Positions 1 to 64,000 of a stretch of DNA of 64,000 nt are shown piece after piece (position 1 is the stretch's first letter; the number at the start of each line of letters is the position of its first letter). Position numbers and translations under genes: made by a program. This stretch comes from Corynebacterium genitalium ATCC 33030 (lineage in GTDB: Bacteria > Actinomycetota > Actinomycetes > Mycobacteriales > Mycobacteriaceae): contig NZ_CM000961.1 in assembly GCF_000143825.1 (NCBI RefSeq), positions 957,672 to 1,021,671 on the forward strand. Direction: 5' to 3'. The notes beneath the pieces are model-generated. The model worked only from the letters and a program-made list of their open reading frames with translations. It had not been told where the DNA came from and searched no databases.

Positions 1-1
1 G

Positions 2-1324
2 CAGTCCTCGCCGCACATCGGGCACCTGCGTTCCGGAGTCGCGTTCGACATTGTGCGCCGCTGGTTCGCTGCGAACGGCAACGATGTGGCATTCGTGCGC
101 AATGTCACTGACATCGACGACAAGATCCTCACCAAGGCAGCGGAACACGACCGCCCCTGGTGGGAGTGGGTGTCCACGTACGAGCGCGAATTCAGCCGCG
201 CCTATGAGACGCTGGGCGTGCTCCCGCCGAGTGTTGAGCCGCGCGCAACGGGGCATGTCACGCAGATGGTCGACTACATGCAGCGGTTGATGGACAACGG
301 CTACGCGTATGCGGCGGACGGTTCTGTCTACTTCGACGTTGCGGCGTGGGTCGCAGCCGGCGGCGACTACGGGTCGCTGTCCGGCAACCGCGTCGAGGAC
401 ATGGAGCAGGGCGAGACAGACAACCGCGGCAAGCGAGGCGCGCACGACTTCGCGCTGTGGAAGGCGGCGAAGCCTGGTGAGCCGAGCTGGCCTACCCCGT
501 GGGGTGACGGCCGCCCGGGCTGGCACCTGGAGTGCTCCGCGATGTCGACGTGGTACCTGGGCGAGTCCTTCGACATTCACGGCGGCGGCCTCGACCTGAA
601 GTTCCCGCACCACGAGAATGAGCAGGCTCAGTCGCACGCCGCCGGCGACGGCTTCGCCCGCTACTGGATGCATAACCACTGGGTCACCATGGCCGGCGAG
701 AAAATGTCGAAGTCGCTCGGCAACGTGCTGTCCATCGACCGCATGCTTGAGGCGGTGCGCCCTGTCGAGCTGCGCTACTACCTGGGTTCCGCGCATTACC
801 GCAGCGTGCTCGAATATTCGCCGGAAGCGCTGCAAGAAGCGGCAGTTGCTTATCGACGCATCGAGGACCTTATCACCCGGGCCAGCGCCCTCGCCCCCGT
901 TGAACCGGGCCAGTGGACTGACGCTTTTGCAGACGCGATGAACGAGGACTTCAGCGTCCCGCGCGCCTTGGCCGAGATTCACAACACGGTCCGCGCCGCG
1001 AACAAGGCGCTCGCCGCCGGCGACACCGACGAAGCGACGCGTCTCGCCGGAGCAGTCCGCGCTATGGCAGGCGTGCTGGGTGTTGATCCGGTTGAGTGGG
1101 CAGGCCGCGCCGGCGCCGGCTCTGATTCCGCCGACACCGCCCGAGTGACTGAGGCGCTGGACGTGCTTGTGCGCGCCGAGCTGGACCGCCGCGCTGAGGC
1201 GCGTGCCGCAAAGGACTGGGCAACTGCCGACGCTGTGCGCGACCGCCTCACCGAAGCCGGCATTGAGGTCACGGACACCGCCGACGGCGCACAATGGTCC
1301 CTGAAGGAGAACAACAATGGCTAA
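2..1324 (+). CDS. cysS: cysteinyl-tRNA synthetase, 5'-truncated by window edge
   Basis: Class I aminoacyl-tRNA synthetase that charges tRNA-Cys in the cytoplasm. The reading frame is open from base 2; the true start lies upstream of the window. The HIGH signature (His-Ile-Gly-His) is encoded at 14-25 and KMSKS at 701-715, with the family's GWHLECSAM and HHENE zinc-site segments between them, followed by the C-terminal helical anticodon-binding part. The cysteine ligase MshC is a paralogue, but the full-length C-terminal domain and the downstream rlmB partner favour CysS. The stop overlaps the rlmB start by 8 bp, so the two genes are probably co-transcribed and translationally coupled. Confidence 0.96.
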
Positions 1325-2255
1325 ACCGTACGACCGGCCCGACAAGCAGAAGAAGAACAAGAAGGGCGCGACTAAGGGGTCCGGTGGTCAGCGCCGCCGC
1401 GGCCTCGCCGGCAAGGGCCCGACCCCGAAAGCGGAGGACCGCGTCTATCACGCCGCGCACAAGCGCAAGCTGGAGCGGCAGCGCCGCGACTCCGGACGGC
1501 ACGAGCGCGAGGAGGCCGACCTAGTCGTCGGCCGCAACCCCGTGGTGGAGTGCCTGCATGCGAAGGTGCCGTCGGAAGCTTTGCTCATCGCGCAGGGCAC
1601 CGGCCACGACGACCGGCTGAGCGAGGCCGTCCAGATGGCCAACACCCGCGGCATCCCTGTCCACGAGGTGCCTCGCCGCGACCTGGACAACATGACCGGC
1701 AACACCTTGCACCAGGGGATCGGCCTGAAGATCCAGCCGTACAAGTACGCCGACGTTTTCGACCTGATCGGGGGTGTGCGCGACCGTGGCGAGACCGGCA
1801 TGTTCGTCGTCCTGGACAACATCACCGACCCCCGCAACCTGGGTGCCGTCATTCGTTCGGCGGCGGCGTTCGGTGGTCACGGCGTCATCATTCCGGAGCG
1901 TCGTTCTGCCCAGGTGACGGGCGTTGCGTGGCGAACCTCCGCCGGCACCGCCGCCCGTCTCCCCGTTGCCCGCGCCACCAACCTCACCCGCACCATCAAG
2001 GAGTTCAAGGACAACGGCTACATGGTCGTCGGACTCGACGCCGGCGGCGAGCACACCCTGGACACGTTCGACGGCGCCACCGACCCGGTGGTCATCGTCG
2101 TTGGTTCTGAAGGCAAGGGAATCTCGCGGCTGGTTCGCGAGAACTGCGACGTCATCATGTCGATCCCCACCGCGGACTGGGTCGAATCCCTTAACGCATC
2201 CGTTGCCGCGGGCGTGGTGCTCAGCGAGTTCGCCCGCCAGCGCCGCGTGCAGTAG
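1317..2255 (+). CDS. rlmB: 23S rRNA (guanosine-2'-O)-methyltransferase, TrmH/SpoU family
   Basis: 312-aa SPOUT methyltransferase expected to 2'-O-methylate a 23S rRNA guanosine using S-adenosylmethionine. The first ~65 residues are a very basic Lys/Arg-rich extension typical of actinobacterial members. A substrate-binding domain follows (about 70-145), then the knotted SPOUT domain with NLGAVIRSA at 174-182, a GSEGKG motif near 262 and the C-terminal [10 protein letters not shown] signature. The ATG lies inside the end of cysS (ATGGCTAA), preceded by a GAAGGAG-like ribosome site within cysS. The cysS-rlmB pairing is common in actinobacteria. Confidence 0.93.
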
Positions 2256-2267
2256 TTCGGGCTGGCG

Positions 2268-3140
2268 CTACAGCCCGAAGAAGTTCGCAACGATCTCCGC
2301 GCCGACCACCTTGTCGGTGCCGGGGCCGAGCTTGTCGCTCATCTGCTTCGGGTTGGGGACGAGGTGGCCCATGCCTTCGATGGTCCACAGCTCGACGGGT
2401 GCCGCGCCGCTGGCAGCATCGACCGCTGGGGAGCCGGGTGCGCCGGGGCCGAAACGGTCCACGCGCACGCCGCTGACGGGCTGCGCGGAGACGGGCTCGG
2501 CATCCTCGCCCAGCCCGTTGAGCGTGGCGAAGAAACGTGCCGACTCGAGCGCCGCACGAGCCTGACCGCGGTTCGTGTCACCGATCCCGGACATGCCGCC
2601 GTCGTAGGGGACGAGCGGGTCGGCGGTGCCTTGGATGGAGAGGACGGGGGTGGGGGACCAGGCGTCGTAAAGCGGGCGCAGCTCGGGCAGAACGTTGTCC
2701 GCGGCCGGCCACGGCGAACCGAAGCACGCGATGCCGCTGAGTACTCCCGGGCGCTCGAGCGCGAAACGCTGCACCATCTGGCCGCCGTTGGAAAAGCCGC
2801 AGCCGATCACCCGGTCGGTTTCGTAGTGGGAGATCAGGGTGGTGAGGAAGGCGGTGTCGTCGACAAGCTCGCGGCGCGCGCGTTCCTGGAATCCGACGCG
2901 ATGGTCGTTGAAGTGCCGCCCCACGCCGTCGGGATACAGCACCACGCAGCCGCGGTCGGCGAACTCGTCGAACGTGTTGCCCGTGAAGTTGCGCGCGACG
3001 CTGCCGGATTGCAGCGAACCGTGCAGAAACAGAACCACGGGCGCGCCGGGGCGCGGCGAGTCCGGCAGCACCTCCGTGTAGCGGCGCTCGGTTCCGTTGC
3101 TGGTAAGGGTACGGCGGTTCACAATCACCCTGTTCACCAT
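2268..3140 (-). CDS. alpha/beta-hydrolase, polyhydroxybutyrate-depolymerase-like esterase
   Basis: 290-aa alpha/beta-hydrolase of the esterase/LpqC-like family; the substrate cannot be read from sequence. Visible motifs are the oxyanion-hole LHGS at 39-42, the nucleophile elbow GFSNGG at 115-120 (Ser117), an acid in the GTADPLVPYDG segment and a C-terminal GMGHLVP histidine. There is no convincing signal peptide, so it is probably cytoplasmic. The ATG at 3140 is supported by a TACCGT -10 element 7 nt upstream (leaderless start). It is convergent with rlmB and divergent from the LacI regulator, 18 bp apart. GTG codons at residues 2 and 5 are alternative starts. Confidence 0.8.
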   Translation of the reverse strand: MVNRVIVNRRTLTSNGTERRYTEVLPDSPRPGAPVVLFLHGSLQSGSVARNFTGNTFDEFADRGCVVLYPDGVGRHFNDHRVGFQERARRELVDDTAFLTTLISHYETDRVIGCGFSNGGQMVQRFALERPGVLSGIACFGSPWPAADNVLPELRPLYDAWSPTPVLSIQGTADPLVPYDGGMSGIGDTNRGQARAALESARFFATLNGLGEDAEPVSAQPVSGVRVDRFGPGAPGSPAVDAASGAAPVELWTIEGMGHLVPNPKQMSDKLGPGTDKVVGAEIVANFFGL

Positions 3141-3158
3141 AGACAGTACGGTAGTCGC
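3141..3158. promoter_or_regulatory. 18-bp divergent promoter region, overlapping -10 boxes
   Basis: The + strand carries TACGGT (3147-3152), 6 nt before the ipsA ATG. The - strand carries TACCGT (complement of 3148-3153), 7 nt before the esterase ATG. The two -10 boxes share five bases, so only one polymerase could occupy the gap at a time. Confidence 0.55.
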
Positions 3159-4268
3159 ATGATGCAGAAGAAGGGCACGCTCGCATCCATCGCTGCTGAG
3201 TTGGGGGTCTCGCGCACGACAGTGTCGAACGCGTACAACCGGCCCGACCAGTTGTCAGATGTGCTGCGGGAGCGCATTTTCGCTGCGGCGGCTGCGCGCG
3301 GGTACACCGGTCCGGACCCGATGGCGCGGTCGTTGCGCACGCGGCGGGTCGGGGCGATCGGGGTGATTCTCACCGAGCACATGTCGTTCGCGTTCGAGGA
3401 TCTGGCGTCGATCGACTTTCTCGCGGGGCTCGGTGAGAGTTCGATGGGCACGCACAACGCGCTCACGCTCATCCCGCTTGGTCCGGATGGAGGCGAGTCA
3501 CCGCTGGTCGCCAGTGCGCTTGTCGACGGCTTCGTCGTCTACTCCGTTCCGTCTGCCGAACCCCACCTGGATGCCGTGCGTGCACGCGGCGTGCCGGTGG
3601 TGGTGTGCGACCAGCCGTACGACACCGGCGACGCGTTCGTCGGCATCGACGACCGGGCCGCGATCCGCGCGACCGCCGAAGCGCTTGTGGGGGCCGGGCA
3701 CCAGCGGATCGGCATTGCCGCGAAACGCCTGTTCTCGGACGAGTCACGCGAAGGCGCCGTCACCGCGGCGGACGTCGCGGAGGCGGACATGCACGTGCAG
3801 CGTGAGCGCATCCTCGGTGCGCTCGATGTGTTCGCAGGCGCAGAGATTTCCGGGGTGCCGATCGTGACCAGGCATTTCAATGACCATGCGACTGCAGTCG
3901 ATGCCGCTCGCGAGCTTTTCGACGCATCCCCCGACCTCACCGCGGTCCTCTGCACCACCGACTCCATGGCGCTGGGCGTGCTGGATTATTGCGCTACCCA
4001 AGGATGGGACGTGCCCGGGGATGTCTCTGTCACGGGGTTTGACGGAGTCGCGCCGGCGCTCACGCGCGGCCTCACCACCGTCATTCAGCCGAACAAGCGC
4101 AAAGGGGCGACGGTGGGCAAAGTGCTGGCCAAGCTTATCGACGCCAACCTCGACGACACCGCCGCTCCATCCGGGGCGGCCAGTGCGAGCCCGGACGCGG
4201 ACATCCCGCGCGTTATCCTGCCGACCCGGTTCAGCCCAGGGCGGACCGTCGCGCCGCCGCGAGAGTGA
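3159..4268 (+). CDS. ipsA: LacI-family transcriptional regulator, IpsA-like
   Basis: 369-aa LacI/GalR regulator. The N-terminal helix-turn-helix (about residues 7-26, LASIAAELGVSRTTVSNAYN) and hinge are followed by a periplasmic-binding-protein-like effector domain with typical CTTDSMALGVL and GFDG segments. In C. glutamicum the LacI regulator next to otsB is IpsA (Cg2910), the myo-inositol-responsive activator of ino1; orthology here rests on that gene position and is inferred. The ATG at 3159 is chosen because TACGGT lies 6 nt upstream; ATG 3162 is equally in frame. The frame stays open far upstream, but that part is antisense to the esterase. The 3' end overlaps otsB tail to tail by 38 bp. 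Confidence 0.78.
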   Translation: MMQKKGTLASIAAELGVSRTTVSNAYNRPDQLSDVLRERIFAAAAARGYTGPDPMARSLRTRRVGAIGVILTEHMSFAFEDLASIDFLAGLGESSMGTHNALTLIPLGPDGGESPLVASALVDGFVVYSVPSAEPHLDAVRARGVPVVVCDQPYDTGDAFVGIDDRAAIRATAEALVGAGHQRIGIAAKRLFSDESREGAVTAADVAEADMHVQRERILGALDVFAGAEISGVPIVTRHFNDHATAVDAARELFDASPDLTAVLCTTDSMALGVLDYCATQGWDVPGDVSVTGFDGVAPALTRGLTTVIQPNKRKGATVGKVLAKLIDANLDDTAAPSGAASASPDADIPRVILPTRFSPGRTVAPPRE

Positions 4269-5058
4269 CCAGGTAGTCGGCCATCTCGGCGACACCGCCG
4301 AGCCGGAACTGCGCCGCGGTATCTACTGTGGCGCTATCGCCAGTTGCAGCATCTGCAGCGGTACCTCTGGCTGCACTGCGGACGATCTTGATCCCCACAT
4401 CGCCGGCCGCGGGGTCGAGAACGGTCAGGGCGGTTTCGTCAGTCACGTCGTCACCGGCGAACAGGGTCGCGGTGTGTTTTTGTTTCTCGGCGCCGAGCCA
4501 GGTGCCCTTTGTCGTGTCGACGACGGAGAACTCGACGACATTGTGCCCGGGCGAGCCGGCGTTGCCGTGGAGGGTGTCGGGGGAGAGGGCGAGGGCTGCG
4601 TCGATAAGCGATTGGGCGCGCGCGGGATCGGATTCCGCGAGCTTCGCGACGTGTAGAACGCGCTGGTACGGCTTATTTTCCACGAACGCTGGGGCGCTGC
4701 CGGCGACGATCTCGTTCAGCCGCGCGCTCACGCGATCGAGATACGCGCGTTGCGCCCCATCGAGCTGCGGCCCACCCTCCGTCGGCTCCGCACCGTGTGA
4801 GCCGACGAGAATCACCGGCGCGTCAAGCGGACACACGATCCGCAGCCCATCGAGGTGGCGCCCGGATAGCACTGCGACCGTCGTATCGCGCATGAGCGAC
4901 AAATCCTCCAGCGCGGCGATCGCGTCCGGGTTGGGCGTGACGGCGTAGGCATCGGTGTGCAGCTCGCAGATCGTGCCGTCGAAATCAACGCAGACCAGCA
5001 GCTTCTTGGTGCGCGCAAGAGAGTCGAGTGCGGGGCGTGGGTCGAACGCGTCCGTCAT
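4231..5058 (-). CDS. otsB: trehalose-6-phosphate phosphatase
   Basis: 275-aa HAD-superfamily phosphatase that removes phosphate from trehalose 6-phosphate, the second step of the OtsAB route to trehalose (an osmolyte and mycolate carrier in corynebacteria). Catalytic DFDGT is at residues 25-29, followed by the LSGRHLDGL region and a C-terminal GDDVTDE Mg-binding motif. The ATG at 5058 overlaps the stop of the preceding lipoprotein gene (ATGA), making otsA - lipoprotein - otsB a coupled unit. The last 38 bp overlap ipsA on the other strand. Confidence 0.93.
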   Translation of the reverse strand: MTDAFDPRPALDSLARTKKLLVCVDFDGTICELHTDAYAVTPNPDAIAALEDLSLMRDTTVAVLSGRHLDGLRIVCPLDAPVILVGSHGAEPTEGGPQLDGAQRAYLDRVSARLNEIVAGSAPAFVENKPYQRVLHVAKLAESDPARAQSLIDAALALSPDTLHGNAGSPGHNVVEFSVVDTTKGTWLGAEKQKHTATLFAGDDVTDETALTVLDPAAGDVGIKIVRSAARGTAADAATGDSATVDTAAQFRLGGVAEMADYLVTLAAARRSALG

Positions 5059-5507
5059 CGTGCGACCAGCCTTATCGTCGGGGGATTGAGGTCGATCCCG
5101 TCACCGCGGCGGGCGGTCAGGGTGATTTCATCCTCACCGTACCGCCGCAGGTCGAACTCCGCGTCGGGGACGAGGATCTCAGAAAGCTGGGTGTGCAGGC
5201 GGCGGGATCCGCCGGCGCAGTCGCTGTCGAGCTTGCCGGTGGTGACGCCGCGCAGCTGCACGTCGCTATCGCTTATCGACGCCCCCGCCTGCAGCGGCGC
5301 GCACCCCGTCCGAGCCGTGAGCGACTCGCGGCCGAACACGATGACCGCGCGGCCGGCGGCGTCGAGCGGCACGTCGCCCGGGAAGTCGGGGTCGGTGTAG
5401 ACGGCGACGATCTCCCAGGTCGTGCCCGCCAGCGGGTGGGTCGGTGCGGAACAGCCGGCGAGCGCGGCGGCGGCAGCGACGGCGATGGCAGCAGCTCCGC
5501 GCTTCAT
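5055..5507 (-). CDS. small META-like lipoprotein between otsA and otsB
   Basis: 150-aa predicted lipoprotein. An N-terminal hydrophobic signal ends in a lipobox LAGC (lipidated Cys19). The mature part begins with a PLAGTTWEIVAVY segment resembling META/HslJ-type beta domains and contains paired cysteines (GCAPL, DCAGGS). I chose ATG 5507 because it overlaps the otsA stop (ATGA) and begins the signal peptide directly; a longer frame to 5543 would put 12 extra residues in front of the signal. Both ends are 4-bp overlaps, so its level should track OtsA and OtsB. Function is unknown; C. glutamicum also has an unassigned gene at this position. Confidence 0.8.
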   Translation of the reverse strand: MKRGAAAIAVAAAAALAGCSAPTHPLAGTTWEIVAVYTDPDFPGDVPLDAAGRAVIVFGRESLTARTGCAPLQAGASISDSDVQLRGVTTGKLDSDCAGGSRRLHTQLSEILVPDAEFDLRRYGEDEITLTARRGDGIDLNPPTIRLVAR

Positions 5508-6832
5508 GCGCGGGCCAACTCGTCGAGGAAAGACTCCGCCCATGCAGCGACATCGTGAGTAGTCACGTGCTCATTCATCGCACGCATCGCGTCGCGCGCT
5601 TCGGTCGAACCTTGCTTATCGACGGCCTCCACAATCGCCCCCTTCACCGACTCAATATCGAACGGATTGCACAGGTGAGCCTGGTCCAGCTCGACGGCCG
5701 CTCCGGCGAACTCCGAGAGCACGAGCGCCCCGGAACCGTCCGGGTGGCAGGCGACGTACTCTTTCGCGACGAGGTTCATCCCGTCCTTGAACGGTGTCAC
5801 CAGCATGATGTCGGCGGCGGAGTAGTAGCTGCGCAGCTGAGACTTCGGAACCGAGTGGTGCTCGTAGTGGACGACCGGGCGGCCGAGCTTGCCGTAGCGG
5901 CCGTTAATGCGGCCGACTGCTTCCTCAACACCCGCGCGGGTGGTCTTGTAGCTGGCGATGCGCTCGCGCGAGGGGGTAGCCACCTGAATCATTGCGATGG
6001 AATCGAGCCGGCCCTCCTGCAGCAACTCTTCGATCGCGGTGAGACGCTGGAGGATGCCTTTGGTGTAATCAAGCCGGTCGACGCCGAGCATGAGCGTGCG
6101 CGGGTTCGCCAGGGAGCCGCGGACCTGCGAGATATCCTTCTCATCCGCCGGGCTGAAACCGCCGTCACCGGTCTCGATCGAGATGGGAAACGTGCCGGTG
6201 CGCGGCGTTGTGGCGTGCGGGTCCTGGGCGGCGAGGTCCGTGAAGTTCATCTCGTCGCGCTTGCGTTGGAACCCGATGAGGTCTGCGCCCTCCAGGCCGC
6301 GGAGCACGTCGCGGCGCCACGGCAGCTGGCGGAACAAGTCTGGGCTGGGGAAGGGGATGTGCAGGAAGAATCCGATTGTCAGGTCTGGGCGCAGCTTTTT
6401 GAGCATCCCGGGGACCAGCTGCAGCTGGTAGTCCTGCACCCACACCGTCGCGCCTTTGCCGGCAGTGCTTGCTGCTGCTTGCGCGAACTTCTTGTTCACG
6501 GCTTTGTAGCGCTGCCACCACGAACGGTCGTAGGTCGGCTTCACGATGAGGTCGTGGTACAGCGGCCACAACGTCGAGTTGGAAAAGCCCTCGTAGAACT
6601 CCTCGAAATCATCCTGGTCCAACTCGACCGGGTGGAGGGTGATGCCGTCATTTTCAAACGGCTCGAAGCTGGCGTCAGGTTCGCCCGGCCATCCGACCCA
6701 GCAACCGCTGTTGCGCTTGAGCACCGGGGCGAGCGCCGCAACGAGCCCGCCTGGCGACGCCACCCACTGGCCGTCCACCCGGTCGACCGGGAGGCGGTTT
6801 GCCACCACCACAAACTGGTTGTCGCCGCTCAT
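5504..6832 (-). CDS. otsA: trehalose-6-phosphate synthase
   Basis: 442-aa GT20 glycosyltransferase joining UDP-glucose and glucose 6-phosphate. Visible motifs are VVVANRLPVDR at the N terminus, SPGGL near residue 26, WVQDYQLQLVP, the sugar-nucleotide motif GVDRLDYTKGI, and DGMNLVAKEYVAC near the C terminus. Length is slightly below the E. coli enzyme but normal for corynebacteria. First gene of the otsA - lipoprotein - otsB unit. It contains one antisense copy of the 11-bp word GCTTATCGACG (5614-5624), read here as Val-Asp-Lys. Confidence 0.96.
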   Translation of the reverse strand: MSGDNQFVVVANRLPVDRVDGQWVASPGGLVAALAPVLKRNSGCWVGWPGEPDASFEPFENDGITLHPVELDQDDFEEFYEGFSNSTLWPLYHDLIVKPTYDRSWWQRYKAVNKKFAQAAASTAGKGATVWVQDYQLQLVPGMLKKLRPDLTIGFFLHIPFPSPDLFRQLPWRRDVLRGLEGADLIGFQRKRDEMNFTDLAAQDPHATTPRTGTFPISIETGDGGFSPADEKDISQVRGSLANPRTLMLGVDRLDYTKGILQRLTAIEELLQEGRLDSIAMIQVATPSRERIASYKTTRAGVEEAVGRINGRYGKLGRPVVHYEHHSVPKSQLRSYYSAADIMLVTPFKDGMNLVAKEYVACHPDGSGALVLSEFAGAAVELDQAHLCNPFDIESVKGAIVEAVDKQGSTEARDAMRAMNEHVTTHDVAAWAESFLDELARA

Positions 6833-6847
6833 GAGACTGCCAGTCCC

Positions 6848-7306
6848 TTAACTGTCGCTGCCGGAAGAGTTTGCGGTTTTCTTCGCCGCCTTCTTAGTGG
6901 TCTTCTTCGCAGACTTTTTCGCGGCCTTCTTTGTCGTCTTCTTGGCCGTCTTCGTCGCCCTCTTGGTGGTCTTCTTCGAGGCCTTCTTGGTGGACTTCTT
7001 TGCCGCCTTCTCGGCGGTTTTCTTCGCAGACTTCTTCGTTGCCTTCTTGGCTGCGGTGCCGTCACCGTCGTCACTGTCGTTCGCGGAGGCAGAACCGGAC
7101 TGCTCCAGTTCTGCCTCGTAATCCTCAGCGAACTGCTTGTACACCAAGCCCTCGGGTTCGATGCCGAGCATGCACATCAGGGTCACGCCGTCAACAAGAT
7201 TCTCCGAGTAGGTGGCCACGACCTTGCGAGCCCCAGAAGCAGTTTGCTCCTCAACCGTGTGGACGGCGTCCGGGTTCGGGCGGCTATCGGTGATCTTGGG
7301 TGGCAC
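6848..7306 (-). CDS. small protein with histone-H1-like lysine tail
   Basis: 152-aa protein in two parts. Residues 1 to ~80 form an acidic globular segment of no family I recognise. From about residue 84 the chain is almost only Lys, Ala, Thr and Ser in KKxxKK-type repeats, like the tails of histone H1-like and HupB-type nucleoid proteins. The start is GTG 7306: AGGAGG stands 7 nt before it, whereas the upstream TTG (7336) has no ribosome site. The gene lies 15 bp before otsA on the same strand. DNA binding or compaction is inferred only from the tail; the low-complexity part may differ in repeat number between strains. Confidence 0.8.
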   Translation of the reverse strand: MPPKITDSRPNPDAVHTVEEQTASGARKVVATYSENLVDGVTLMCMLGIEPEGLVYKQFAEDYEAELEQSGSASANDSDDGDGTAAKKATKKSAKKTAEKAAKKSTKKASKKTTKRATKTAKKTTKKAAKKSAKKTTKKAAKKTANSSGSDS

Positions 7307-7424
7307 GTGAAAACCTCCTGGTTTCTGGCCGGGCAACTGCGGCGGGTAGAGACCTGTCTATTCTACGCTATCCCGTTAGGCGCTGGGACCTGCGCCGGGG
7401 CGTTGGATCCAAGGTGGTTAGTGT

Positions 7425-9074
7425 CTAATCAGTCGGCCGGACGTCAGGCTGCGCTTTGGGCTCCGTCTTGGGTTCAGACTTAGATTTGAACTGAACTCCG
7501 GTATGCGTCTCGGTTTGCCCCTTCGACTGATTCTTTGATTGGGTCTTGGCCTGAATCTTGGCTTGGTTTTTGGCCTGGTTCTTGGCCAGGTTGCGGGCGG
7601 CCTGCTCGCTGAGTCGTCGAGAAGCGGCTTGCTCGGCGCGACGAATCTGCTGGAACGTCACGCGCCCGGCGGCGCGGAAGGCACGGTACGGGTTGAACAG
7701 CTGCGGGCGGCGCAGGCGGCGGGCGAACCACTCGCCGAGGACCACGCCACCGGCCAGCGCCAGACACGTGCCGATGGCCAAGAAGAGGTTATTCAAACCA
7801 AGAACGGTTTGTTCGTTGAGCAGTGCGTACATGCTGCGGTAGACACCTGAACCCGGCAGGAACGGGGTCACGCCGGCGACTGCGGTGATCAGGGGGGCGA
7901 TCAGGAAGCGGCGGGCGAGCAAACCACCGGCTAAGCCGACCATGACCGCACAAATCGCGGTGGCGAACAACCGGCCGGAGCCGAAGGGAATGAGCACGGC
8001 GTAGTACGCGAAGCCACCGATGAAAGCGGTCACAGCGGTGACCACGATGGCGCGTCGTTCGGCGTAAACAGCAAGCGCGAAACCGGCGGCGGCGGCTGTG
8101 CCACCGAAGATGCGCACGGCGGCGGAACTGTACGTCGGAGTTGGCGGTTGCGTCTCGATCGGCGGCAAACCGGCACCGAATAGGTCCGCGACTTGAATGC
8201 CTATGGCTACGCCCGCGACGATCGCGCCGGTGTTGAGAAGCGCTGCGAAGAAACGCCCCGACGCTGTCACTGGTGATCCCGTGACACCGTCTTGAAGTGA
8301 TTGCACCAGTGTCAAACCGGCGAGCAAGACCACGATGCCTGTTGCGATGACCTGGCTGGGCACAATGGTTGTGCCAGCCCGGGCGGCCAGGGTGTAGAAC
8401 AAGGTGGCGGGCACCGTGGCTACGAAACCGCCGAGGACGCAATGATAGAAGTACGGCAGCTCTTTCTTCCCCAGCCACGCGTTGATCGAGGTGATCAGGG
8501 CGGCGGTGAACGCACCCAGCACCGACATGAACCAGTCGCCGCCGAGCAAGATCGAGATGGCCGCGCCCATAATCGACCATCCGGCGATGGAGACCCACAG
8601 CGGGTAGGGCGGTTTGGCGTTGTACAGGTCGTCGAGAATCTTCTCCGCCATCTCCGGCGGCGTCGCACCGGCGCGGATCGAGCGGATCAGACGGTCGACT
8701 TCCTGGAGTTTGGAGTAGTTCTCCGACATGTCGGACACGACGCGGAACACGCCCACCGGCTGCTTGCGGGCGGTGCCGATCAGCGAGTTGACGGTAATGG
8801 TGTTCAGCGTGATGTCCACGTGGCAGTAGTGCAGGCCGTACGACGATGTGACGGCGTGGATCTGCGCTTTCGCGTCCGAACTGGTTGTGCCGTTGGCGAT
8901 GAGAATCTCGCCGACGCGCGCGCCGATGGTCATCACCGCGGCGACCTGTGCCGGGTCGGTCAGGTCGACGGGCGCGAGCACCGACGGCGGGGGCGACGTG
9001 CGGGCTTGGTCAATGGTCGCCACTGGGCCGGAGGAGCGCAACGCCTCCCGCAAGTTCTTCAACACCGTTGTCAC
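7425..9074 (-). CDS. thrE: threonine/serine exporter ThrE
   Basis: 549-aa inner-membrane exporter of L-threonine and L-serine (ThrE family), longer than the ~489-aa C. glutamicum protein. A soluble N-terminal domain (to about 180) carries the conserved VGEILIANGTTSSDAKAQI and CHVDITLNTI segments; about ten hydrophobic helices follow. The extra length is a hydrophilic C-terminal tail made of repeated K-N-Q-A/S units (AKNQAKNQAKIQAKTQSK). Start is GTG 9074. A tRNA-Thr gene begins 118 bp away in the opposite direction. Same context as C. glutamicum thrE near otsA. Confidence 0.92.
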   Translation of the reverse strand: MTTVLKNLREALRSSGPVATIDQARTSPPPSVLAPVDLTDPAQVAAVMTIGARVGEILIANGTTSSDAKAQIHAVTSSYGLHYCHVDITLNTITVNSLIGTARKQPVGVFRVVSDMSENYSKLQEVDRLIRSIRAGATPPEMAEKILDDLYNAKPPYPLWVSIAGWSIMGAAISILLGGDWFMSVLGAFTAALITSINAWLGKKELPYFYHCVLGGFVATVPATLFYTLAARAGTTIVPSQVIATGIVVLLAGLTLVQSLQDGVTGSPVTASGRFFAALLNTGAIVAGVAIGIQVADLFGAGLPPIETQPPTPTYSSAAVRIFGGTAAAAGFALAVYAERRAIVVTAVTAFIGGFAYYAVLIPFGSGRLFATAICAVMVGLAGGLLARRFLIAPLITAVAGVTPFLPGSGVYRSMYALLNEQTVLGLNNLFLAIGTCLALAGGVVLGEWFARRLRRPQLFNPYRAFRAAGRVTFQQIRRAEQAASRRLSEQAARNLAKNQAKNQAKIQAKTQSKNQSKGQTETHTGVQFKSKSEPKTEPKAQPDVRPTD

Positions 9075-9124
9075 ACCGACACACTAACTGCCGCGGCAGG
9101 TTTCTGTGTGAAAGAACCCGTCTT

Positions 9125-9154
9125 TTGTCCCCCGGGGTCAGCCCCTTGTATGAT
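9125..9154 (+). promoter_or_regulatory. probable promoter of tRNA-Thr
   Basis: TTGTCC (9125-9130) and TATGAT (9149-9154) are separated by 18 bp and sit about 38 bp before the tRNA. The spacer holds a CCCCCGGGG palindrome. Placement is by eye. Confidence 0.45.
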
Positions 9155-9192
9155 TTCGGGTCAGCGCCTGCCGTTTTTGTGCGGGTGCGGTT

Positions 9193-9265
9193 GCTGGAGT
9201 GGCGCAATCGGTAGCGCAACGGTCTTGTAAACCGTAGGTTGCGAGTTCAAGTCTCGTCTCCAGCT
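9193..9265 (+). tRNA. tRNA-Thr (anticodon TGT)
   Basis: Full cloverleaf: acceptor GCTGGAG / CTCCAGC, discriminator T, anticodon loop CTTGTAA (anticodon TGT, reads ACA), and T-loop TTCAAGT. No encoded CCA. It lies next to the threonine exporter thrE, transcribed away from it. Confidence 0.96.
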
Positions 9266-9273
9266 CGTTTCTT

Positions 9274-9284
9274 GCTTATCGACG
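9274..9284 (+). repeat. 11-bp word GCTTATCGACG, intergenic copy
   Basis: Exact copy between tRNA-Thr and the stop codon of the convergent HNH gene, 8 bp after the tRNA. One of 22 exact copies in the window; the full list is in the findings. Confidence 0.9.
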
Positions 9285-9285
9285 C

Positions 9286-10413
9286 CTACGCCGCCGTCGC
9301 CCCCACCGTCTCCGCGCCAGCGCGGGGCGGGCCGAACAGTGAACGCATCGCGCCGTACGGGTGTCGGTTATTGGGGCGTTCGTAACCCCTGGGGGAGACC
9401 CATACTGGGGTGCCGCCGCGCATTTCGATGCGGCCGCGGGTGGCGCGCTGCGGGTCATCGTCGTTGACGCGGTTGTGGTAGCGGCACAACGGTGCGAGGT
9501 TGCCGATGTTGGTTTCCCCGCCGTCTTTCCACGGCGTGATGTGGTGGATTTCGCAGTGGTCGGCGGCGTGCCGGCAGTCGGGGCTGGTGCAGACGGGCTG
9601 CGTCGCGGCGGCAAGGTCGCGCTGTTTCTGGTTGGCGAAGCGCTCGTCGCGGTAGAGGTTCACTGCGCCTTCCGTGGGGTGGAATAGGGCGGCCTCGAGA
9701 CCGTACTCAGGTTTCGCGTGGTAGCGGGCAAGGTACTCGGCGCCGGTGATGGTGGTGCCGTTGGTCAGTCCGAGGGTGACGTCGTCGCCGTGGCCGCTGA
9801 GGATCTTCGTCCATTCGGGCAGCGGGATGAGCAACAGTGGTCTGGGCACGGCGTACGGGACTCCGCCGCCGTTGCGTATCAGGTCGAGGAAGCGTTCGAG
9901 CAGTTGCCCGGCGACGGGCCGTGTGGCGTCGAGGGCCTTGTTCATCAACGCTGCTTCGAGGTCGGCGATGTCGTGCTCGTCTGCGGTGATGATCATGGTG
10001 CGCCGCCCGTGGCGCGAGCCGGAGATGGTGATCCGCTTCTGCGGCGGCGTGTCGGCCCCGGGGAGGAGCTTCTTTACCAGCGCGTTGAGTGCCCGGTAGT
10101 CGCCCGCGGATTCGAGCAGCCGCACGCGCAGCTTGTTGCGTGCTTTGGGGCTTTTGATCTTCGCGATCTGGCGCTCAATGAGCGCAAGCTTATCGACGCT
10201 CAAACCCCGCCTCCTCGCCACTTCCCCCGCCGTTCTCTGCTTAGCGGGGGAGGTGGTGGGACCGTAGTACGCCTCGTGGACGCGTTTCCAGTTGCGGATG
10301 GTTGCTTCGGAGAATCCTGCGCTGAGAAGCTTCTGGCGGTCGAAGTCTTTCAAGTGGTCAAGAGCGTTGGTGGTCAGTGCTGAGATGAGGTTGTCGAGTC
10401 CCATGGCGAACAC
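9286..10413 (-). CDS. HNH endonuclease-domain protein (DUF222-type architecture)
   Basis: 375-aa protein with a long helical N-terminal region and a C-terminal HNH nuclease motif: CTSPDCRHAADHCEIHH, then CRYHNRVNDDD, with two Cys pairs able to bind zinc. This 'DUF222 plus HNH' layout is abundant and often multi-copy in corynebacteria and mycobacteria; its biological role is not established. I place the start at GTG 10413, which has GAGGGG 6 nt upstream; ATG 10404 is an alternative, and the frame remains open to 10590 without a ribosome site. It contains an antisense GCTTATCGACG copy at 10188. Confidence 0.8.
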   Translation of the reverse strand: MFAMGLDNLISALTTNALDHLKDFDRQKLLSAGFSEATIRNWKRVHEAYYGPTTSPAKQRTAGEVARRRGLSVDKLALIERQIAKIKSPKARNKLRVRLLESAGDYRALNALVKKLLPGADTPPQKRITISGSRHGRRTMIITADEHDIADLEAALMNKALDATRPVAGQLLERFLDLIRNGGGVPYAVPRPLLLIPLPEWTKILSGHGDDVTLGLTNGTTITGAEYLARYHAKPEYGLEAALFHPTEGAVNLYRDERFANQKQRDLAAATQPVCTSPDCRHAADHCEIHHITPWKDGGETNIGNLAPLCRYHNRVNDDDPQRATRGRIEMRGGTPVWVSPRGYERPNNRHPYGAMRSLFGPPRAGAETVGATAA

Positions 10414-10592
10414 GCTAGACCCCTCAAAACTCCAGGTAAAGGGGCTAAAAAAGCGCGAAAAATCTTCACCTCCGAGGGAACCGGCACTCCCGCGGGCGCT
10501 GCTGAAGCGACAATGCGCTGCTCGGCGAGCGTGCGTGACGCGGGCACTAAGAGCGAAAGGGGACGGGCGGGGGCAGAGCTGCGAAAACAAAA

Positions 10593-10617
10593 TTGTGGAT
10601 AACTTTTTCTATCCACA
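10593..10617. repeat. inverted pair of DnaA-box-like 9-mers
   Basis: TGTGGATAA (10594-10602) is the exact complement of the consensus DnaA box TTATCCACA. CTATCCACA (10609-10617) differs at one base. Together they form a perfect 8-bp inverted repeat around an 8-nt loop containing TTTTT, so a hairpin reading is also possible. Confidence 0.6.
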
Positions 10618-10704
10618 GGCCCCAGGGTCACTTTTGGCCGCGAGGGAACCGGTTTCGCTGGTGACATGCCCCGGATTGAACACGGACTGAATGCGGATTA
10701 GGTG

Positions 10705-10737
10705 TACAGTGGACGTACAGCAAACGTTCAGCAAGAC
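10705..10737 (+). promoter_or_regulatory. three 11-bp direct repeats upstream of phoR (candidate PhoR boxes)
   Basis: TACAGTGGACG, TACAGCAAACG and TTCAGCAAGAC start at 10705, 10716 and 10727. An 11-bp period of TNCAGN cores matches how OmpR/PhoP-type regulators bind (M. tuberculosis PhoP uses TCACAGC repeats with 4-bp spacers). Likely autoregulation; inferred. Confidence 0.55.
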
Positions 10738-10799
10738 GTTGTTTACTTGCTCTGGAAACGCGCGTGCTTGTCGCGCGAACGGAAAGAGAGGAACCACCC

Positions 10800-11519
10800 A
10801 TGGCTGATACGCCTACCCCGCAGAACGTCAAGGTGCTCGTTGTCGACGACGAGCCGAACATCGTCGAGTTGCTCACCGTTTCCCTGAAGTTCCAGGGTTT
10901 TGAGGTCGAGTCGGCCGAGTCTGGCCAGCAGGCTCTCGAGATGGCGCGGGAGCTCAAGCCGGAGGCTTACATCCTCGACGTGATGATGCCGGGCATGGAT
11001 GGTTTCGAGCTGTTGGGCAAGCTGCGTGCCGAGGGCCTCGATGCGCCTGTGCTGTTCCTCACCGCGAAGGACGCTGTCGAGGACCGCATCCACGGCCTGA
11101 CCATCGGTGCGGATGACTATGTGACCAAGCCGTTCTCGCTGGAAGAAGTCATCACTCGCCTGCGCGTGATTTTGCGCCGCGGCAACGTGACCGAGACCGA
11201 GACCGGGGACTCCACGATCCGTTACGCCGACTTGACGCTGAACGACGACACCCACGAAGTCACCAAGGCCGGCGAGATCGTGGAGCTGTCCCCCACGGAG
11301 TTCAACCTGCTGCGCTACCTCATGCTCAACGCGGAAGTGGTGCTGTCGAAGGCGAAGATCCTGGACAACGTGTGGCACTACGACTTCGGCGGCGACGGCA
11401 ACGTGGTGGAGTCCTACATTTCCTACCTGCGCCGCAAGGTTGATCAGGGCGAGCCGCAGCTGATCAACACGGTCCGTGGTGTGGGTTACGTGCTTCGCAC
11501 GCCGCGCCAGCAGAGCTAG
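10800..11519 (+). CDS. phoR: two-component response regulator, OmpR/PhoB type (phosphate starvation)
   Basis: 239-aa regulator. The receiver domain has acidic pair DDE near 16-18, phospho-acceptor Asp60 in YILDVMMPGMDG, and Lys110 in DDYVTKPF. A C-terminal winged helix of OmpR type (about 140-236, ending in RRKVDQGEPQLINTVRGVGY) follows. By order and neighbours it matches C. glutamicum PhoR, the response regulator of phosphate starvation (the naming there is the reverse of most bacteria; M. tuberculosis calls the homologue PhoP). ATG 10800 has a GGAAAGAGAGGA ribosome site. The kinase gene follows 38 bp downstream. Likely targets in this window are pstSCAB and itself. Confidence 0.85.
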   Translation: MADTPTPQNVKVLVVDDEPNIVELLTVSLKFQGFEVESAESGQQALEMARELKPEAYILDVMMPGMDGFELLGKLRAEGLDAPVLFLTAKDAVEDRIHGLTIGADDYVTKPFSLEEVITRLRVILRRGNVTETETGDSTIRYADLTLNDDTHEVTKAGEIVELSPTEFNLLRYLMLNAEVVLSKAKILDNVWHYDFGGDGNVVESYISYLRRKVDQGEPQLINTVRGVGYVLRTPRQQS

Positions 11520-11557
11520 CCGGCCGGGGTTAGCGGAAGGTCTCACAGGGTTAGTCG

Positions 11558-12997
11558 TTGGAGCGAAGCACCACTTTCACCCGGATCGCGACGGGCCGGG
11601 TCTCTCACCTGCGCCTGCGTACCCGCCTGCTGATCATTCTCATGGTGATCTCGGGTCTGGGTCTCGCTGGCATGTCAGTCGCAGTGTGGGGGTTGACCCG
11701 CAACCAGATCTACGAGCGTGTCGACACTGACCTGTACCGCGGCCTCGACAGCTGGGGCCTAAGCCGCGGAATGGGCCCGGATGTGACCACCGCATCCAAT
11801 CTGCCGACGGAGTTCATGCTGATCTATTTCAGCCCCGCCGGAGGGTACAGGATGATGAACACTTCCGACCGCATCCCTGACCTGCCCAATGTCGAGCGCG
11901 ACCGGATGCCGCACACCGTGCGCGCTCTTCCTGTCGACCCGTCGGGCCCGCAGGAACCCAACCCGCCCATGTTCCGCATCATCGCGATCGAGGCGCCTGA
12001 CGGGACGATCACCGCGGTAGCCAAACGCCTTGATGGGGAGAGGAGGATGTTGGAGGGGTTGGCGGTGATTTTGGCGTCGATAAGCGTCATTGTGCTGGCG
12101 ATGATGGGTGCCGCAGGAACGATTTACGTGCGCCGCGCGCTGCTGCCGCTCAAAGAGCTGGAGAATACCGCGATCGCGATTGGCGACGGCGACATCAACC
12201 GCCGCGCACCCGCCTGGCCGCGCGACACTGAATACGGCCGGCTGAGCTTCGCAATGAACACCATGGTCAGCCAACTGCAGGAGACCCTCGACGAGTCGCG
12301 GCAGAAAGAGGAACAGATGCGCCGCTTCGTTGGCGACGCCTCCCACGAGCTGCGCACCCCACTGACCAGCGTGCGCGGTTACACCGAGCTGTACCGCGCC
12401 GGGGCGACCGATGACGCCGACATGGTCCTGTCCAAGATCGACGAAGAGTCCGGCCGCATGAAGCTGCTCGTCGAGGATTTGCTCGCGCTCACACGCGCGG
12501 AGGGGGCGCGGCTGAACATGCGCGACGTGGACATGCTCGAACTCGTCTGCTCCGTCGCGGACTCTGCGCGCGCGGCGTTCAGCGGCCGCAACCTGGCCGT
12601 GACGCACGAATCCAGCGACATTCCGCTCGTCTCAGGCGACCCAGACCGCTTGCACCAAGTGGTGCTCAACTTGATCAGCAACGCGTTCAAGCACGCGGGC
12701 GACGATGCCAACGTCACCGTGACGGTGCGCGACTACCTCGACCGTGTGTACGTCGACGTCGCTGACGATGGCATCGGCATGAGCAAAGAGGACGCCGCGC
12801 ACATCTTCGAGCGCTTCTACCGCGCCGACACTTCCCGCAACCGCTCCAAGAGCGGCGGCGGGTCAGGGCTGGGGCTGGCGATCACCAAATCGATCGTTGA
12901 GCAGCACGGCGGCGCGATCAGTGTGGCTTCGGAGCAGGGCGTGGGCACGAAGTTCACGATCAGCCTGCCAAAGGCGGGCGCGCACACCGACGCCTAG
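11558..12997 (+). CDS. phoS: two-component sensor histidine kinase (PhoS-like)
   Basis: 479-aa membrane histidine kinase, partner of the adjacent regulator. A first membrane helix (about 23-46), an extracytoplasmic sensor of ~115 residues, a second helix near 168-192, a HAMP linker, then the H box FVGDASHELRTPL, N box, and GGGSGLGLAI / GVGTKF ATP-lid motifs. The start is a TTG (11558), the earliest in-frame codon after a stop at 11552; its ribosome site is weak, suggesting coupling to phoR. Named from synteny with C. glutamicum phoRS. It contains an antisense GCTTATCGACG copy at 12075 within the second membrane helix, read as Ser-Ile-Ser. Confidence 0.83.
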   Translation: MERSTTFTRIATGRVSHLRLRTRLLIILMVISGLGLAGMSVAVWGLTRNQIYERVDTDLYRGLDSWGLSRGMGPDVTTASNLPTEFMLIYFSPAGGYRMMNTSDRIPDLPNVERDRMPHTVRALPVDPSGPQEPNPPMFRIIAIEAPDGTITAVAKRLDGERRMLEGLAVILASISVIVLAMMGAAGTIYVRRALLPLKELENTAIAIGDGDINRRAPAWPRDTEYGRLSFAMNTMVSQLQETLDESRQKEEQMRRFVGDASHELRTPLTSVRGYTELYRAGATDDADMVLSKIDEESGRMKLLVEDLLALTRAEGARLNMRDVDMLELVCSVADSARAAFSGRNLAVTHESSDIPLVSGDPDRLHQVVLNLISNAFKHAGDDANVTVTVRDYLDRVYVDVADDGIGMSKEDAAHIFERFYRADTSRNRSKSGGGSGLGLAITKSIVEQHGGAISVASEQGVGTKFTISLPKAGAHTDA

Positions 12998-13003
12998 ACG
13001 GGT

Positions 13004-13429
13004 TTAGACGCGGCGGCCGTCCTCGCCTGTGCCCAGCTGCTCGCGGAGTTTCGCAGCGGCGTCGTCCATCTTCGCGTCGTCGGTCTCGTCGGCGCGCATG
13101 ATGTTCTGCAGGCTGTAGCCGGACATGTCGTTGGCGGGGAAGACGTGAATGTGGGCGTGCGGGACCTCGAAACCGGCGATGAGGTAGCCGGCGCGTTCGG
13201 ACCCGAACGCGTTGATCACGGCCTGGCCGATTTCCTGGGCGATGTCGTTGGCGTGTGCCCACGTGTCACGGTCGAGGTCGGTCCACTTGTCCACTTCTTG
13301 CACCGGGACGATCAGCGTGTGGCCGTACGCGACCGGCTCGATGGTGAGGAAGGCGGCGACGTGGTCGTCGCGGTAGACAAAGCGGCCGGGCAGTTCTCCG
13401 TCGATGATCTTGGTAAACACTGTGCTCAT
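13004..13429 (-). CDS. HIT-family nucleotide hydrolase
   Basis: 141-aa histidine-triad protein with the diagnostic HAHIHVFP motif near residues 96-103 and the family's [12 protein letters not shown] segment. HIT proteins hydrolyse or transfer nucleoside monophosphates from AMP-amine and related substrates; the exact substrate is unknown. The start at ATG 13429 has a TACCCT -10 box 8 nt upstream (leaderless); longer in-frame starts run into the purD promoter. It is divergent from purD and convergent with phoS, 6 bp apart. Confidence 0.88.
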
Positions 13430-13460
13430 ACCCGCCCAGGGTAGCGATAGAATTGGGCGC
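13430..13460. promoter_or_regulatory. 31-bp divergent promoter region, HIT gene / purD
   Basis: TAGAAT (13448-13453) lies 7 nt before the purD ATG. On the other strand TACCCT (complement of 13438-13443) lies 8 nt before the HIT gene ATG. Both transcripts are expected to be leaderless or nearly so. Confidence 0.55.
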
Positions 13461-14732
13461 ATGCGCATCCTTGTTATCGGCTCGGGCGGCCGCGAACACG
13501 CCCTTGTACATGCCCTGTCTGGCCACGAGGTTCATGTGGCGCCCGGCAACCCCGGCATGCAGGCGGAGAGACATGAGGTGCTTGTCGACGATCGCAGTGC
13601 CGTCGTCACGCTTGCCCGCGACATCGATGCTGACCTGGTGGTCATTGGCCCTGAGCAACCGCTCGTTGCCGGTGTCGCGGACGCGCTGCGGGAGGCTGGC
13701 ATTCCTGTGTTCGGACCGTCGCAGGAGGCAGCGCGGCTGGAGGGGTCGAAGGTCTTCGCCAAGGAGGTCATGGCGACTGCAGGCGTGCGCACGGCGCGGT
13801 CGAAGCGCGTGACCGATCCGGACCAGGTGAAGGTCGAGCTGAAGAACTTCGGCCCCAACTTCGTGGTGAAGGATGACGGGCTCGCCGGCGGCAAGGGCGT
13901 CGTGGTCACTGATGATGTCCGCGAGGCTGTCGCGCACGCTAAGGCCGTTATCGCCGACGGTAACCCAGTGCTGCTGGAGACGTTCCTGTCTGGGCCGGAG
14001 GTGTCGCTGTTTTGCCTTGTCGACGGCGAAACTGTCGTCCCCTTGTTGCCCGCTCAGGACAACAAGCGTGCCTACGACAACGACGAAGGCCCCAACACTG
14101 GCGGCATGGGCGCGTACGCTCCGTTGCCGTGGCTGCCGGAGGACGGTGTGCAGCGCATCGTCACTGAGGTCGTCGAGCCGGTCGCGCGCGAGATGGTGCG
14201 CCGCGGCACCCCGTACTCGGGACTGCTGTACGCCGGGTTGGCGTGGGGTGCCGACGGCCCGTCGGTGGTGGAGTTCAACGCGCGCTTCGGTGACCCGGAG
14301 ACCCAGGCCGTGCTCGCCCTGCTGGACACCCCGCTCGCGGACGTCCTGTACGCCACCGCCACCGGCACCCTCGCCGACCTTCCGCCGCTGAAGTGGAAGG
14401 ACGGCTACGCCGCGACCGTCGTGCTGGCCGCGGAGGGCTACCCGGAGTCGCCGCGCAAGGGCGACCCGATCACCACATCCGACCCCACGCTTCTCGACGA
14501 TCCTTCCCGCGTCCTCCACGCCGGCGTCGCCGCATCCGCTACCTCTACCGACGATGCTGCGGCGCGATACGTCTCTGCGGGCGGTCGCGTGCTCAACGTC
14601 GTCGGCACCGGCGCCACTCTTGCCGACGCCACCGCAGACGCCTACCGCACCATCGAGCAGATCGAGCTGCCCGGTTCCTTCTACCGGAAGGACATTGCCC
14701 GCAAGGCGGTCGACGGCGAGATCTCGGTCTAG
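13461..14732 (+). CDS. purD: phosphoribosylamine-glycine ligase
   Basis: 423-aa GAR synthetase, ATP-dependent joining of glycine to phosphoribosylamine, second step of purine synthesis. ATP-grasp protein: N-terminal [13 protein letters not shown], central [17 protein letters not shown] loop, the metal-binding [14 protein letters not shown], and a C-terminal domain. ATG 13461 fits the leaderless -10 TAGAAT. It starts the purD-purB-(lipoprotein opposite)-purC stretch, which matches C. glutamicum order. Confidence 0.96.
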
Positions 14733-14791
14733 CTCTCCGCTTCGCCTGCTTTTGGCCGGTGGGGCGGCGGACCGGGTCTAAACTGGCAGGC

Positions 14792-16231
14792 GTGACTACC
14801 CCGAATAGCAAGCCGAAGAACGCTAACGTCCTGTCCAACCGATACGCTTCGCCGGAGATGGCGCAGCTGTGGAGCGCCGAGCACAAGATCGTCCTCGAGC
14901 GTCAGCTGTGGATCGCGGTCATGCGTGCCCAGCGCGACCTGGGTATCGATGTGCCGGAGGACGCCATCGCGGCGTACGAGGCTGTGGTGGACCGTGTCGA
15001 TCTGGACTCCATTGCGGAGCGGGAGCGCGTGACGCGCCATGACGTCAAGGCACGCATCGAGGAGTTCAACGCTCTCGCTGGCCACGAGCACATCCACAAG
15101 GGCATGACCAGCCGTGACTTGACGGAAAACGTTGAGCAGCTGCAGATCTACCGCTCGTTGGAGCTGGTGCGCGGCCGTGCGATCGCGGTGCTCAACGCGA
15201 TCGGCAACCGGGCGGCGGAGTACCGCTCGCTTGTCATGGCGGGCCGGTCTCACAACGTCGCGGCGCAGGCAACGACGTTGGGCAAGCGTTTCGCTTCAGC
15301 TGCCGACGAGATCCTCGTCGCCCTAGACCGTATCGAGGACCTGTTGGGCCGATACCCGCTGCGCGGCATCAAGGGGCCGATGGGCACGGCGCAGGACATG
15401 CTCGATCTCGTCGGCGGGGATGAAGCGAAGCTCAACCAGCTCGAGGGCGCCGTCGCTGAGCATCTCGGTTTTGAGCGCGTCTTTGATTCTGTGGGCCAGA
15501 TCTATCCGCGTTCGCTGGATTTCGACGCGGTATCTGCGCTGGTGCAGCTCGGCGCCGGCCCGTCCAGCCTGGCTACGACGATCCGTCTCATGGCCGGCAA
15601 CGAGACGGTCACTGAGGGGTTCAAGGAGGGGCAGGTCGGTTCGTCGGCCATGCCACACAAGATGAACGCCCGTTCCTGCGAGCGCGTCGGAGGGTTCCAG
15701 GTAATTCTGCGTGGCTACCTCACCATGGTCGGTGATTTGGCGGGCCAGCAGTGGAACGAGGGCGATGTGTTCTGCTCGGTCGTGCGCCGCGTTGCGCTTC
15801 CGGACGCTTTCTTCGCCATCGACGGCATGATGGAGACTTTCCTGACCGTCCTCGCGGAGTTCGGCGCTTTCCCGGCGATGATCACTCGCGAGCTTGACCG
15901 CTACTTGCCGTTCTTGGCCACGACGAGGATTCTCATGGCGTCAGTACGCGCTGGCATCGGCCGCGAAACAGCGCACGAAGTGATCAAGGAGCACGCTGTC
16001 GCGATGGCGCTGGACATGCGTGAAAATGGTGCGGAGCAGAACCTCATTGAGAGGCTTGCTAGCGACGACCGTCTCCCCCTGACCCACCACGACCTCGAAG
16101 CAGCCCTGGCTGACCGCCACGCCTTCATCGGCGCAGCCGAGTCGCAAGTGGACAACGTGCTCGACCGCATCCAGGTCTGGGCACAGAAATACCCCGAGGC
16201 GGCGGGTTACGCCCCGGGGGACATTCTGTAG
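14792..16231 (+). CDS. purB: adenylosuccinate lyase
   Basis: 479-aa fumarase/aspartase-superfamily lyase that splits SAICAR to AICAR and adenylosuccinate to AMP. The family signature GSSAMPHKMNARSCERV carries the catalytic serine loop; TSRDLTENVEQ and GRSHNVAAQATTLGKR hold further active-site residues. The start is GTG 14792, 7 nt after a TAAACT -10 box, so leaderless. The frame is open further upstream but overlaps purD. Confidence 0.96.
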   Translation: MTTPNSKPKNANVLSNRYASPEMAQLWSAEHKIVLERQLWIAVMRAQRDLGIDVPEDAIAAYEAVVDRVDLDSIAERERVTRHDVKARIEEFNALAGHEHIHKGMTSRDLTENVEQLQIYRSLELVRGRAIAVLNAIGNRAAEYRSLVMAGRSHNVAAQATTLGKRFASAADEILVALDRIEDLLGRYPLRGIKGPMGTAQDMLDLVGGDEAKLNQLEGAVAEHLGFERVFDSVGQIYPRSLDFDAVSALVQLGAGPSSLATTIRLMAGNETVTEGFKEGQVGSSAMPHKMNARSCERVGGFQVILRGYLTMVGDLAGQQWNEGDVFCSVVRRVALPDAFFAIDGMMETFLTVLAEFGAFPAMITRELDRYLPFLATTRILMASVRAGIGRETAHEVIKEHAVAMALDMRENGAEQNLIERLASDDRLPLTHHDLEAALADRHAFIGAAESQVDNVLDRIQVWAQKYPEAAGYAPGDIL

Positions 16232-16252
16232 CAGCTGCGGGTGCTGCAATGA

Positions 16253-16278
16253 CCGGTGCTGCGTCGGCGCAGCACCGG
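16253..16278. terminator. bidirectional hairpin between purB and a lipoprotein gene
   Basis: Perfect 11-bp stem CCGGTGCTGCG / CGCAGCACCGG with a 4-nt loop, between convergent genes. No T-run follows on either side, so efficiency is uncertain. Confidence 0.6.
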
Positions 16279-16284
16279 CGGGAT

Positions 16285-17058
16285 TTACTCGAAGTAGACC
16301 TTGCCGTTGGGGAAGGTGGAGTCGGACTTGCCGAAGTTCATCTCAACGCCGGTGGCTTCGAGACCGGCGCCGCTGGACTCGGTGAAGGTGATGGTGGCAC
16401 GCTTGTACTCCTTGCCTTCCTGCATGTCCTTGGTACTGGAGGGCATGCGGTCGGACTCGTGAATACCGCAGAGGGTCTCGTTGTCGCCGGAGATGTAGTT
16501 GGCTTGGCGGCCCTGCGGGCCGGTCGGGCTGAATCTCGGCGGGGTGAAGATCTCGGAGTCCTTGGCGGCGTCGCTCTCGCCGGCGCCGAGGTACTTGATG
16601 GTGGCGATGAAGCACTTGAAGCCGGTGTAGTCCTGGCCGGTCAGGCCGCCGCCGGCGTTGGTCTGGACCTCGTCGACGGTCATCTCCTTAGCGGGGTCGA
16701 CGGTGACCTCGAAGAACAGCGGGGTCTCGGACTCGTAGCCGGGCAGGACGATGTCGACGGGCTCGCCCAGCTTGGCCTTGTCGCCGTCGTTGGCGGGGCT
16801 GAAGCCGGCGGGTGCGCCGGGGTATTCGGAGTTGGAGGATCCGGAGGTCCCCTCCGTGCTGGGCTCTTCGCTCTCAGCGGAGGCGGGGCCTTCTTCGGCA
16901 CCTTCGTCGGTGGTGTTGTCTTCACCTTCGGTGGACTCCTCGTTGCCCGATGGGCCGAACGGAAGCTCCATCATGGAGCAGCCGCTCAGCGTCAGTGCGG
17001 AGGCAGTGAGGACGGACAGCAGTGCAGGGCGAACGGTTTTGTGTGTGATCTGGGTCAT
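16285..17058 (-). CDS. secreted lipoprotein of unknown function
   Basis: 257-aa predicted lipoprotein: hydrophobic signal peptide ending in LSGC (Cys27). A Ser/Glu/Gly-rich acidic linker (about 32-75, including NEESTEGEDNTTDEGAEEG) follows, then a beta-rich domain of ~180 residues with one Cys pair. I do not recognise the domain family. The linker is typical of corynebacterial surface lipoproteins. It is transcribed alone, convergent with purB and divergent from purC. Confidence 0.8.
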   Translation of the reverse strand: MTQITHKTVRPALLSVLTASALTLSGCSMMELPFGPSGNEESTEGEDNTTDEGAEEGPASAESEEPSTEGTSGSSNSEYPGAPAGFSPANDGDKAKLGEPVDIVLPGYESETPLFFEVTVDPAKEMTVDEVQTNAGGGLTGQDYTGFKCFIATIKYLGAGESDAAKDSEIFTPPRFSPTGPQGRQANYISGDNETLCGIHESDRMPSSTKDMQEGKEYKRATITFTESSGAGLEATGVEMNFGKSDSTFPNGKVYFE

Positions 17059-17224
17059 GGCGGTAATTATAAACAGTTTTAGTTGCGTCGCTGACTAACT
17101 GAATTTTTCCCACTCATTTTAAATAGTGGAGGCTAAGTTTTTCCCGGGCGTGCACACGACGCACGCCCTTCCATGAAGGCCGGTGGTGGGACGTGGGAAA
17201 GTGAACCGGCGTAGAGTCGCCAGC

Positions 17225-18097
17225 ATGCGTCCTGAGCTTTCTGACTACAAGCATTTGTCTGCCGGCAAGGTCCGCGAGATCTACGAGATCGACACGGACA
17301 CCTTGCTGATGGTGGCCACTGACCGGATCTCAGCTTTCGATTATTCTCTCGACCCGGAGATTCCCGACAAGGGCAAAATCCTTACACTGACCAGTGCGTT
17401 CTTCTTTGACCTGCTCGCGGAGTTCCCGAATCACCTCGCCGGCCCGTTGGATGACGGGAGGATTCCGGAGGATGTGCTGGGGGGTGCTTTCGTCGTGAAG
17501 CGATTGGACATGGTGCCGTTCGAATGCGTGGTGCGCGGGTACCTGACTGGCTCGGGCAAGAAGGAATATGACGCGACGGGCTCGGTGTGTGGCGTTGAGT
17601 TGCCCGACGGCTTGGTGGAGGCGTCGAAATTGCCGGAGCCGATTTTCACGCCGGCGACGAAGGCGGAGCAGGGCGACCACGATGTCAACGTCAGCTACGA
17701 CTACATGGCGCGGGAGATCGGCGAGGATTTGGCGTCGCGGCTGCGCGAGACAACGCTGGCGATTTACACGAAGGCGGCGCAGTACGCGGAGTCGCGCGGG
17801 ATCATTCTCGCGGACACGAAGTTTGAGTTCGGGCTCGATGACAACGGCACGCTGGTGCTTGCCGACGAAGTTCTCACCCCGGACTCCTCCCGCTACTGGC
17901 CCGCGGATTCCTATAAGGAAGGGGAGGCGCAGCCGAGCTTCGACAAACAGTACGTGCGCAATTGGCTGAGCCAGAAGTCCGGCTGGGATGCGGATAGCGG
18001 CACACCGCCGCCGGAGCTGCCGGGCTCGGTGGTGGAGGCCACCCGCGAGCGCTACATCGAGGCCTACGAGCGTCTGAGCGGAAAGAAGTTCATCTAG
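17225..18097 (+). CDS. purC: phosphoribosylaminoimidazole-succinocarboxamide synthase
   Basis: 290-aa SAICAR synthetase, ATP-dependent addition of aspartate to CAIR. Motifs: [10 protein letters not shown] near the N terminus, [23 protein letters not shown], and the C-terminal [17 protein letters not shown] 17225 lies 7 nt after TAGAGT (leaderless), which decides it over the in-frame GTG at 17183. The stop codon is immediately followed by the ptrB ATG. Confidence 0.96.
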
Positions 18098-20278
18098 ATG
18101 CAGCAACCCAAAGCAGCGAAACACCCCGTCACCCGCAGTTTCCACGGTCGCGATTTCGTCGACGACTACGAATGGATGCGCGACAAGGACAATCCGGAGA
18201 CCATCGCGTACCTGGAGGCGGAAAACGCGTACACGCAGGAGCAAACGGCGCACCTGACCGAGCTCACCGACGCGATTTACGGCGAGATCAAGTCGCGCGT
18301 CAAAGAGACCGACATGTCCGTGCCGCAGCGCCAGGGCGACTGGTGGTACTACGGCCGCACGGAGGAAGGTAAGGATTACGGCATCAGCTGCCGCGTGCGT
18401 GTCGACGATTCCACCGATCCCTGGACCGCCCCCACCCTTCCCGCTGACGGCTCCGGTCTGCCGGGCGAGCAGACCATCCTCGATGGCAACGCTCTCGCCG
18501 AGGGCCACGACTTTTTCTCCATGGGCGCCTCTAGTGTGACTACGTCGGGCCGCTACTTGGCGTACTCGGTGGACACGGCTGGTGACGAGCGCTTCGACCT
18601 GCGCATCAAAGACCTCGAGACGGGCGAACTGCTCGGCGACGTCATTCCCGGCGTCTTCTACGGCGCGACGTGGGCGGGGGAGGACTACCTCTTCTACACG
18701 CGTGTCGACGACGCGTGGCGCCCCCACCAAATCTGGCGCCACCGTCGCGGCACGGACGCCGCCGACGACGTGCTGGTCTACCAAGAGGATGACGAGAAGT
18801 TCGGTGTCGCCATCACCGCCGACCGTTCCGAGCGCTACCTGTTCCTCATTGCTTCTTCAACACTGACGTCGGAGAACCGAGTGCTGCCGATGTCGGAGCC
18901 CGAGGGCGAGTTCGAGCTGCTGTGGCCGCGCGAGTCCGGCGTGGAGTATTTCGTCGACCTCGCCGTCCTCGCTGATACAGGTGATACAGGCAGTGAGCGC
19001 GAGCATTGGGTGATCACCCATAATGCGCACGGCCCGAACTTCGCCGTCGGCACGTGCCCCGTCCCCGAGCAGGTGGATGCGGGGTTGCCGCCGATCCGCG
19101 AGCTCGACGAGCTCATCGCGCATGACGACGAGCGCCGCATCGAAGGCACCGACATCTACCGCGACTTCATGTTTCTCGCGTATCGACGCGGCGGCATCGG
19201 CCGCCTCGCCGTCGCTGACCTCACCGGCGGTTTCGGAGAGTTCAAGGAGTTGGAGTTCTCCGAAGAGCTCTACACCGCTGGCCTGGGCGGCCACCCGGAA
19301 TGGGACACCCCGGTTGTGCGCGTGACCTACGGGTCCTACACGCAGCCGCCTCAGGTGTTGGACTACCGCGTTGCCACTGGCGAGTTCACATTGCTCAAGG
19401 AGCAGGAGGTCGAAGGCGGCTACGACCCGTCCGATTACATCGCCGAGCGGATGTGGGCCACGGCTAGCGACGGGACGAAGGTTCCGATGTCGGTGGTGAG
19501 GAGGCGGGATGTCGAAGTGGGCGTCGATAAGCACAAGCCGTGCTTGCTGTATGGATACGGCTCGTACGAAGCGTCGATGGACCCGGGCTTCTCCGTCGCT
19601 CGGTTGAGTCTGCTCGACCGCGGCATGGTGTGGGTGTGCGCCCACGTGCGCGGCGGCGGCGAAATGGGCCGGCTGTGGTACGACCACGGTAAAGGCCTGG
19701 AGAAAATGAACACCTTCACCGACTTCATCGCCTGCGCTGACGCCCTCGTGGACGCGGACGTGACCAGCTACGATCAACTCGTCGCAGAAGGCGGCTCCGC
19801 CGGCGGCATGCTCATGGGCGCGGTGGCGAACCTTGCCCCGGAGAAGTTCGCCGGCATTCAGGCGATCGTGCCATTCGTCGACCCTCTCACCTCTATCCTC
19901 ATGCCGGAGCTGCCGCTAACCGTGGGGGAATGGGAAGAATGGGGCGACCCGTACCACGACCCGGAGGTCTACGACTACATGGCGCAGTATGCGCCATACG
20001 AGAACATCGAGGCCAAGGACTATCCGGACATCCTCGCGGTGACCAGTCTCAACGACACGCGCGTGCTGTTTGTGGAGCCGGCGAAATGGATCGCCAAACT
20101 GCGCGACACCGCCACGGGAGGGCAGTTCCTGCTGAAGACCGAAATGGCGGCCGGGCACGGCGGCGTATCGGGCCGGTACGCGCAGTGGAAGCAGACCGCA
20201 TTCGAATACGCGTGGACACTGGCGACAGCCGGAGCAGTCGCGGTCGAGCCGGGCACGTCCGCAGGCGCTGTGGAATAA
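18098..20278 (+). CDS. ptrB: oligopeptidase B / prolyl oligopeptidase family protease II
   Basis: 726-aa cytoplasmic serine peptidase of family S9A, cleaving short peptides probably after basic residues. The N-terminal beta-propeller region contains HPVTRSFHGRDFVDDYEWMRD. The C-terminal catalytic domain has the nucleophile motif GGSAGGMLMG, an Asp in the LNDTRV segment and His in AGHGG. The start abuts the purC stop with no gap, so translation is probably coupled. Synteny with C. glutamicum ptrB supports the name. An antisense copy of GCTTATCGACG lies at 19522. Confidence 0.92.
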   Translation: MQQPKAAKHPVTRSFHGRDFVDDYEWMRDKDNPETIAYLEAENAYTQEQTAHLTELTDAIYGEIKSRVKETDMSVPQRQGDWWYYGRTEEGKDYGISCRVRVDDSTDPWTAPTLPADGSGLPGEQTILDGNALAEGHDFFSMGASSVTTSGRYLAYSVDTAGDERFDLRIKDLETGELLGDVIPGVFYGATWAGEDYLFYTRVDDAWRPHQIWRHRRGTDAADDVLVYQEDDEKFGVAITADRSERYLFLIASSTLTSENRVLPMSEPEGEFELLWPRESGVEYFVDLAVLADTGDTGSEREHWVITHNAHGPNFAVGTCPVPEQVDAGLPPIRELDELIAHDDERRIEGTDIYRDFMFLAYRRGGIGRLAVADLTGGFGEFKELEFSEELYTAGLGGHPEWDTPVVRVTYGSYTQPPQVLDYRVATGEFTLLKEQEVEGGYDPSDYIAERMWATASDGTKVPMSVVRRRDVEVGVDKHKPCLLYGYGSYEASMDPGFSVARLSLLDRGMVWVCAHVRGGGEMGRLWYDHGKGLEKMNTFTDFIACADALVDADVTSYDQLVAEGGSAGGMLMGAVANLAPEKFAGIQAIVPFVDPLTSILMPELPLTVGEWEEWGDPYHDPEVYDYMAQYAPYENIEAKDYPDILAVTSLNDTRVLFVEPAKWIAKLRDTATGGQFLLKTEMAAGHGGVSGRYAQWKQTAFEYAWTLATAGAVAVEPGTSAGAVE

Positions 20279-20287
20279 TTGGTGCCT

Positions 20288-20977
20288 ATGCCCGGCTACC
20301 TGCTTGTCTCTGTCTCGTCGATTTTTGATGAGACGCGTAAAGACGTCCAGAAGCTCGTAGCCGACTTAGATGAACGCGAAATTCCAGTGTCGTTGCTGGT
20401 GGCGCCGCACATCGACAAGAAGTGGCACCTGGCGAAAGACAAGTCGACCCGCGGGTGGCTGCATGACCAAATGGAAACCGGGCGGGGCCTGATCCTCAAC
20501 GGTTTCGACCAGCCCGTGCAGGGTCGCCGCGCCGAGTTCGCCGCGCTGGAGGAGCATGAAGCGCGCCTGCGTCTCAAAGGTGCGACGCGGCAAATGGCGA
20601 AGCTCGGTTTCGAGCTGGACACCTTCGCTCCGCCGCGCTGGCGGATGTCGGAAGGGACGCTCGTGGCGCTGCAGCACTTCGACTTCCGGCTCGCCGCGTC
20701 TGAGCGCGGCATTCACTTCTTGCGCAGCGGCGACATCGAGTACGCCCGCAACCTGTCGGTGGGTGAAGGTTACGGCGCAGCTGGCTGGTGGCGCCGCAAC
20801 GTGATCAACGCGGCGGTCCGCAGCGCGAAACGCGGCAACACGGTGCGCTTGTCGGTCTCGGGGCGCAACTTGGACTCCAAAAAGGTGCGCAACGACTTCG
20901 TCCAGGCTGCCGTCGAGGCTGCCGACGAAGGGTTGAAGCCGGTCAACTACCGGGACCTGAAGAAGCCTAAGCGCTAA
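20288..20977 (+). CDS. DUF2334 (polysaccharide-deacetylase-like) protein
   Basis: 229-aa protein of the DUF2334 family, related in fold to carbohydrate deacetylases. Visible features are a beta-strand start (GYLLVSVSSIFDE), LVAPHIDKKWHL, GRGLILNGFDQ and TFAPPRWRMSEGT, the last resembling deacetylase motif regions. The usual metal-binding triad cannot be confirmed by eye. No signal peptide. The start at ATG 20288 is chosen over in-frame TTG 20279 and GTG 20282. The 3' end overlaps the metal-permease gene on the other strand by 11 bp. Function unknown. Confidence 0.72.
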   Translation: MPGYLLVSVSSIFDETRKDVQKLVADLDEREIPVSLLVAPHIDKKWHLAKDKSTRGWLHDQMETGRGLILNGFDQPVQGRRAEFAALEEHEARLRLKGATRQMAKLGFELDTFAPPRWRMSEGTLVALQHFDFRLAASERGIHFLRSGDIEYARNLSVGEGYGAAGWWRRNVINAAVRSAKRGNTVRLSVSGRNLDSKKVRNDFVQAAVEAADEGLKPVNYRDLKKPKR

Positions 20978-21800
20978 TCCGGCGCCGCTGCACGCCGCCG
21001 ATGATGCGGCAGACCAGGTAGATCCCGAAGGAAATGAAGGCGACAAAGACACTGACCGGTACCCCCGGCGCCAGCGACAGGATCATTCCGCCGACGGCGG
21101 CGACCTCGGCGAACAGGACCGACCACCCCACCGCGTGAACCGGGTTCGCTGTGATCTGAGATGCTGCTGCGCCGGGTGTGATCAGCAGCGACATGACCAG
21201 CAGGGCGCCGACGATCTGCACCGACTGCGCCGAGGCGATGCCGACGAGGACCGCGAACGTGATGGACATGGCGCGCACCCGCACGCCCGATCCCGCAGCC
21301 ATGATGGGATCGGCAGAGGCGTAGAGCATCGGCCGCCACAGCACTGCCACAGCGGCGACAACGGCGACCGTCGTGACCGCGAGCAGGGCGACGTTGTGTC
21401 CGGACACGCCGACAACCTGGCCGGTCAACAGCGACAGCGCGCGGTTGGAATTGCCGGGGTAGAGGTGGATGAACAGCACGGACAAACCCATGCCGAAGCT
21501 CATGACCACGCCGACCGCAGAGTCCTGCTGTCCACGGAAGCCGAGCGCCGCCAGCACGATTGCCGCGACGACCGCTCCGGCCACAGCGCCTACGCCGACG
21601 TTGAGACCGAACAGGAGCGCCGCGGAGGCCCCCATGAGCGCCAGCTCTGAGGTCGCGTGCACGGAAAACGACATCTGCCGCAGCACGATCAACGGCGCCA
21701 TCACACCGGAAAGCACGCCCAGCAGTGCACACGCAGCCAGCGTTGCCTGCACGAAGTCCATGCCCAGGAGGTACTGGGTCATCTCAAAGAATCCGTCCAT
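20967..21800 (-). CDS. metal ABC transporter permease (ZnuB/MntB family)
   Basis: 277-aa integral membrane permease of the ABC-3 family with seven or eight hydrophobic helices, e.g. LAACALLGVLSGVMAPLIVL and ALLVMSLLITPGAAA. Last gene of a three-gene importer operon (solute-binding lipoprotein, ATPase, permease); its ATG overlaps the ATPase stop by one base (TAATG). The His-rich binding protein suggests zinc or manganese. Confidence 0.9.
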   Translation of the reverse strand: MDGFFEMTQYLLGMDFVQATLAACALLGVLSGVMAPLIVLRQMSFSVHATSELALMGASAALLFGLNVGVGAVAGAVVAAIVLAALGFRGQQDSAVGVVMSFGMGLSVLFIHLYPGNSNRALSLLTGQVVGVSGHNVALLAVTTVAVVAAVAVLWRPMLYASADPIMAAGSGVRVRAMSITFAVLVGIASAQSVQIVGALLVMSLLITPGAAASQITANPVHAVGWSVLFAEVAAVGGMILSLAPGVPVSVFVAFISFGIYLVCRIIGGVQRRRISA

Positions 21801-22477
21801 TACAGCACCACCATGCGTCCGTTCGCTTCGATGACGTCGACACGCGTGCCGTAGAGCTCGCTGAGCACCTCGGAGCGCATGACCTCGCCGACAGTGCCGA
21901 CGGCATGGCCTTTCGGGCCCAGGTAGAGAACGCGGTCGACCACATCAAGGAACGGGTTGATCGAGTGCGTCACGCACAGCACGGCAGCGTCTAAGTTTTT
22001 CAGCCGTGCCACAGTCTGCCGTTCGCGGGCGAGGTCGAGGGAGAGGAGGGGCTCGTCGGCAAGCAAAAGCTCGGGTTGTTTCGCCAACGCTTGAGCCTGG
22101 CGGATGAGTTGTTGCTGCCCGCCGGAAAGCAGGCCCACACGCTTGTCGGCGAACCGTTCAGCGCCGACAGCGACGAGTAGTTCGTCGACAGCGCTGCGCG
22201 ACGGCCGACGCCCATGCGAGAGGGCGAGCGAAACAAGGTCGCGCCCGCGCACCGGCAGATCCTGCGGGAACATCTGCTGCTGCGGGATGAACCCGACGCG
22301 GCCGCGGACGTCGACTTCTCCGGCGGTGAGGCGGCGCGTGCCCAAAATTGTGTGCAGCAACGTCGATTTGCCCACGCCGTTGGGGCCGAGGACGGCGATG
22401 AATTCGCCACGCTCGACGGTCAGGTCCACCCCCGACCACAATGGCGCGACAGCGGCGCCGGTGAACTGCGCAATCAC
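21800..22477 (-). CDS. metal ABC transporter ATP-binding protein (ZnuC family)
   Basis: 225-aa ABC ATPase. Walker A GPNGVGKST, signature LLSGGQQQLI, Walker B LLLADEPLLSLD, and the switch histidine in VTHS. The start is taken as GTG 22477, 10 bp after the stop of the binding-protein gene, giving a normal N-terminal beta-strand; the frame stays open to 22543 inside the upstream gene. Energises zinc/manganese-type import with its neighbours. Confidence 0.88.
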   Translation of the reverse strand: MIAQFTGAAVAPLWSGVDLTVERGEFIAVLGPNGVGKSTLLHTILGTRRLTAGEVDVRGRVGFIPQQQMFPQDLPVRGRDLVSLALSHGRRPSRSAVDELLVAVGAERFADKRVGLLSGGQQQLIRQAQALAKQPELLLADEPLLSLDLARERQTVARLKNLDAAVLCVTHSINPFLDVVDRVLYLGPKGHAVGTVGEVMRSEVLSELYGTRVDVIEANGRMVVL

Positions 22478-22487
22478 GTGGGGGAGC

Positions 22488-23510
22488 TTAGCCGACGCGG
22501 CTGTCGATTTCGGTCTCGGGCTGCGGCTCGGCCTTCTCGGCAATCGCGGCGATGTCGCCCACGACCTGCTCGAAATAATCGAGGAAGTTCGTGCCCTCCG
22601 GCGGGGTCTCGCGAATTTCGACGATGGGCACGTTGTTCTCCTCCGCCGCCTTCACCAGGCGGTCGGTGGCGTTGTTGCTGCTTTGCGGATTGACAATGAG
22701 CAGGTCAAGATCGCCGCTTTCAATCTGCTCGATGAAGTCCGCCACTGCTGACACTGACGGCTCGGAGTGGTTGAGGGCCGCACGCGAGTACTCCTCCGGG
22801 GTGAGATCGTGCAGCTCCGTGCCCCAAATCAGCGGCGCGCCGATCGTCTCCGTCATAGCCACGTGCACGTGGGGCAACGCGGCCAGGCGGTCTTCGATCG
22901 CGCCCATTCGCTTTTCGACGCTCCCAGCGTCACCCCCAACCCTCTCTTCAACCTGGGCAGCAACGTCTTTGACCTTGCTCGGCGCCATCCAGACGTGCTC
23001 GAGCTGGTCGATGTCCTGGGGCAGTCCGGCGGTGGAGTGGTCGCCGTGGTCATGACCGTCGTGATCGTGCTCGTGATCGTGCTCGTGATCGCTGTGGCTG
23101 TGATCGTGCTCCTCTTCCGCGCCGTGGTTCTGCAGCGGGACAGCGTGAATGACGCGGTCTTGCTCGGCGACGGTGTAGAGGGCGGCGTCGTAATGCCCGC
23201 CGTTAGCGACGACGGTGCCGGCCTGCTTGAGGCGGGCGAGGTCTTTGGCGTTGGGTTCGAAGTAGTGGGGGTCGAGGGAGGCGTCGCTAATAATGGCGTT
23301 GACGTCGGTGCCGGTGACGGCGGAGGCGACATCGGCCCACACCTTCGTGGTGGCCACGACGCTGGCCGGGTCAGCCCCGCCGGCCCCTTCAACACCGTCG
23401 CCACCGGAGGCAGAGTCGGTGGAGCAGCCGACGAGAGCGGCGCCGGCCAGGACTGCGGCGGAGGTGGCGGAGAGGGCTCGTGTGAGGGGGCTGAATCGCG
23501 GTTGTTTCAT
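22488..23510 (-). CDS. zinc/manganese-type ABC transporter substrate-binding lipoprotein
   Basis: 340-aa cluster A-I metal-binding lipoprotein (ZnuA-like). Signal peptide with lipobox LVGC. The central loop is extremely rich in His/Asp/Glu (HDHSHSDHEHDHEHD and on), as in zinc-binding ZnuA proteins. Metal-ligand segments include DPHYFEPNAKDLARL and HVWMAPSKV. ATG 23510 directly precedes a typical MKQPRFSPLTRAL signal; ATG 23519 is also possible. A Fur-family-like palindrome lies just upstream (23530-23546). Zinc is favoured over manganese because of the His-rich loop. Confidence 0.88.
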   Translation of the reverse strand: MKQPRFSPLTRALSATSAAVLAGAALVGCSTDSASGGDGVEGAGGADPASVVATTKVWADVASAVTGTDVNAIISDASLDPHYFEPNAKDLARLKQAGTVVANGGHYDAALYTVAEQDRVIHAVPLQNHGAEEEHDHSHSDHEHDHEHDHDGHDHGDHSTAGLPQDIDQLEHVWMAPSKVKDVAAQVEERVGGDAGSVEKRMGAIEDRLAALPHVHVAMTETIGAPLIWGTELHDLTPEEYSRAALNHSEPSVSAVADFIEQIESGDLDLLIVNPQSSNNATDRLVKAAEENNVPIVEIRETPPEGTNFLDYFEQVVGDIAAIAEKAEPQPETEIDSRVG

Positions 23511-23529
23511 AGGACTCATCAAACCATTG

Positions 23530-23546
23530 TTGAAAACAGATTTCAA
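23530..23546. promoter_or_regulatory. palindromic operator upstream of the metal importer (Zur-like)
   Basis: TTGAAAACAGATTTCAA is a perfect 6-5-6 inverted repeat (TTGAAA / TTTCAA), AT-rich like Fur/Zur-family operators, 20 bp before the binding-protein gene. Assignment to Zur is inferred from the neighbouring importer. Confidence 0.5.
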
Positions 23547-23656
23547 TACGAACAGTGTTCTGTCGTCTATGGAGTGTGGGCCCTGTCGGATATACTGGCC
23601 GAGTATTTCTGCTGTTCTTTGGCAGCTTCGGAAACGATCTCTCGCGAAGGATTCTC

Positions 23657-23899
23657 ATGGCACGTGTCGTAGTCAATGTCATGCCCAAGGCTGAAATTCT
23701 GGACCCGCAAGGCCAGGCGGTGCACCGTGCGCTGGGGCGCATCTGCGTCGATGGTGTTACGGATGTCCGCCAGGGCAAGCGTTTCGAGCTTGAGGTGGAG
23801 GACTCCGTGACGGACGAGGAGCTTCAGCGCGTGGCGGAAACGCTGCTAGCCAACACGGTTATCGAGGACTTTTTCATTGTGCGGGAGGAAGTCAAGTGA
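23657..23899 (+). CDS. purS: phosphoribosylformylglycinamidine synthase subunit PurS
   Basis: 80-aa small subunit that bridges PurL and PurQ in the three-part FGAM synthase. Typical PurS fold: [18 protein letters not shown] at the start and FELEVED in the middle. ATG 23657 has GAAGGA upstream; a TATACT -10 box sits at 23591-23596. It overlaps purQ by 4 bp (GTGA). Confidence 0.95.
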
Positions 23900-24576
23900 C
23901 CGCCACGATCGGAGTGATCACGTTCCCGGGCACGCTTGACGACGTTGATGCGATCCGCGCCGTCCGCAACGGCGGCGCCGAACCGAAACCGTTGTGGCAC
24001 GCCGACGAGGACTTGACCGGTGTCGACGCGGTGATCGTGCCCGGCGGTTTTTCCTACGGCGACTACCTGCGTTCGGGCGCGATCGCGGCAATGGCGCCGA
24101 TGATGCGTACTGTCGTGGACGCTGCGAATAAAGGCATGCCGGTGCTGGGCATCTGCAACGGTTTCCAAATCCTCACTGAAGCGGGCCTGCTGCCGGGCGC
24201 GCTGACGCGCAACGAGGGGCTGCACTTCCACTGCGTGGACACCTACCTCGAGGTGGCCAACACCGAGACCGCGTGGACGAACGAGTTCACCTCCGGCTCC
24301 AAGATTCTTGTCCCGGCGAAGCACGGCGAGGGTCGCTTCCAGGCCGACCAGGCCACCATTGACGAGCTCGAGGCAGAAGGTCGCGTCGTGTTCCGCTACA
24401 CGGACAACTTCAACGGCTCGATCAATTCCATTGCGGGTGTCACCAGTAAGAATCGTCGTGTGGTGGGGGTTATGCCGCACCCGGAACATGCCGTCGATAC
24501 GCTCACGGGCCCGTCGACCGATGGCCTGGGGCTGATCCGCTCGGCGCTCAACGAGATTTCCAAGATTGGAGCGTAA
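23896..24576 (+). CDS. purQ: phosphoribosylformylglycinamidine synthase subunit PurQ (glutaminase)
   Basis: 226-aa class I glutamine amidotransferase that supplies ammonia to PurL. Nucleophile Cys in [12 protein letters not shown], oxyanion [12 protein letters not shown], and catalytic His-Glu in [12 protein letters not shown] start within the purS stop (GTGA). Middle gene of purSQL. Confidence 0.96.
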
Positions 24577-24578
24577 CT

Positions 24579-26918
24579 GTGGCCGTACACAATGACACCG
24601 TCGAGGCCGCGAAGGCATCGCCTGAGCAGGAGCAACCGTACGCCGCGCTGGGCCTGAAAGATGACGAATACGCTCGCATCCGCGAGATTCTCGGCCGCCG
24701 CCCCACCGATGCGGAGCTGACCGTGTACTCCGTGATGTGGTCGGAACACTGCTCCTACAAGTCGTCGAAAGTGCACCTGCGCTACTTCGGCGAGACGATG
24801 ACCGAAGAGATGGGCGCGAAGTTGCTCGCCGGCATCGGTGAGAACGCCGGTGTGGTCGACATTGGTGACGGCAACGCGGTGACCTTCCGCGTTGAGTCCC
24901 ACAACCACCCCAGCTACGTGGAGCCCTACCAGGGTGCGGCGACCGGTGTTGGCGGCATCGTGCGCGACATTATGGCGATGGGTGCCCGCCCGATCGCGGT
25001 CATGGACCAACTGCGCTTCGGTCCGGCTGACGCGGAAGACACGAAGCGAGTTCTGCCGGGTGTGGTGTCCGGCATCGGCGGCTACGGCAACTCGCTGGGC
25101 CTGCCCAACATCGGTGGTGAGACCTGCTTCGACGAAACCTACGCAGGTAATCCGCTGGTCAACGCACTGTGCGTGGGCACCCTCAAGGTCGAGGACCTCA
25201 AGCTCGCCTTCGCGTCCGGTAAAGGCAACAAGGTCATGCTGTTCGGCTCGCGCACCGGCCTCGACGGCATTGGCGGCGTGTCCGTCCTCGCCTCTGAGAG
25301 CTTCGAAGATGGTGCGGAGCGCAAGCTGCCCGCCGTGCAGGTCGGTGACCCCTTCGCGGAGAAGGTGTTGATCGAGTGCTGCCTCGAGCTCTACGCCGCT
25401 GACGTGGTCGTGGGCATCCAGGACCTTGGCGGCGCGGGCCTAGCCTGCGCGACCTCCGAGCTGGCTGCTGCCGGCGACGGCGGTATGCGCGTCAACCTCG
25501 ACGCTGTCCCGCTGCGCGCAGAGAACATGACTGCCGCAGAAATCCTCGCCTCCGAGTCGCAGGAGCGCATGTGCGCTGTCGTCGCGCCGGAGAACGTCGA
25601 GCGTTTCAAGGAGATCTGCGCCAAGTGGGACGTCAACTGCGCTGAGATTGGTGAGGTCACCGGCGAGGGCGACCGCCTAGTCATTGAGCACAACGGTGAG
25701 GTCGTTCTCGACGCTCCGCCGTCCACGATCGCCGACGAAGCTCCGGTGTATGACCGTCCCTGGGCTCGTCCGGAGTGGATGGATGAGGTGCAGGTGGCTG
25801 GTGACGTCGATAAGCAGGAAGACCTGGCGGACGCATGGCTGAAGATGGTCGCATCGCCGGCATTGTGCTCGCGCGATTGGATCACCGAGCAGTACGACCG
25901 CTACGTGCGCGGCAACACGGTGCAAGCGCGCCACGCGGACTCCGGCGTTTTGCGTATCGACGAATCCACCCGCCGCGGTGTCTCCGTCTCCGCCGATGCA
26001 TCCGGACGCTACACCTACCTCGACCCCAACATGGGTGCGCGGCTGGCGCTGGCTGAGGCGTACCGCAATGTCGTCGTGACCGGCGCGCGGCCAGTCGCTG
26101 TGACCAACTGCCTCAACTTCGGCTCGCCGGAGAACCCCGACGTGATGTGGCAGTTCCGCGAGGCAGTCCACGGGCTTGCCGACGGCGCAGTCGAACTGAG
26201 CATCCCTGTCTCCGGCGGCAACGTGTCCTTCTACAACCAGACTGGAGACACCCCGATCCTGCCGACGCCGGTCGTCGGCGTGCTCGGTGTGATGGACGAC
26301 GTGGCTGCATCCGTCAGCCCGCGCGTGGTCAACAACGGTGAATCCGAGATTCTCGTGCTGCTGGGCGAGACCCGCGACGAGTTCGGCGGCTCCGTGTGGC
26401 AGGAGATCTCTGGTGCGCCGCTGCGCGGCCTGCCGCCGCAGGTCGACCTGGCCAACGAGGCGCGCCTGGCCGAATTCTTCGCGCCCGAATCCCCAGCCGC
26501 CGAAGATTCGGATCGCCCAGACGGTTCACCCGCCCGCGGCCTCACCGCCGCCCACGATTTGTCCGAAGGCGGGCTGGCGCAGGCTGTCTTCGAGATGATC
26601 AAGGAGACCGAGAAGGGCGCGGAGCTGGATCTGTCCGGCGTGCACGAGGATGCATTCACCGCGCTGTTCTCCGAGTCCGCTTCCCGCGTGCTCGTCGCGT
26701 GCAGCCCGGACCGCGTCGACCGCGTTGTCGCCGACGCCACCGAGCTGGGCATTCCGGTGGCCATTGTCGGCTCGACGAACCTTTCCGGTGACATCACGTT
26801 CGCCGACGGCACGGCAGCCGCCGGTCAGAGCGTATCTGTCGCGGCGCTGCGTGCCGCGTGGTCGGCGACACTGCCTGGCCTGTTCGCGCACGCCGACGCC
26901 CCGAACTCTGCGGTGTAA
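24579..26918 (+). CDS. purL: phosphoribosylformylglycinamidine synthase subunit PurL
   Basis: 779-aa synthetase subunit (small PurL type, used with PurS and PurQ) making FGAM from FGAR, ATP and ammonia. N-terminal [12 protein letters not shown], substrate loop [20 protein letters not shown], tandem AIRS-like domains ([24 protein letters not shown]). GTG start 2 bp after the purQ stop. It contains an antisense GCTTATCGACG at 25805. A strong terminator follows at 26939. Confidence 0.96.
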
Positions 26919-26938
26919 ACGCAGGGCTTTAACCGCAT

Positions 26939-26990
26939 ACTCCCCGGCACCCGCCTCACTTCGTCTGAGCGGTGGCCGGGGAGTTTCCTT
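26939..26990 (+). terminator. intrinsic terminator of purSQL
   Basis: Long stem ACTCCCCGGC / GCCGGGGAGT with an inner extension, followed by TTTCCTTTT. Confidence 0.85.
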
Positions 26991-27056
26991 TTCACGCAAC
27001 GGGAAGTCCTGGCTGCATGTGACTAGGAGCGACAGGGCGGTTAGCCGCAGTGCGAA

Positions 27057-27072
27057 TCGAACGCACGTTCGA
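27057..27072. promoter_or_regulatory. LexA/SOS box upstream of the RelA/SpoT-domain gene
   Basis: TCGAACGCACGTTCGA fits the actinobacterial SOS box TCGAAC-N4-GTTCGA exactly, with both half-sites perfect. It lies 79 bp before the GTG start of the alarmone-synthetase-like gene and after the purL terminator, so it can only serve the two-gene unit downstream. Binding is not shown. Confidence 0.7.
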
Positions 27073-27151
27073 CGATAGGGCAAGTCGTGTCGGTCAGACG
27101 TTTTAAAGTGCAAAACCAATCCACTTGAACGTAGCTAAGGAGGGGCTTGAA

Positions 27152-28000
27152 GTGGATCTGAACAGTAAGCCGCCTTTCTCGAAGGGCGATATGAAGCGAG
27201 CCGGAAAAGCGCTCATGGTGGGCGAGGGTCTGGATGTAGAGAAGTACGCGGAGATCGTGGCCTGGCACCAGGACCTAATCGTGCTTATACGTGAAACGTG
27301 TGAGCGTGTGATCGCTCGCTACCAGGAAGAATATGGTGATAGCGACCATCTTCATTCAATTTCACGTGTGTTTGGCAGCGATCGCACGAAGAGCAAAGAC
27401 ACGCTCACCGCAAAGCTGGGACGTATCGGAATGAGTCTTGATTCGATACAGGATTTTGCAGGTGTCAGATACGATATCGAGGCGGGTTTGACCGCGCAAA
27501 CTTATCTAGCTGGCCGTTTTGAATCTGCATTCTCTGACATGGGTGCCTCTGTGAATGTGCGTGATTACCGTCAGGATACCCAGCAGGGGTATCGCGCCAT
27601 TCATCTTTGGTTGCGTATGCCAGCTGGCCGAGTGGAGATTCAACTCCGGACGTCATTGCAATCACGCTGGGCCAGCCTGAACGAGTTTCTTGGAGACAAA
27701 GTCGGGCGCTCGATCCGTTATGAGGAGCCTCAGGAGAGTGACTTCCCTGAATTGTTCGTGATCATTGAAAGGGTGCGTTTCTTCTCTGAAGCAATCCGGT
27801 CCATCGAGGAAAGGCGCGAGATGTTGCTGCGGGATCTGAGTGTGCAAGCAGATATCGCGGATGCTCTCGTTCTGCGCAACCTGCAGCGATCTGACCAAGA
27901 GACGGCAGAGATACTAGAATTGATGGCCGTAACCAGTTCCGAAATTGCCTACTTAGAAGCGAAACCTGCCTCACAGATGAAGGAGGGGGATGACTCATGA
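27152..28000 (+). CDS. RelA/SpoT-domain protein, single-domain (p)ppGpp-synthetase-like
   Basis: 282-aa protein with one RelA/SpoT nucleotidyltransferase domain (about 70-205) and no HD hydrolase, TGS or ACT domain. Synthetase motifs are retained: SDRTKSKDTLTAKL (basic ATP loop), DFAGVRYDIE, GYRAIHLWLRM and VEIQLRTSLQSRWASL with the catalytic Glu-x-Gln. A helical C-terminal region of ~80 residues follows. GTG 27152 has AAGGAGGGG at optimal spacing, deciding it over TTG 27125. DNA here looks less GC-rich than its neighbours. The preceding SOS box and the overlapping small gene suggest a stress- or defence-type unit (toxSAS-like) rather than the housekeeping Rel; that is inference. Confidence 0.82.
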   Translation: MDLNSKPPFSKGDMKRAGKALMVGEGLDVEKYAEIVAWHQDLIVLIRETCERVIARYQEEYGDSDHLHSISRVFGSDRTKSKDTLTAKLGRIGMSLDSIQDFAGVRYDIEAGLTAQTYLAGRFESAFSDMGASVNVRDYRQDTQQGYRAIHLWLRMPAGRVEIQLRTSLQSRWASLNEFLGDKVGRSIRYEEPQESDFPELFVIIERVRFFSEAIRSIEERREMLLRDLSVQADIADALVLRNLQRSDQETAEILELMAVTSSEIAYLEAKPASQMKEGDDS

Positions 28001-28233
28001 TCGCCTATCTGATCGAGTACCACCGTCCAACGGGACGGCTCAATCTGACCCCGTATGAGGATGCTCATGAAGCATCGCGCGAGTGCATCCGTTTGGAAAC
28101 AGAGCGGACTGACCCCGATCTTGAACTGGTCGTGATTCGTTCGGACAACATTGAGACTTTGCGCAGTACGCACGCCCGGTTCTTCATGGGTGAAGATGCA
28201 ATCATCCACGATCTCGTCCCCGCGAACGCCTAA
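27997..28233 (+). CDS. 78-aa partner protein of the RelA/SpoT-domain gene
   Basis: Small acidic protein that I do not recognise. It begins with a strand-like segment (MIAYLIEYHRPTGRL) followed by a helix rich in Glu/Arg, and ends in FFMGEDAIIHDLVP. Its ATG overlaps the stop of the upstream gene (ATGA), and a very strong AAGGAGGGGG ribosome site lies 7 nt before it, so it is translated with, and perhaps above, the synthetase. The layout (enzyme plus small overlapping gene) is compatible with an antitoxin, but nothing in the sequence proves it. Confidence 0.72.
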   Translation: MIAYLIEYHRPTGRLNLTPYEDAHEASRECIRLETERTDPDLELVVIRSDNIETLRSTHARFFMGEDAIIHDLVPANA

Positions 28234-28254
28234 CGGCCAAACCAATCAAACAGG

Positions 28255-28293
28255 CCGGGGCTGGAGCGCTGCGAACCAGCGTTCAGGCCCCGG
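28255..28293. terminator. bidirectional terminator hairpin
   Basis: Long imperfect stem (CCGGGGC...GCGCTG with CAGCG...GCCCCGG) around a 5-nt loop, then TCTTCCT, between the convergent 78-aa gene and the thioesterase gene. Confidence 0.75.
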
Positions 28294-28327
28294 TCTTCCT
28301 GCTGCCAGAAACGTACGGGCAGGCCGT

Positions 28328-29332
28328 CTAGTCGACGGTCTGGCGGGCCGGGTTCGGCTCGACCAGGGGCATCGGCGCGTACTTCTGGCGCAGGTCCTGC
28401 AGGATCTGCGTGTGCTCCCAGAGGGCCTTGTCCTCGTCGGTGACGGGGGTGAACTGGCGGGCGGGCAGGGGGGTACCGTCGATGTCGACGGCCATGTAGG
28501 TGAAAGTGGCATGGATGGCGGTGACCAGATTGTCGCGGCCGCCGCGGGGGTCGCCGGCGCGCACGTGCGTGGTCACGTTCATGGATTTGTTGCCGGTGCG
28601 TGTCATGCGCGCGTCGACTTCGATGAGGTCACCGATGGAAATGGGTTTGTAGAAGCGGATGCCGCCGGCGTAAACGGCGAAGGTGCGTTCGCCGGACCAT
28701 TCCATGGTGCAGGAGGTGCCCACGGAGTCGATCCATTCCATGGCGGTGCCGCCGTGGACTTTGCCGCCCCAGTTGATGTCGGTGGGTTTTGCCATGAAGC
28801 GGTGGATGATGCGCGGGGCGCCGGAGTCGCCGTCGTAGGACTGCTTGAGCATTTCGGTTTCGATCTCGTCGCGCAGCTGGATGCGGGATTTCGCGGCTTC
28901 TTGGACGCGGCGTTCCTCGTCGGTGGTGGGCACGAAGGCGGGCACGGGCATGGATTTGCCGGTCTCGGGGTTCTTGGCCACGAAGATGACTAGGCAGTCG
29001 CAAGCACGGGTGAACACGCCTTCGCGCGGGTCGGCGGAGAGCACTTCGTTGACGATGTGCATGGAGGAACGCCCAGTCATGGCGATGCGGGAGCGCACCT
29101 CGACGATGTGGCCGGACGGGATGGGGCGGGTGAAGTGGATGTGGCCGACGTAGGCGGTGACGCAGTAGGTCGCAGACCACTGGACGGCGCAGGCGTAGGC
29201 GGCTTTATCGATCCATTCGAGCACGCGGCCGCCGGAGACTCCTTGGGATCCGGCGAGCACAACGTCGGTGGGGGCGGCCATGAAGCGCAGGGTGATGGAG
29301 GGGTCTTTGGTCGGCGTTACCTTCTCGGTCAT
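28328..29332 (-). CDS. acyl-CoA thioesterase, double hot-dog domain
   Basis: 334-aa cytoplasmic thioesterase with two related hot-dog domains (about 15-135 and 175-305). Each has the 'FMAxPTD...G.GG...EWID' pattern (ASGGRVLEWID-like in domain 1, KVHGGTAMEWIDS in domain 2). Hydrolyses acyl-CoA to free acid and CoA; chain length unknown. ATG 29332 is backed by a TAAAGT -10 box 7 nt upstream. Divergent from the sterol-carrier-like gene. Confidence 0.85.
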   Translation of the reverse strand: MTEKVTPTKDPSITLRFMAAPTDVVLAGSQGVSGGRVLEWIDKAAYACAVQWSATYCVTAYVGHIHFTRPIPSGHIVEVRSRIAMTGRSSMHIVNEVLSADPREGVFTRACDCLVIFVAKNPETGKSMPVPAFVPTTDEERRVQEAAKSRIQLRDEIETEMLKQSYDGDSGAPRIIHRFMAKPTDINWGGKVHGGTAMEWIDSVGTSCTMEWSGERTFAVYAGGIRFYKPISIGDLIEVDARMTRTGNKSMNVTTHVRAGDPRGGRDNLVTAIHATFTYMAVDIDGTPLPARQFTPVTDEDKALWEHTQILQDLRQKYAPMPLVEPNPARQTVD

Positions 29333-29389
29333 TGCTCTGACTTTAGTCCTTGCTGGGTAAGCAGGCTGAGTCGGCCTAGGATGGGCGCC
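29333..29389. promoter_or_regulatory. 57-bp divergent promoter region
   Basis: TAGGAT (29377-29382) is 7 nt before ATG 29390. On the - strand TAAAGT (complement of 29340-29345) is 7 nt before the thioesterase ATG. Both are leaderless-type starts. Confidence 0.5.
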
Positions 29390-29770
29390 ATGGCTCCGAA
29401 GAATGATCCTGTTGCGACGCGTGCGGCTGTTGAGGCGGTGCGCGGGTGGATCGAGGATCCGTCGCAGCCGCGTCCTCCGCGCGCCCAGCTCGCAGATGCT
29501 TGTCGACGCACCGCCCGCGCCCTCGCCAACGAACTCCCCGGTCACACTGTGGAACTTCGGGTCCCGCCGTTCGTGGCGGTGCAGTGCGTGGAAGGGCCGA
29601 GGCACACCCGCGGGACGCCGCCGAATGTGGTGGAGATGGCTCCGGAGGTGTGGCTGCAGCTGGCGACGGGGCAGGCTGAGTTTGCGGAAGCGGTCGCTGA
29701 CGGCCGGGTGAGCGCCTCCGGTTCGCGCGCCGGGGATGTGGCTGCTGGCCTGCCCGTGGTGCGGTTCTGA
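29390..29770 (+). CDS. sterol-carrier-family protein
   Basis: 126-aa protein of the actinobacterial 'sterol carrier family' found beside purF, also in mycobacteria. A helical N terminus (PVATRAAVEAVRGWIED) is followed by a mixed region ending PPNVVEMAPEVWLQLATGQ, the SCP2-like core. Ligand unknown. ATG 29390 is chosen over ATG 29381 because TAGGAT overlaps the latter. Ends 32 bp before purF. Confidence 0.75.
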   Translation: MAPKNDPVATRAAVEAVRGWIEDPSQPRPPRAQLADACRRTARALANELPGHTVELRVPPFVAVQCVEGPRHTRGTPPNVVEMAPEVWLQLATGQAEFAEAVADGRVSASGSRAGDVAAGLPVVRF

Positions 29771-29802
29771 TTGCCCCTCTACGCGGGTGATCCACTAAAG
29801 TT

Positions 29803-31299
29803 ATGCAGGTGCAGAACCCGATGCTGAATCTGGAAGCAGACGAGCCCGAGCCACGCGAAGAATGCGGTGTGTTCGGGGTGTGGGCGCCCGGGGAGGACGT
29901 GTCGAAGCTGACGTACTTCGGCCTGTTCGCCCTCCAGCACCGCGGCCAGGAGGGTGCCGGCATCGCGGTGGGCGACCAGGGGCGCATCGTGGTCTTCAAG
30001 GACAGCGGGCTGGTCTCCCAGGTTTTCGATGAGGCGATCCTCGACGCGTTGCAGGGCGATGTGGCGATCGGCCACACCCGCTATTCCACAGCTGGTGCGC
30101 AGAGCTGGGAGAACGTCCAGCCGATGTTCCGGACCTCGCCGAACGGCACGGATGTGTCGTTGGCGCACAACGGCAATCTGACGAACTACGCGACACTGCG
30201 CGATGAGGCAGTTGCGCGCAAGCTCGTCCCGCGCGACGGCGTCGACGGGCAGGGGTCTTCGTCCGACACGGCTGTTGTCAGCGCCTTGCTTGCCGACGGA
30301 GTGACCGGCGATCGCACCCTGCTCGATTCCGCCCGCGAACTGTTGCCGCAGATTAAGGGCGCTTTCTGTCTGGTGTTCACCGACGGCCACACTTTGTACG
30401 CTGCCCGTGACCCGCACGGTGTGCGCCCGCTGTCGCTCGGCCGGTTGGAGAAGGGCTGGGTCATCGCCTCTGAAACATCCGCGCTGGACATCACGGGCGC
30501 TTCTTTCGTGCGCGACATCGAGCCGGGCGAGCTCATTGCGATCGACGCCTCCGGCATCCACACCGAACGTTACGCCGACCCGGCGCCGAAGACCTGCGTA
30601 TTCGAGTACGTCTACATTGCCCGCCCCGATTCGGTCATCGAGGGCAAGACAGTCAACGCGGCCCGCCTGGAGATTGGCCGTAGGTTGTCGCATGTGGCGC
30701 CGGTGGATGCGGACGTCGTCATGCCTGTGCCGGAGTCGGGCACTCCAGCTGCAATTGGATATGCCGAAGAGTCCGGTATTCCGTTCGCGCAGGGCCTGAT
30801 GAAGAACGCGTATGTAGGGCGCACGTTCATCCAGCCGTCGGACACGCTGCGCCAGCTGGGCTTGAGGTTAAAGCTCAACCCGGTGCGCGAGATCATCGAG
30901 GGCAAATCGCTTGTGGTCGTGGACGACTCCATCGTCCGCGGTAACACGCAGCGCAAACTGATCCGAATGCTGCGTGAAGCGGGCGCTGCCGAGGTGCATG
31001 TGCGCATTGCGTCGCCGCCGGTGAAGTGGCCGTGCTTCTACGGCATTGACTTCGCCAGCCCGGGCGAGCTGATTGCTAACAACGCCGGCGGGGATGATGC
31101 CGCTGTCGCCGAGAACATTTGCCGCGTCATCGGTGCGGATACACTGGCATTCGTCTCGATCGACGACATGATCGCCTCCACGGAGCGGCCCGCGGCAAGC
31201 CTGTGTGCGGCCTGCTTCGACGGCCACTACCCGCTGGGCCTGCCGGAGAACAACGTGAACGCGGATGCCGTGCGCCGCATTCAGGAAGGGATGTTTTAA
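29803..31299 (+). CDS. purF: amidophosphoribosyltransferase
   Basis: 498-aa glutamine-PRPP amidotransferase, first committed step of purine synthesis. An N-terminal propeptide of ~20 residues precedes the nucleophile Cys21 (EECGVFGV), so self-processing of the B. subtilis type is expected. The PRPP loop is VVVDDSIVRGNT, and late cysteines (KWPCFYGIDF, SLCAACFDGHYP) fit an Fe-S-containing subtype. Followed by purM after 3 bp. Confidence 0.96.
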   Translation: MQVQNPMLNLEADEPEPREECGVFGVWAPGEDVSKLTYFGLFALQHRGQEGAGIAVGDQGRIVVFKDSGLVSQVFDEAILDALQGDVAIGHTRYSTAGAQSWENVQPMFRTSPNGTDVSLAHNGNLTNYATLRDEAVARKLVPRDGVDGQGSSSDTAVVSALLADGVTGDRTLLDSARELLPQIKGAFCLVFTDGHTLYAARDPHGVRPLSLGRLEKGWVIASETSALDITGASFVRDIEPGELIAIDASGIHTERYADPAPKTCVFEYVYIARPDSVIEGKTVNAARLEIGRRLSHVAPVDADVVMPVPESGTPAAIGYAEESGIPFAQGLMKNAYVGRTFIQPSDTLRQLGLRLKLNPVREIIEGKSLVVVDDSIVRGNTQRKLIRMLREAGAAEVHVRIASPPVKWPCFYGIDFASPGELIANNAGGDDAAVAENICRVIGADTLAFVSIDDMIASTERPAASLCAACFDGHYPLGLPENNVNADAVRRIQEGMF

Positions 31300-31302
31300 G
31301 CC

Positions 31303-32370
31303 ATGACCACCCCCGAGTCGGAAGTCTCCTACGCCGCTGCCGGCGTCAACATTGAGGAAGGCGACCGCGCAGTCGAGCTGATCAAGGACCACGCCAAGCG
31401 CGCCACCCGCCCCGAGGTCCGTGGTGGACTGGGAGGCTTCGCCGGTCTCTTCGCGCTGGGTAACTACAAGCAGCCGCTGCTCGCGGCTGGTTCGGACGGT
31501 GTGGGCACGAAGCTCGCCGTCGCCCAGGCGATGGACAAGCACGACACCATCGGCATCGACCTGGTGGCCATGTGCGTCGACGATCTTGTGGTCTGCGGCG
31601 CGGAGCCGCTGTTCCTGCAGGACTACATCGCGGTGGGCAAGGTCGTGCCGGAGAAGATTGCCGATATCGTCGGCGGCATTGCCGAGGGCTGCGTCCAGGC
31701 CGGATGCGCCCTGCTCGGCGGGGAGACCGCGGAGCACCCCGGCGTGATGGGGGAGAACGAGTACGACGTGTCCGCCACCGCTGTCGGCGTGGTGGAAGCT
31801 GAAGAGGTGCTCGGGCCGGACCGCGTGCGCGAGGGGGACGTCATCATCGGCATGGCCTCCTCTGGCCTGCACTCCAACGGCTACTCGCTGGCCCGCCACG
31901 TCCTGCTGGAAAAGGCCGGCCTACCGCTGGACGGCCACATCGAGGAGCTGGGTCACACCCTCGGCGAGGAGCTGCTGGAGCCGACCCGCATCTACGCCCT
32001 GGATTGCTTGGCGTTGGCCAACGAGTGCGAGGTGCGCACGTTCTGCCACGTCACCGGCGGCGGCCTGGTGGGCAACATGGAGCGCGTCATCCCCGAAGGC
32101 AAGGTCGCGGAAATGCACCGCGCGACATGGAGCCCGCCGGAGATCTTCCGCACGATCCGCTCTGTGGGCAAGGTGCCGGACACCGAGATGGAGAAGACCT
32201 TCAACAAGGGTGTCGGCATGGTCGCCATCGTTGCGCCGGAGGACCGCGACCGCGCGCTGGCGATGCTCACCGCCCGCCACGTCGAATGCTGGGAGCTTGG
32301 CGAAGTCCGCGGCACCACCGACGCAGACGAGGGTGCACGCGCTGTGCTTGTGGGATCCCACTCTTTCTAA
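31303..32370 (+). CDS. purM: phosphoribosylformylglycinamidine cyclo-ligase
   Basis: 355-aa AIR synthetase closing the imidazole ring. Motifs: YAAAGVNIEEGDRAVELIK, GVGTKLAVAQ, GGETAEHPGVM, SSGLHSNGYSL and HVTGGGLVGNMERVIP. Starts 3 bp after the purF stop, forming purFM. Confidence 0.96.
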   Translation: MTTPESEVSYAAAGVNIEEGDRAVELIKDHAKRATRPEVRGGLGGFAGLFALGNYKQPLLAAGSDGVGTKLAVAQAMDKHDTIGIDLVAMCVDDLVVCGAEPLFLQDYIAVGKVVPEKIADIVGGIAEGCVQAGCALLGGETAEHPGVMGENEYDVSATAVGVVEAEEVLGPDRVREGDVIIGMASSGLHSNGYSLARHVLLEKAGLPLDGHIEELGHTLGEELLEPTRIYALDCLALANECEVRTFCHVTGGGLVGNMERVIPEGKVAEMHRATWSPPEIFRTIRSVGKVPDTEMEKTFNKGVGMVAIVAPEDRDRALAMLTARHVECWELGEVRGTTDADEGARAVLVGSHSF

Positions 32371-32534
32371 AATTTTCCTGCGCTGCTCGTGTGGCCGTGT
32401 TTGCGCAGGCGGCGGCTGTGTGCGCGTTAATTTGACTCGCACGCTATTATGGCTTGCAGGACAAATTTTTAAGATATGAAAAGGGCCGCCGAATTCCCGA
32501 GCCGCCCTTTAGGACACCTCAAGGGGGTCACGCC

Positions 32535-32750
32535 ATGGGCCGCGGACGCGCCAAAGCAAAGCAGACCAAGGTTGCACGCCAGCTGAAGTACAACACGCCT
32601 GACATGGATCTGGATTCGCTCCAGCGTGAGCTTGCAGGCGAGCCCACCCGTTCCGAGTGGGACGAGGATGACTCCGACGACTACGAGGTAGACCCGCAGT
32701 ACGCTGAGTACGCGGACTGGGATCCGGAGGACGACGCGCAGCGTCGATAA
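32535..32750 (+). CDS. DUF3073 family small protein
   Basis: 71-aa protein of a conserved actinobacterial family. A basic N terminus (GRGRAKAKQTKVARQLKY) is followed by an acidic C-terminal half (DEDDSDDYEVDPQYAEYADWDPEDDAQ). Function unknown. It begins after a 164-bp leader from purM that has no other gene. The 11-bp word in reverse orientation supplies its last codons and stop: CGT CGA TAA lies within CGTCGATAAGC at 32742-32752. Confidence 0.85.
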   Translation: MGRGRAKAKQTKVARQLKYNTPDMDLDSLQRELAGEPTRSEWDEDDSDDYEVDPQYAEYADWDPEDDAQRR

Positions 32751-32819
32751 GCTCGCTTAAGCGCACCCCGTTTTTATGTGGTGGGGTGCGTTTTCGCGTT
32801 GCCGCGCAGCTTATCGACG
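32742..32819. repeat. inverted pair of the 11-bp word enclosing a terminator
   Basis: CGTCGATAAGC (32742-32752) and GCTTATCGACG (32809-32819) are exact inverted copies. Between them CGCACCCC (32762-32769) and GGGGTGCG (32783-32790) make an intrinsic terminator followed by TTTT, at the meeting point of convergent genes. The arrangement recalls paired uptake sequences acting at terminators in Neisseria and Haemophilus. Confidence 0.85.
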
Positions 32820-33964
32820 GCCACCCGCCCCGCCCGCTGGCCCTCATCCGCAGGGAGAGAGTCAGGGTCGACGGACGCGGAAATGACGATTGGATCGGCG
32901 GCGCTTTCTGTGCCGTCGGCGTCGTCTGCGCCGGTGCCCGCGAGGATTTCCAGCTGCGCACCGACAGCCGCGGCGGGGCCCGACGTGGCTGGGGCGTTGA
33001 GAGCAGACCGCTTCACCAGCGCTAGGCCGATCGGACCGTAGTCGCAGTCGTGCGCGACGGAGCCGAGGCGTCCGACGGTGCGCCCGCCCATGGTGATGGT
33101 GTCACCGGGCTGGGGGTCGACGGGGGCAGAACCGTCGATATGCAGCATGACCAGAAGGCGTGGGGAACGGCCGAGGTTCTCCACACGCGCGACGGTCTCC
33201 TGGCCGCGGTAGCAGCCCTTGTCTAGGTGCACGGCGCCCAGGTTGCCGCCCCGGGCGATGAGCGTGTGCACTTCGTGCGGGATGGATTTGGCGTCGAGGT
33301 CTGCACGCTGCTCTGGTTCGAGGGCCTTGATGCGCTCGGCTGTGAAGGTCATGATGCCGGCGGGCGTCAGTGCCGCGCCGTCGGCACCGGTAAGTGCGCG
33401 GAAAGCGTTCATCAACTCCTGGCGCGGGACGGCGATGTCAACGCGCCGCGGGCCACGCCAGTCGACGGTGCGCACGAACGCGGGAGTCGCGGCGAGCACG
33501 CCTGGGTCGAAGGAAGACGGGGCACCGAGCACGGTGAGGATGGCCAGGTCCGCCTCTTCGACGGTGACGTCGGACCAGAAGATCATCTTGGTCAGGAAGT
33601 CGAGGAAAGTCTCGAAGGCGTAGGAGGGGACATCGAGGTAGAAGGCGTCCTCAGTGCGGGTGACATCGGCGTGGTGGAGGATCCGGCCTTGCATGTCCAG
33701 GTCGAGGGCGGCGGCGGTGAAGCCGGGGGAGACATCGTCAAGCTTCTGCGAGAGCAGGTTGTTCAGGAACACCGGCGCGTCAGGCCCGGCGACGCGGATG
33801 ACGTGGCGGTGGCTGCGGTCGATGACCACCCCGCCGCGTTCGACTGCGCGTTGTTCGCGCAGGGGGTCGCTGTAGTGGGAGGGGACGCCGGCGGCGTCGA
33901 TAAGCGACGCGTCGGGTAGTTCTGTGGCGCCGCGCACGGCGAGGATAGGCGAACGGTAACTCAC
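32774..33964 (-). CDS. ygfZ: folate-binding YgfZ/GcvT-like protein
   Basis: 396-aa GcvT-fold protein of the YgfZ family, which with folate supports maintenance or repair of Fe-S enzymes. The diagnostic motif GCYRGQE is present (DKGCYRGQETVAR). The GTG start at 33964 lies 7 nt after TAGGAT, deciding it over the longer frame to 34078 that would overlap pabC. It contains two 11-bp-word copies in opposite orientations (32809, read Val-Asp-Lys; 33895, read Leu-Ile-Asp). Confidence 0.9.
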   Translation of the reverse strand: MSYRSPILAVRGATELPDASLIDAAGVPSHYSDPLREQRAVERGGVVIDRSHRHVIRVAGPDAPVFLNNLLSQKLDDVSPGFTAAALDLDMQGRILHHADVTRTEDAFYLDVPSYAFETFLDFLTKMIFWSDVTVEEADLAILTVLGAPSSFDPGVLAATPAFVRTVDWRGPRRVDIAVPRQELMNAFRALTGADGAALTPAGIMTFTAERIKALEPEQRADLDAKSIPHEVHTLIARGGNLGAVHLDKGCYRGQETVARVENLGRSPRLLVMLHIDGSAPVDPQPGDTITMGGRTVGRLGSVAHDCDYGPIGLALVKRSALNAPATSGPAAAVGAQLEILAGTGADDADGTESAADPIVISASVDPDSLPADEGQRAGRVAVDKLRGNAKTHPTT

Positions 33965-33997
33965 CTGTCCGATCCTACGCGGGCATAATGGGCCGGT
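33965..33997. promoter_or_regulatory. 33-bp divergent promoter region, ygfZ / pabC
   Basis: CATAAT (33984-33989) is 8 nt before the pabC ATG; the complement of 33972-33977, TAGGAT, is 7 nt before the ygfZ GTG. Confidence 0.5.
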
Positions 33998-34915
33998 ATG
34001 CGCGCCCAACAGCCAGTGATCTATCTCGTGGAGCCGTTCGGCGGTTCCCTGCGACGCCAAAACGCCAACCTTCCGCACGTGTACTGGGACGATGCTGCCG
34101 TCACGCGCGGCGATGGCTGCTTTGAGACCATCCTAATCCGCCACGGTGAACCGGTGAATCTGGCGGCACATGTGCAACGCTTTCAAAGTTCTGCGCAGCT
34201 GCTGGGCCTGCCCGCGCCGGAAGCGGCGACGTGGGAGAAGGCGACAGCCGAGGCAGTGGGGGACTTCGTGCGCGAATCCGGACTCGACGCGGCGGAGGTG
34301 GAGGCGAAGTGCCAGTGGACGTACACCCGTGGGCGTGAGTCGACGGGCGTGCCCAGCGCCTGGGTGACGGTCCGGCCGATTCCGCAGGAGCAGCTGGACC
34401 AGCGCGAAAATGGTGTGCGCGTGATGACGGCGCAGCGCGGCTACACCCTAGCCAGCGGCAGCGACGCCGAGGCCGCGCCGTGGCTGACTGTCGGCGCGAA
34501 GTCGCTCAACTACGCCGCGGCAATGGCTGCGCTGCGGTGGGCGAAGCAGAACGGATACGACGATGTCATCTACGTCGACGCGTCCGGCCGCGTACTGGAA
34601 GGAGCGACATCGTCTGTGCTGGTGGTCAGCGGCGGCAAGCTGCGTACGCCGGTCACGGGCGGCGACGTGCTGCCCGGCACGACACAGGCGGCCGTGTTCA
34701 CCCTCGCCGAGCGTGACGGCTGGAAGTGCAAAGAGAAAGCCCTCACCGTCGCTGACCTGCGCGGCGCCGACCAGGTATGGTTAGTCAGCTCCGTCCGCGG
34801 CGGGGTGCGCGTCACCACGATCGACGGGGAGGAGCTGCCTGCACCGTCCAAGAAGGACGAGAAAAAGCTGCGCCAGCTTATCGACGCAGCTTTGGCAACC
34901 CCAGCCACTTCTTAA
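33998..34915 (+). CDS. pabC: aminodeoxychorismate lyase (class IV aminotransferase fold)
   Basis: 305-aa PLP enzyme likely making 4-aminobenzoate for folate. Class IV features: RGDGCFETILIRHGEP near residue 38, the PLP lysine in GAKSLNYAA, and the late YVDASGRVLEGATSSV signature. Related branched-chain or D-amino-acid transaminases share the fold, so the substrate is inferred; the neighbouring ygfZ (folate-binding) fits. A GCTTATCGACG copy at 34876 encodes Leu-Ile-Asp near the C terminus. Confidence 0.85.
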   Translation: MRAQQPVIYLVEPFGGSLRRQNANLPHVYWDDAAVTRGDGCFETILIRHGEPVNLAAHVQRFQSSAQLLGLPAPEAATWEKATAEAVGDFVRESGLDAAEVEAKCQWTYTRGRESTGVPSAWVTVRPIPQEQLDQRENGVRVMTAQRGYTLASGSDAEAAPWLTVGAKSLNYAAAMAALRWAKQNGYDDVIYVDASGRVLEGATSSVLVVSGGKLRTPVTGGDVLPGTTQAAVFTLAERDGWKCKEKALTVADLRGADQVWLVSSVRGGVRVTTIDGEELPAPSKKDEKKLRQLIDAALATPATS

Positions 34916-34936
34916 CGGCCGAGCACAGCGAGACCG

Positions 34937-35626
34937 TTAACCAGCCACGCGCTTGAGCTCGCCCGACATGTAGGGGATGAAGGTGATGTCGTCCTGGGTG
35001 GAGCCGGCGGCGACCCGCTCGTCGACCCAGCCCAAGTTGTTGTTCGGCATGAGACCGTACAGGCGCTTGCCGGGGCCGTGGGTGGCGGGGCCGGTCTCCG
35101 TGGCGATGGTCGAGGCCGACTGCAGCTGCCAGGCGCGCTCGTTGACGGGCTCGCCGTACATGATCTCCACCAGGCCGCGGGAGTTGGTCAGGGTGACCTC
35201 GATGGCGTCGTCGAGGGAGATGCGCCAGAAGCCGGTCTCGCGCTGATCGGCGCCGACGGGGTTGCCGTCAGCATCGATGCGCCACGTGCGGGAGTCGAAG
35301 CGCAGGTAGTTCTCACCGTCGTGGGAGATGATCAGTTGCTGGCCGAAGGCGTATTCGGCGGCGTCGCCGTCAGCAGCGCTGTCGTCGACGGCTTGGCCGG
35401 TGCCCTGCCAGACGCCCACCAGTGGCAGCAGTGCCAGGAGGCCGTCGTGCAGGCTGGGGCCTTCGCGCAGGTTCGCGGTGTCGTCCGGAAGCGGGATTTC
35501 ATCGAGCCCTAGCGCCGGGATGTTGCGGTGCGCGGTGTTCTTCGACTGCTCTGCGGCGAGGTTGACTGCCTCGTTGCCGTCCAGGGCGTTGCGCTCAGGG
35601 GTCGTGCAGTTGTCGGTGTTGTCCAT
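34937..35626 (-). CDS. nitrobindin-like heme-binding protein (DUF1794)
   Basis: 229-aa protein whose C-terminal ~165 residues match the nitrobindin/DUF1794 beta-barrel. Visible are the ligand-entrance motif GVWQGTGQ and the paired YLRFDSRTWRIDADG / ETGFWRIS strands. Family members bind ferric heme and react with NO or peroxynitrite. The first ~55 residues are a less conserved polar extension. ATG 35626 follows TACTGT by 8 nt. Confidence 0.85.
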   Translation of the reverse strand: MDNTDNCTTPERNALDGNEAVNLAAEQSKNTAHRNIPALGLDEIPLPDDTANLREGPSLHDGLLALLPLVGVWQGTGQAVDDSAADGDAAEYAFGQQLIISHDGENYLRFDSRTWRIDADGNPVGADQRETGFWRISLDDAIEVTLTNSRGLVEIMYGEPVNERAWQLQSASTIATETGPATHGPGKRLYGLMPNNNLGWVDERVAAGSTQDDITFIPYMSGELKRVAG

Positions 35627-35653
35627 GCCTACCCACAGTAGTCACCGCGGGAC

Positions 35654-36448
35654 CTAACGGGCAGTGGCGGCTACCGGCGAGAGCATGTCTTGGGTCAGCT
35701 CCACATCCCGGCGTTGTGCAGAAAAGCGGATGGAGCCGCCGGAGACGTCGACTTTGTCTGCCTGCGCACCGATCGGTAGGTCGCGGGTGTCTAGTTCGAG
35801 GGTGTAGGCGGAGGTGACGGTGTCGGTGAGCGCGTCGGGGACGTCGATAAGCTGCTTCGGCTCCATGCGGAAGGTTGTGCCGGTCAGACGCAGGGTGACC
35901 ACCGCGGTGGTTTTCTCCTCTGTGCCGGGGACGGTGCCGGAGAGCTGGGCTTCGGCCTCGCTGCCGCCGGTCGGGGAGATGTTGTACGGGTTGGCGATGT
36001 CCAGGTCCGTCATGCCCAGTAACTGGCCGAATGCGACGCCATCGAGCGACAGCGTGTTCTCCACGCGTTTGGCGCGCGCACCAATGAAGTCAGCGGCGTA
36101 GGCCTTATCTGCGGGGATCGTGATCTCGTAGATGTCGGTGCGGGAATTGGCGATGCCAATGCCGTCTACCTGCACATCGAGCGCCTGGAAACTCACGCGT
36201 GGCACCTCATCGGTGAAGCGGACCTGTGCGAACGGAAAACCGCCGACGTACGTCTCCGGGTCTGCCGCCAAATCGTCTGCGGCGCGTGCGTTCGCCGCCA
36301 AGCGCTTCTCGATGCTCGCCGTGCCCGCCGCGTCTGTCACGAACCCGATTCCGAGCACAACCGCAAGGACTCCAGCGACCACTGCGCCGGCTTTGAGCCC
36401 CGTGCGCGGCGTTGTCTGCCACTGCGCCAATGTCGTGCCGTCCGCCAT
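35654..36448 (-). CDS. DUF2993 (LmeA-like) membrane-anchored protein
   Basis: 264-aa protein with a single N-terminal membrane helix (GAVVAGVLAVVLGIGFVTDA) and an extracytoplasmic DUF2993 domain. Mycobacterial LmeA of this family binds phospholipids and influences mannosylated glycolipid formation in the envelope; a similar role here is inferred. ATG 36448 is 7 nt after TACGGT. It contains a GCTTATCGACG copy at 35842 encoding Leu-Ile-Asp. Confidence 0.78.
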   Translation of the reverse strand: MADGTTLAQWQTTPRTGLKAGAVVAGVLAVVLGIGFVTDAAGTASIEKRLAANARAADDLAADPETYVGGFPFAQVRFTDEVPRVSFQALDVQVDGIGIANSRTDIYEITIPADKAYAADFIGARAKRVENTLSLDGVAFGQLLGMTDLDIANPYNISPTGGSEAEAQLSGTVPGTEEKTTAVVTLRLTGTTFRMEPKQLIDVPDALTDTVTSAYTLELDTRDLPIGAQADKVDVSGGSIRFSAQRRDVELTQDMLSPVAATAR

Positions 36449-36471
36449 GCCTTTTACCGTAGCCTGGGGGC
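36449..36471. promoter_or_regulatory. 23-bp divergent promoter region, DUF2993 gene / mshD
   Basis: Overlapping -10 boxes in ACCGTAGCCT (36556-like layout at 36456-36465): TACGGT on the - strand and TAGCCT on the + strand share the central TA. Spacers to the start codons are 7 and 6 nt. Same geometry as 52567-52576. Confidence 0.55.
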
Positions 36472-37419
36472 ATGACGGACGTTTCCATTACCACTGTTTC
36501 CTTCCGCGACCGCGACGCTGACACAGCCGGGGCGGCGCGCGATATCCTCGCCCGCGCTGCTGAGCACGATGGCGTGGAGGTGTTCTCCGAGGCCTTCGTC
36601 CGCGGTCTCAACGGCGATGAGCACACGCACATCGCGGCGCTTATCGACGGCTCCCTTGCTGGCCTCGCCGCCCTCGCCCCCGACGGATCGGCCGAGCTGG
36701 CAGTCGACCCGCCGCGGCGCGGTGCTGGAGTAGGCGCAGCGTTGGCGCGGGAGGTGCTGCAGCGCCGTGACGACGCTGGTTTGTGGGCGCACGGAAACCT
36801 GCCTGCAGCGCAGGCGCTCGGAGCATCTCTTGACCTCGATGTTGTGCGCGAGCTGCTTGTCATGGATGTCGCGGGAGAGAAGCTGGCGGCCGTCGCGCGG
36901 GGCACGGATGAATTGCTGGGCGAGATCGCATCGTGGGCGGGTGGCTCCCATATAGAGGACATCAGTTACGCGGAGGCGGTGGGCAAGTGGGGGCGCGAAG
37001 ACGTCGATAAGCAATGGCTCGCTGTGAACAACGACGCGTTTTCGTGGCACCCCGAGCAAGGCGGCTGGGATCTGAACCGGCTGAAAGAGGGAATGGACAC
37101 GGACTGGTTCGACCCGAACGGCGTGCGGCTGCTGTGGGATGTTTCCGGCGGGCCGGCGTTAGCGGGATTCCACTGGACGAAGCGGCATTCCCGCACTCTC
37201 GGTGAGGTCTACGTTGTCGGATTGGCGAGCAATTACCGTGGCACCGGGCTAGGCGAACCGCTGATGCGCGCCGGGCTGGAGCACTTGGTGAATGGCGGTG
37301 CGCAGCGCGTCATCCTGTACGTGGAGTCAGACAACGAGCCAGCGGTGAAAAGGTACGTAGACATGGGGTTTAGCGTCGCGGAACGCCATGTTGTCTACTC
37401 AAATCAGCGCACTTTGTGA
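36472..37419 (+). CDS. mshD: mycothiol synthase
   Basis: 315-aa tandem-GNAT acetyltransferase that acetylates Cys-GlcN-inositol with acetyl-CoA, the last step of mycothiol synthesis. The degenerate N-terminal GNAT domain has RRGAGVGAAL; the active C-terminal domain has NYRGTGLGEPLMRAGLEHL, followed by LYVESDNEPAVKRYVDMGF. The position before pstSCAB matches C. glutamicum. Two 11-bp-word copies lie inside in opposite orientation (36639 and 37002). Confidence 0.94.
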   Translation: MTDVSITTVSFRDRDADTAGAARDILARAAEHDGVEVFSEAFVRGLNGDEHTHIAALIDGSLAGLAALAPDGSAELAVDPPRRGAGVGAALAREVLQRRDDAGLWAHGNLPAAQALGASLDLDVVRELLVMDVAGEKLAAVARGTDELLGEIASWAGGSHIEDISYAEAVGKWGREDVDKQWLAVNNDAFSWHPEQGGWDLNRLKEGMDTDWFDPNGVRLLWDVSGGPALAGFHWTKRHSRTLGEVYVVGLASNYRGTGLGEPLMRAGLEHLVNGGAQRVILYVESDNEPAVKRYVDMGFSVAERHVVYSNQRTL

Positions 37420-37455
37420 CATAGAACGCACCACTAATTCACAGGAGACCACAAA

Positions 37456-37496
37456 GTTAACGCATTGTTCACCGTTTAGAACCTGTTGGGTTAACG
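37456..37496 (+). promoter_or_regulatory. candidate PhoR-binding direct repeats upstream of pstS
   Basis: GTTAACG (37456-37462), a 4-bp spacer and GTTCACC (37467-37473) give an 11-bp period; a third GTTAACG is at 37490-37496. The layout matches PhoP/PhoR-type boxes, and pst genes are known phosphate-starvation targets. The promoter itself is not obvious. Confidence 0.5.
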
Positions 37497-37628
37497 CGCA
37501 GCCCGTAGCTTTCCCATACGTGAGCACCCAGCCACGGTGACTGGCGCGCGAAAACGCGCATCCGTGACCACGGCGGCTTGGGACCGATGCTCAGAAGAAG
37601 ATCTGAATTCGCACCGGAAAGGTATCCC

Positions 37629-38762
37629 GTGATCCGTAACATCAAGCGCACCGCCGCTCTCGCCGGCCTTGCAGCACTGACCTCCGTTTCCCTGGTCGCT
37701 TGCGGCGACTCCGCAGACAACGGCGACAACTCCAACGACTCCGCAAACGAGAGCACCGACACCGGTGAAATCGAGGGCCTGTCCGGCGAGTCCGGCCAGC
37801 TCGTTGCTGAGGGTGCTACCTCTCAGGCAAACGCCATGGACTACTTCGGTTCCCGCTACGCTGAGGCTGTCGACGGCGCCAACCTCGCGTACAACGCAAC
37901 CGGTTCCGGTAGCGGCATCAAGAACTTCGTGGGCAACCAGGCTGCTTTCGCCGGCTCTGACTCCCCGCTGAAGGAGGACAAGGGCGAGGTTGAGCAGGCC
38001 AAGGAGCGTTGCGGTGGCAACGACGCATGGCACCTGCCGATGGTCATCGGCCCGGTCGCTGTCGCCTACAACCTTGAGGGCGTTGAGGACCTGAACCTGT
38101 CCATCGACAACATCGTTGAGATTTTCGACGGCACCATCACCAAGTGGAACGACCCGAAGATCGCTGAGAACAACGATGGCGCAGACCTGCCGGACCAGGA
38201 GATCTCCGTGATCTACCGCTCTGACGAGTCCGGTACCTCCGACAACTTCCAGAAGTTCCTGTCTGCTGCTTCCGACGGCAAGTGGGAAGGCGAAGGCAAG
38301 GCATTCCCGCAGAAGGTCGGCGCTGGTGCTAACGGCTCCACCGCTGTTGCTGAGCAGGTCAACGCCACCAACGGTGCCATCACCTACGTTGAGGCTGGCT
38401 ACGCCCGCGACCTCGAGCTCGGCGTTGCTAACGTCGACTTCGGCAATGGCCCGGTCGAGCTGAACAACGACACCGTCAACGCTGCTCTGGATAAGGTCGA
38501 GTTCAAGTCCGAGGGCAACGACATGGTCGTCGACGCTGACGCTCTCTTCGCCCAGCAGGAGGCTGACTCCTACCCGCTCATCCTGACCACCTACGAGATC
38601 GTCTGCTCCAAGTACGACGACGAGAAGACCCGCAACCAGGTCAAGGACTTCCTGACCGTCGTTCTGGAGTCCCAGGACGAAGAGCTCGAGGACGCTGGCT
38701 TCATCCCGGTTTCCGGCGAGTTCGCTGACAAGCTGCGTGAGTCTGTCGAAGCCATCAGCTAA
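37629..38762 (+). CDS. pstS: phosphate ABC transporter substrate-binding lipoprotein
   Basis: 377-aa high-affinity phosphate-binding lipoprotein. Signal peptide with lipobox LVAC (Cys25), then a Asn/Asp/Ser-rich linker. The PstS fold has phosphate-ligand segments GATSQANAM, GSGSGIKNF, FAGSDSPLK and RSDESGTSDNF. GTG 37629 has GAAAGG upstream; the in-frame ATG at 37590 would put a charged leader before the signal. Codon use is strongly biased (GCT, GTT, AAG), as in highly expressed genes. Confidence 0.94.
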   Translation: MIRNIKRTAALAGLAALTSVSLVACGDSADNGDNSNDSANESTDTGEIEGLSGESGQLVAEGATSQANAMDYFGSRYAEAVDGANLAYNATGSGSGIKNFVGNQAAFAGSDSPLKEDKGEVEQAKERCGGNDAWHLPMVIGPVAVAYNLEGVEDLNLSIDNIVEIFDGTITKWNDPKIAENNDGADLPDQEISVIYRSDESGTSDNFQKFLSAASDGKWEGEGKAFPQKVGAGANGSTAVAEQVNATNGAITYVEAGYARDLELGVANVDFGNGPVELNNDTVNAALDKVEFKSEGNDMVVDADALFAQQEADSYPLILTTYEIVCSKYDDEKTRNQVKDFLTVVLESQDEELEDAGFIPVSGEFADKLRESVEAIS

Positions 38763-38779
38763 GCGCTTTTGATGGTCGC

Positions 38780-38846
38780 CTAGGACTGCGGTCCTAGCCG
38801 ACCGGCATACCCCCTGCTACCGAAGTGAGCCGGGGGTATGTCTTTG
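38780..38846 (+). terminator. tandem hairpins between pstS and pstC (attenuator)
   Basis: CTAGGAC / GTCCTAG (38780-38797) is followed by CATACCCCC / GGGGGTATG (38806-38840) and TCTTTG. Partial termination here would keep PstS above the membrane subunits, as is common in pst operons. Confidence 0.7.
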
Positions 38847-38952
38847 TGGCAACGAGTTTCTGAGTTCTAACTGAGAAACCACATGTCTTCTTCTGCGGAC
38901 CCGCATGAGCGGAGCACCGCATTCAGAACTTTCACACAAAGGATTCGTCACT

Positions 38953-40044
38953 ATGGCTGACAACGAATTGCCGGCAACTGAGCACGACGACCGCGGCGCC
39001 GGACCTGCCACTCGCGAAGATGCGGTGGTCAGCTCCTCCCAGGCCACACCGCGCGAGAAGGGCCAGGACCCCGCAGTTTCTGACACCCCCGCAACTGGCC
39101 ACACCTCCGGCGGAGGCGCTGGCGTCAAGCGCCCGGGCGACCGCATCTTCGAAGCTCTCTCCACCATTTCCGCGGCGCTGATCACTGTGATCATCGCGGC
39201 CGTCGGTCTGTTCCTCGTGCTGCAGGCGATCAAGCCGCTGCGCCTGAACAAGGAGAACTTCTTCACCTACACCGGTCCCTGGCAGACCTCGAACCTGGAG
39301 AACATGCAGTTCGGTATTCCGAACCTGTTCTTTGTGACCATGATGGTCTCGATCATCGCCCTGATCATCGCTATGCCGATCGCCCTGGGCATCGCCATCT
39401 TCCTGTCCAACTACGCGCCGAAGCAGCTGGTTCGCCCGCTGGCAACGCTGGTGGACATGCTCGCCGCCGTGCCGTCCATCGTTTACGGTCTGTGGGGTGC
39501 GCAGGTCCTCGGCCCAGCACTGTCCGGTTTCTACGAATGGGTCCACGGCACCTTCCTCGGGAACACATTCCTGTTCACTGCGGACGGTAACTCGCCGGCC
39601 TTCGCCACCAGCCGTAACATCCTCACCGGTGGCATCGTCCTGGCGATCATGATCCTCCCGGTCATCGCCGCGACTGCGCGTGAGGTCTTCGTGCAGACCC
39701 CTCCCGGCCAGATCGAGTCCGCTCTGGCACTCGGTGCTACCCGCTGGGAAGTCATCCGCATGACCGTGCTGCCGTTCGGCCTGTCTGGCTACATCGCCGG
39801 CTCGATGCTTGGCCTGGGCCGCGCTCTCGGTGAGACCATGGCGCTCTACATGGTCGTGTCCCCGAGTGGTGCCTTTCGTGGGTCGCTGTTTGACGGCGGC
39901 ACCACCTTCGCTACCGCGATTGCAAACGCGTCCGCAGAGTTCAACAACGAGGTCTCGGCAGGTGCCTACATCGCTGCCGGCCTGGTGCTGTTCTTGCTGA
40001 CCTTCATCGTCAACTCGATCGCCCGCGCGATCGTCAACAAGTAG
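38953..40044 (+). CDS. pstC: phosphate ABC transporter permease PstC
   Basis: 363-aa inner-membrane permease with a hydrophilic N terminus and about six helices. Conserved segments are LATLVDMLAAVPSIVYGLWG and the EAA-like ALALGATRWEVIRMTVLPFGLSG region (split here to respect length). ATG 38953 follows AAAGGA; the ATG at 38905 lacks one. Works with PstA and PstB. Confidence 0.93.
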   Translation: MADNELPATEHDDRGAGPATREDAVVSSSQATPREKGQDPAVSDTPATGHTSGGGAGVKRPGDRIFEALSTISAALITVIIAAVGLFLVLQAIKPLRLNKENFFTYTGPWQTSNLENMQFGIPNLFFVTMMVSIIALIIAMPIALGIAIFLSNYAPKQLVRPLATLVDMLAAVPSIVYGLWGAQVLGPALSGFYEWVHGTFLGNTFLFTADGNSPAFATSRNILTGGIVLAIMILPVIAATAREVFVQTPPGQIESALALGATRWEVIRMTVLPFGLSGYIAGSMLGLGRALGETMALYMVVSPSGAFRGSLFDGGTTFATAIANASAEFNNEVSAGAYIAAGLVLFLLTFIVNSIARAIVNK

Positions 40045-40054
40045 GAGAGTAGCC

Positions 40055-41128
40055 ATGAGCACTGCATATTCCGGCAACTCTGGCCAGCCTGACAAGGCAG
40101 ACAAGGCCGACAAGGTTGTGAAGGAAGACAAGGTTGTAAAGACCGACAAGGACTCCACCGGCGCCTCCGCTGGTTCGGCCGCGGCAACCGCAACCGCAAC
40201 CGAAACCGCCACCGAAACCCGCGAGCCGGCTCGCACCAACTCTGACGGGGACAACCCGTTCACCGACATTTCTGGTGGCCGTAAATTCACCAACGGCTTC
40301 ATGGGCGGCCTGATGTGGCTGGCCATGATCCTCGCACTGATCCCGCTCGGCTGGCTGCTGTTCACCCTTGTCAGCCGCGGCATTGGCCCGATCTTGGACG
40401 TCGATTGGTGGACTGAGGACATGGGTGGCGCGCGTACCCGTGCCCCAGGCGGCGGTGCAGCGCACGCCATCGTCGGTACCCTCGTCCAAACCCTCATCGC
40501 GTCCCTGTTCTCCATCCCGATCGGTGTCTTCACCGCGATTTACCTGGTGGAGTACTCCGGCGGCAACCGTCTGGGCAAACTGACCACCTTCATGGTGGAC
40601 ATCCTCTCCGGTGTCCCGTCGATCGTGTCCGCCCTGTTCATCTACGCCCTGTGGATCACCATCCTCGGCCAGGAGCGCTCCGGTTTCGCCGTCGCCCTGT
40701 CTCTGATCCTGCTGATGGTCCCCATCGTGGTGCGAAATACGGAGGAGATGCTCCGTGTCGTCCCAATGGACCTACGAGAAGCCACGTACGCACTGGGCGT
40801 GCCGAAATGGAAGACGATCGTCCGCATCGTTTTGCCGACGGCCCTGTCCGGCATCGTCACCGGCATCATGCTGGCTGTCGCCCGCGTCATGGGCGAGTCC
40901 GCTCCGGTGTTGATCCTCGTGGGTTCGACGAAGGTGATGAACGCGTTCAACATCTTCGAAGGACCGCAGTCGTCGCTGCCGCTGTTCATGCTCGACATGT
41001 GGAAGTCTGGTTCGGCTCAGGCCGTTACTGACCGCCTGTGGGGTGCTGCCCTCACCCTGGTCCTCATCGTCGTCGCCCTGAACCTGCTTGCTCGCCTCAT
41101 CGCGTCCAAGTACTCGGTCAAGAAGTAA
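40055..41128 (+). CDS. pstA: phosphate ABC transporter permease PstA
   Basis: 357-aa permease partner of PstC. An unusual ~75-residue cytoplasmic N terminus contains charged repeats ([19 protein letters not shown]) and then an Ala/Thr/Glu run. Six helices follow with the conserved [20 protein letters not shown] and [20 protein letters not shown] loop. Starts 10 bp after pstC with GGAGAG upstream. The N-terminal repeats look species-specific. Confidence 0.93.
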
Positions 41129-41165
41129 GCCGCTAACCCCCTTTCACTCTCCAGGAGAAAACACA

Positions 41166-41939
41166 ATGTCTAAGCTCGAGCTCAACGATCTCGACATTTA
41201 CTACGGCGACTTCCACGCCGTGCAGAGCGTCAACATGAAGATCCCCGGCCAGGCCGTGACCGCATTCATCGGTCCGTCTGGTTGCGGCAAGTCCACCGTG
41301 CTGCGCACCCTCAACCGCATGCACGAGGTCATCCCGAACGCCTCCGTCGACGGCGAGGTCCTCCTCGACGGCCACGACATCTACGCCGACAACGTTGACC
41401 CGGTTGCAGTGCGCAACACCGTCGGCATGGTGTTCCAGAAAGCGAACCCGTTCCCGACCATGTCCATCGAGGAGAACGTCGTCGCTGGCCTGACCCTCCA
41501 GGGTGAAAAGGACAAGAAGAAGCTCAAGGAGATCACCGAGCAGTCCCTGCGCGGTGCGAACCTCTGGGACGAGGTCAAGGACCGTCTGGACAAGCCGGGC
41601 GGCGGCCTTTCCGGTGGTCAGCAGCAGCGTCTGTGCATCGCTCGCGCGATCGCTGTCCGTCCTGAGGTCCTCCTCATGGACGAGCCCTGCTCCGCTCTGG
41701 ACCCGATTTCCACCCTCGCTGTTGAGGACCTCATTCACGAGCTGAAGGACGAGTACACCATCGTCATCGTGACCCACAACATGCAGCAGGCAGCCCGCGT
41801 GTCCGACAAGACCGGCTTCTTCTCCCTCGAGGCCACCGGTAAGCCGGGCCACCTGGTGGAGTTCAACGACACCACCACCATCTTCGAGAACCCGGAGCGC
41901 AAGGAGACCGAAGACTACATCTCCGGTCGCTTCGGTTAA
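41166..41939 (+). CDS. pstB: phosphate ABC transporter ATP-binding protein PstB
   Basis: 257-aa ATPase of the phosphate importer. Walker [11 protein letters not shown]-loop VFQKANPFP, signature [14 protein letters not shown], Walker [14 protein letters not shown] and the switch His in [10 protein letters not shown] 41166 has CAGGAG upstream. Last gene of pstSCAB; a terminator follows. Confidence 0.96.
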
Positions 41940-41964
41940 ATCGCTCTTCTTCGGGATACCACGT

Positions 41965-42000
41965 AAAGCCCTTCGGTCTTCGGGCCGGAGGGCTTTCGCC
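41965..42000. terminator. terminator between pstB and phoU
   Basis: Stem AAAGCCCTTCGG / CCGGAGGGCTTT with a short loop. A-rich and T-rich flanks make it usable from both convergent genes. Confidence 0.8.
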
Positions 42001-42032
42001 CTGTTGACGGGGCGTGCGGAACAGTCGTCGGC

Positions 42033-42779
42033 CTAATCTTCAGCGAAGTAGCGCTCGAGCTCCTGGAAACGTTCGTCCATTTCCACGTCTTGGCCGTCGG
42101 AGTCTTTGCTTTCAATGTAGTTTTCCGGGGTCAAGCCAGTGACGAGGAAAACGATGCGTGCGGCGACGTTGACGCAGTGATCGGCGTAGCGTTCGTAAAA
42201 ACGCGCGATGAGCGCTAGGTCGACGGCGAGGCGGTTGGGGCCTTCCCACTCCCGGCTGGTCAGTGTGGTTAGGAGTTGCTTGTGGGTGTCATCGACAGCG
42301 TCATCAAGTTCATTCATCTCCAGCGCGAGGTCCGCGTCGGGGCTGATGAGCTGGTCGTGGATCAGTTCCCCCATCGTGCCCGTGCGTCCGGCGAACTCCA
42401 CGATGCTTTCGCGTAACGACGCCCCCGGCCCGTCAAGCGGCACCACCGGGTCCGGGTGGCGCAGCCGAGCCGTATTGGCGATGTGCTTGGCCAACGCGCC
42501 CATGCGGTTGAAGTCTTCGACAATGTAGATTGACGTGAAGATCTGCCGTAGCTCGGAGGCGACCGGGTTCTCCAGCGCGAGCAGCTGCATGGAGCGGCGT
42601 TCGCACCGGTCGCGGATCTCTTTGAGGGAGTCGGCCGCGGTCAGGGCCGCTTCAGCGTCGTCAAGCGATGCCTCGAGCACCGCGGTCGACGCATGCTTCA
42701 TGATCGCGCGCACAGTGTCGCTCATCCTCTGCAGGTCGCGCGAGAAGGCGTCGAGGTGGTCGCGGTAGGCGGTTCGCAT
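42033..42779 (-). CDS. phoU: phosphate signalling protein PhoU
   Basis: 248-aa helical protein with two PhoU repeats, each with a metal-binding E/DxxxD pattern (e.g. DDAEAALTAAD; ERYADHCVNVAARI). It normally links Pst transport state to the sensor kinase and curbs phosphate uptake. It sits convergent to pstB and 11 bp after dusB on the same strand, so it is probably co-transcribed with dusB rather than pst. A TAACGT 8 nt before ATG 42779 could give a second, leaderless start. Confidence 0.92.
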   Translation of the reverse strand: MRTAYRDHLDAFSRDLQRMSDTVRAIMKHASTAVLEASLDDAEAALTAADSLKEIRDRCERRSMQLLALENPVASELRQIFTSIYIVEDFNRMGALAKHIANTARLRHPDPVVPLDGPGASLRESIVEFAGRTGTMGELIHDQLISPDADLALEMNELDDAVDDTHKQLLTTLTSREWEGPNRLAVDLALIARFYERYADHCVNVAARIVFLVTGLTPENYIESKDSDGQDVEMDERFQELERYFAED

Positions 42780-42790
42780 GCTTTATGACG

Positions 42791-43957
42791 TTACCCGCCC
42801 GAGTTCTCAATCTCCGCCCCAACAGGCACCGCGTCATCCTCGGGATCGTCCAGCCACCCTTCGGGCAGAACGACCTTCGCGCTGGAGCCTTTGCGGCCGC
42901 GGGCTTCGTCGGCGGCTTCGGCCATGGCGTCGGAGTCGAAAATAGCGGATAGGTGGGAGTGGAGCTCCTCGAGCGTGGACACACGGGCGAGCTCGCTGCG
43001 GAATTGGCCGCCGACGGGGAAGCCGCGCAGGTACCAGCCGACGTGCTTGCGTAGCTCGCGGCACCCACGCTCTTCGCCGTTGTGGGCGGCGAGCAGCTCA
43101 CCGTGGCGGGCCATGATGCGGGCGACTTGGCCAAGCGTCGGTTCTGCCGGAACCACTTCGCCGCGCAGTTGGGCGGAGAGCTGGGCGAAGAGCCACGGCC
43201 GGCCAAGGCAGCCGCGGCCGACGACGACACCGTCGCAGGCGGTGCGCTCCATCATCTCTTCTGCGTCGGTGGAGGCGAAGATGTCGCCGTTGCCCAGCAC
43301 GGGGATCCCCGTGCCGTCCATATGCTCGACCAGCCGGGAGATTTCGTCCCAGTCTGCGGTGCCGGAATAACGCTGGGCGGCCGTGCGGGCGTGCAGTGTG
43401 ACGGCCGATGCGCCTTCTTCAGCGGCGATGCGGCCGGCATCCAGGTGGGTCTTGTGCTCGTCGTCAATGCCCACGCGGAACTTCACGGTGACCGGAACGC
43501 GGCCGTCAGCTGCTTTGACCGCGGCGGAGACGATGTTGCGGTACAGCCCGCGCTTGTACGGAATCGCGGAACCGCCGCCGCGGCGGGTCACCTTGGGCAC
43601 GGGGCAGCCGAAGTTCATATCCACGTGGTCCGCCATGTCGCCCTCGACGATCATTCGGACAGCCTTGTAGGTGTATTCCGGGTCGACGGTGTACAGCTGC
43701 ATCGACCGCGGTGTCTCCTGCGGCGCGAATGTGGTCATGTGCAGGGTCTTCTCGTTGCCTTCCACAAGCGCGCGGGCCGTGATCATCTCGCACACGTACA
43801 GTCCCGATACCGTGCCCGTGAGATCTTCCTCGATCTCGCGGCACAGCACACGGAACGGCATGTCCGTCACGCCGGCCATCGGAGCGAGGATGACCGGCGA
43901 GGCGAGTTCGATGCCGCCGATGCGCAGTTGGGGGGCAGTGGTAATCACAACGCTCAT
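42791..43957 (-). CDS. dusB: tRNA-dihydrouridine synthase
   Basis: 388-aa flavoprotein reducing specific uridines in tRNA. TIM-barrel motifs: APMAGVTDMPFR near residue 25, the catalytic Cys in DMNFGCPVPKVTRRGGG, HARTAAQRYSG, and GNGDIF. Same gene position as in C. glutamicum, between phoU and actA. The Dus subclass is inferred from length and actinobacterial practice. Confidence 0.9.
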   Translation of the reverse strand: MSVVITTAPQLRIGGIELASPVILAPMAGVTDMPFRVLCREIEEDLTGTVSGLYVCEMITARALVEGNEKTLHMTTFAPQETPRSMQLYTVDPEYTYKAVRMIVEGDMADHVDMNFGCPVPKVTRRGGGSAIPYKRGLYRNIVSAAVKAADGRVPVTVKFRVGIDDEHKTHLDAGRIAAEEGASAVTLHARTAAQRYSGTADWDEISRLVEHMDGTGIPVLGNGDIFASTDAEEMMERTACDGVVVGRGCLGRPWLFAQLSAQLRGEVVPAEPTLGQVARIMARHGELLAAHNGEERGCRELRKHVGWYLRGFPVGGQFRSELARVSTLEELHSHLSAIFDSDAMAEAADEARGRKGSSAKVVLPEGWLDDPEDDAVPVGAEIENSGG

Positions 43958-44097
43958 TGTTCCCGCTCGGCCACGCCGGACACAAACCCGGACACGGTCG
44001 AGACGCAGGCCACGTTACTTACTAGGTAGTGGCGCAAAAATGCCAGGTGCGTCACAATGGTGTGAAAGAAGCACACGCGACATACAAGGAGTACAAG

Positions 44098-45603
44098 ATG
44101 AGCGACCGCATTTCGCACGCGCAGCTGCGGGACAAGGTCATGTCCGCCGACGAGGCTGCCCAGTTCGTCGAGCACGGCGACAAGGTCGGCATGTCCGGCT
44201 TCACCGGCGCGGGCTACCCGAAGGCGCTGCCGACCGCCATCGCGGAGAAGGCGAAGGCCGCCCATGATAAGGGCCAGGACTTCAGCATCGATCTGTTCAC
44301 TGGTGCTTCCACTGCTCCGGAGTGCGACGGCGTGCTGGCTGAGGCGAACGCGCTGCGTTACCGCATGCCGTACCAGTCCGACCCGACGATGCGTAACAAG
44401 ATCAACTCGGGTGAGATGAAGTTCCAGGACATCCACCTGTCCCACTCCGGCATGATGGTTGAGCAGGGCTTCTTCGGCGACCTCGATGTCGCCATCGTTG
44501 AGGCTGTGCGGATCGATGAGAGCGGCAACATCATCCCGTCTTCCTCCGTGGGTAACTCCGTGGAGTTCCTTAACGCTGCCAAGAAGATCATCATTGAGGT
44601 CAACGAGTGGCAGTCTGAGGAGCTCGAGGGCATGCACGACATCTGGCTCGTGCCGCCGCTGCCGAACCGCATCCCGGTCCCGATCACCAAGGCCGGCGAC
44701 CGCATCGGCACCACCTACATCGAGATCGACCCGGAGAAGGTCGTCGCTGTGGTGGAGACCAACGACCCGGACCGTAACGCACCCTTCAAGGCGCCGGACG
44801 AGACCTCCGAGCAGATCGCCGGCAACTTCCTGGACTTCCTGGAGAACGAGGTCAAGGCTGGCCGTCTCGCCTACGACGGCTACGTCATGCAGTCCGGCGT
44901 GGGCAATGTCCCGAACGCTGTGATGGCGGGCCTGATGGAGTCCAAGTTCGAGAACATCCAGGCCTACACCGAGGTGATCCAGGACGGCATGGTCGACCTG
45001 ATCGACGCCGGCAAGATGACCGTGGCTTCCGCAACCTCCTTCTCCCTGTCCCCGGAGTACGCGGAGAAGATGAACAACGAGGCATCCCGCTACCGCGAGT
45101 CCATCATCCTGCGCCCGCAGTCCATCTCCAACCACCCGGAGGTCATCCGCCGCACAGGCTTGATTGCCACCAACGGCATGATCGAGGCGGACATTTACGG
45201 TAACGCCAACTCCACCCACATCAACGGCTCCCGCCTGATGAACGCCCTGGGCGGTTCCGGCGACTTCACCCGTAACGCATTCATATCCTCCTTCATCTCC
45301 CCGTCGGAGGCGAAGAGCGGCGCCATCTCCGCCATCGTGCCGTTCGTGTCGCATGTGGACCACACCGAGCACGACGCGATGGTCTTCATCACCGAGTACG
45401 GTGTCGCTGACCTGCGCGGCCTGGCTCCGCGCGACCGCGTGGCCAAGATGATTTCGATTGCCCACCCGACCTACCGCCCGCTGTTGGAGGAGTACGTCGC
45501 GCGCGCCGCGAAGTCCAAGTACCAGTCCACCCCGCACGACCTGCGTCACGCCTTCGACTTCCACCTCCGCATGGAAGAGACCGGCACGATGAAGCAGGAC
45601 TAA
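44098..45603 (+). CDS. actA: succinyl-CoA:acetate CoA-transferase / acetyl-CoA hydrolase family
   Basis: 501-aa CoA-transferase moving CoA between succinyl-CoA, acetate or propionate; in C. glutamicum the syntenic gene (actA/cat) feeds acetate metabolism. Features: GDKVGMSGFTGAGYPKALP at the start, SSSVGNSVEF, and the C-terminal FITEYGVADLRGLAPRDR characteristic of the family. ATG 44098 has AAGGAG at good spacing. Codon use is highly biased, suggesting strong expression. The regulator gene ramA is also in this window. Confidence 0.88.
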   Translation: MSDRISHAQLRDKVMSADEAAQFVEHGDKVGMSGFTGAGYPKALPTAIAEKAKAAHDKGQDFSIDLFTGASTAPECDGVLAEANALRYRMPYQSDPTMRNKINSGEMKFQDIHLSHSGMMVEQGFFGDLDVAIVEAVRIDESGNIIPSSSVGNSVEFLNAAKKIIIEVNEWQSEELEGMHDIWLVPPLPNRIPVPITKAGDRIGTTYIEIDPEKVVAVVETNDPDRNAPFKAPDETSEQIAGNFLDFLENEVKAGRLAYDGYVMQSGVGNVPNAVMAGLMESKFENIQAYTEVIQDGMVDLIDAGKMTVASATSFSLSPEYAEKMNNEASRYRESIILRPQSISNHPEVIRRTGLIATNGMIEADIYGNANSTHINGSRLMNALGGSGDFTRNAFISSFISPSEAKSGAISAIVPFVSHVDHTEHDAMVFITEYGVADLRGLAPRDRVAKMISIAHPTYRPLLEEYVARAAKSKYQSTPHDLRHAFDFHLRMEETGTMKQD

Positions 45604-45684
45604 GTTCCTGCCCGCACTCCGGTCGGCTGAACTTCAGGCCCGATTACTTGCGAGGGGTCCCAAGGGTTTACCATGGGACCCTGC

Positions 45685-45757
45685 GGGCCTTTAGCTCAGT
45701 TGGTAGAGCTACGGACTTTTAATCCGCAGGTCCCGGGTTCGAGCCCCGGAGGGCCCA
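45685..45757 (+). tRNA. tRNA-Lys (anticodon TTT)
   Basis: Acceptor GGGCCTT / AGGGCCC (one G-T pair), anticodon loop CTTTTAA, T-arm CCGGG-TTCGAGC-CCCGG, discriminator A. A GGGTCCCA / TGGGACCC hairpin without T-run (45655-45681) stands just upstream, after actA. Confidence 0.96.
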
Positions 45758-45771
45758 CGATCCGTTGAAGC

Positions 45772-45800
45772 CCCTGGTCATGATTGGCCAGGGTCTTCGT
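45772..45800 (+). terminator. terminator after tRNA-Lys
   Basis: CCCTGG (45772-45777) and CCAGGG (45788-45793) around a 10-nt loop, then TCTTCGTT. Confidence 0.6.
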
Positions 45801-45847
45801 TGCGCGTGCACCAGGCCGCGCTTGTGTCCCTGGCTTAGACTTGCTGC

Positions 45848-46606
45848 GTGGCTAGTCCGACAATCGCCGTGGTGATCCCGTGTCTCAATGACGCGGAGTT
45901 GCTCGAGCGTTGTCTGCGCAGCATCAACCGGCAACGTCGCGCGGCGGATTTCACGGCCGTCGTCGACAACGGGTCGGACGATGATTCAGTGCAGGTTGCC
46001 ACGGCGCACGGTGCGACTGTCATCACGGAAGCGCGTCGTGGAATCACATGGGCAGCGGCAGCGGGTTATCACGCGGCATGCGGGTTAGGCGCCGACTACA
46101 TCGTCCGCACCGACGCGGACGCGTGGCTGCCGGAAACATATCTGGAAACGGTGGAGCAGCAGTGGCGTCACGCTCCTGCCCACACCGTAGGGATCACCGG
46201 CCCCGCGCTTTTCGACGGCACACCCCACCTCATTTCCCGCCTCTACCTATCCATCTACCGTCTCTCGGTCGGTTCTGCCCTGGGCCACCCGCCGTTGTTC
46301 GGGACCAACAGCTCGTTTCGCACCGAGTGGTGGCAGGCCGTCGGCAGCACGCTGGATCTTGCCGACACTGAATCGCACGACGACATTCAGCTCTCTTTTG
46401 CGGTGCGGGCGGGGGAGACGATCCGCTTCGTGCCCGAGCTTGTGGTGGGAATGGACGACCGAGCCCTGCGTGGCCGGTGCCAGGTTCGGCGGCGGTTCGG
46501 CCGCGGCTGGCATTCGATGATGCGGGGATTTTCTTCCTCCCCTCCGTGGCAGCGCTTGCCGCAGCGCCTGGCTCAGGCCCGAACGGGAGCCGGTTCAGCG
46601 CTGTAG
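45848..46606 (+). CDS. family 2 glycosyltransferase
   Basis: 252-aa GT-A fold glycosyltransferase: IAVVIPCLNDAELLERCLRS at the N terminus, VVDNGSDDDS, the metal-binding DxD in YIVRTDADAWLP, and a later GTNSSFR / ESHDDIQL acceptor region. No strong membrane helix. Start GTG 45848 lies 6 nt after TAGACT. It precedes crtB by 40 bp; a role in carotenoid glycosylation is possible but not shown, since C. glutamicum has other genes near its crt cluster. Confidence 0.8.
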   Translation: MASPTIAVVIPCLNDAELLERCLRSINRQRRAADFTAVVDNGSDDDSVQVATAHGATVITEARRGITWAAAAGYHAACGLGADYIVRTDADAWLPETYLETVEQQWRHAPAHTVGITGPALFDGTPHLISRLYLSIYRLSVGSALGHPPLFGTNSSFRTEWWQAVGSTLDLADTESHDDIQLSFAVRAGETIRFVPELVVGMDDRALRGRCQVRRRFGRGWHSMMRGFSSSPPWQRLPQRLAQARTGAGSAL

Positions 46607-46646
46607 GCTCGGTGGAGTATCTACTGCTCTGCTGCAAAGGCCCGTT

Positions 46647-47495
46647 GTGACAGATTCCTATCTCGCCCGCTACGACCGCATGGCAGATAGAGCTGCGGCG
46701 CAGGTGATCGGGCAGTACTCCACCAGCTTCTCCCTAGCCACGCAGGTGCTCGACGCCGACACCAAGCGCGACATCCGCAACCTGTACGCCGTGGTGCGGA
46801 TCGCGGACGAGATCGTGGACGGCACCGCCGCTGAGGCAAACGAGTGCCCGGAAACCCTGCTAGATCTCTACGAAGAGCAGGTGCTGCACGCGCCGATGCA
46901 CCGTTTTCACACCGACCCGGTGTTGCACGCGTGGGCGAACACGCACCGTCGCTGCGGCATTAACGACGATCACGTGCGGGCGTTCTTTGCCTCTATGCGC
47001 AGGGATATCACGCAATCGGATTACTCCGAGGAAGACTTGGGGGACTACATTTATGGCTCCGCCGAGGTGATTGGTTTGATGTGCTTGGACGTCTTCCTGC
47101 ACGGCCACGACCCCACGGACGATGACCGCCGCACGATGGAGGAGGGCGCCCGGGCGCTAGGATCCGCGTTTCAGAAGGTCAACTTCCTCCGCGACCTCGG
47201 TGAAGACCGCGACGGTCTGGGGCGCGCGTACCTGGGCACGGAGCTTGACGACGCCGTAAAGCGCACCCTCACCAGCGGCATCAACCGCGAACTCGACCGC
47301 GCCCGCACAGCCATCCCGCTCCTGCCTCCTGCAGCGGCACGGGGAGTGGCAGCGGCCGAAGCGCTCTTCCGCGACCTGAACGAGCGCATCGCGGCCACAC
47401 CGGCGCATGAGGTGGCCGCGACGAGAATCAGCGTGCCTAACCACCGCAAGCTGCTGCTCACGGCGCGGGCAATCAGGAAAGTGAGAACCCAGTGA
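46647..47495 (+). CDS. crtB: phytoene synthase
   Basis: 282-aa squalene/phytoene-synthase-family enzyme joining two geranylgeranyl diphosphates to phytoene. Both Asp-rich motifs are present: DEIVD at residues 54-58 and FLRDLGEDRDGLGR in the second half. GTG 46647 has AAAGG 6 nt upstream. First of the crtB-I-Ye-Yf-Eb operon. The GGPP synthase gene crtE, which heads the C. glutamicum cluster, is not present here, so GGPP must come from elsewhere. Confidence 0.94.
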   Translation: MTDSYLARYDRMADRAAAQVIGQYSTSFSLATQVLDADTKRDIRNLYAVVRIADEIVDGTAAEANECPETLLDLYEEQVLHAPMHRFHTDPVLHAWANTHRRCGINDDHVRAFFASMRRDITQSDYSEEDLGDYIYGSAEVIGLMCLDVFLHGHDPTDDDRRTMEEGARALGSAFQKVNFLRDLGEDRDGLGRAYLGTELDDAVKRTLTSGINRELDRARTAIPLLPPAAARGVAAAEALFRDLNERIAATPAHEVAATRISVPNHRKLLLTARAIRKVRTQ

Positions 47496-49039
47496 CCCAC
47501 CCCGAAACAGCGATCGTGATCGGTGCCGGCGTGGCCGGCATGGCCACAGCCGCACTGCTGGCCAAAGAGGGCATCGAGACCACGGTCGTGGATAAGTTGC
47601 CCACCCATGGCGGCCGGGCCGGTACGGAATCTGTCGAGGGTTTCCGCTTTGACACCGGCCCCAGCTGGTACCTCATGCCGGACGCGTTCGACCACTTCTT
47701 CGCGTTGTTCGGCAAGCGCACCGCCGACGTGCTGGATCTGACACCGCTCACCCCCGCGTACCGGCTGTTTCCCGAGGGCGATGCGCCCATAGACGTCACC
47801 TCTGGCCGTGACAACGCCGCCGACCTTTTCGAGTCCATCGAGCCCGGTGCCGGCGCAAAGCTGCGCGCCTACCTCGACACTGCTGAAGAGACCTACGAGC
47901 TTGCGCTGGAGAACTTCCTGTACACGACGTTCCGCTCTATCGCGCCGTTCACGCAGATCTCCGGCCATTACAGTAAGTTGGCGCGCTATCTCACCGAGCC
48001 GATCGACCGCTTCGTGGCTAGCCGTTTCGCTGACGTCCGCCTGCGCCAGATGCTCACGTACCCGGCAGTGTTCCTCTCCTCGCACCCCGCGCGCACGCCG
48101 TCGATGTACCACTTGATGAGCCACACCGACCTCACCCAGGGCGTGCAATACCCCCTAGGTGGGTTCGCCGCAGTGATGGACGCGCTCTACGACATCGCCG
48201 TAGAGCAGGGCGTGCGCTTTTCCTTCAATACCGAAGTCGCAGCGATCAACTATTCCGGGCGCACGGCCACAGGCATCACGCTTATCGACGGCCGCACCCT
48301 CCCCGCCGACATCGTCATCTCCTGCGCGGACCTGCACCACACGGAGACCCGCCTGCTGCCGAAGAAGAAGCGCACCTACGACGAGAGCTACTTCGCCCCG
48401 CGCGATCCAGGTCTGGGCACGGTGCTGGTCATGCTGGGCGTGGAGGGGAAGATTCCCCAGCTTGCGCACCACAACCTGCTGTTCTCCCACGAGTGGGACG
48501 ACGATTTCGCGGCGGTCTTCGATGGCCCGGTGCCGCAGCGGTCGCTTGGTGCCTCCCGGTCCATCTACGTCTCCAAACCGAGTGCGACCGATCCTGGCGT
48601 GGCCCCTGCGGGGCATGAGAACCTCTTCGTGCTCGTCCCCGTCGCAGCGGAGGAGGCCATCGGCCACGGGAATATGTACCGGGAGCAGGCGAGCGAGCAG
48701 GTCGAAAGGATTGCTAGCGCTGCCACCCAGCAGATTGCTGATTGGTGCGGGGTTGAGGGGTTGGAGGGAAGAATCGTCGTCAAGCAAACGCTGGGACCGG
48801 CGGACTTCGCTGAGCGGTACCACGCGTGGTCGGGCGGATCCATCGGGCCCGCGCACACGTTGAGGCAGTCGGCGTTTTTGCGTGGGTCCAACAAGAGCCG
48901 CAAGCTGGACAACCTGTACTACGCCGGCGGAACGACAACCCCTGGTGTGGGTGTGCCCATGTGCCTGATCTCCGCCGAAAACGTGATCAAGCGGCTGCGC
49001 GGCGACACGAGCGCAGGCCCGCTGCCGGAGGCGCTCTAA
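47492..49039 (+). CDS. crtI: phytoene desaturase
   Basis: 515-aa FAD-dependent CrtI-type desaturase, phytoene to lycopene. Rossmann motif GAGVAGMATAALLAKEG (about 11-27), VVDKLPTHGGRAGTE, and the C-terminal NLYYAGGTTTPGVGVPM FAD signature. GTG start overlaps the crtB stop by 4 bp. It contains a GCTTATCGACG copy at 48280 encoding Leu-Ile-Asp. Confidence 0.95.
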   Translation: MTHPETAIVIGAGVAGMATAALLAKEGIETTVVDKLPTHGGRAGTESVEGFRFDTGPSWYLMPDAFDHFFALFGKRTADVLDLTPLTPAYRLFPEGDAPIDVTSGRDNAADLFESIEPGAGAKLRAYLDTAEETYELALENFLYTTFRSIAPFTQISGHYSKLARYLTEPIDRFVASRFADVRLRQMLTYPAVFLSSHPARTPSMYHLMSHTDLTQGVQYPLGGFAAVMDALYDIAVEQGVRFSFNTEVAAINYSGRTATGITLIDGRTLPADIVISCADLHHTETRLLPKKKRTYDESYFAPRDPGLGTVLVMLGVEGKIPQLAHHNLLFSHEWDDDFAAVFDGPVPQRSLGASRSIYVSKPSATDPGVAPAGHENLFVLVPVAAEEAIGHGNMYREQASEQVERIASAATQQIADWCGVEGLEGRIVVKQTLGPADFAERYHAWSGGSIGPAHTLRQSAFLRGSNKSRKLDNLYYAGGTTTPGVGVPMCLISAENVIKRLRGDTSAGPLPEAL

Positions 49040-49338
49040 TGCCGTTCGCGTACCTGGGGGTGCTGCTGTTCTCGCTGGCAGGCATGGTGATCATCGATCA
49101 CCGCTGGAAGACTGCGTTCTTCCGTGACTCGCGCCGGGCCTGGCTGCTCTCTCTGGGGTGTGTGGCGGCGCTGCTGTGCTGGGACGGACTCGGCATTGCC
49201 ACTGGCACGTTCGTGCGCGGCGATTCGCCCTACATGGTGGGCATCGATCTTGCGCCGCAGCTGCCGCTGGAAGAACCGATTTTCCTGTTCTTTCTCACGT
49301 ACCTGACGATGAACCTGACAGGACTGCTGCGCCCGTGA
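49039..49338 (+). CDS. crtYe: C50 carotenoid epsilon-cyclase subunit (lycopene-cyclase domain)
   Basis: 99-aa membrane protein with three hydrophobic helices and the conserved PLEEPIFLFFLTYLTMNL segment of heterodimeric CrtYc/Yd- and CrtYe/Yf-type cyclases. It starts by TAATG overlap with crtI. Pairs with CrtYf to close epsilon rings on the C50 precursor flavuxanthin in C. glutamicum. Confidence 0.88.
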   Translation: MPFAYLGVLLFSLAGMVIIDHRWKTAFFRDSRRAWLLSLGCVAALLCWDGLGIATGTFVRGDSPYMVGIDLAPQLPLEEPIFLFFLTYLTMNLTGLLRP

Positions 49339-49601
49339 CCTACCTTCTGATTTCTGCCCCGTTCTTGATCGCGGCCGCGGCATTGTGGGCTAGGCGGCGG
49401 CCCTGGAAGTTGACCGCCGCGGTGGCCGGCATCCTGTTCGTGCTCACCATCGTCTTTGACAACCTCATGGTGGCAGCAGGCCTGTACGAATTCGGTCACG
49501 CCACCACCCTCGGGCTGAACATCGGGCGGATTCCGGTGGAGGATCTGTTCTACCCACTGTTCACAGCCCTGGTGGTCACCGCGTTTTGGGGGCGTGACTG
49601 A
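49335..49601 (+). CDS. crtYf: C50 carotenoid epsilon-cyclase subunit
   Basis: 88-aa second cyclase subunit. It has hydrophobic helices plus the conserved DNLMVAAGLYEFG and GRIPVEDLFYPLFTALVV segments. GTG start overlaps crtYe by 4 bp; its stop overlaps the crtEb start by 1 bp. Intact by eye, although its natural substrate may be missing because crtEb is broken. Confidence 0.87.
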   Translation: MTYLLISAPFLIAAAALWARRRPWKLTAAVAGILFVLTIVFDNLMVAAGLYEFGHATTLGLNIGRIPVEDLFYPLFTALVVTAFWGRD

Positions 49602-50135
49602 TGCGGGTGCTACGGGGCATTCTCGCGGCGTCGCGGCCGCTGAGCTGGGTGAACACAGCCGTTCCGTTCGCGCTGACTTACCTGCTGGCGCAGGGAGAGT
49701 TTTCCGCGCTGCTGGTAGTGGGCTTCATCTTCTTCCTCATCCCGTACAACGTCGCGATGTACGGGATGAATGATGTCTTCGACTACGAATCTGACATCGT
49801 CAACCCACGCAAAGGCGGTGTGGAAGGCGCTGTGCTGCCGAAGACCATGCACCGGCTCCGTGGCCACAGAGCTCGGCGCCCGGACGACCACGCGGTTCGC
49901 GGGCGTGCTGTACGGTCTGGCGGCCGGGCTGTGCTTCGTGCTGCCGGCCCCGGGGTGGGTTGTGGGACTGCTCGGCCTGGGATACGTGGCCAATACGCTG
50001 AAGTTTTGGAACGTCACTGACGCCACGTCGGCGGCAGTGAATCGTGCGTGGAGGGTCTTCCTCTGGCTGAATTACGTGACTGGCGCAGTCGTGACCATCT
50101 CGGTGCTTTCGAACGTTCTGGGATTCTCAACCTAA
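49601..50135 (+). pseudogene. crtEb: broken lycopene elongase (UbiA-type prenyltransferase)
   Basis: The first 85 codons match CrtEb (SRPLSWVNTA, FFLIPYNVAMYGMNDVFDYESD with the first Asp-rich motif, NPRKGGVEGAVLPK). Then the frame is lost near 49853. The C-terminal ~90 residues (VATELGARTTTRFAGVLYG, LKFWNVTDATSAAVNRAW, VFLWLNYVTGAVVTI) continue in another frame to 50135. Together they encode ~177 residues against ~287 in C. glutamicum, so roughly 110 residues, including the second Asp-rich motif, are deleted and the join is out of frame. In frame, translation ends at 50020 with 139 residues. Lycopene-to-C50 elongation should be lost unless another elongase exists. Confidence 0.88.
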
Positions 50136-50184
50136 GGGTCGGCGCCCCAGCATGAGGCCGTCGAAGGGGCGTAGGGTGGCGCCT

Positions 50185-51969
50185 ATGGTCGCAGATCGCG
50201 CAAACAGCGAAGACAGCAGGAACAACACGAGCACCGGCAGCACCAGAATCAGCCTCAGTAAGGCCGAGGGCAGTCGCCGCAGCGCCGCCGAGAAGCCGTG
50301 GCTGCGCTTCTACCCGGAGTGGACCGACCACACGTTGGACTACGGCGACGACACGCTGGCGGACCTCTACGACAAGAATCTCGCGGTGAACGGGCGGAAG
50401 CCGGCGACGCGGTTCTTCGGCAGGTCCATGACCTATGCTCAGCTCGACGAGCAGGTCCGCCGTGCTGCCGACGGGTTGCGCAAGGTCGGGGTGGCCCAGG
50501 GCGACCGCGTGGCCATCATGCTGCCGAACTGCCCACAGCACGTCGCGGCATTTTTCGCCGTACAGAAGCTCGGCGCGGTCGTGGTGGAGCACAACCCGCT
50601 CTACACGGCGAATGAGCTGCGCCCCCAGTTCAACGATCACGGTGCCAAGGTCGCTGTGGTCTGGGATAAGGCCGCCGACACGGCGAAAAAACTCGCGAAA
50701 GACACCCCGCTGGAGACGATCGTCAGCGTGGACATGACAAAGGCGATGCCCCTGGTGCAGCGGGTGGCGTTGCGGGTGCCCGTCGGAAAGCTCAAGGAAG
50801 CGCGCGCGTCGCTGACAGCGCCGACGAATGACACGCTGCCGTGGGAGAGGTTCCTCGGCGAACCCCGCGCGATCGACACGCCGCGCATGCTTAGCGACGA
50901 CCCCGCCCTCATCCTCTACACCTCCGGCACCACCGGAAGCCCCAAGGGTGCGCCGCTGACGCACCGCAACTTGCTGGCCAACCCGATCCAGGGGCGCGCG
51001 TGGGTCAAGGAGCTGCAGGAACCCGGCCAGCGCATGCTGGCCACGCTGCCGTTCTTCCATGCTTACGGTCTGACGTTCTCGTTGACGCTGACGTTCCTCA
51101 TCGGCAGCGAACTGATCTTGCTGCCCGCCCCGACGATGGACCTGATCATGGGCGCGATGAAGAAAAAGAACCCGCCGACGTTCGTGCCGGGTGTGCCTAC
51201 CGTATTTGAGCGCATTGTGTCGACGGCTGAGGAAGAAGGCTCGGACATGTCCGCAGTACAGACGGGCTTCTCTGGCGCGTCATCGCTGCCGGCGGAGGTC
51301 ATCGAGGGCTGGGAGAAGGCGACCGGCGGCCGGCTCGTGGAGGGCTACGGGCTGACAGAGACGTCGCCGATTCTCATCGGTAACCCGCCGACGGATGATC
51401 GCCGGCCCGGGTACATCGGCATCCCGTTCCCGGACACGGAAATCCGCATTGCCGACCCCGATAACCTCGACGAGGAAATGCCCTACGGTGAGGCCGGCGA
51501 GATCCTGGCCAAGGGGCCGCAAGTCTTCGGCGGGTACCTGAACAACGATGAGGCGTCAGCCACAGTCTTCCACGACGGCTGGTTCCGCACCGGCGACATG
51601 GGCGTGATGGATGAAGACGGCTTCATCAAACTGGTCAGCCGCATCAAAGAGCTGATCATCACCGGCGGGTTCAACGTCTACCCGGCGGAAGTGGAAGAGA
51701 CGTTGCGCACGCACCCAGACATCGAGGAGGTCACCGTGGTTGGTCGTCCCCGCACGGACGGTTCCGAGGACGTCGTCGCGTGCGTGGTGCTGGCGGAGGG
51801 CACGAAGCTCGACCCGGACGGCCTGAAAGAATTCGCGCGTGAGAACCTCACCCGGTACAAGGTGCCGCGCACCTTCTACCACTTTGAGGATCTGCCGAAA
51901 GATCAGCTAGGTAAGATCCGCCGCCGCGAGGTGCGTGACGCGCTACTCGCCCGCATCGACGGCGAATAG
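50185..51969 (+). CDS. long-chain acyl-CoA ligase (AMP-binding)
   Basis: 594-aa adenylate-forming enzyme activating a carboxylic acid, probably a fatty acid, to acyl-CoA. Signature LYTSGTTGSPKGAPLTHRN, then VEGYGLTETSPI, GWFRTGDMGVMDEDGF and a C-terminal KDQLGKIRRREVRD lysine loop. A polar N-terminal extension of ~40 residues. ATG 50185 is 7 nt after TAGGGT, favoured over ATG 50152. FadD-like; chain preference unknown. Confidence 0.9.
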   Translation: MVADRANSEDSRNNTSTGSTRISLSKAEGSRRSAAEKPWLRFYPEWTDHTLDYGDDTLADLYDKNLAVNGRKPATRFFGRSMTYAQLDEQVRRAADGLRKVGVAQGDRVAIMLPNCPQHVAAFFAVQKLGAVVVEHNPLYTANELRPQFNDHGAKVAVVWDKAADTAKKLAKDTPLETIVSVDMTKAMPLVQRVALRVPVGKLKEARASLTAPTNDTLPWERFLGEPRAIDTPRMLSDDPALILYTSGTTGSPKGAPLTHRNLLANPIQGRAWVKELQEPGQRMLATLPFFHAYGLTFSLTLTFLIGSELILLPAPTMDLIMGAMKKKNPPTFVPGVPTVFERIVSTAEEEGSDMSAVQTGFSGASSLPAEVIEGWEKATGGRLVEGYGLTETSPILIGNPPTDDRRPGYIGIPFPDTEIRIADPDNLDEEMPYGEAGEILAKGPQVFGGYLNNDEASATVFHDGWFRTGDMGVMDEDGFIKLVSRIKELIITGGFNVYPAEVEETLRTHPDIEEVTVVGRPRTDGSEDVVACVVLAEGTKLDPDGLKEFARENLTRYKVPRTFYHFEDLPKDQLGKIRRREVRDALLARIDGE

Positions 51970-51974
51970 TCGCG

Positions 51975-52559
51975 CTAGTCCCAGATGCCGAGGTTCATGA
52001 GGATCGCGCCGTCGTCACGCACGAGCGCGAGGTCGCCTTCCTCGGCTTGAGGGATCTCACGGATGAGGCGCTGGATCCGCAGCTGGTAGCGCTTTTCCTC
52101 GCCGTCGACGGTGAGAGTGCCCACGGAGTTGAGCATGTCGTGGTTCTCAACGACCACGTTATCGACTGTGACATCCTCACTGCCCGTGCCGCGGACGGCG
52201 AAGATCGGCGAGGTCTCAGAGAAGTCTGCACCGTTGTCGCCGGTCAGGATCACCTGCGCGAATTCGCGCACTGCGACAGGGTCTGCTGTCAGGTGTGCCA
52301 CGGAGCGGCGGCCGAGGACGGAGTGGGTAAGGGGCGTCAGCTCGTCGTCAAGCGCCATGTCTTCCTCGCGGTAGCTGAAGCCGCACTGCGTGAGGTTGCC
52401 CTCGTTGTCGGGGCCGACGAGCACCTCGATGCCGACTTTGTCGTCGCGGTCGTACGCGCGGTAGGAGCCGTCGACCTGGGTGATCCTCGAGAATTGGTTG
52501 GCGAATTCGTCTTTGGTGGGGTGGAGTTCTGCGTCGCTGTAGATGTTTGCGGTAGCCAT
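51975..52559 (-). CDS. maltokinase N-terminal-cap-like domain protein
   Basis: 194-aa protein resembling the stand-alone 'maltokinase N-terminal cap' family of actinobacteria: an AELHPTKDEFANQF opening, GSYRAYDRDDKVGIEVL, and a CGFSYREEDM strand. It lacks a kinase domain. Function unknown; the family name is from similarity as I remember it and needs a profile search. TACAGT lies 7 nt before ATG 52559. Convergent with the acyl-CoA ligase. Confidence 0.6.
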   Translation of the reverse strand: MATANIYSDAELHPTKDEFANQFSRITQVDGSYRAYDRDDKVGIEVLVGPDNEGNLTQCGFSYREEDMALDDELTPLTHSVLGRRSVAHLTADPVAVREFAQVILTGDNGADFSETSPIFAVRGTGSEDVTVDNVVVENHDMLNSVGTLTVDGEEKRYQLRIQRLIREIPQAEEGDLALVRDDGAILMNLGIWD

Positions 52560-52582
52560 AATCCCTACTGTAGGCTTTTCGC
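52560..52582. promoter_or_regulatory. 23-bp divergent promoter region with overlapping -10 boxes
   Basis: ACTGTAGGCT (52567-52576) contains TACAGT on the - strand and TAGGCT on the + strand, sharing TA. Spacers to the two ATGs are 7 and 6 nt. The same arrangement occurs at 36456-36465. Confidence 0.55.
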
Positions 52583-53359
52583 ATGGCAGAGCTCGCCGTT
52601 GCTTTCGGATTCAGCTTGTTCGCAGGCTTATCGACGGGCCTCGGCGGCCTCATCGTCGCCCTCAAGAACACTCCCAGCCAGCGCTTCTTGGCGGGAGCTC
52701 TCGGTTTGTCCGCCGGGGTTATGGTGTTCGTCTCCCTGGTGGAACTGCTCCCGGAAGGGGTGGACGGGCTCAGCGAGGCGGGACGCAGCCGCCCCGACGT
52801 GTGGGCCGCGGTCGCTTTCTTCGCCGGTATTGCGCTCATCGCTGTCATTGACCGGTTCGTACCGGAAGAGATCAACCCGCATGAGGGGCCGGACGTGCGC
52901 GCCGCCGGCCGGATGCGCCGGGTGGGGGTGATGACGGCGCTGGCAATCGCCATTCACAACTTCCCCGAAGGCTTCGCCACCTTCTTTGTCGCGCTGCAGG
53001 ATCCGGCGTTCGCGCTGCCCATCGCGGTGGCCATTGCGATCCACAACATTCCCGAAGGCATCGCGGTGGCGGTGCCCATGCGTGAAGCGACGGGTTCTAA
53101 GTGGCGCGCGGCGTGGTGGGCAACACTGTCGGGTCTGGCGGAGCCACTCGGCGCGGTGGTGGGCTACCTGCTTCTGCGGCCGTTCATTGGTCCCGAGGCG
53201 CTCGGTGTCGTGTTCGCGGCAATCGCGGGAGTAATGGTGTTTGTGAGCATCGACAAGCTGCTGCCCACCGCCATTGAGACCGGCCGACACCACACCGCCA
53301 TATACGGTTTTGTCGCCGGCATGGCTGTGATGGCAGTGAGCTTGCTTTTGCTCGCCTAG
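52583..53359 (+). CDS. zupT: ZIP-family divalent metal transporter
   Basis: 258-aa membrane protein with eight predicted helices. The paired ZIP metal-site motifs AIHNFPEGFATF and AIHNIPEGIAVAV lie in helices 4 and 5, as in ZupT (zinc and other divalent cations). A His/Glu-containing cytoplasmic loop separates helices 3 and 4. Leaderless-type start after TAGGCT. It contains a GCTTATCGACG copy at 52626 read in a third frame (Gly-Leu-Ser-Thr). Confidence 0.9.
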   Translation: MAELAVAFGFSLFAGLSTGLGGLIVALKNTPSQRFLAGALGLSAGVMVFVSLVELLPEGVDGLSEAGRSRPDVWAAVAFFAGIALIAVIDRFVPEEINPHEGPDVRAAGRMRRVGVMTALAIAIHNFPEGFATFFVALQDPAFALPIAVAIAIHNIPEGIAVAVPMREATGSKWRAAWWATLSGLAEPLGAVVGYLLLRPFIGPEALGVVFAAIAGVMVFVSIDKLLPTAIETGRHHTAIYGFVAGMAVMAVSLLLLA

Positions 53360-53443
53360 TTTCAAAGCCTCAGCAGGTCATGCTCAACCTCGAATCCGTA
53401 AAGCACGACCTGTAACTCGCTTTTGCTCGCTAAAGTGACGGGT

Positions 53444-53860
53444 ATGGCTCTCCTTCGACTGATCCTCAACATCATTTGGCTGATCACCGCCGGTATCTGG
53501 TTGTTCCTTGGCTACGTTCTCGCCGGCGTGTTGGCCTGTCTGCTCATCGTGACCATCCCGTTCGGTCTGGCGTCCTTCCGCATCGCCGGGTACGTGCTCT
53601 GGCCGTTCGGCCGCGAAGTTGTTGACACCGGCCAAGGCGGGGGCTTCAGTCTGATCGGCAACGTCATCTGGTTCATCGTTGCTGGCCTGTGGTTGGCACT
53701 CGGACACATCGCCACTGCTCTGGCCCAGGCGATCACAATCATCGGGTTGCCGTTGGCGTGGGCGAACCTGAAGCTCATCCCGGTCACCTGCTTCCCCTTC
53801 GGCAAGACCGTCGTGGGCTCCCACGACAACCGATCCACCATGGTGCCAGTCACCCGCTAG
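53444..53860 (+). CDS. YccF-domain inner-membrane protein
   Basis: 138-aa protein with two copies of the YccF repeat: ILNIIWLITAGIWLFLGY...TIPFGLASFRIAGYVLWPFGR and IGNVIWFIVAGLWLALGH...IGLPLAWANLKLIPVTCFPFGK (given in parts). Four hydrophobic segments. Function unknown. TAAAGT 7 nt before ATG 53444. The next gene begins one base after its stop. Confidence 0.88.
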   Translation: MALLRLILNIIWLITAGIWLFLGYVLAGVLACLLIVTIPFGLASFRIAGYVLWPFGREVVDTGQGGGFSLIGNVIWFIVAGLWLALGHIATALAQAITIIGLPLAWANLKLIPVTCFPFGKTVVGSHDNRSTMVPVTR

Positions 53861-54580
53861 ATGAGTGAGAAAGATTTCCGTGGCGCCTCGGAGGTCACCC
53901 GGTACGCGGTGAGCACCGTCCTCGCATTCGGCGCGATCATCATGCTGCGGTTGCTGCTCCCGCGGGAAATGCTCGCGCAGCATTCGGAGATGGTGATCAT
54001 CAGCACCTACCTGACTTACTGGGTCGTCTACGTCACGATCTTCGGCTGGTGGACGGTGCGCCTGCTCTCGCGCCTCAACCCGGCTGAGCTGCGGGCATAT
54101 GCGCGATCCGAGCGTGCCTCCGCCGAGAGTAAGTGGGTTAAGGGGTGGGGAATCAAGGGGGCCGCGAACCTTTCCGGCCTCGGCGCGATCGTGGCGATGG
54201 CCGCGGCGATCGCGATGAGCCGCTTCGATGTTTTCCGGGAGGATTGGCGCTGGTTGGCAGTCGGTGGTATCGCGGTGGTGTGGTCGTGGGTGTTCATGAT
54301 CGTCACCTACGCGGCGGAGTACCTCGAGCTCGACTATCGGTACCGGGCGGAAGGGGAGCAGCCTATGTTCGACTTCTCCTATTTGGATGGGGAGCCGCTC
54401 TTCGGCGACTACCTGAACCAGGCAGTGATGGTGTCCACGATGGGTGCAAGTGTTCCCGCCACCCCGACAAACAGGCACGCCTGGAAAGAGATCCGCTACA
54501 ACACTTTGATTGCCTTCACCTTCAACACCATGGTCATCGCCATGGTGGTCTCCGTCTTGAGTGCTACTCTCGCCGCATAA
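53861..54580 (+). CDS. DUF1345 family membrane protein
   Basis: 239-aa membrane protein with about five helices: ISTYLTYWVVYVTIFGWW, LGAIVAMAAAIAMS, VVWSWVFMIVTYAAEYLEL, then the conserved AVMVSTMGASVPATPTNRHAW and a last helix after NTLIAFTFN. DUF1345 by pattern; function unknown. Directly abuts the YccF gene, so likely co-transcribed. Confidence 0.8.
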   Translation: MSEKDFRGASEVTRYAVSTVLAFGAIIMLRLLLPREMLAQHSEMVIISTYLTYWVVYVTIFGWWTVRLLSRLNPAELRAYARSERASAESKWVKGWGIKGAANLSGLGAIVAMAAAIAMSRFDVFREDWRWLAVGGIAVVWSWVFMIVTYAAEYLELDYRYRAEGEQPMFDFSYLDGEPLFGDYLNQAVMVSTMGASVPATPTNRHAWKEIRYNTLIAFTFNTMVIAMVVSVLSATLAA

Positions 54581-54673
54581 ATAGCTGACCACCTGTGCAT
54601 TTGGAGGGGGTTGACGGGCCGGTTTATGATAGGCAAGCTGTCCAGCGGACGGCGAACAAGTCAATACGGCTTT

Positions 54674-54746
54674 GCCCCCATCGTCTAGTGGCCTAGGACT
54701 CCGCCCTTTCACGGCGGCAACACGGGTTCGAATCCCGTTGGGGGTA
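54674..54746 (+). tRNA. tRNA-Glu (anticodon TTC)
   Basis: Acceptor GCCCCCA / TGGGGGT, anticodon loop CTTTCAC in the CCGCC / GGCGG stem, T-loop TTCGAAT. Four bp before tRNA-Asp. Confidence 0.95.
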
Positions 54747-54750
54747 CGAA

Positions 54751-54824
54751 GGCCCTGTGGCGCAGTTGGTTAGCGCGCCGCCCTGTCACGGCGGAGGTCG
54801 CGGGTTCAAGTCCCGTCAGGGTCG
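54751..54824 (+). tRNA. tRNA-Asp (anticodon GTC), copy 1
   Basis: 74-nt cloverleaf with acceptor GGCCCTG / CAGGGTC, anticodon GTC, discriminator G followed by CCA. Identical to the gene at 56622. Cotranscribed with tRNA-Glu; a terminator follows. Confidence 0.96.
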
Positions 54825-54830
54825 CCATGT

Positions 54831-54868
54831 GCCCCGAGGGTTTCCTCGGGGCTTTTTGCTTATCGACG
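54831..54868 (+). terminator. tRNA-Asp terminator ending in an 11-bp-word copy
   Basis: Stem GCCCCGAGG / CCTCGGGGC, then CTTTTTG; the T-run passes directly into GCTTATCGACG (54858-54868), so the word sits at the expected 3' end of the transcript. Confidence 0.85.
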
Positions 54869-54966
54869 ATTAACCTGCAACCTCCGTGAATCGCCGTACG
54901 GCTGCAGTACCTCGCCTGAGGGCACGGGGTAACCGGGCCCATGAAGAAGGAGACCAGCGTCTTCTT

Positions 54967-55542
54967 CTACGACGTGATAAGTCGTTGTGCCCCCGCTTTG
55001 GCACGGTCAAGCGATCCGAAGTCGCCGAATATGGCCGCGCAAACCAACGCGCCTTCGTATAACTCATGAACGAGTTCACCAGTTTGTGTGTCGCCAGTTA
55101 ACGCGACGAAAAGAGTGCGCATCCACCGCTTCTCGCTCTGAATCACTGCTTTCAGTTCTGCGCCGCAGTCGTTGCCAAGCTCGACCCATGCGTTCACGAA
55201 CCCGCACCCTCGAGGGTTGTTGGCGATCCATTCTTGGGTGAGATTGAACACTGATTCGACAGTGTCCGATCCTGCTTTCTCTGCCTCATCGACGCTGTGC
55301 AGCACTAGTTGTTGCCACTGATTCGCTCGAGCAGTGAGATACGCGCAAACCAGCCCGTCCTTGGACCCGAAGCGCTGATAAAGCGTTCGCTTTGTCACGC
55401 CAGCGTTCTCCACGACGAGGTCCAAACCGGTTGCGGCAATACCTTGTGAATAAAACAAATCCGTAGCTGCCAGCAGAATTCGTTCACCAGCCGGGGTGGT
55501 GCTGGGTTTTGGGAATGGACTGAGGTGCGCTAGATCAACCAA
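54967..55542 (-). CDS. TetR-family transcriptional regulator
   Basis: 191-aa TetR regulator. The N-terminal helix-turn-helix (about 20-65: ERILLAATDLFYSQGIAATGL, then AGVTKRTLYQRFGSKDGL, each shown in part) precedes an effector domain with a Cys in NNPRGCGFVNAW. The start is TTG 55542, supported by AAGGAG 6 nt upstream. Divergent from the EamA transporter; a 16-bp palindrome lies between them and probably is its operator. The protein likely represses the transporter and itself. Confidence 0.88.
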   Translation of the reverse strand: MVDLAHLSPFPKPSTTPAGERILLAATDLFYSQGIAATGLDLVVENAGVTKRTLYQRFGSKDGLVCAYLTARANQWQQLVLHSVDEAEKAGSDTVESVFNLTQEWIANNPRGCGFVNAWVELGNDCGAELKAVIQSEKRWMRTLFVALTGDTQTGELVHELYEGALVCAAIFGDFGSLDRAKAGAQRLITS

Positions 55543-55574
55543 TTCTCGCTCCTTCGGGGAGGGTACATTGACAG

Positions 55575-55590
55575 TATACCGACCGGTATA
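55575..55590. promoter_or_regulatory. TetR operator palindrome
   Basis: TATACCGACCGGTATA, a perfect 6-4-6 inverted repeat (TATACC / GGTATA) in the 62-bp gap between the TetR and EamA genes. Confidence 0.72.
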
Positions 55591-55604
55591 TTTACCTATC
55601 TTTC

Positions 55605-56507
55605 ATGAAGCCAATTCTCATTTCAATCGCATTCATCATCTGCTGGAGCTCCGGGTTCGTGGGTTCCCTTCTGGTAGGTGAAAATGCCTCGCCTATCGGG
55701 TTGTTAGCGTGGCGATACATTGCCACGGCTGTGCTACTCGCCGGGGTCATTTTGTTTCTCCGAAGCGCTCAGCGTCCGGCAAAAGCTCGCCTGTTGCCAG
55801 ACCTGACGAGATCCGCTTGGAAGCATCAAATCTTAATGGGGGTTCTCTCTCACGCGATCTTTCTTGGCGCCGTTTTCTGGGCTTCAGACCTAGCTATTGA
55901 TCCCGGGATTACCTCTCTTGTGTGTGCCTTGCAGCCGATTCTCGTCGCGGCTGTGGGGGCGCGTCTGTGGGACGATCCTTTCAACTTCCGGATGGCGGCT
56001 GGCCTGGTGCTAGGCCTAGTCGCAGTCGGATTGGCTGCCGGTTCAATCGATTTTTCTTCCACGTCGGTGTTTGGGTTGTTGTTACCGTTCGTCGCTTTGT
56101 TGGGATTGTCCGCGAGCGCGCTCCTTGAGCGGGCATCGGATGCTCAAGCAAGCATCGTGCAGGCCCTCGCCATACAGACGGCTACCGCAGCTGTGATCTT
56201 CACGGGAGTCGCGTTGGCGATGGGGGACATGGGTGTCCATGTCAACGCTGACTTCGTCTGGGCGATGGTTTGGCTCGTGTTTCTTTCTGGCATCGGTGGC
56301 TACGCAGCTTATACAGCATGTTTGCGGACCATGGGGTCGACCATGACTAGCTTGTTACTGTTCGTGACCCCGCCGGTTACTTCTTTCTGGACATGGTTGA
56401 TGTTTCACCAGCCGGTCAACGCCGGTCAGATCGCGGGCATGGTTCTCGGGATTGTAGCGGTAGCGCTCACCGTGAACGGAGAACGCCGTGAGCGGAGCAA
56501 CACTTGA
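55605..56507 (+). CDS. EamA/DMT-family transporter
   Basis: 300-aa drug/metabolite-type exporter with ten hydrophobic helices in two EamA repeats (ISIAFIICWSSGFVGSLLVG at the start; GGYAAYTACLRTMGSTMTSL in repeat 2). Substrate unknown. Paired with a divergent TetR regulator. The two genes form a 1.8-kb unit set exactly between two identical tRNA-Asp genes; the DNA looks somewhat less GC-rich than its surroundings, consistent with acquisition. Confidence 0.87.
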   Translation: MKPILISIAFIICWSSGFVGSLLVGENASPIGLLAWRYIATAVLLAGVILFLRSAQRPAKARLLPDLTRSAWKHQILMGVLSHAIFLGAVFWASDLAIDPGITSLVCALQPILVAAVGARLWDDPFNFRMAAGLVLGLVAVGLAAGSIDFSSTSVFGLLLPFVALLGLSASALLERASDAQASIVQALAIQTATAAVIFTGVALAMGDMGVHVNADFVWAMVWLVFLSGIGGYAAYTACLRTMGSTMTSLLLFVTPPVTSFWTWLMFHQPVNAGQIAGMVLGIVAVALTVNGERRERSNT

Positions 56508-56621
56508 GAAAATCGTAGTTGTTCTGGCGATTTGTTAGCTTAGTCAGCGTCTGTGTAAGCTATTAACTCGTGCAAGACGCGGAAATCAAGTAGCCGCGGA
56601 AGTGCGAAAACAAAAGAATAA

Positions 56622-56695
56622 GGCCCTGTGGCGCAGTTGGTTAGCGCGCCGCCCTGTCACGGCGGAGGTCGCGGGTTCAAGTCCCGTCAGGGTCG
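56622..56695 (+). tRNA. tRNA-Asp (anticodon GTC), copy 2
   Basis: Base-for-base copy of 54751-54824 over all 74 nt, but without the encoded CCA (GCTG instead of GCCA follows). 26 bp before tRNA-Phe. Confidence 0.96.
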
Positions 56696-56721
56696 CTGAA
56701 CTGCTTAGTTTCAGCGGTTCC

Positions 56722-56794
56722 GGCCAGATAGCTCAGTTGGTAGAGCACACGCCTGAAAAGTGTGGGGTCGCCAGTTCGATCCTGGCTCTGGCCA
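56722..56794 (+). tRNA. tRNA-Phe (anticodon GAA)
   Basis: Acceptor GGCCAGA / TCTGGCC, discriminator A, anticodon loop CTGAAAA, T-loop TTCGATC. Confidence 0.96.
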
Positions 56795-56801
56795 CGGAAT
56801 G

Positions 56802-56831
56802 AATCCCTCCGCGAAAGCGAAGGGATTTTTT
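56802..56831 (+). terminator. terminator after tRNA-Asp/tRNA-Phe
   Basis: AATCCCT / AGGGATT stem with inner CGC / GCG and a GAAA loop, then a six-T run. Confidence 0.88.
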
Positions 56832-56849
56832 CGTCTGTAGGGTCGTGCC

Positions 56850-57146
56850 ATGAGCGATAACCAGAACAACGACTACAAGGTCGAGCACAACGAAGCTGGG
56901 CACCGTTACGTCATCGAGGTCGACGGGCAGCAGGCAGGGTTTGCCAACTACCACGAGACGGGTGACGTGCGGGATTTCAACCACACCGTCATCGACCCGG
57001 CTTTCCGCGGGCAAGGCCTGTCCGGCAAGCTGATCAAGGAGGCGCTCGACGACACCCGCAGCGCTGGCAAGCAGATCGCGCCGTCGTGCTCTGCCGTGGA
57101 AAACTTCATTGCGAAGAATCCGGAGTACAACGACCTCGTGTCGTAG
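56850..57146 (+). CDS. small GNAT-family (YjdJ-type) acetyltransferase
   Basis: 98-aa single-domain protein of the short GNAT family. The core motif DPAFRGQGLSGKLIKEAL binds acetyl-CoA, and SCSAVENFIAKNPEYNDL near the end is the family's conserved Cys/Tyr region. Substrate unknown. TAGGGT stands 6 nt before the ATG. Confidence 0.88.
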   Translation: MSDNQNNDYKVEHNEAGHRYVIEVDGQQAGFANYHETGDVRDFNHTVIDPAFRGQGLSGKLIKEALDDTRSAGKQIAPSCSAVENFIAKNPEYNDLVS

Positions 57147-57302
57147 TTGCCCTTGCCAACATAACGCCGTGGACACGAGCAGCTAGAAACAACTAGCTAG
57201 AACGTTTCTTTCTTGGCGAGAAATGTAGCCTTCTAGTCGATTGGCTCTAGCTAACCGGAGATTTCGGCAAAAGGGCGGCGGCTGTACCACCGCACTCGTG
57301 AC
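57147..57302. other. intergenic region with a CTAG cluster
   Basis: 156 bp without a gene. The normally rare tetramer CTAG occurs five times within about 70 bp (roughly 57182-57250), partly as GCTAGAA repeats. No transposase fragment seen. Confidence 0.5.
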
Positions 57303-57893
57303 CTAGATGACGTAGTTCGAGTCGTTCGCCACGTAGGCGTCCGGGTCCACCAAGTGCTTACGCTCGTCTTGCATGCGCGGGCGGAATTTGGCGGGGATGC
57401 CGATGGCGATGCAGTTGGCTGGGACGTCTTTTGTCACCACAGCGTTGGCGCCGACAGCGGAGCCCTCGCCAATCGTGATCGGGCCCAGTACCTTCGCGCC
57501 CGCACCGATGGTGACGTTGTCGCCGATGGTGGGGTGGCGCTTGGTCTGCGTGAGCACCTGCCCACCCAAGGTGACCCCGTGGTAGAGCATGACCCCGTCG
57601 CCGATTTCTGCGGTTTCGCCAATGACGATGCCCATTCCGTGATCGATGAAGAAGCGGCGGCCGATCGTGGCGCCGGGGTGGATCTCTACACCAGTGAGGA
57701 AGCGGGTGAACTGCGCCAGCACACGCGCGGGACCCTTGTGACCGTTCATCCACAGTTTGTGGCTGATTCGGTGCGACCAGATGGCGTGAAGGCCGGAGTA
57801 GACAATGGCGTTCTCCACGTCACCCCGGGCGGCGGGGTCATGCTGCCGGGCGTTTTCCAGGTCCTCACGGATTGCGCTGATCACCTTGAACAT
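57303..57893 (-). CDS. cysE: serine O-acetyltransferase
   Basis: 196-aa left-handed beta-helix enzyme making O-acetylserine, the cysteine precursor. Hexapeptide repeats run from [20 protein letters not shown] through [20 protein letters not shown] to [12 protein letters not shown]; active-site His-Asp in FIDHG. Shorter than E. coli CysE, as usual in actinobacteria. Downstream of cysK in the same direction, 108 bp apart. Confidence 0.94.
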
Positions 57894-57985
57894 GTCGCCA
57901 GAGTTTAGCAGCGCGAATAGGAACGCCCCCGCGGCCCTGCGGGTTTAGATTCACAGGAGGCGGGGGCGGTGACGGGGTGGTGAGC

Positions 57986-57996
57986 CGTCGATAAGC
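57986..57996 (-). repeat. 11-bp word GCTTATCGACG, intergenic copy after cysK
   Basis: Exact copy read on the - strand, 5 bp past the cysK stop and upstream of cysE. Confidence 0.9.
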
Positions 57997-58001
57997 AATG
58001 C

Positions 58002-58946
58002 TTAGTCGCGGATGTCCTCGTACAGAATGGTGGAGATGTAGCGCTCGCCGAAGTCGCAGACGATGGTGGCGATGGTCTTGCCGGCGTTCTCCGGGCGGGA
58101 CGCGACCTCAAGCGCAGCCTTGATGTTGGCGCCGGTGGAGATGCCGCCCAGGATACCGTCCTTGGCTGCGAGCTCGCGGGAGGTGGACACGGCGTCCTCG
58201 TTGGAGATGGCGATCACTTCGTCGATGATCTCGCGGTCGAGGGTGCCCGGGACGAAGTTCGCGCCCATGCCCTGGATCTTGTGCGGGCCAGCGGTGCCCT
58301 CAGACAGGAGCGGGGACGCGGACGGCTCGACAGCGACGAGCTTGATGTCCGGGTTCTTCTCCTTGAGGTACTTGCCGGCACCGGAGATGGTGCCGCCGGT
58401 GCCCACGCCTGCGACGAGAATGTCGATCTCACCGTCGGTGTCGTTCCACAGCTCCGGTCCGGTCGTCTCGTAGTGGACCTTCGGGTTGGCTTCGTTCTCG
58501 AACTGGCGGGCAAGGATGGCGTTTTCGGTCTGCGCGACAATCTCGTCTGCCTTTTCGACAGCACCCTTCATGCCTGCGGAGCCCGGGGTGAGCTCGATCT
58601 GCGCACCGTATGCGCGCAGGACAACGCGACGCTCGACGGACATGGTTTCCGGCATGGTCAGGATGACCTTGTAGCCGCGAGCTGCACCGACAAGCGCGAG
58701 GGCGATACCGGTGTTGCCGGAGGTTGCCTCGACGATGGTGCCGCCCGGCTTGAGTTCGCCGGAAGCCTCAGCAGCGTCGATGATTGCGCGGCCGATGCGG
58801 TCCTTGACGGAGTTGGCCGGGTTGTAGAACTCCAGCTTGCCCAGAACACGTGCGTTAGCGGCGTCGGTGTCCTTGGTAATGCCGTTGAGCTGGACCAGCG
58901 GGGTGCCGCCGATGGTGTCCAGGATGTTGTTGTAAATGTTCGCCAT
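58002..58946 (-). CDS. cysK: cysteine synthase A (O-acetylserine sulfhydrylase)
   Basis: 314-aa PLP enzyme making cysteine from O-acetylserine and sulfide. PLP lysine Lys48 in NPANSVKDR, the substrate loop EATSGNTGIALA, and the phosphate loop GVGTGGTISG. ATG 58946 has AAGGAG upstream; a longer frame to 59012 lacks one. Codon bias suggests high expression. A McbR-like half-conserved palindrome lies upstream (59047-59062). Confidence 0.95.
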   Translation of the reverse strand: MANIYNNILDTIGGTPLVQLNGITKDTDAANARVLGKLEFYNPANSVKDRIGRAIIDAAEASGELKPGGTIVEATSGNTGIALALVGAARGYKVILTMPETMSVERRVVLRAYGAQIELTPGSAGMKGAVEKADEIVAQTENAILARQFENEANPKVHYETTGPELWNDTDGEIDILVAGVGTGGTISGAGKYLKEKNPDIKLVAVEPSASPLLSEGTAGPHKIQGMGANFVPGTLDREIIDEVIAISNEDAVSTSRELAAKDGILGGISTGANIKAALEVASRPENAGKTIATIVCDFGERYISTILYEDIRD

Positions 58947-59046
58947 GAGGTAGCGCTCCTTGCGTTGGTCGCATGTGTCTTTTTTGGGCGGTAGCGCGGG
59001 TGCTCCGCTCACGAAAACTGATCGTACATCAATTCGCGCAGAAATC

Positions 59047-59062
59047 TAGACCGCTCGGTATA
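59047..59062. promoter_or_regulatory. McbR-like site upstream of cysK
   Basis: TAGAC-N6-GTATA, one base off the C. glutamicum McbR motif TAGAC-N6-GTCTA that controls sulfur genes including cysK. About 100 bp before the cysK start. Confidence 0.4.
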
Positions 59063-59192
59063 ACTATGTTGAACCGACCTGTTTTGTGGCGGTGACGTGC
59101 GCGGGGGCACCCACTCGGGGGAGAGGGATGGTAGCTTCGTCCGGTGATTCGGGCATTCCGACATGTCAGTGCACATGTCAACGACGTGCCTT

Positions 59193-59202
59193 AGGGGAGG
59201 GG
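59193..59202 (+). promoter_or_regulatory. tandem AGGGG boxes (candidate RamA autoregulatory sites)
   Basis: AGGGGAGGGG, two copies of the A/T-GGGG core to which RamA binds in C. glutamicum, about 120 bp before the ramA start. Confidence 0.45.
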
Positions 59203-59319
59203 TCGCAATTTGGTTACCCCCATAACCGGGTTATTATGGACCTCATCCGCACACCGAACCAGATGTCGCCTTGAGTCGGGGAATCACTTGCAGTGGGGCG
59301 CTCTGATGAAGGAGAACGA

Positions 59320-60162
59320 ATGGATCCGCACCGGGTCAAGGACGATGAGGACGCAATCCGCGCCTCGCTGACGTCCCTTAAGACCGCGACCGGAATCCCG
59401 GTGGCCATGTACGGCACACTGCTTGCAGACAACCGGCTGCAGATCACCCAGTGGGTGGGGCTGCGCACAACGTCGCTGCATAACTTGGTTCTGGATCCGA
59501 ACCAGGGCGTCGGCGGGCGTGTTGTGGCTACCCGTCGCGCGGTGGGCGTGTCCGATTACACCCGCGCGAACGTCATCTCCCACGAGCACGACGTATCGAT
59601 CCAGGATGAAGGCTTGCACTCTGTGGTCGCTGTGCCTGTCATCGTGCAGCGCGAAATCCGCGGCGTCCTGTACGTAGGTGTGCATTCACCCGTGCGGCTG
59701 GGGGAGAAGGTCATCGAGGAAGTCACGATGACAGCGCGCACGCTTGAGCAAGACCTCGCGGTCAACTCCGCTTTACGACGAGCCGAGGGCGGCAAAACTG
59801 CCACCGCTAAGACCGGCCGCGTGATGAACGGGGCCGAGTGGGAACAGGTGCGTGCGACCCACTCCAAGCTGCGCATGCTGGCGAACCGTGTGGAGGAAGG
59901 TCCGGTCCGCAAGGAGCTGGAGCAGCTGTGTGACCAGATGGTCTCCCCGGTGCGTGTCAAACAGGCGACGAAGCTGTCTGCTCGTGAGCTGGACGTTTTG
60001 TCGTGCGTCGCTTTGGGGCATACGAACGTGGAGGCCGCCGAAGAAATGGGCATCGGCGCAGAGACGGTGAAGTCCTACCTCCGCAGCGTGATGCGCAAGT
60101 TAGGAGCCCACACGCGCTACGAGGCTGTGAACGCCGCACGCCGGATTGGCGCACTGCCCTAA
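59320..60162 (+). CDS. ramA: LuxR-type regulator of acetate/carbon metabolism RamA
   Basis: 280-aa regulator with a GAF-like N-terminal domain (about 15-150) and a C-terminal LuxR helix-turn-helix (about 217-262: [20 protein letters not shown], then [20 protein letters not shown]). In C. glutamicum RamA activates acetate-uptake, glyoxylate-shunt and sugar genes and sits beside cysK, exactly as here. ATG 59320 has GAAGGAGAACGA upstream. Confidence 0.92.
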
Positions 60163-60184
60163 AACTTTCATTACCCTGGGTGCC

Positions 60185-61441
60185 GTGAAACAGCGATTTC
60201 TGGTCCAAGGTGGCACCCGTCTGCAGGGCTCGGTGCGAGTTGAAGGCGCGAAGAACAGTGTGCTCAAGCTCATGGCAGCGGCCCTTCTCGCGGAGGGAAC
60301 AACGACCCTGAACAACTGCCCCGAGATTCTCGACGTCCCGTTGATGAAGAAGGTTCTCGAGGGCTTGGGCTGCCAAGTGGAGATTGACGGCACAGTCGTG
60401 CGCATCCACTCGCCAGCGTTCATCTCATCTCGTGCTGACTTCGACGCGGTGCGGCAGTTCCGTGCGTCGGTAGCGGTGCTCGGGCCGCTCACTGCGCGCT
60501 GCGGCGAGGCCATCGTTGCGCTGCCCGGTGGAGACGCGATCGGTTCACGTCCCCTGGATATGCACCAATCGGGTTTGGAGAAGCTCGGTGCGACGACGCA
60601 CATCGAGCACGGCGCTGTGGTTGCCCGCGCGGACAAACTGCGCGGTGCGAAGATCAGCCTCGACTTCCCGTCCGTGGGCGCAACAGAGAACATTCTCACG
60701 GCCTCGGTTCTTGCGGAAGGTCAGACGATTCTGGACAACGCCGCCCGCGAGCCTGAGATTGTGGATCTGTGCGAGATGCTCAATGAGATGGGCGCGCGGA
60801 TCCAGGGTGCGGGCACGTCGACCATCACTATCGACGGCGTGGAGTCGCTTCGCCCGACGGAGCACACCGTCGTCGGTGACCGCATTGTCGCAGGCACCTG
60901 GGCCTACGCGGCCGCGATGACCCAGGGTGACGTGACAGTCGGCGGCATCGCCCCGCGTCACCTCCACCTCGCTTTGTCAAAGCTGCGGACTGCAGGCGCT
61001 GACGTGGAGACCTACGACCAGGGCTTCCGCATCCGGATGAATCGCCGCCCTCAGGCGGTGGACTACCAGACGTTGCCGTTCCCCGGCTTTCCTACTGACC
61101 TTCAACCCATGGCTATCGGCTTGAGCGCTATCGCCGACGGCACATCGGTGATCACGGAGAACGTCTTCGAATCGCGTTTCCGCTTTGTCGACGAAATGCT
61201 CCGCCTGGGTGCTGACGCCACCGTTGACGGCCACCACGTTGTCCTGCGCGGCGTGAACGAACTCTCCTCCACCGACGTGTGGTCCTCCGATATCCGTGCA
61301 GGCGCCGGCCTTGTTCTCGCTGGTCTTGTCGCCGATGGGCAGACCGTCGTCCACGATGTCGAGCACATCGACCGCGGTTACCCCTACTTTGTCGAGAGCC
61401 TCAATGCGCTCGGCGCCAACGTGCAACGAATTAGCGTTTAA
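60185..61441 (+). CDS. murA: UDP-N-acetylglucosamine 1-carboxyvinyltransferase, Asp-type
   Basis: 418-aa enoylpyruvate transferase starting peptidoglycan synthesis. Lys-Asn pair in [10 protein letters not shown] at residues 22-23. The catalytic loop reads [14 protein letters not shown]: residue 117 is Asp where most bacteria have Cys (E. coli Cys115). The same Cys-to-Asp change is known in M. tuberculosis and Chlamydia, where it gives intrinsic fosfomycin resistance while keeping activity. GTG start 7 nt after TACCCT. It follows ramA by 22 bp but has its own promoter. Confidence 0.95.
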
Positions 61442-61444
61442 AAC

Positions 61445-61455
61445 GCTTATCGACG
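61445..61455 (+). repeat. 11-bp word GCTTATCGACG after murA
   Basis: Exact copy starting 3 bp past the murA stop codon. The last copy in the window; none occurs in the rRNA. Confidence 0.9.
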
Positions 61456-61629
61456 GCACCTAAAAACCGTGTTTGTGCTGGGGGTTTGTGTTGTTGGTGG
61501 TTGGTGTGTAGCTTTATGTGAGTCAGCGTGACCGACAACGCCCCGCCGGACAGTGTGGTTTGGTGAGATGGCGGTAGGAAAACAATCGTTGGCAGGGATC
61601 TGAAACATTTTCACTGGGTATCAAGTGAT

Positions 61630-61659
61630 TTGCTTGGTGTGGTGGTGGGTGTGTAGGGT
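61630..61659 (+). promoter_or_regulatory. candidate rRNA promoter
   Basis: TTGCTT (61630-61635), 18-bp spacer, TAGGGT (61654-61659), about 430 bp before 16S. Other promoters may exist in the leader. Confidence 0.5.
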
Positions 61660-61718
61660 CGTCCGAGCTACTTCAAGCAGGTCCGATTGGTTTCGGGTGT
61701 GTTTGGGTGTGCGTGTGT

Positions 61719-61736
61719 TGTGTGAGAACTCGATAG
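61719..61736 (+). promoter_or_regulatory. rrn antitermination (nut/boxA-type) element, leader copy
   Basis: TGTGTGAGAACTCGATAG resembles the mycobacterial rrn element TGTTTGAGAACTCAATAG, conserved in leader and spacer. A second copy is at 63956. Confidence 0.7.
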
Positions 61737-62089
61737 TGTGCCAATGTTTTTTGGTTGGTTGTGTGCGACCTTTTTGATGCCTGCACGTGTTTTGTGTGTG
61801 GTGTGTGCTGGTCGGTGGTGCCTGAACCTATTGATGGGGTGTCACTGTGCTGGTTGGTCGTGTGTGACTGATTGGAAATATATTTTTTGTCGTCCCTGTT
61901 CTTCCTCGTCGGATGTGGGGGCGGCTGTTTTGGATGAACCTTTTGGTTTGTCTAGTAATTTTAGGATTGCCAGTTCACGCACTGGCGCTGCGGATGTTTG
62001 TGTTTGTGGTGTTTGTGTGTGGGTGGTTTTGTTTTGGTTGGGTTTTGGGCTTTTCACGGCCTGTTTCACTGTGTTTTGTTGAAACTGTT

Positions 62090-64000
<1,911 letters not shown>

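Follow-up and report, generated by a model that had tools for sequence, protein, structure and literature searches.

The word GCTTATCGACG is probably the preferred form of a candidate DNA-uptake sequence of Corynebacterium. The uptake-like reading is based on a genome-wide excess, strand balance, dialects with a common core, scarcity in plasmids and the presence of competence genes. At the level of sequence, these features support the likeness to the uptake sequences of Haemophilus and Neisseria, over Chi or KOPS, that an earlier note on this DNA had proposed. The motif fits a 'self' tag that would favour the bacterium's own kind of DNA on uptake from outside.

Frequency, form and orientation of the motif

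The stretch analysed, here called the window, comprises 64,000 nt of Corynebacterium genitalium ATCC 33030 (GCF_000143825.1, NZ_CM000961.1, forward-strand 957,672 to 1,021,671). All the coordinates that the earlier note gave for 22 exact copies of GCTTATCGACG were right, 13 forward and 9 reverse (Table 1), compared with 0.07 copies expected from dinucleotide shuffles and 0.20 under an order-4 Markov model. Whatever the word length, from 8 to 12 bases, the most over-represented words of the window were GCTTATCGACG, its sub-words or its extensions. The whole genome contains 527 copies, 262 forward and 265 reverse, and the reversed word used as a control was found on neither strand (0 + 0). In a 464-kb sample, 115 copies were seen where 1.3 were expected by the order-4 Markov model. 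The over-representation claimed from the window therefore holds and had been understated; counts across the genome are not near expectation, but far higher.

The full motif is GCTTNNCGACG, an 11-base core in which a middle AT is preferred. It occurs 1,514 times in the genome and 46 times in the window, as 22 exact and 24 degenerate copies. The degeneracy at positions 5 and 6 of the core, and the 24 added GCTTNNCGACG copies in the window, had been missed in the earlier note. Using a simple gene caller, we placed 17 of the 22 exact copies in genes and 5 between them, close to the 18 previously said to touch genes. The exact word has a density of 0.249 per kb in intergenic or gene-edge DNA and 0.228 per kb in coding DNA, and copies are spread fairly evenly across the sampled 36.6% of the chromosome.

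Table 1. Exact and degenerate copies of the motif in the window
Class	Word	Position	Strand	Context
exact	GCTTATCGACG	848..858	+	inside class I (C) tRNA-synthetase-like gene
exact	GCTTATCGACG	4133..4143	+	
exact	GCTTATCGACG	4599..4609	-	
exact	GCTTATCGACG	5271..5281	+	
exact	GCTTATCGACG	5614..5624	+	
exact	GCTTATCGACG	9274..9284	+	intergenic
exact	GCTTATCGACG	10188..10198	+	
exact	GCTTATCGACG	12075..12085	-	
exact	GCTTATCGACG	19522..19532	-	
exact	GCTTATCGACG	25805..25815	-	inside purL-like gene
exact	GCTTATCGACG	32742..32752	-	intergenic
exact	GCTTATCGACG	32809..32819	+	faces opposite to copy starting 67 bp earlier (32742)
exact	GCTTATCGACG	33895..33905	-	
exact	GCTTATCGACG	34876..34886	+	
exact	GCTTATCGACG	35842..35852	-	
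exact	GCTTATCGACG	36639..36649	+	
exact	GCTTATCGACG	37002..37012	-	
exact	GCTTATCGACG	48280..48290	+	
exact	GCTTATCGACG	52626..52636	+	
exact	GCTTATCGACG	54858..54868	+	intergenic
exact	GCTTATCGACG	57986..57996	-	intergenic
exact	GCTTATCGACG	61445..61455	+	intergenic
degenerate	GCTTTACGACG	2663..2673	-	
degenerate	GCTTGTCGACG	2858..2868	-	
degenerate	GCTTGTCGACG	3518..3528	+	
degenerate	GCTTTTCGACG	3914..3924	+	
degenerate	GCTTCGCGACG	4641..4651	+	
degenerate	GCTTCTCGACG	7615..7625	-	
degenerate	GCTTGTCGACG	13580..13590	+	
degenerate	GCTTCTCGACG	14489..14499	+	
degenerate	GCTTCACGACG	17491..17501	-	
degenerate	GCTTGCCGACG	17857..17867	+	
degenerate	GCTTGCCGACG	22054..22064	-	
degenerate	GCTTTTCGACG	22910..22920	+	
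degenerate	GCTTGACGACG	23934..23944	+	
degenerate	GCTTGCCGACG	26174..26184	+	
degenerate	GCTTGTCGACG	29498..29508	+	
degenerate	GCTTGCCGACG	30288..30298	+	
degenerate	GCTTGACGACG	42656..42666	-	
degenerate	GCTTTTCGACG	46207..46217	+	
degenerate	GCTTGACGACG	47243..47253	+	
degenerate	GCTTGACGACG	48775..48785	-	
degenerate	GCTTTCCGACG	50781..50791	-	
degenerate	GCTTAGCGACG	50889..50899	+	
degenerate	GCTTGACGACG	52343..52353	-	
degenerate	GCTTTACGACG	59770..59780	+	

On the 3′ side of the core lies a one-sided, C-rich and G-poor tract of about 30–35 bases, alike at sense, antisense and intergenic copies. The tract is also present in genomes G070, G036, G022 and G099; it was absent from the 30 copies of motif-positive G188 and not evident in the 18 copies of G054. 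The base following the word had been described as usually C or G. At +12 in the 115-copy sample C does lead (C 41, A 30, G 23, T 21), but the preference is weak and G falls behind A. We attribute the preference for C to the longer 3′ tract.

The balanced orientation seen in the window extends to the whole genome, and GCTTNNCGACG is divided equally between strands over 242 Corynebacterium genomes (94,203 forward, 94,263 reverse). Outside genes there is no replication polarity, 38 intergenic or gene-edge copies being oriented with replication and 39 against. Within genes, orientation bias tracks gene direction. Copies less than about 1 kb apart tend to face opposite ways, which to our knowledge is no known trait of uptake sequences; this would be explained if each copy served DNA on one side of it. 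Inverted pairs were considered as terminators and rejected, since pairs no more than 60 bp apart numbered only 14 in 859 kb, of which 6 faced opposite ways.

Distribution in the genus and on plasmids

On most chromosomes of the genus Corynebacterium the motif occurs in hundreds to some two thousand copies, spelled in species-specific ways. Exact GCTTATCGACG reached at least 30 copies in 160 of the 242 genomes, and GCTTNNCGACG was enriched in 173, taking at least three times the reversed control as the cut-off. A one-base dialect, GCTTNNCGATG, with GATG for GACG, was enriched in 17 of the other 69 (159–1,184 copies). The remaining 52 genomes contained 32–87 copies of the GATG form and were without clear enrichment, four of them being borderline. 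A de novo word search of ten genomes with few copies of the AT form gave words in the same frame for five of them (GCTTTGCGACG, GCTTGACGACG, GCTTTCCGACG, GCTTGTCGACG and GCTTGCCGACG), that of G054 being weak with 5 copies; no clear word emerged from 80 kb each of G123, G008, G021, G206 and G131. Among 217 sampled genomes from other genera of the order, none had more than 10 exact copies. On a ComEC tree of 21 rows, for which there is a long-branch warning, the dialect requires two or more changes. At orthologous places, a site in one species is matched in another by a near-miss without insertion, for example GCTTATCGACG and GCTCGTCGGCG.

Plasmids depart from this pattern. In 358 kb of small contigs from 15 motif-rich genomes, only 7 copies of the motif were found where 122.3 were expected, and the exact word was absent (0 versus 26.7 expected). 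No phage matched the initial 20 kb of the window, and no Corynebacterium phage appeared in the listed tallies by organism for WhiB and Lsr2 protein queries.

Alternative explanations

There is a negligible chance that the enrichment arose through mutation bias or through a preference for the codon pairs of Leu-Ile-Asp and Val-Asp-Lys. In favour of such an origin, the frame CTT-NNC-GAC is strongly preferred in genes, being taken by 169 of the 187 sense copies of the 464-kb sample. However, 92 of 95 in-frame CTT-ATC-GAC triplets are flanked by G and G, which lie outside those codons and would be expected in about 14% of cases given the base frequencies of these positions. CTT accounts for some 10% of leucine codons, yet Leu-Ile-Asp triplets use it in no fewer than 100 of 159 cases, and antisense and non-genic copies occur at similar density. 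Codon-pair preference is thus refuted as a full explanation, in agreement with the original view that a protein motif cannot account for the word. Equally hard to credit is descent of the copies from a family of mobile repeats or insertion elements. A copy number in the hundreds would suit such remnants, but the flanks are alike in base composition only, and at orthologous places a near-miss, with no insertion, faces the site. The lack of the motif on plasmids weighs against both explanations.

It is improbable that the motif is a chromosome-wide site bound by a protein of nucleoid, segregation or condensin type, although several observations agree with this. The spread over the sampled chromosome is fairly even, the positions are strict as in a protein site, and near-absence from plasmids would follow because a host protein that organises or marks the chromosome needs no site on them. 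Sites of the KOPS or ter type are polar or occur in clusters, unlike the 38:39 split outside genes, and neither a one-base dialect that changed at least twice nor 52 of 242 congeners without clear enrichment is expected of a housekeeping site. Less probable still, and very unlikely in our estimation, is a Chi-like recombination hotspot for a RecBCD- or AdnAB-type enzyme. Chi words, too, are over-represented, chromosomal and species-specific, but they are biased with replication. Also a poor match for Chi are so strong an excess (115 copies for 1.3 expected in the 464-kb sample), a core as long as 11 bases, the C-rich tract on the 3′ side and neighbours that face opposite ways. Chi and KOPS resemble the Corynebacterium motif as short over-represented chromosomal words; both are polar relative to replication, whereas the Corynebacterium word is non-polar outside genes.

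Competence genes, a proposed mechanism and known systems

The C. genitalium genome carries ComEA, ComEC, DprA and a Tad pilus locus. ComEC was found in 241 of 242 Corynebacterium genomes, a Tad ATPase scored over the cut-off in 232 of 242, and DprA was present in all 80 genomes tested, 52 of them motif-poor, with three motif-poor matches weak or split. Since ComEC, T2SSE/Tad ATPase and DprA are near-universal and occur with or without the motif, the presence of the motif cannot be predicted from the machinery, and gene presence was discarded as a discriminator between motif-rich and motif-poor genomes. Tad-ATPase scores are weaker in many motif-poor genomes, which may only mark a clade. In nine genomes of each dialect, residue 199 of ComEA (own numbering) was the sole ComEA column with one fixed residue per dialect; the dialects also shared no residue at two other columns of ComEA and at 12 of ComEC, but residues there were mixed. 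Residue 199 was dropped as a dialect reader because the separation failed with 37 rows (15 + 22), a set in which the G106 row was in the wrong frame and from which G128 was excluded, no ComEA C-terminus having been found. Literature searches yielded no report of natural transformation or uptake for Corynebacterium.

In the DNA-uptake reading, a putative surface receptor, together with the Tad/Flp pilus and ComEA-ComEC, would prefer motif-bearing DNA. This DNA would enter single-stranded and recombine into the chromosome via DprA and RecA, the latter having a known role in recombining entered DNA. Copies would spread and persist on the chromosome because uptake favours fragments carrying them, and would be kept on both strands, within and between genes. 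Plasmids, spreading by other routes, would not gather copies. Dialects could arise from a changed receptor preference, and in motif-poor species the preference would have been lost, the copies then decaying. We know of no sequence-selective uptake system outside the Pasteurellaceae and Neisseriaceae, and literature searches gave no contradiction. On balance we lean towards Corynebacterium having a complete system of this kind, the first outside those families, in which a putative receptor on a Tad-pilus competence machine would read, directionally, a core with a one-sided C-rich tract in two main dialects switched at least twice.

If so, DNA uptake with self-recognition would be a genus-wide habit of Corynebacterium, shared by industrial, skin and pathogenic species. 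Uptake sequences would then have a separate origin in a phylum distant from both known families, with a different type of pilus. The motif would provide a cheap handle, as a known tag to add to donor DNA. With 190 species positive for the motif, in two dialects, and 52 poor in it (four borderline), the genus also offers a large natural experiment for a receptor hunt.

The uptake signal sequence (USS) of H. influenzae consists of a core and a one-sided, AT-rich extended flank; the flank is one-sided in Corynebacterium also, but C-rich. The candidate Corynebacterium uptake motif differs further from the USS in its unrelated sequence, actinobacterial host and Tad/Flp-type pilus genes. Both have a short core in hundreds to thousands of copies and favour one orientation in reading frames, the USS of H. 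influenzae and other Pasteurellaceae being described as without general genome bias (van Passel 2008, PMC2346458). The Neisseria DUS, for which ComP has been described as the receptor, is likewise reported to have a genus- or family-wide core with species dialects and some members without it (Frye 2013, PMC3630211), and its distribution in mobile elements is atypical compared with the chromosome (Hughes-Games 2020, PMC7371117), as in Corynebacterium. The Corynebacterium motif differs from it in sequence and phylum, the degenerate middle NN of the core, the C-rich 3′ tract and the opposite facing of close neighbours. Micrococcus luteus, like Corynebacterium an actinobacterium with comEA, comEC and a Tad/Flp locus, is naturally transformed by means of Flp/Tad pili with ComEA-ComEC (PMC6370729, PMC6667448); PMC6667448 nowhere uses the term 'uptake sequence', and the passages on M. 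luteus in the review PMC6370729 name none.

Copy number and definition of the word

The earlier note had counted 22 exact copies of the 11-bp word in the window and judged them far in excess of chance. All 22 were present, 13 forward and 9 reverse, and dinucleotide-preserving shuffles of the window (64,000 bases, 63% GC) gave a mean of 0.07 copies and a maximum of 1. An order-4 Markov model of the window predicted 0.20 exact copies, and at every length from 8 to 12 the most strongly over-represented words were the word itself or parts or extensions of it. The enrichment was genome-wide, as the note had proposed to check: in the genome from which the window comes (G000, a single contig of 2,349,853 bases) the exact word was found 262 times forward and 265 times in reverse, and the word read backwards was absent from both strands. 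In a 464-kb sample, consisting of the window and 20 stretches of G000, 115 exact copies were observed against 1.3 expected.

One-base variants in the 464-kb sample were scarce (0-3 copies each) at positions 1, 2, 4 and 7-11. Position 5 was tolerant, its variants having 25, 30 and 34 copies, as was position 6 (5-11 copies), and at position 3 only the G variant was frequent (16 copies). This defines the core as GCTTNNCGACG, in which AT is the preferred middle. This degenerate word has 771 + 743 copies in G000, compared with 47 + 42 for the reversed pattern, giving a density of one per ~1.55 kb. The window contains 46 copies; a long gap between them is listed in the table.

Gene context, orientation and flanking sequence

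Codon-pair preference had been named in the earlier note as the competing explanation. In the G000 sample, in-gene copies favoured the frame CTT-ATC-GAC and followed gene direction. We examined 673 genes, called with a simple caller made for this analysis rather than taken from an annotation. A G lies directly before and directly after 92 of the 95 CTT-ATC-GAC triplets, against ~14% expected, and these flanking Gs belong to neighbouring codons. Of 159 Leu-Ile-Asp triplets, at least 100 use CTT, which accounts for about one-tenth of leucine codons. The exact word has about the same density in genes (0.228 per kb) and outside them (0.249 per kb, edges of genes counted in). Codon-pair preference thus fails to explain the word, and the motif is not a codon effect. 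Nor is it a replication signal. The origin and terminus of G000 were placed at ~0.67 Mb and ~1.72 Mb from the GC skew of the sample, read by eye and with some local exceptions; outside genes, edges included, 38 copies ran with replication and 39 against it. The balanced orientation described in the note also held, both for the exact word in G000 (262/265) and for the degenerate word summed over 242 Corynebacterium genomes (94,203 forward, 94,263 reverse).

Neighbouring copies tended to face opposite ways. Of the 522 pairs of neighbours in 859 kb of G000, 314 were in opposite orientation (p = 4e-6), where 242 +/- 11.5 were expected from gene strands, and the excess lay at spacings below ~1-1.5 kb. 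Four other genomes (G070, G036, G022 and G099) together gave 312 opposite pairs out of 516 (p = 2e-6); taken singly, G070 and G022 were significant, G036 showed a trend only (p 0.12) and G099 did not reach significance (p 0.57). Below 1 kb the opposite fractions were 0.84, 0.64, 0.78 and 0.51 respectively, compared with 0.43-0.60 for four control words, whose numbers were small save for one (0.50 of 128). Our guess is that the opposite facing of close copies might reflect a directional step in uptake.

On the 3′ side of the word in G000, from +12 to ~+45, the word-bearing strand is C-rich and G-poor (peak C 0.55, G 0.17; base line 0.32 for each), while on the 5′ side the composition is flat. 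The tract was alike beside sense, antisense and intergenic copies, and weaker or missing beside words altered at strict positions. Since it is independent of the position of the copy and fades at altered words, it is part of a DNA element and not a product of codon usage. It recurred in two closely related named records, L079 and L080 (12 and 10 copies, respectively), with C 0.54 and G 0.13-0.16. It was weaker in G237, G070 and G056, present in G036, G022, G099 and, over a longer stretch, G070, not seen in G188 and not clear in G054.

Spread in the genus, dialects and plasmids

Exact-word counts in the 242 genomes ranged from 0 to 782, with at least 30 copies in 160 and at most 15 in 77. GCTTNNCGACG was at least three times as frequent as its reversed control in 173 genomes and less than twice as frequent in 65. 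In the other four (G102, G123, G139 and G231) it was just 2-3 times as frequent; these could be decaying motif sets. Ten genomes with few copies of the AT form were searched de novo (80 kb each), and five of them yielded words in the same frame: GCTTTGCGACG in G056 and G070, GCTTGACGACG plus two others in G237, GCTTGTCGACG and GCTTGCCGACG in G188, and a weak GCTTTCCGACG in G054. No word emerged from the 80 kb of each of the other five.

One-mismatch matches in G001 and G004 suggested GCTTATCGATG, which was then counted across the genus. Among the 69 genomes not enriched for the main, GACG spelling, GCTTNNCGATG, the one-base GATG dialect, ranges from 159 to 1,184 copies in 17 and from 32 to 87 in the other 52; G024 has 1,337 copies and G000 only 53. 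By these cuts 190 of the 242 genomes are motif-positive. On a ComEC protein tree of 21 members, for which the tree program warned of some long-branch joins, the GATG dialect requires at least two changes. Outside the genus, the exact word, which alone was counted, reached at most 10 copies in any of 217 genomes of the same order.

Orthologous sites, a comparison proposed in the earlier note, were examined around the Tad locus in the two relatives, a small sample at 70-86% DNA identity. For L079, 12 own copies were mapped, of which 3 were exact, 1 was a variant and 8 were not conserved, and 5 copies were present only in L079; for L080, 4 of 5 mapped copies were conserved and 2 were present only there. 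Sites differed by substitutions in near-miss sequence or by gaps in the alignment.

GCTTNNCGACG occurred 16 times, or 2.5 per 100 kb, in 16 named Corynebacterium plasmids, which total 630 kb with long plasmids read up to 50 kb; the reversed control occurred 10 times there. A matched test used 358 kb, the smaller contigs of 15 motif-rich genomes that each comprise two or three contigs (one 1,450-base contig masked). These had 7 copies where 122.3 were expected at the host rate, and no exact word where 26.7 were expected, host sizes being rounded to 0.1 Mb. Seven of these contigs have all sampled 31-mers in common with named plasmids; their hosts, all motif-rich, are C. atrinae G013, C. aurimucosum G016, C. 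comes G031, C. doosanense G040, C. marinum G103, C. maris G104 and C. occultum G121. The seven plasmid records (296 kb, three read only to 50 kb) gave 12 copies against 89.3 expected, in a test overlapping that of the small contigs. From their size, we infer that the remaining small contigs are plasmids.

Competence genes and known uptake systems

In G000, comEA (SLBB and HhH domains), comEC and a holA-like gene are consecutive at locus L028. A Tad/Flp locus, L038, encodes CpaE-like, TadA, TadB and TadC proteins, a DUF4244 pilin-like protein and two small proteins named TadE/TadF-like from their position and look. DprA is also present. The Tad ATPase is 81-82% identical in two Corynebacterium sp. 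records.

Coordinates of the motif gap and of genes at or near competence loci
Genome or locus	Coordinates	Feature
Window	37013-46206	9-kb gap with one degenerate copy; genes look ordinary (transport permease, dihydrouridine synthase)
L038 (G000)	14185-15579	IS3-type transposase gene adjoining the Tad locus
G022	1730569-1731228	ComEA, ~8 kb from ComEC and not adjacent to it
G022	1722008-1722796	ComEC
G128:C2	1654250-1655060	N-terminal ComEA-like match only, no HhH part beside ComEC-like sequence (protein search)
G123:C1	543012-543797	ComEC match with one in-frame TGA; genome borderline for the motif

ComEC was found in 241 of the 242 genomes, the Tad ATPase scored above the cut-off in 232, and DprA was found in all 80 genomes tested. 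Those 80 included every one of the 52 motif-poor genomes, among which three matches were weak or split. The machinery is thus near-universal, and its presence does not predict the motif. Tad ATPase scores were clearly weaker than in most motif-rich genomes in the motif-poor G007, G011, G018, G021, G037, G050 and G241, among others, which may be a clade effect. The sole genome without a ComEC match, G185 (assembly 90% complete), yet has 211 GATG-dialect copies. G128, a GATG-dialect genome with 625 copies, possibly has a broken ComEA. With ComEA considered as a dialect reader, one of its residues matched the dialect in 18 genomes and failed on a larger set.

The genomic signal is real, strong and genus-wide, with sequence-level signs of a DNA-uptake sequence. 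It is likely that the motif works like the DNA uptake sequence (DUS) of Neisseria or the uptake signal sequence (USS) of Haemophilus and the Pasteurellaceae, and we regard it as a candidate DUS, not a proven one. To our knowledge, no DNA-uptake sequence was known before in this phylum, the actinobacteria. No paper on a Corynebacterium uptake sequence was found in the literature searched, whose coverage, lacking most subscription papers and all preprints, makes this weak evidence; the two papers retrieved by searching text for the word were unrelated.

Several features of known systems are relevant here. Transformation by Flp pili in Micrococcus luteus is reported to involve genes of the kinds present in G000, such as comEA, comEC and a Tad/Flp locus (PMC6370729), and in the Pasteurellaceae the reader is predicted to be a minor pilin (PMC12616744). 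Like the Corynebacterium motif, the uptake sequences of the Neisseriaceae have dialects (PMC3630211), known uptake sequences favour one orientation in reading frames with no general orientation bias (PMC2346458), and they are atypically distributed in mobile elements (PMC7371117).
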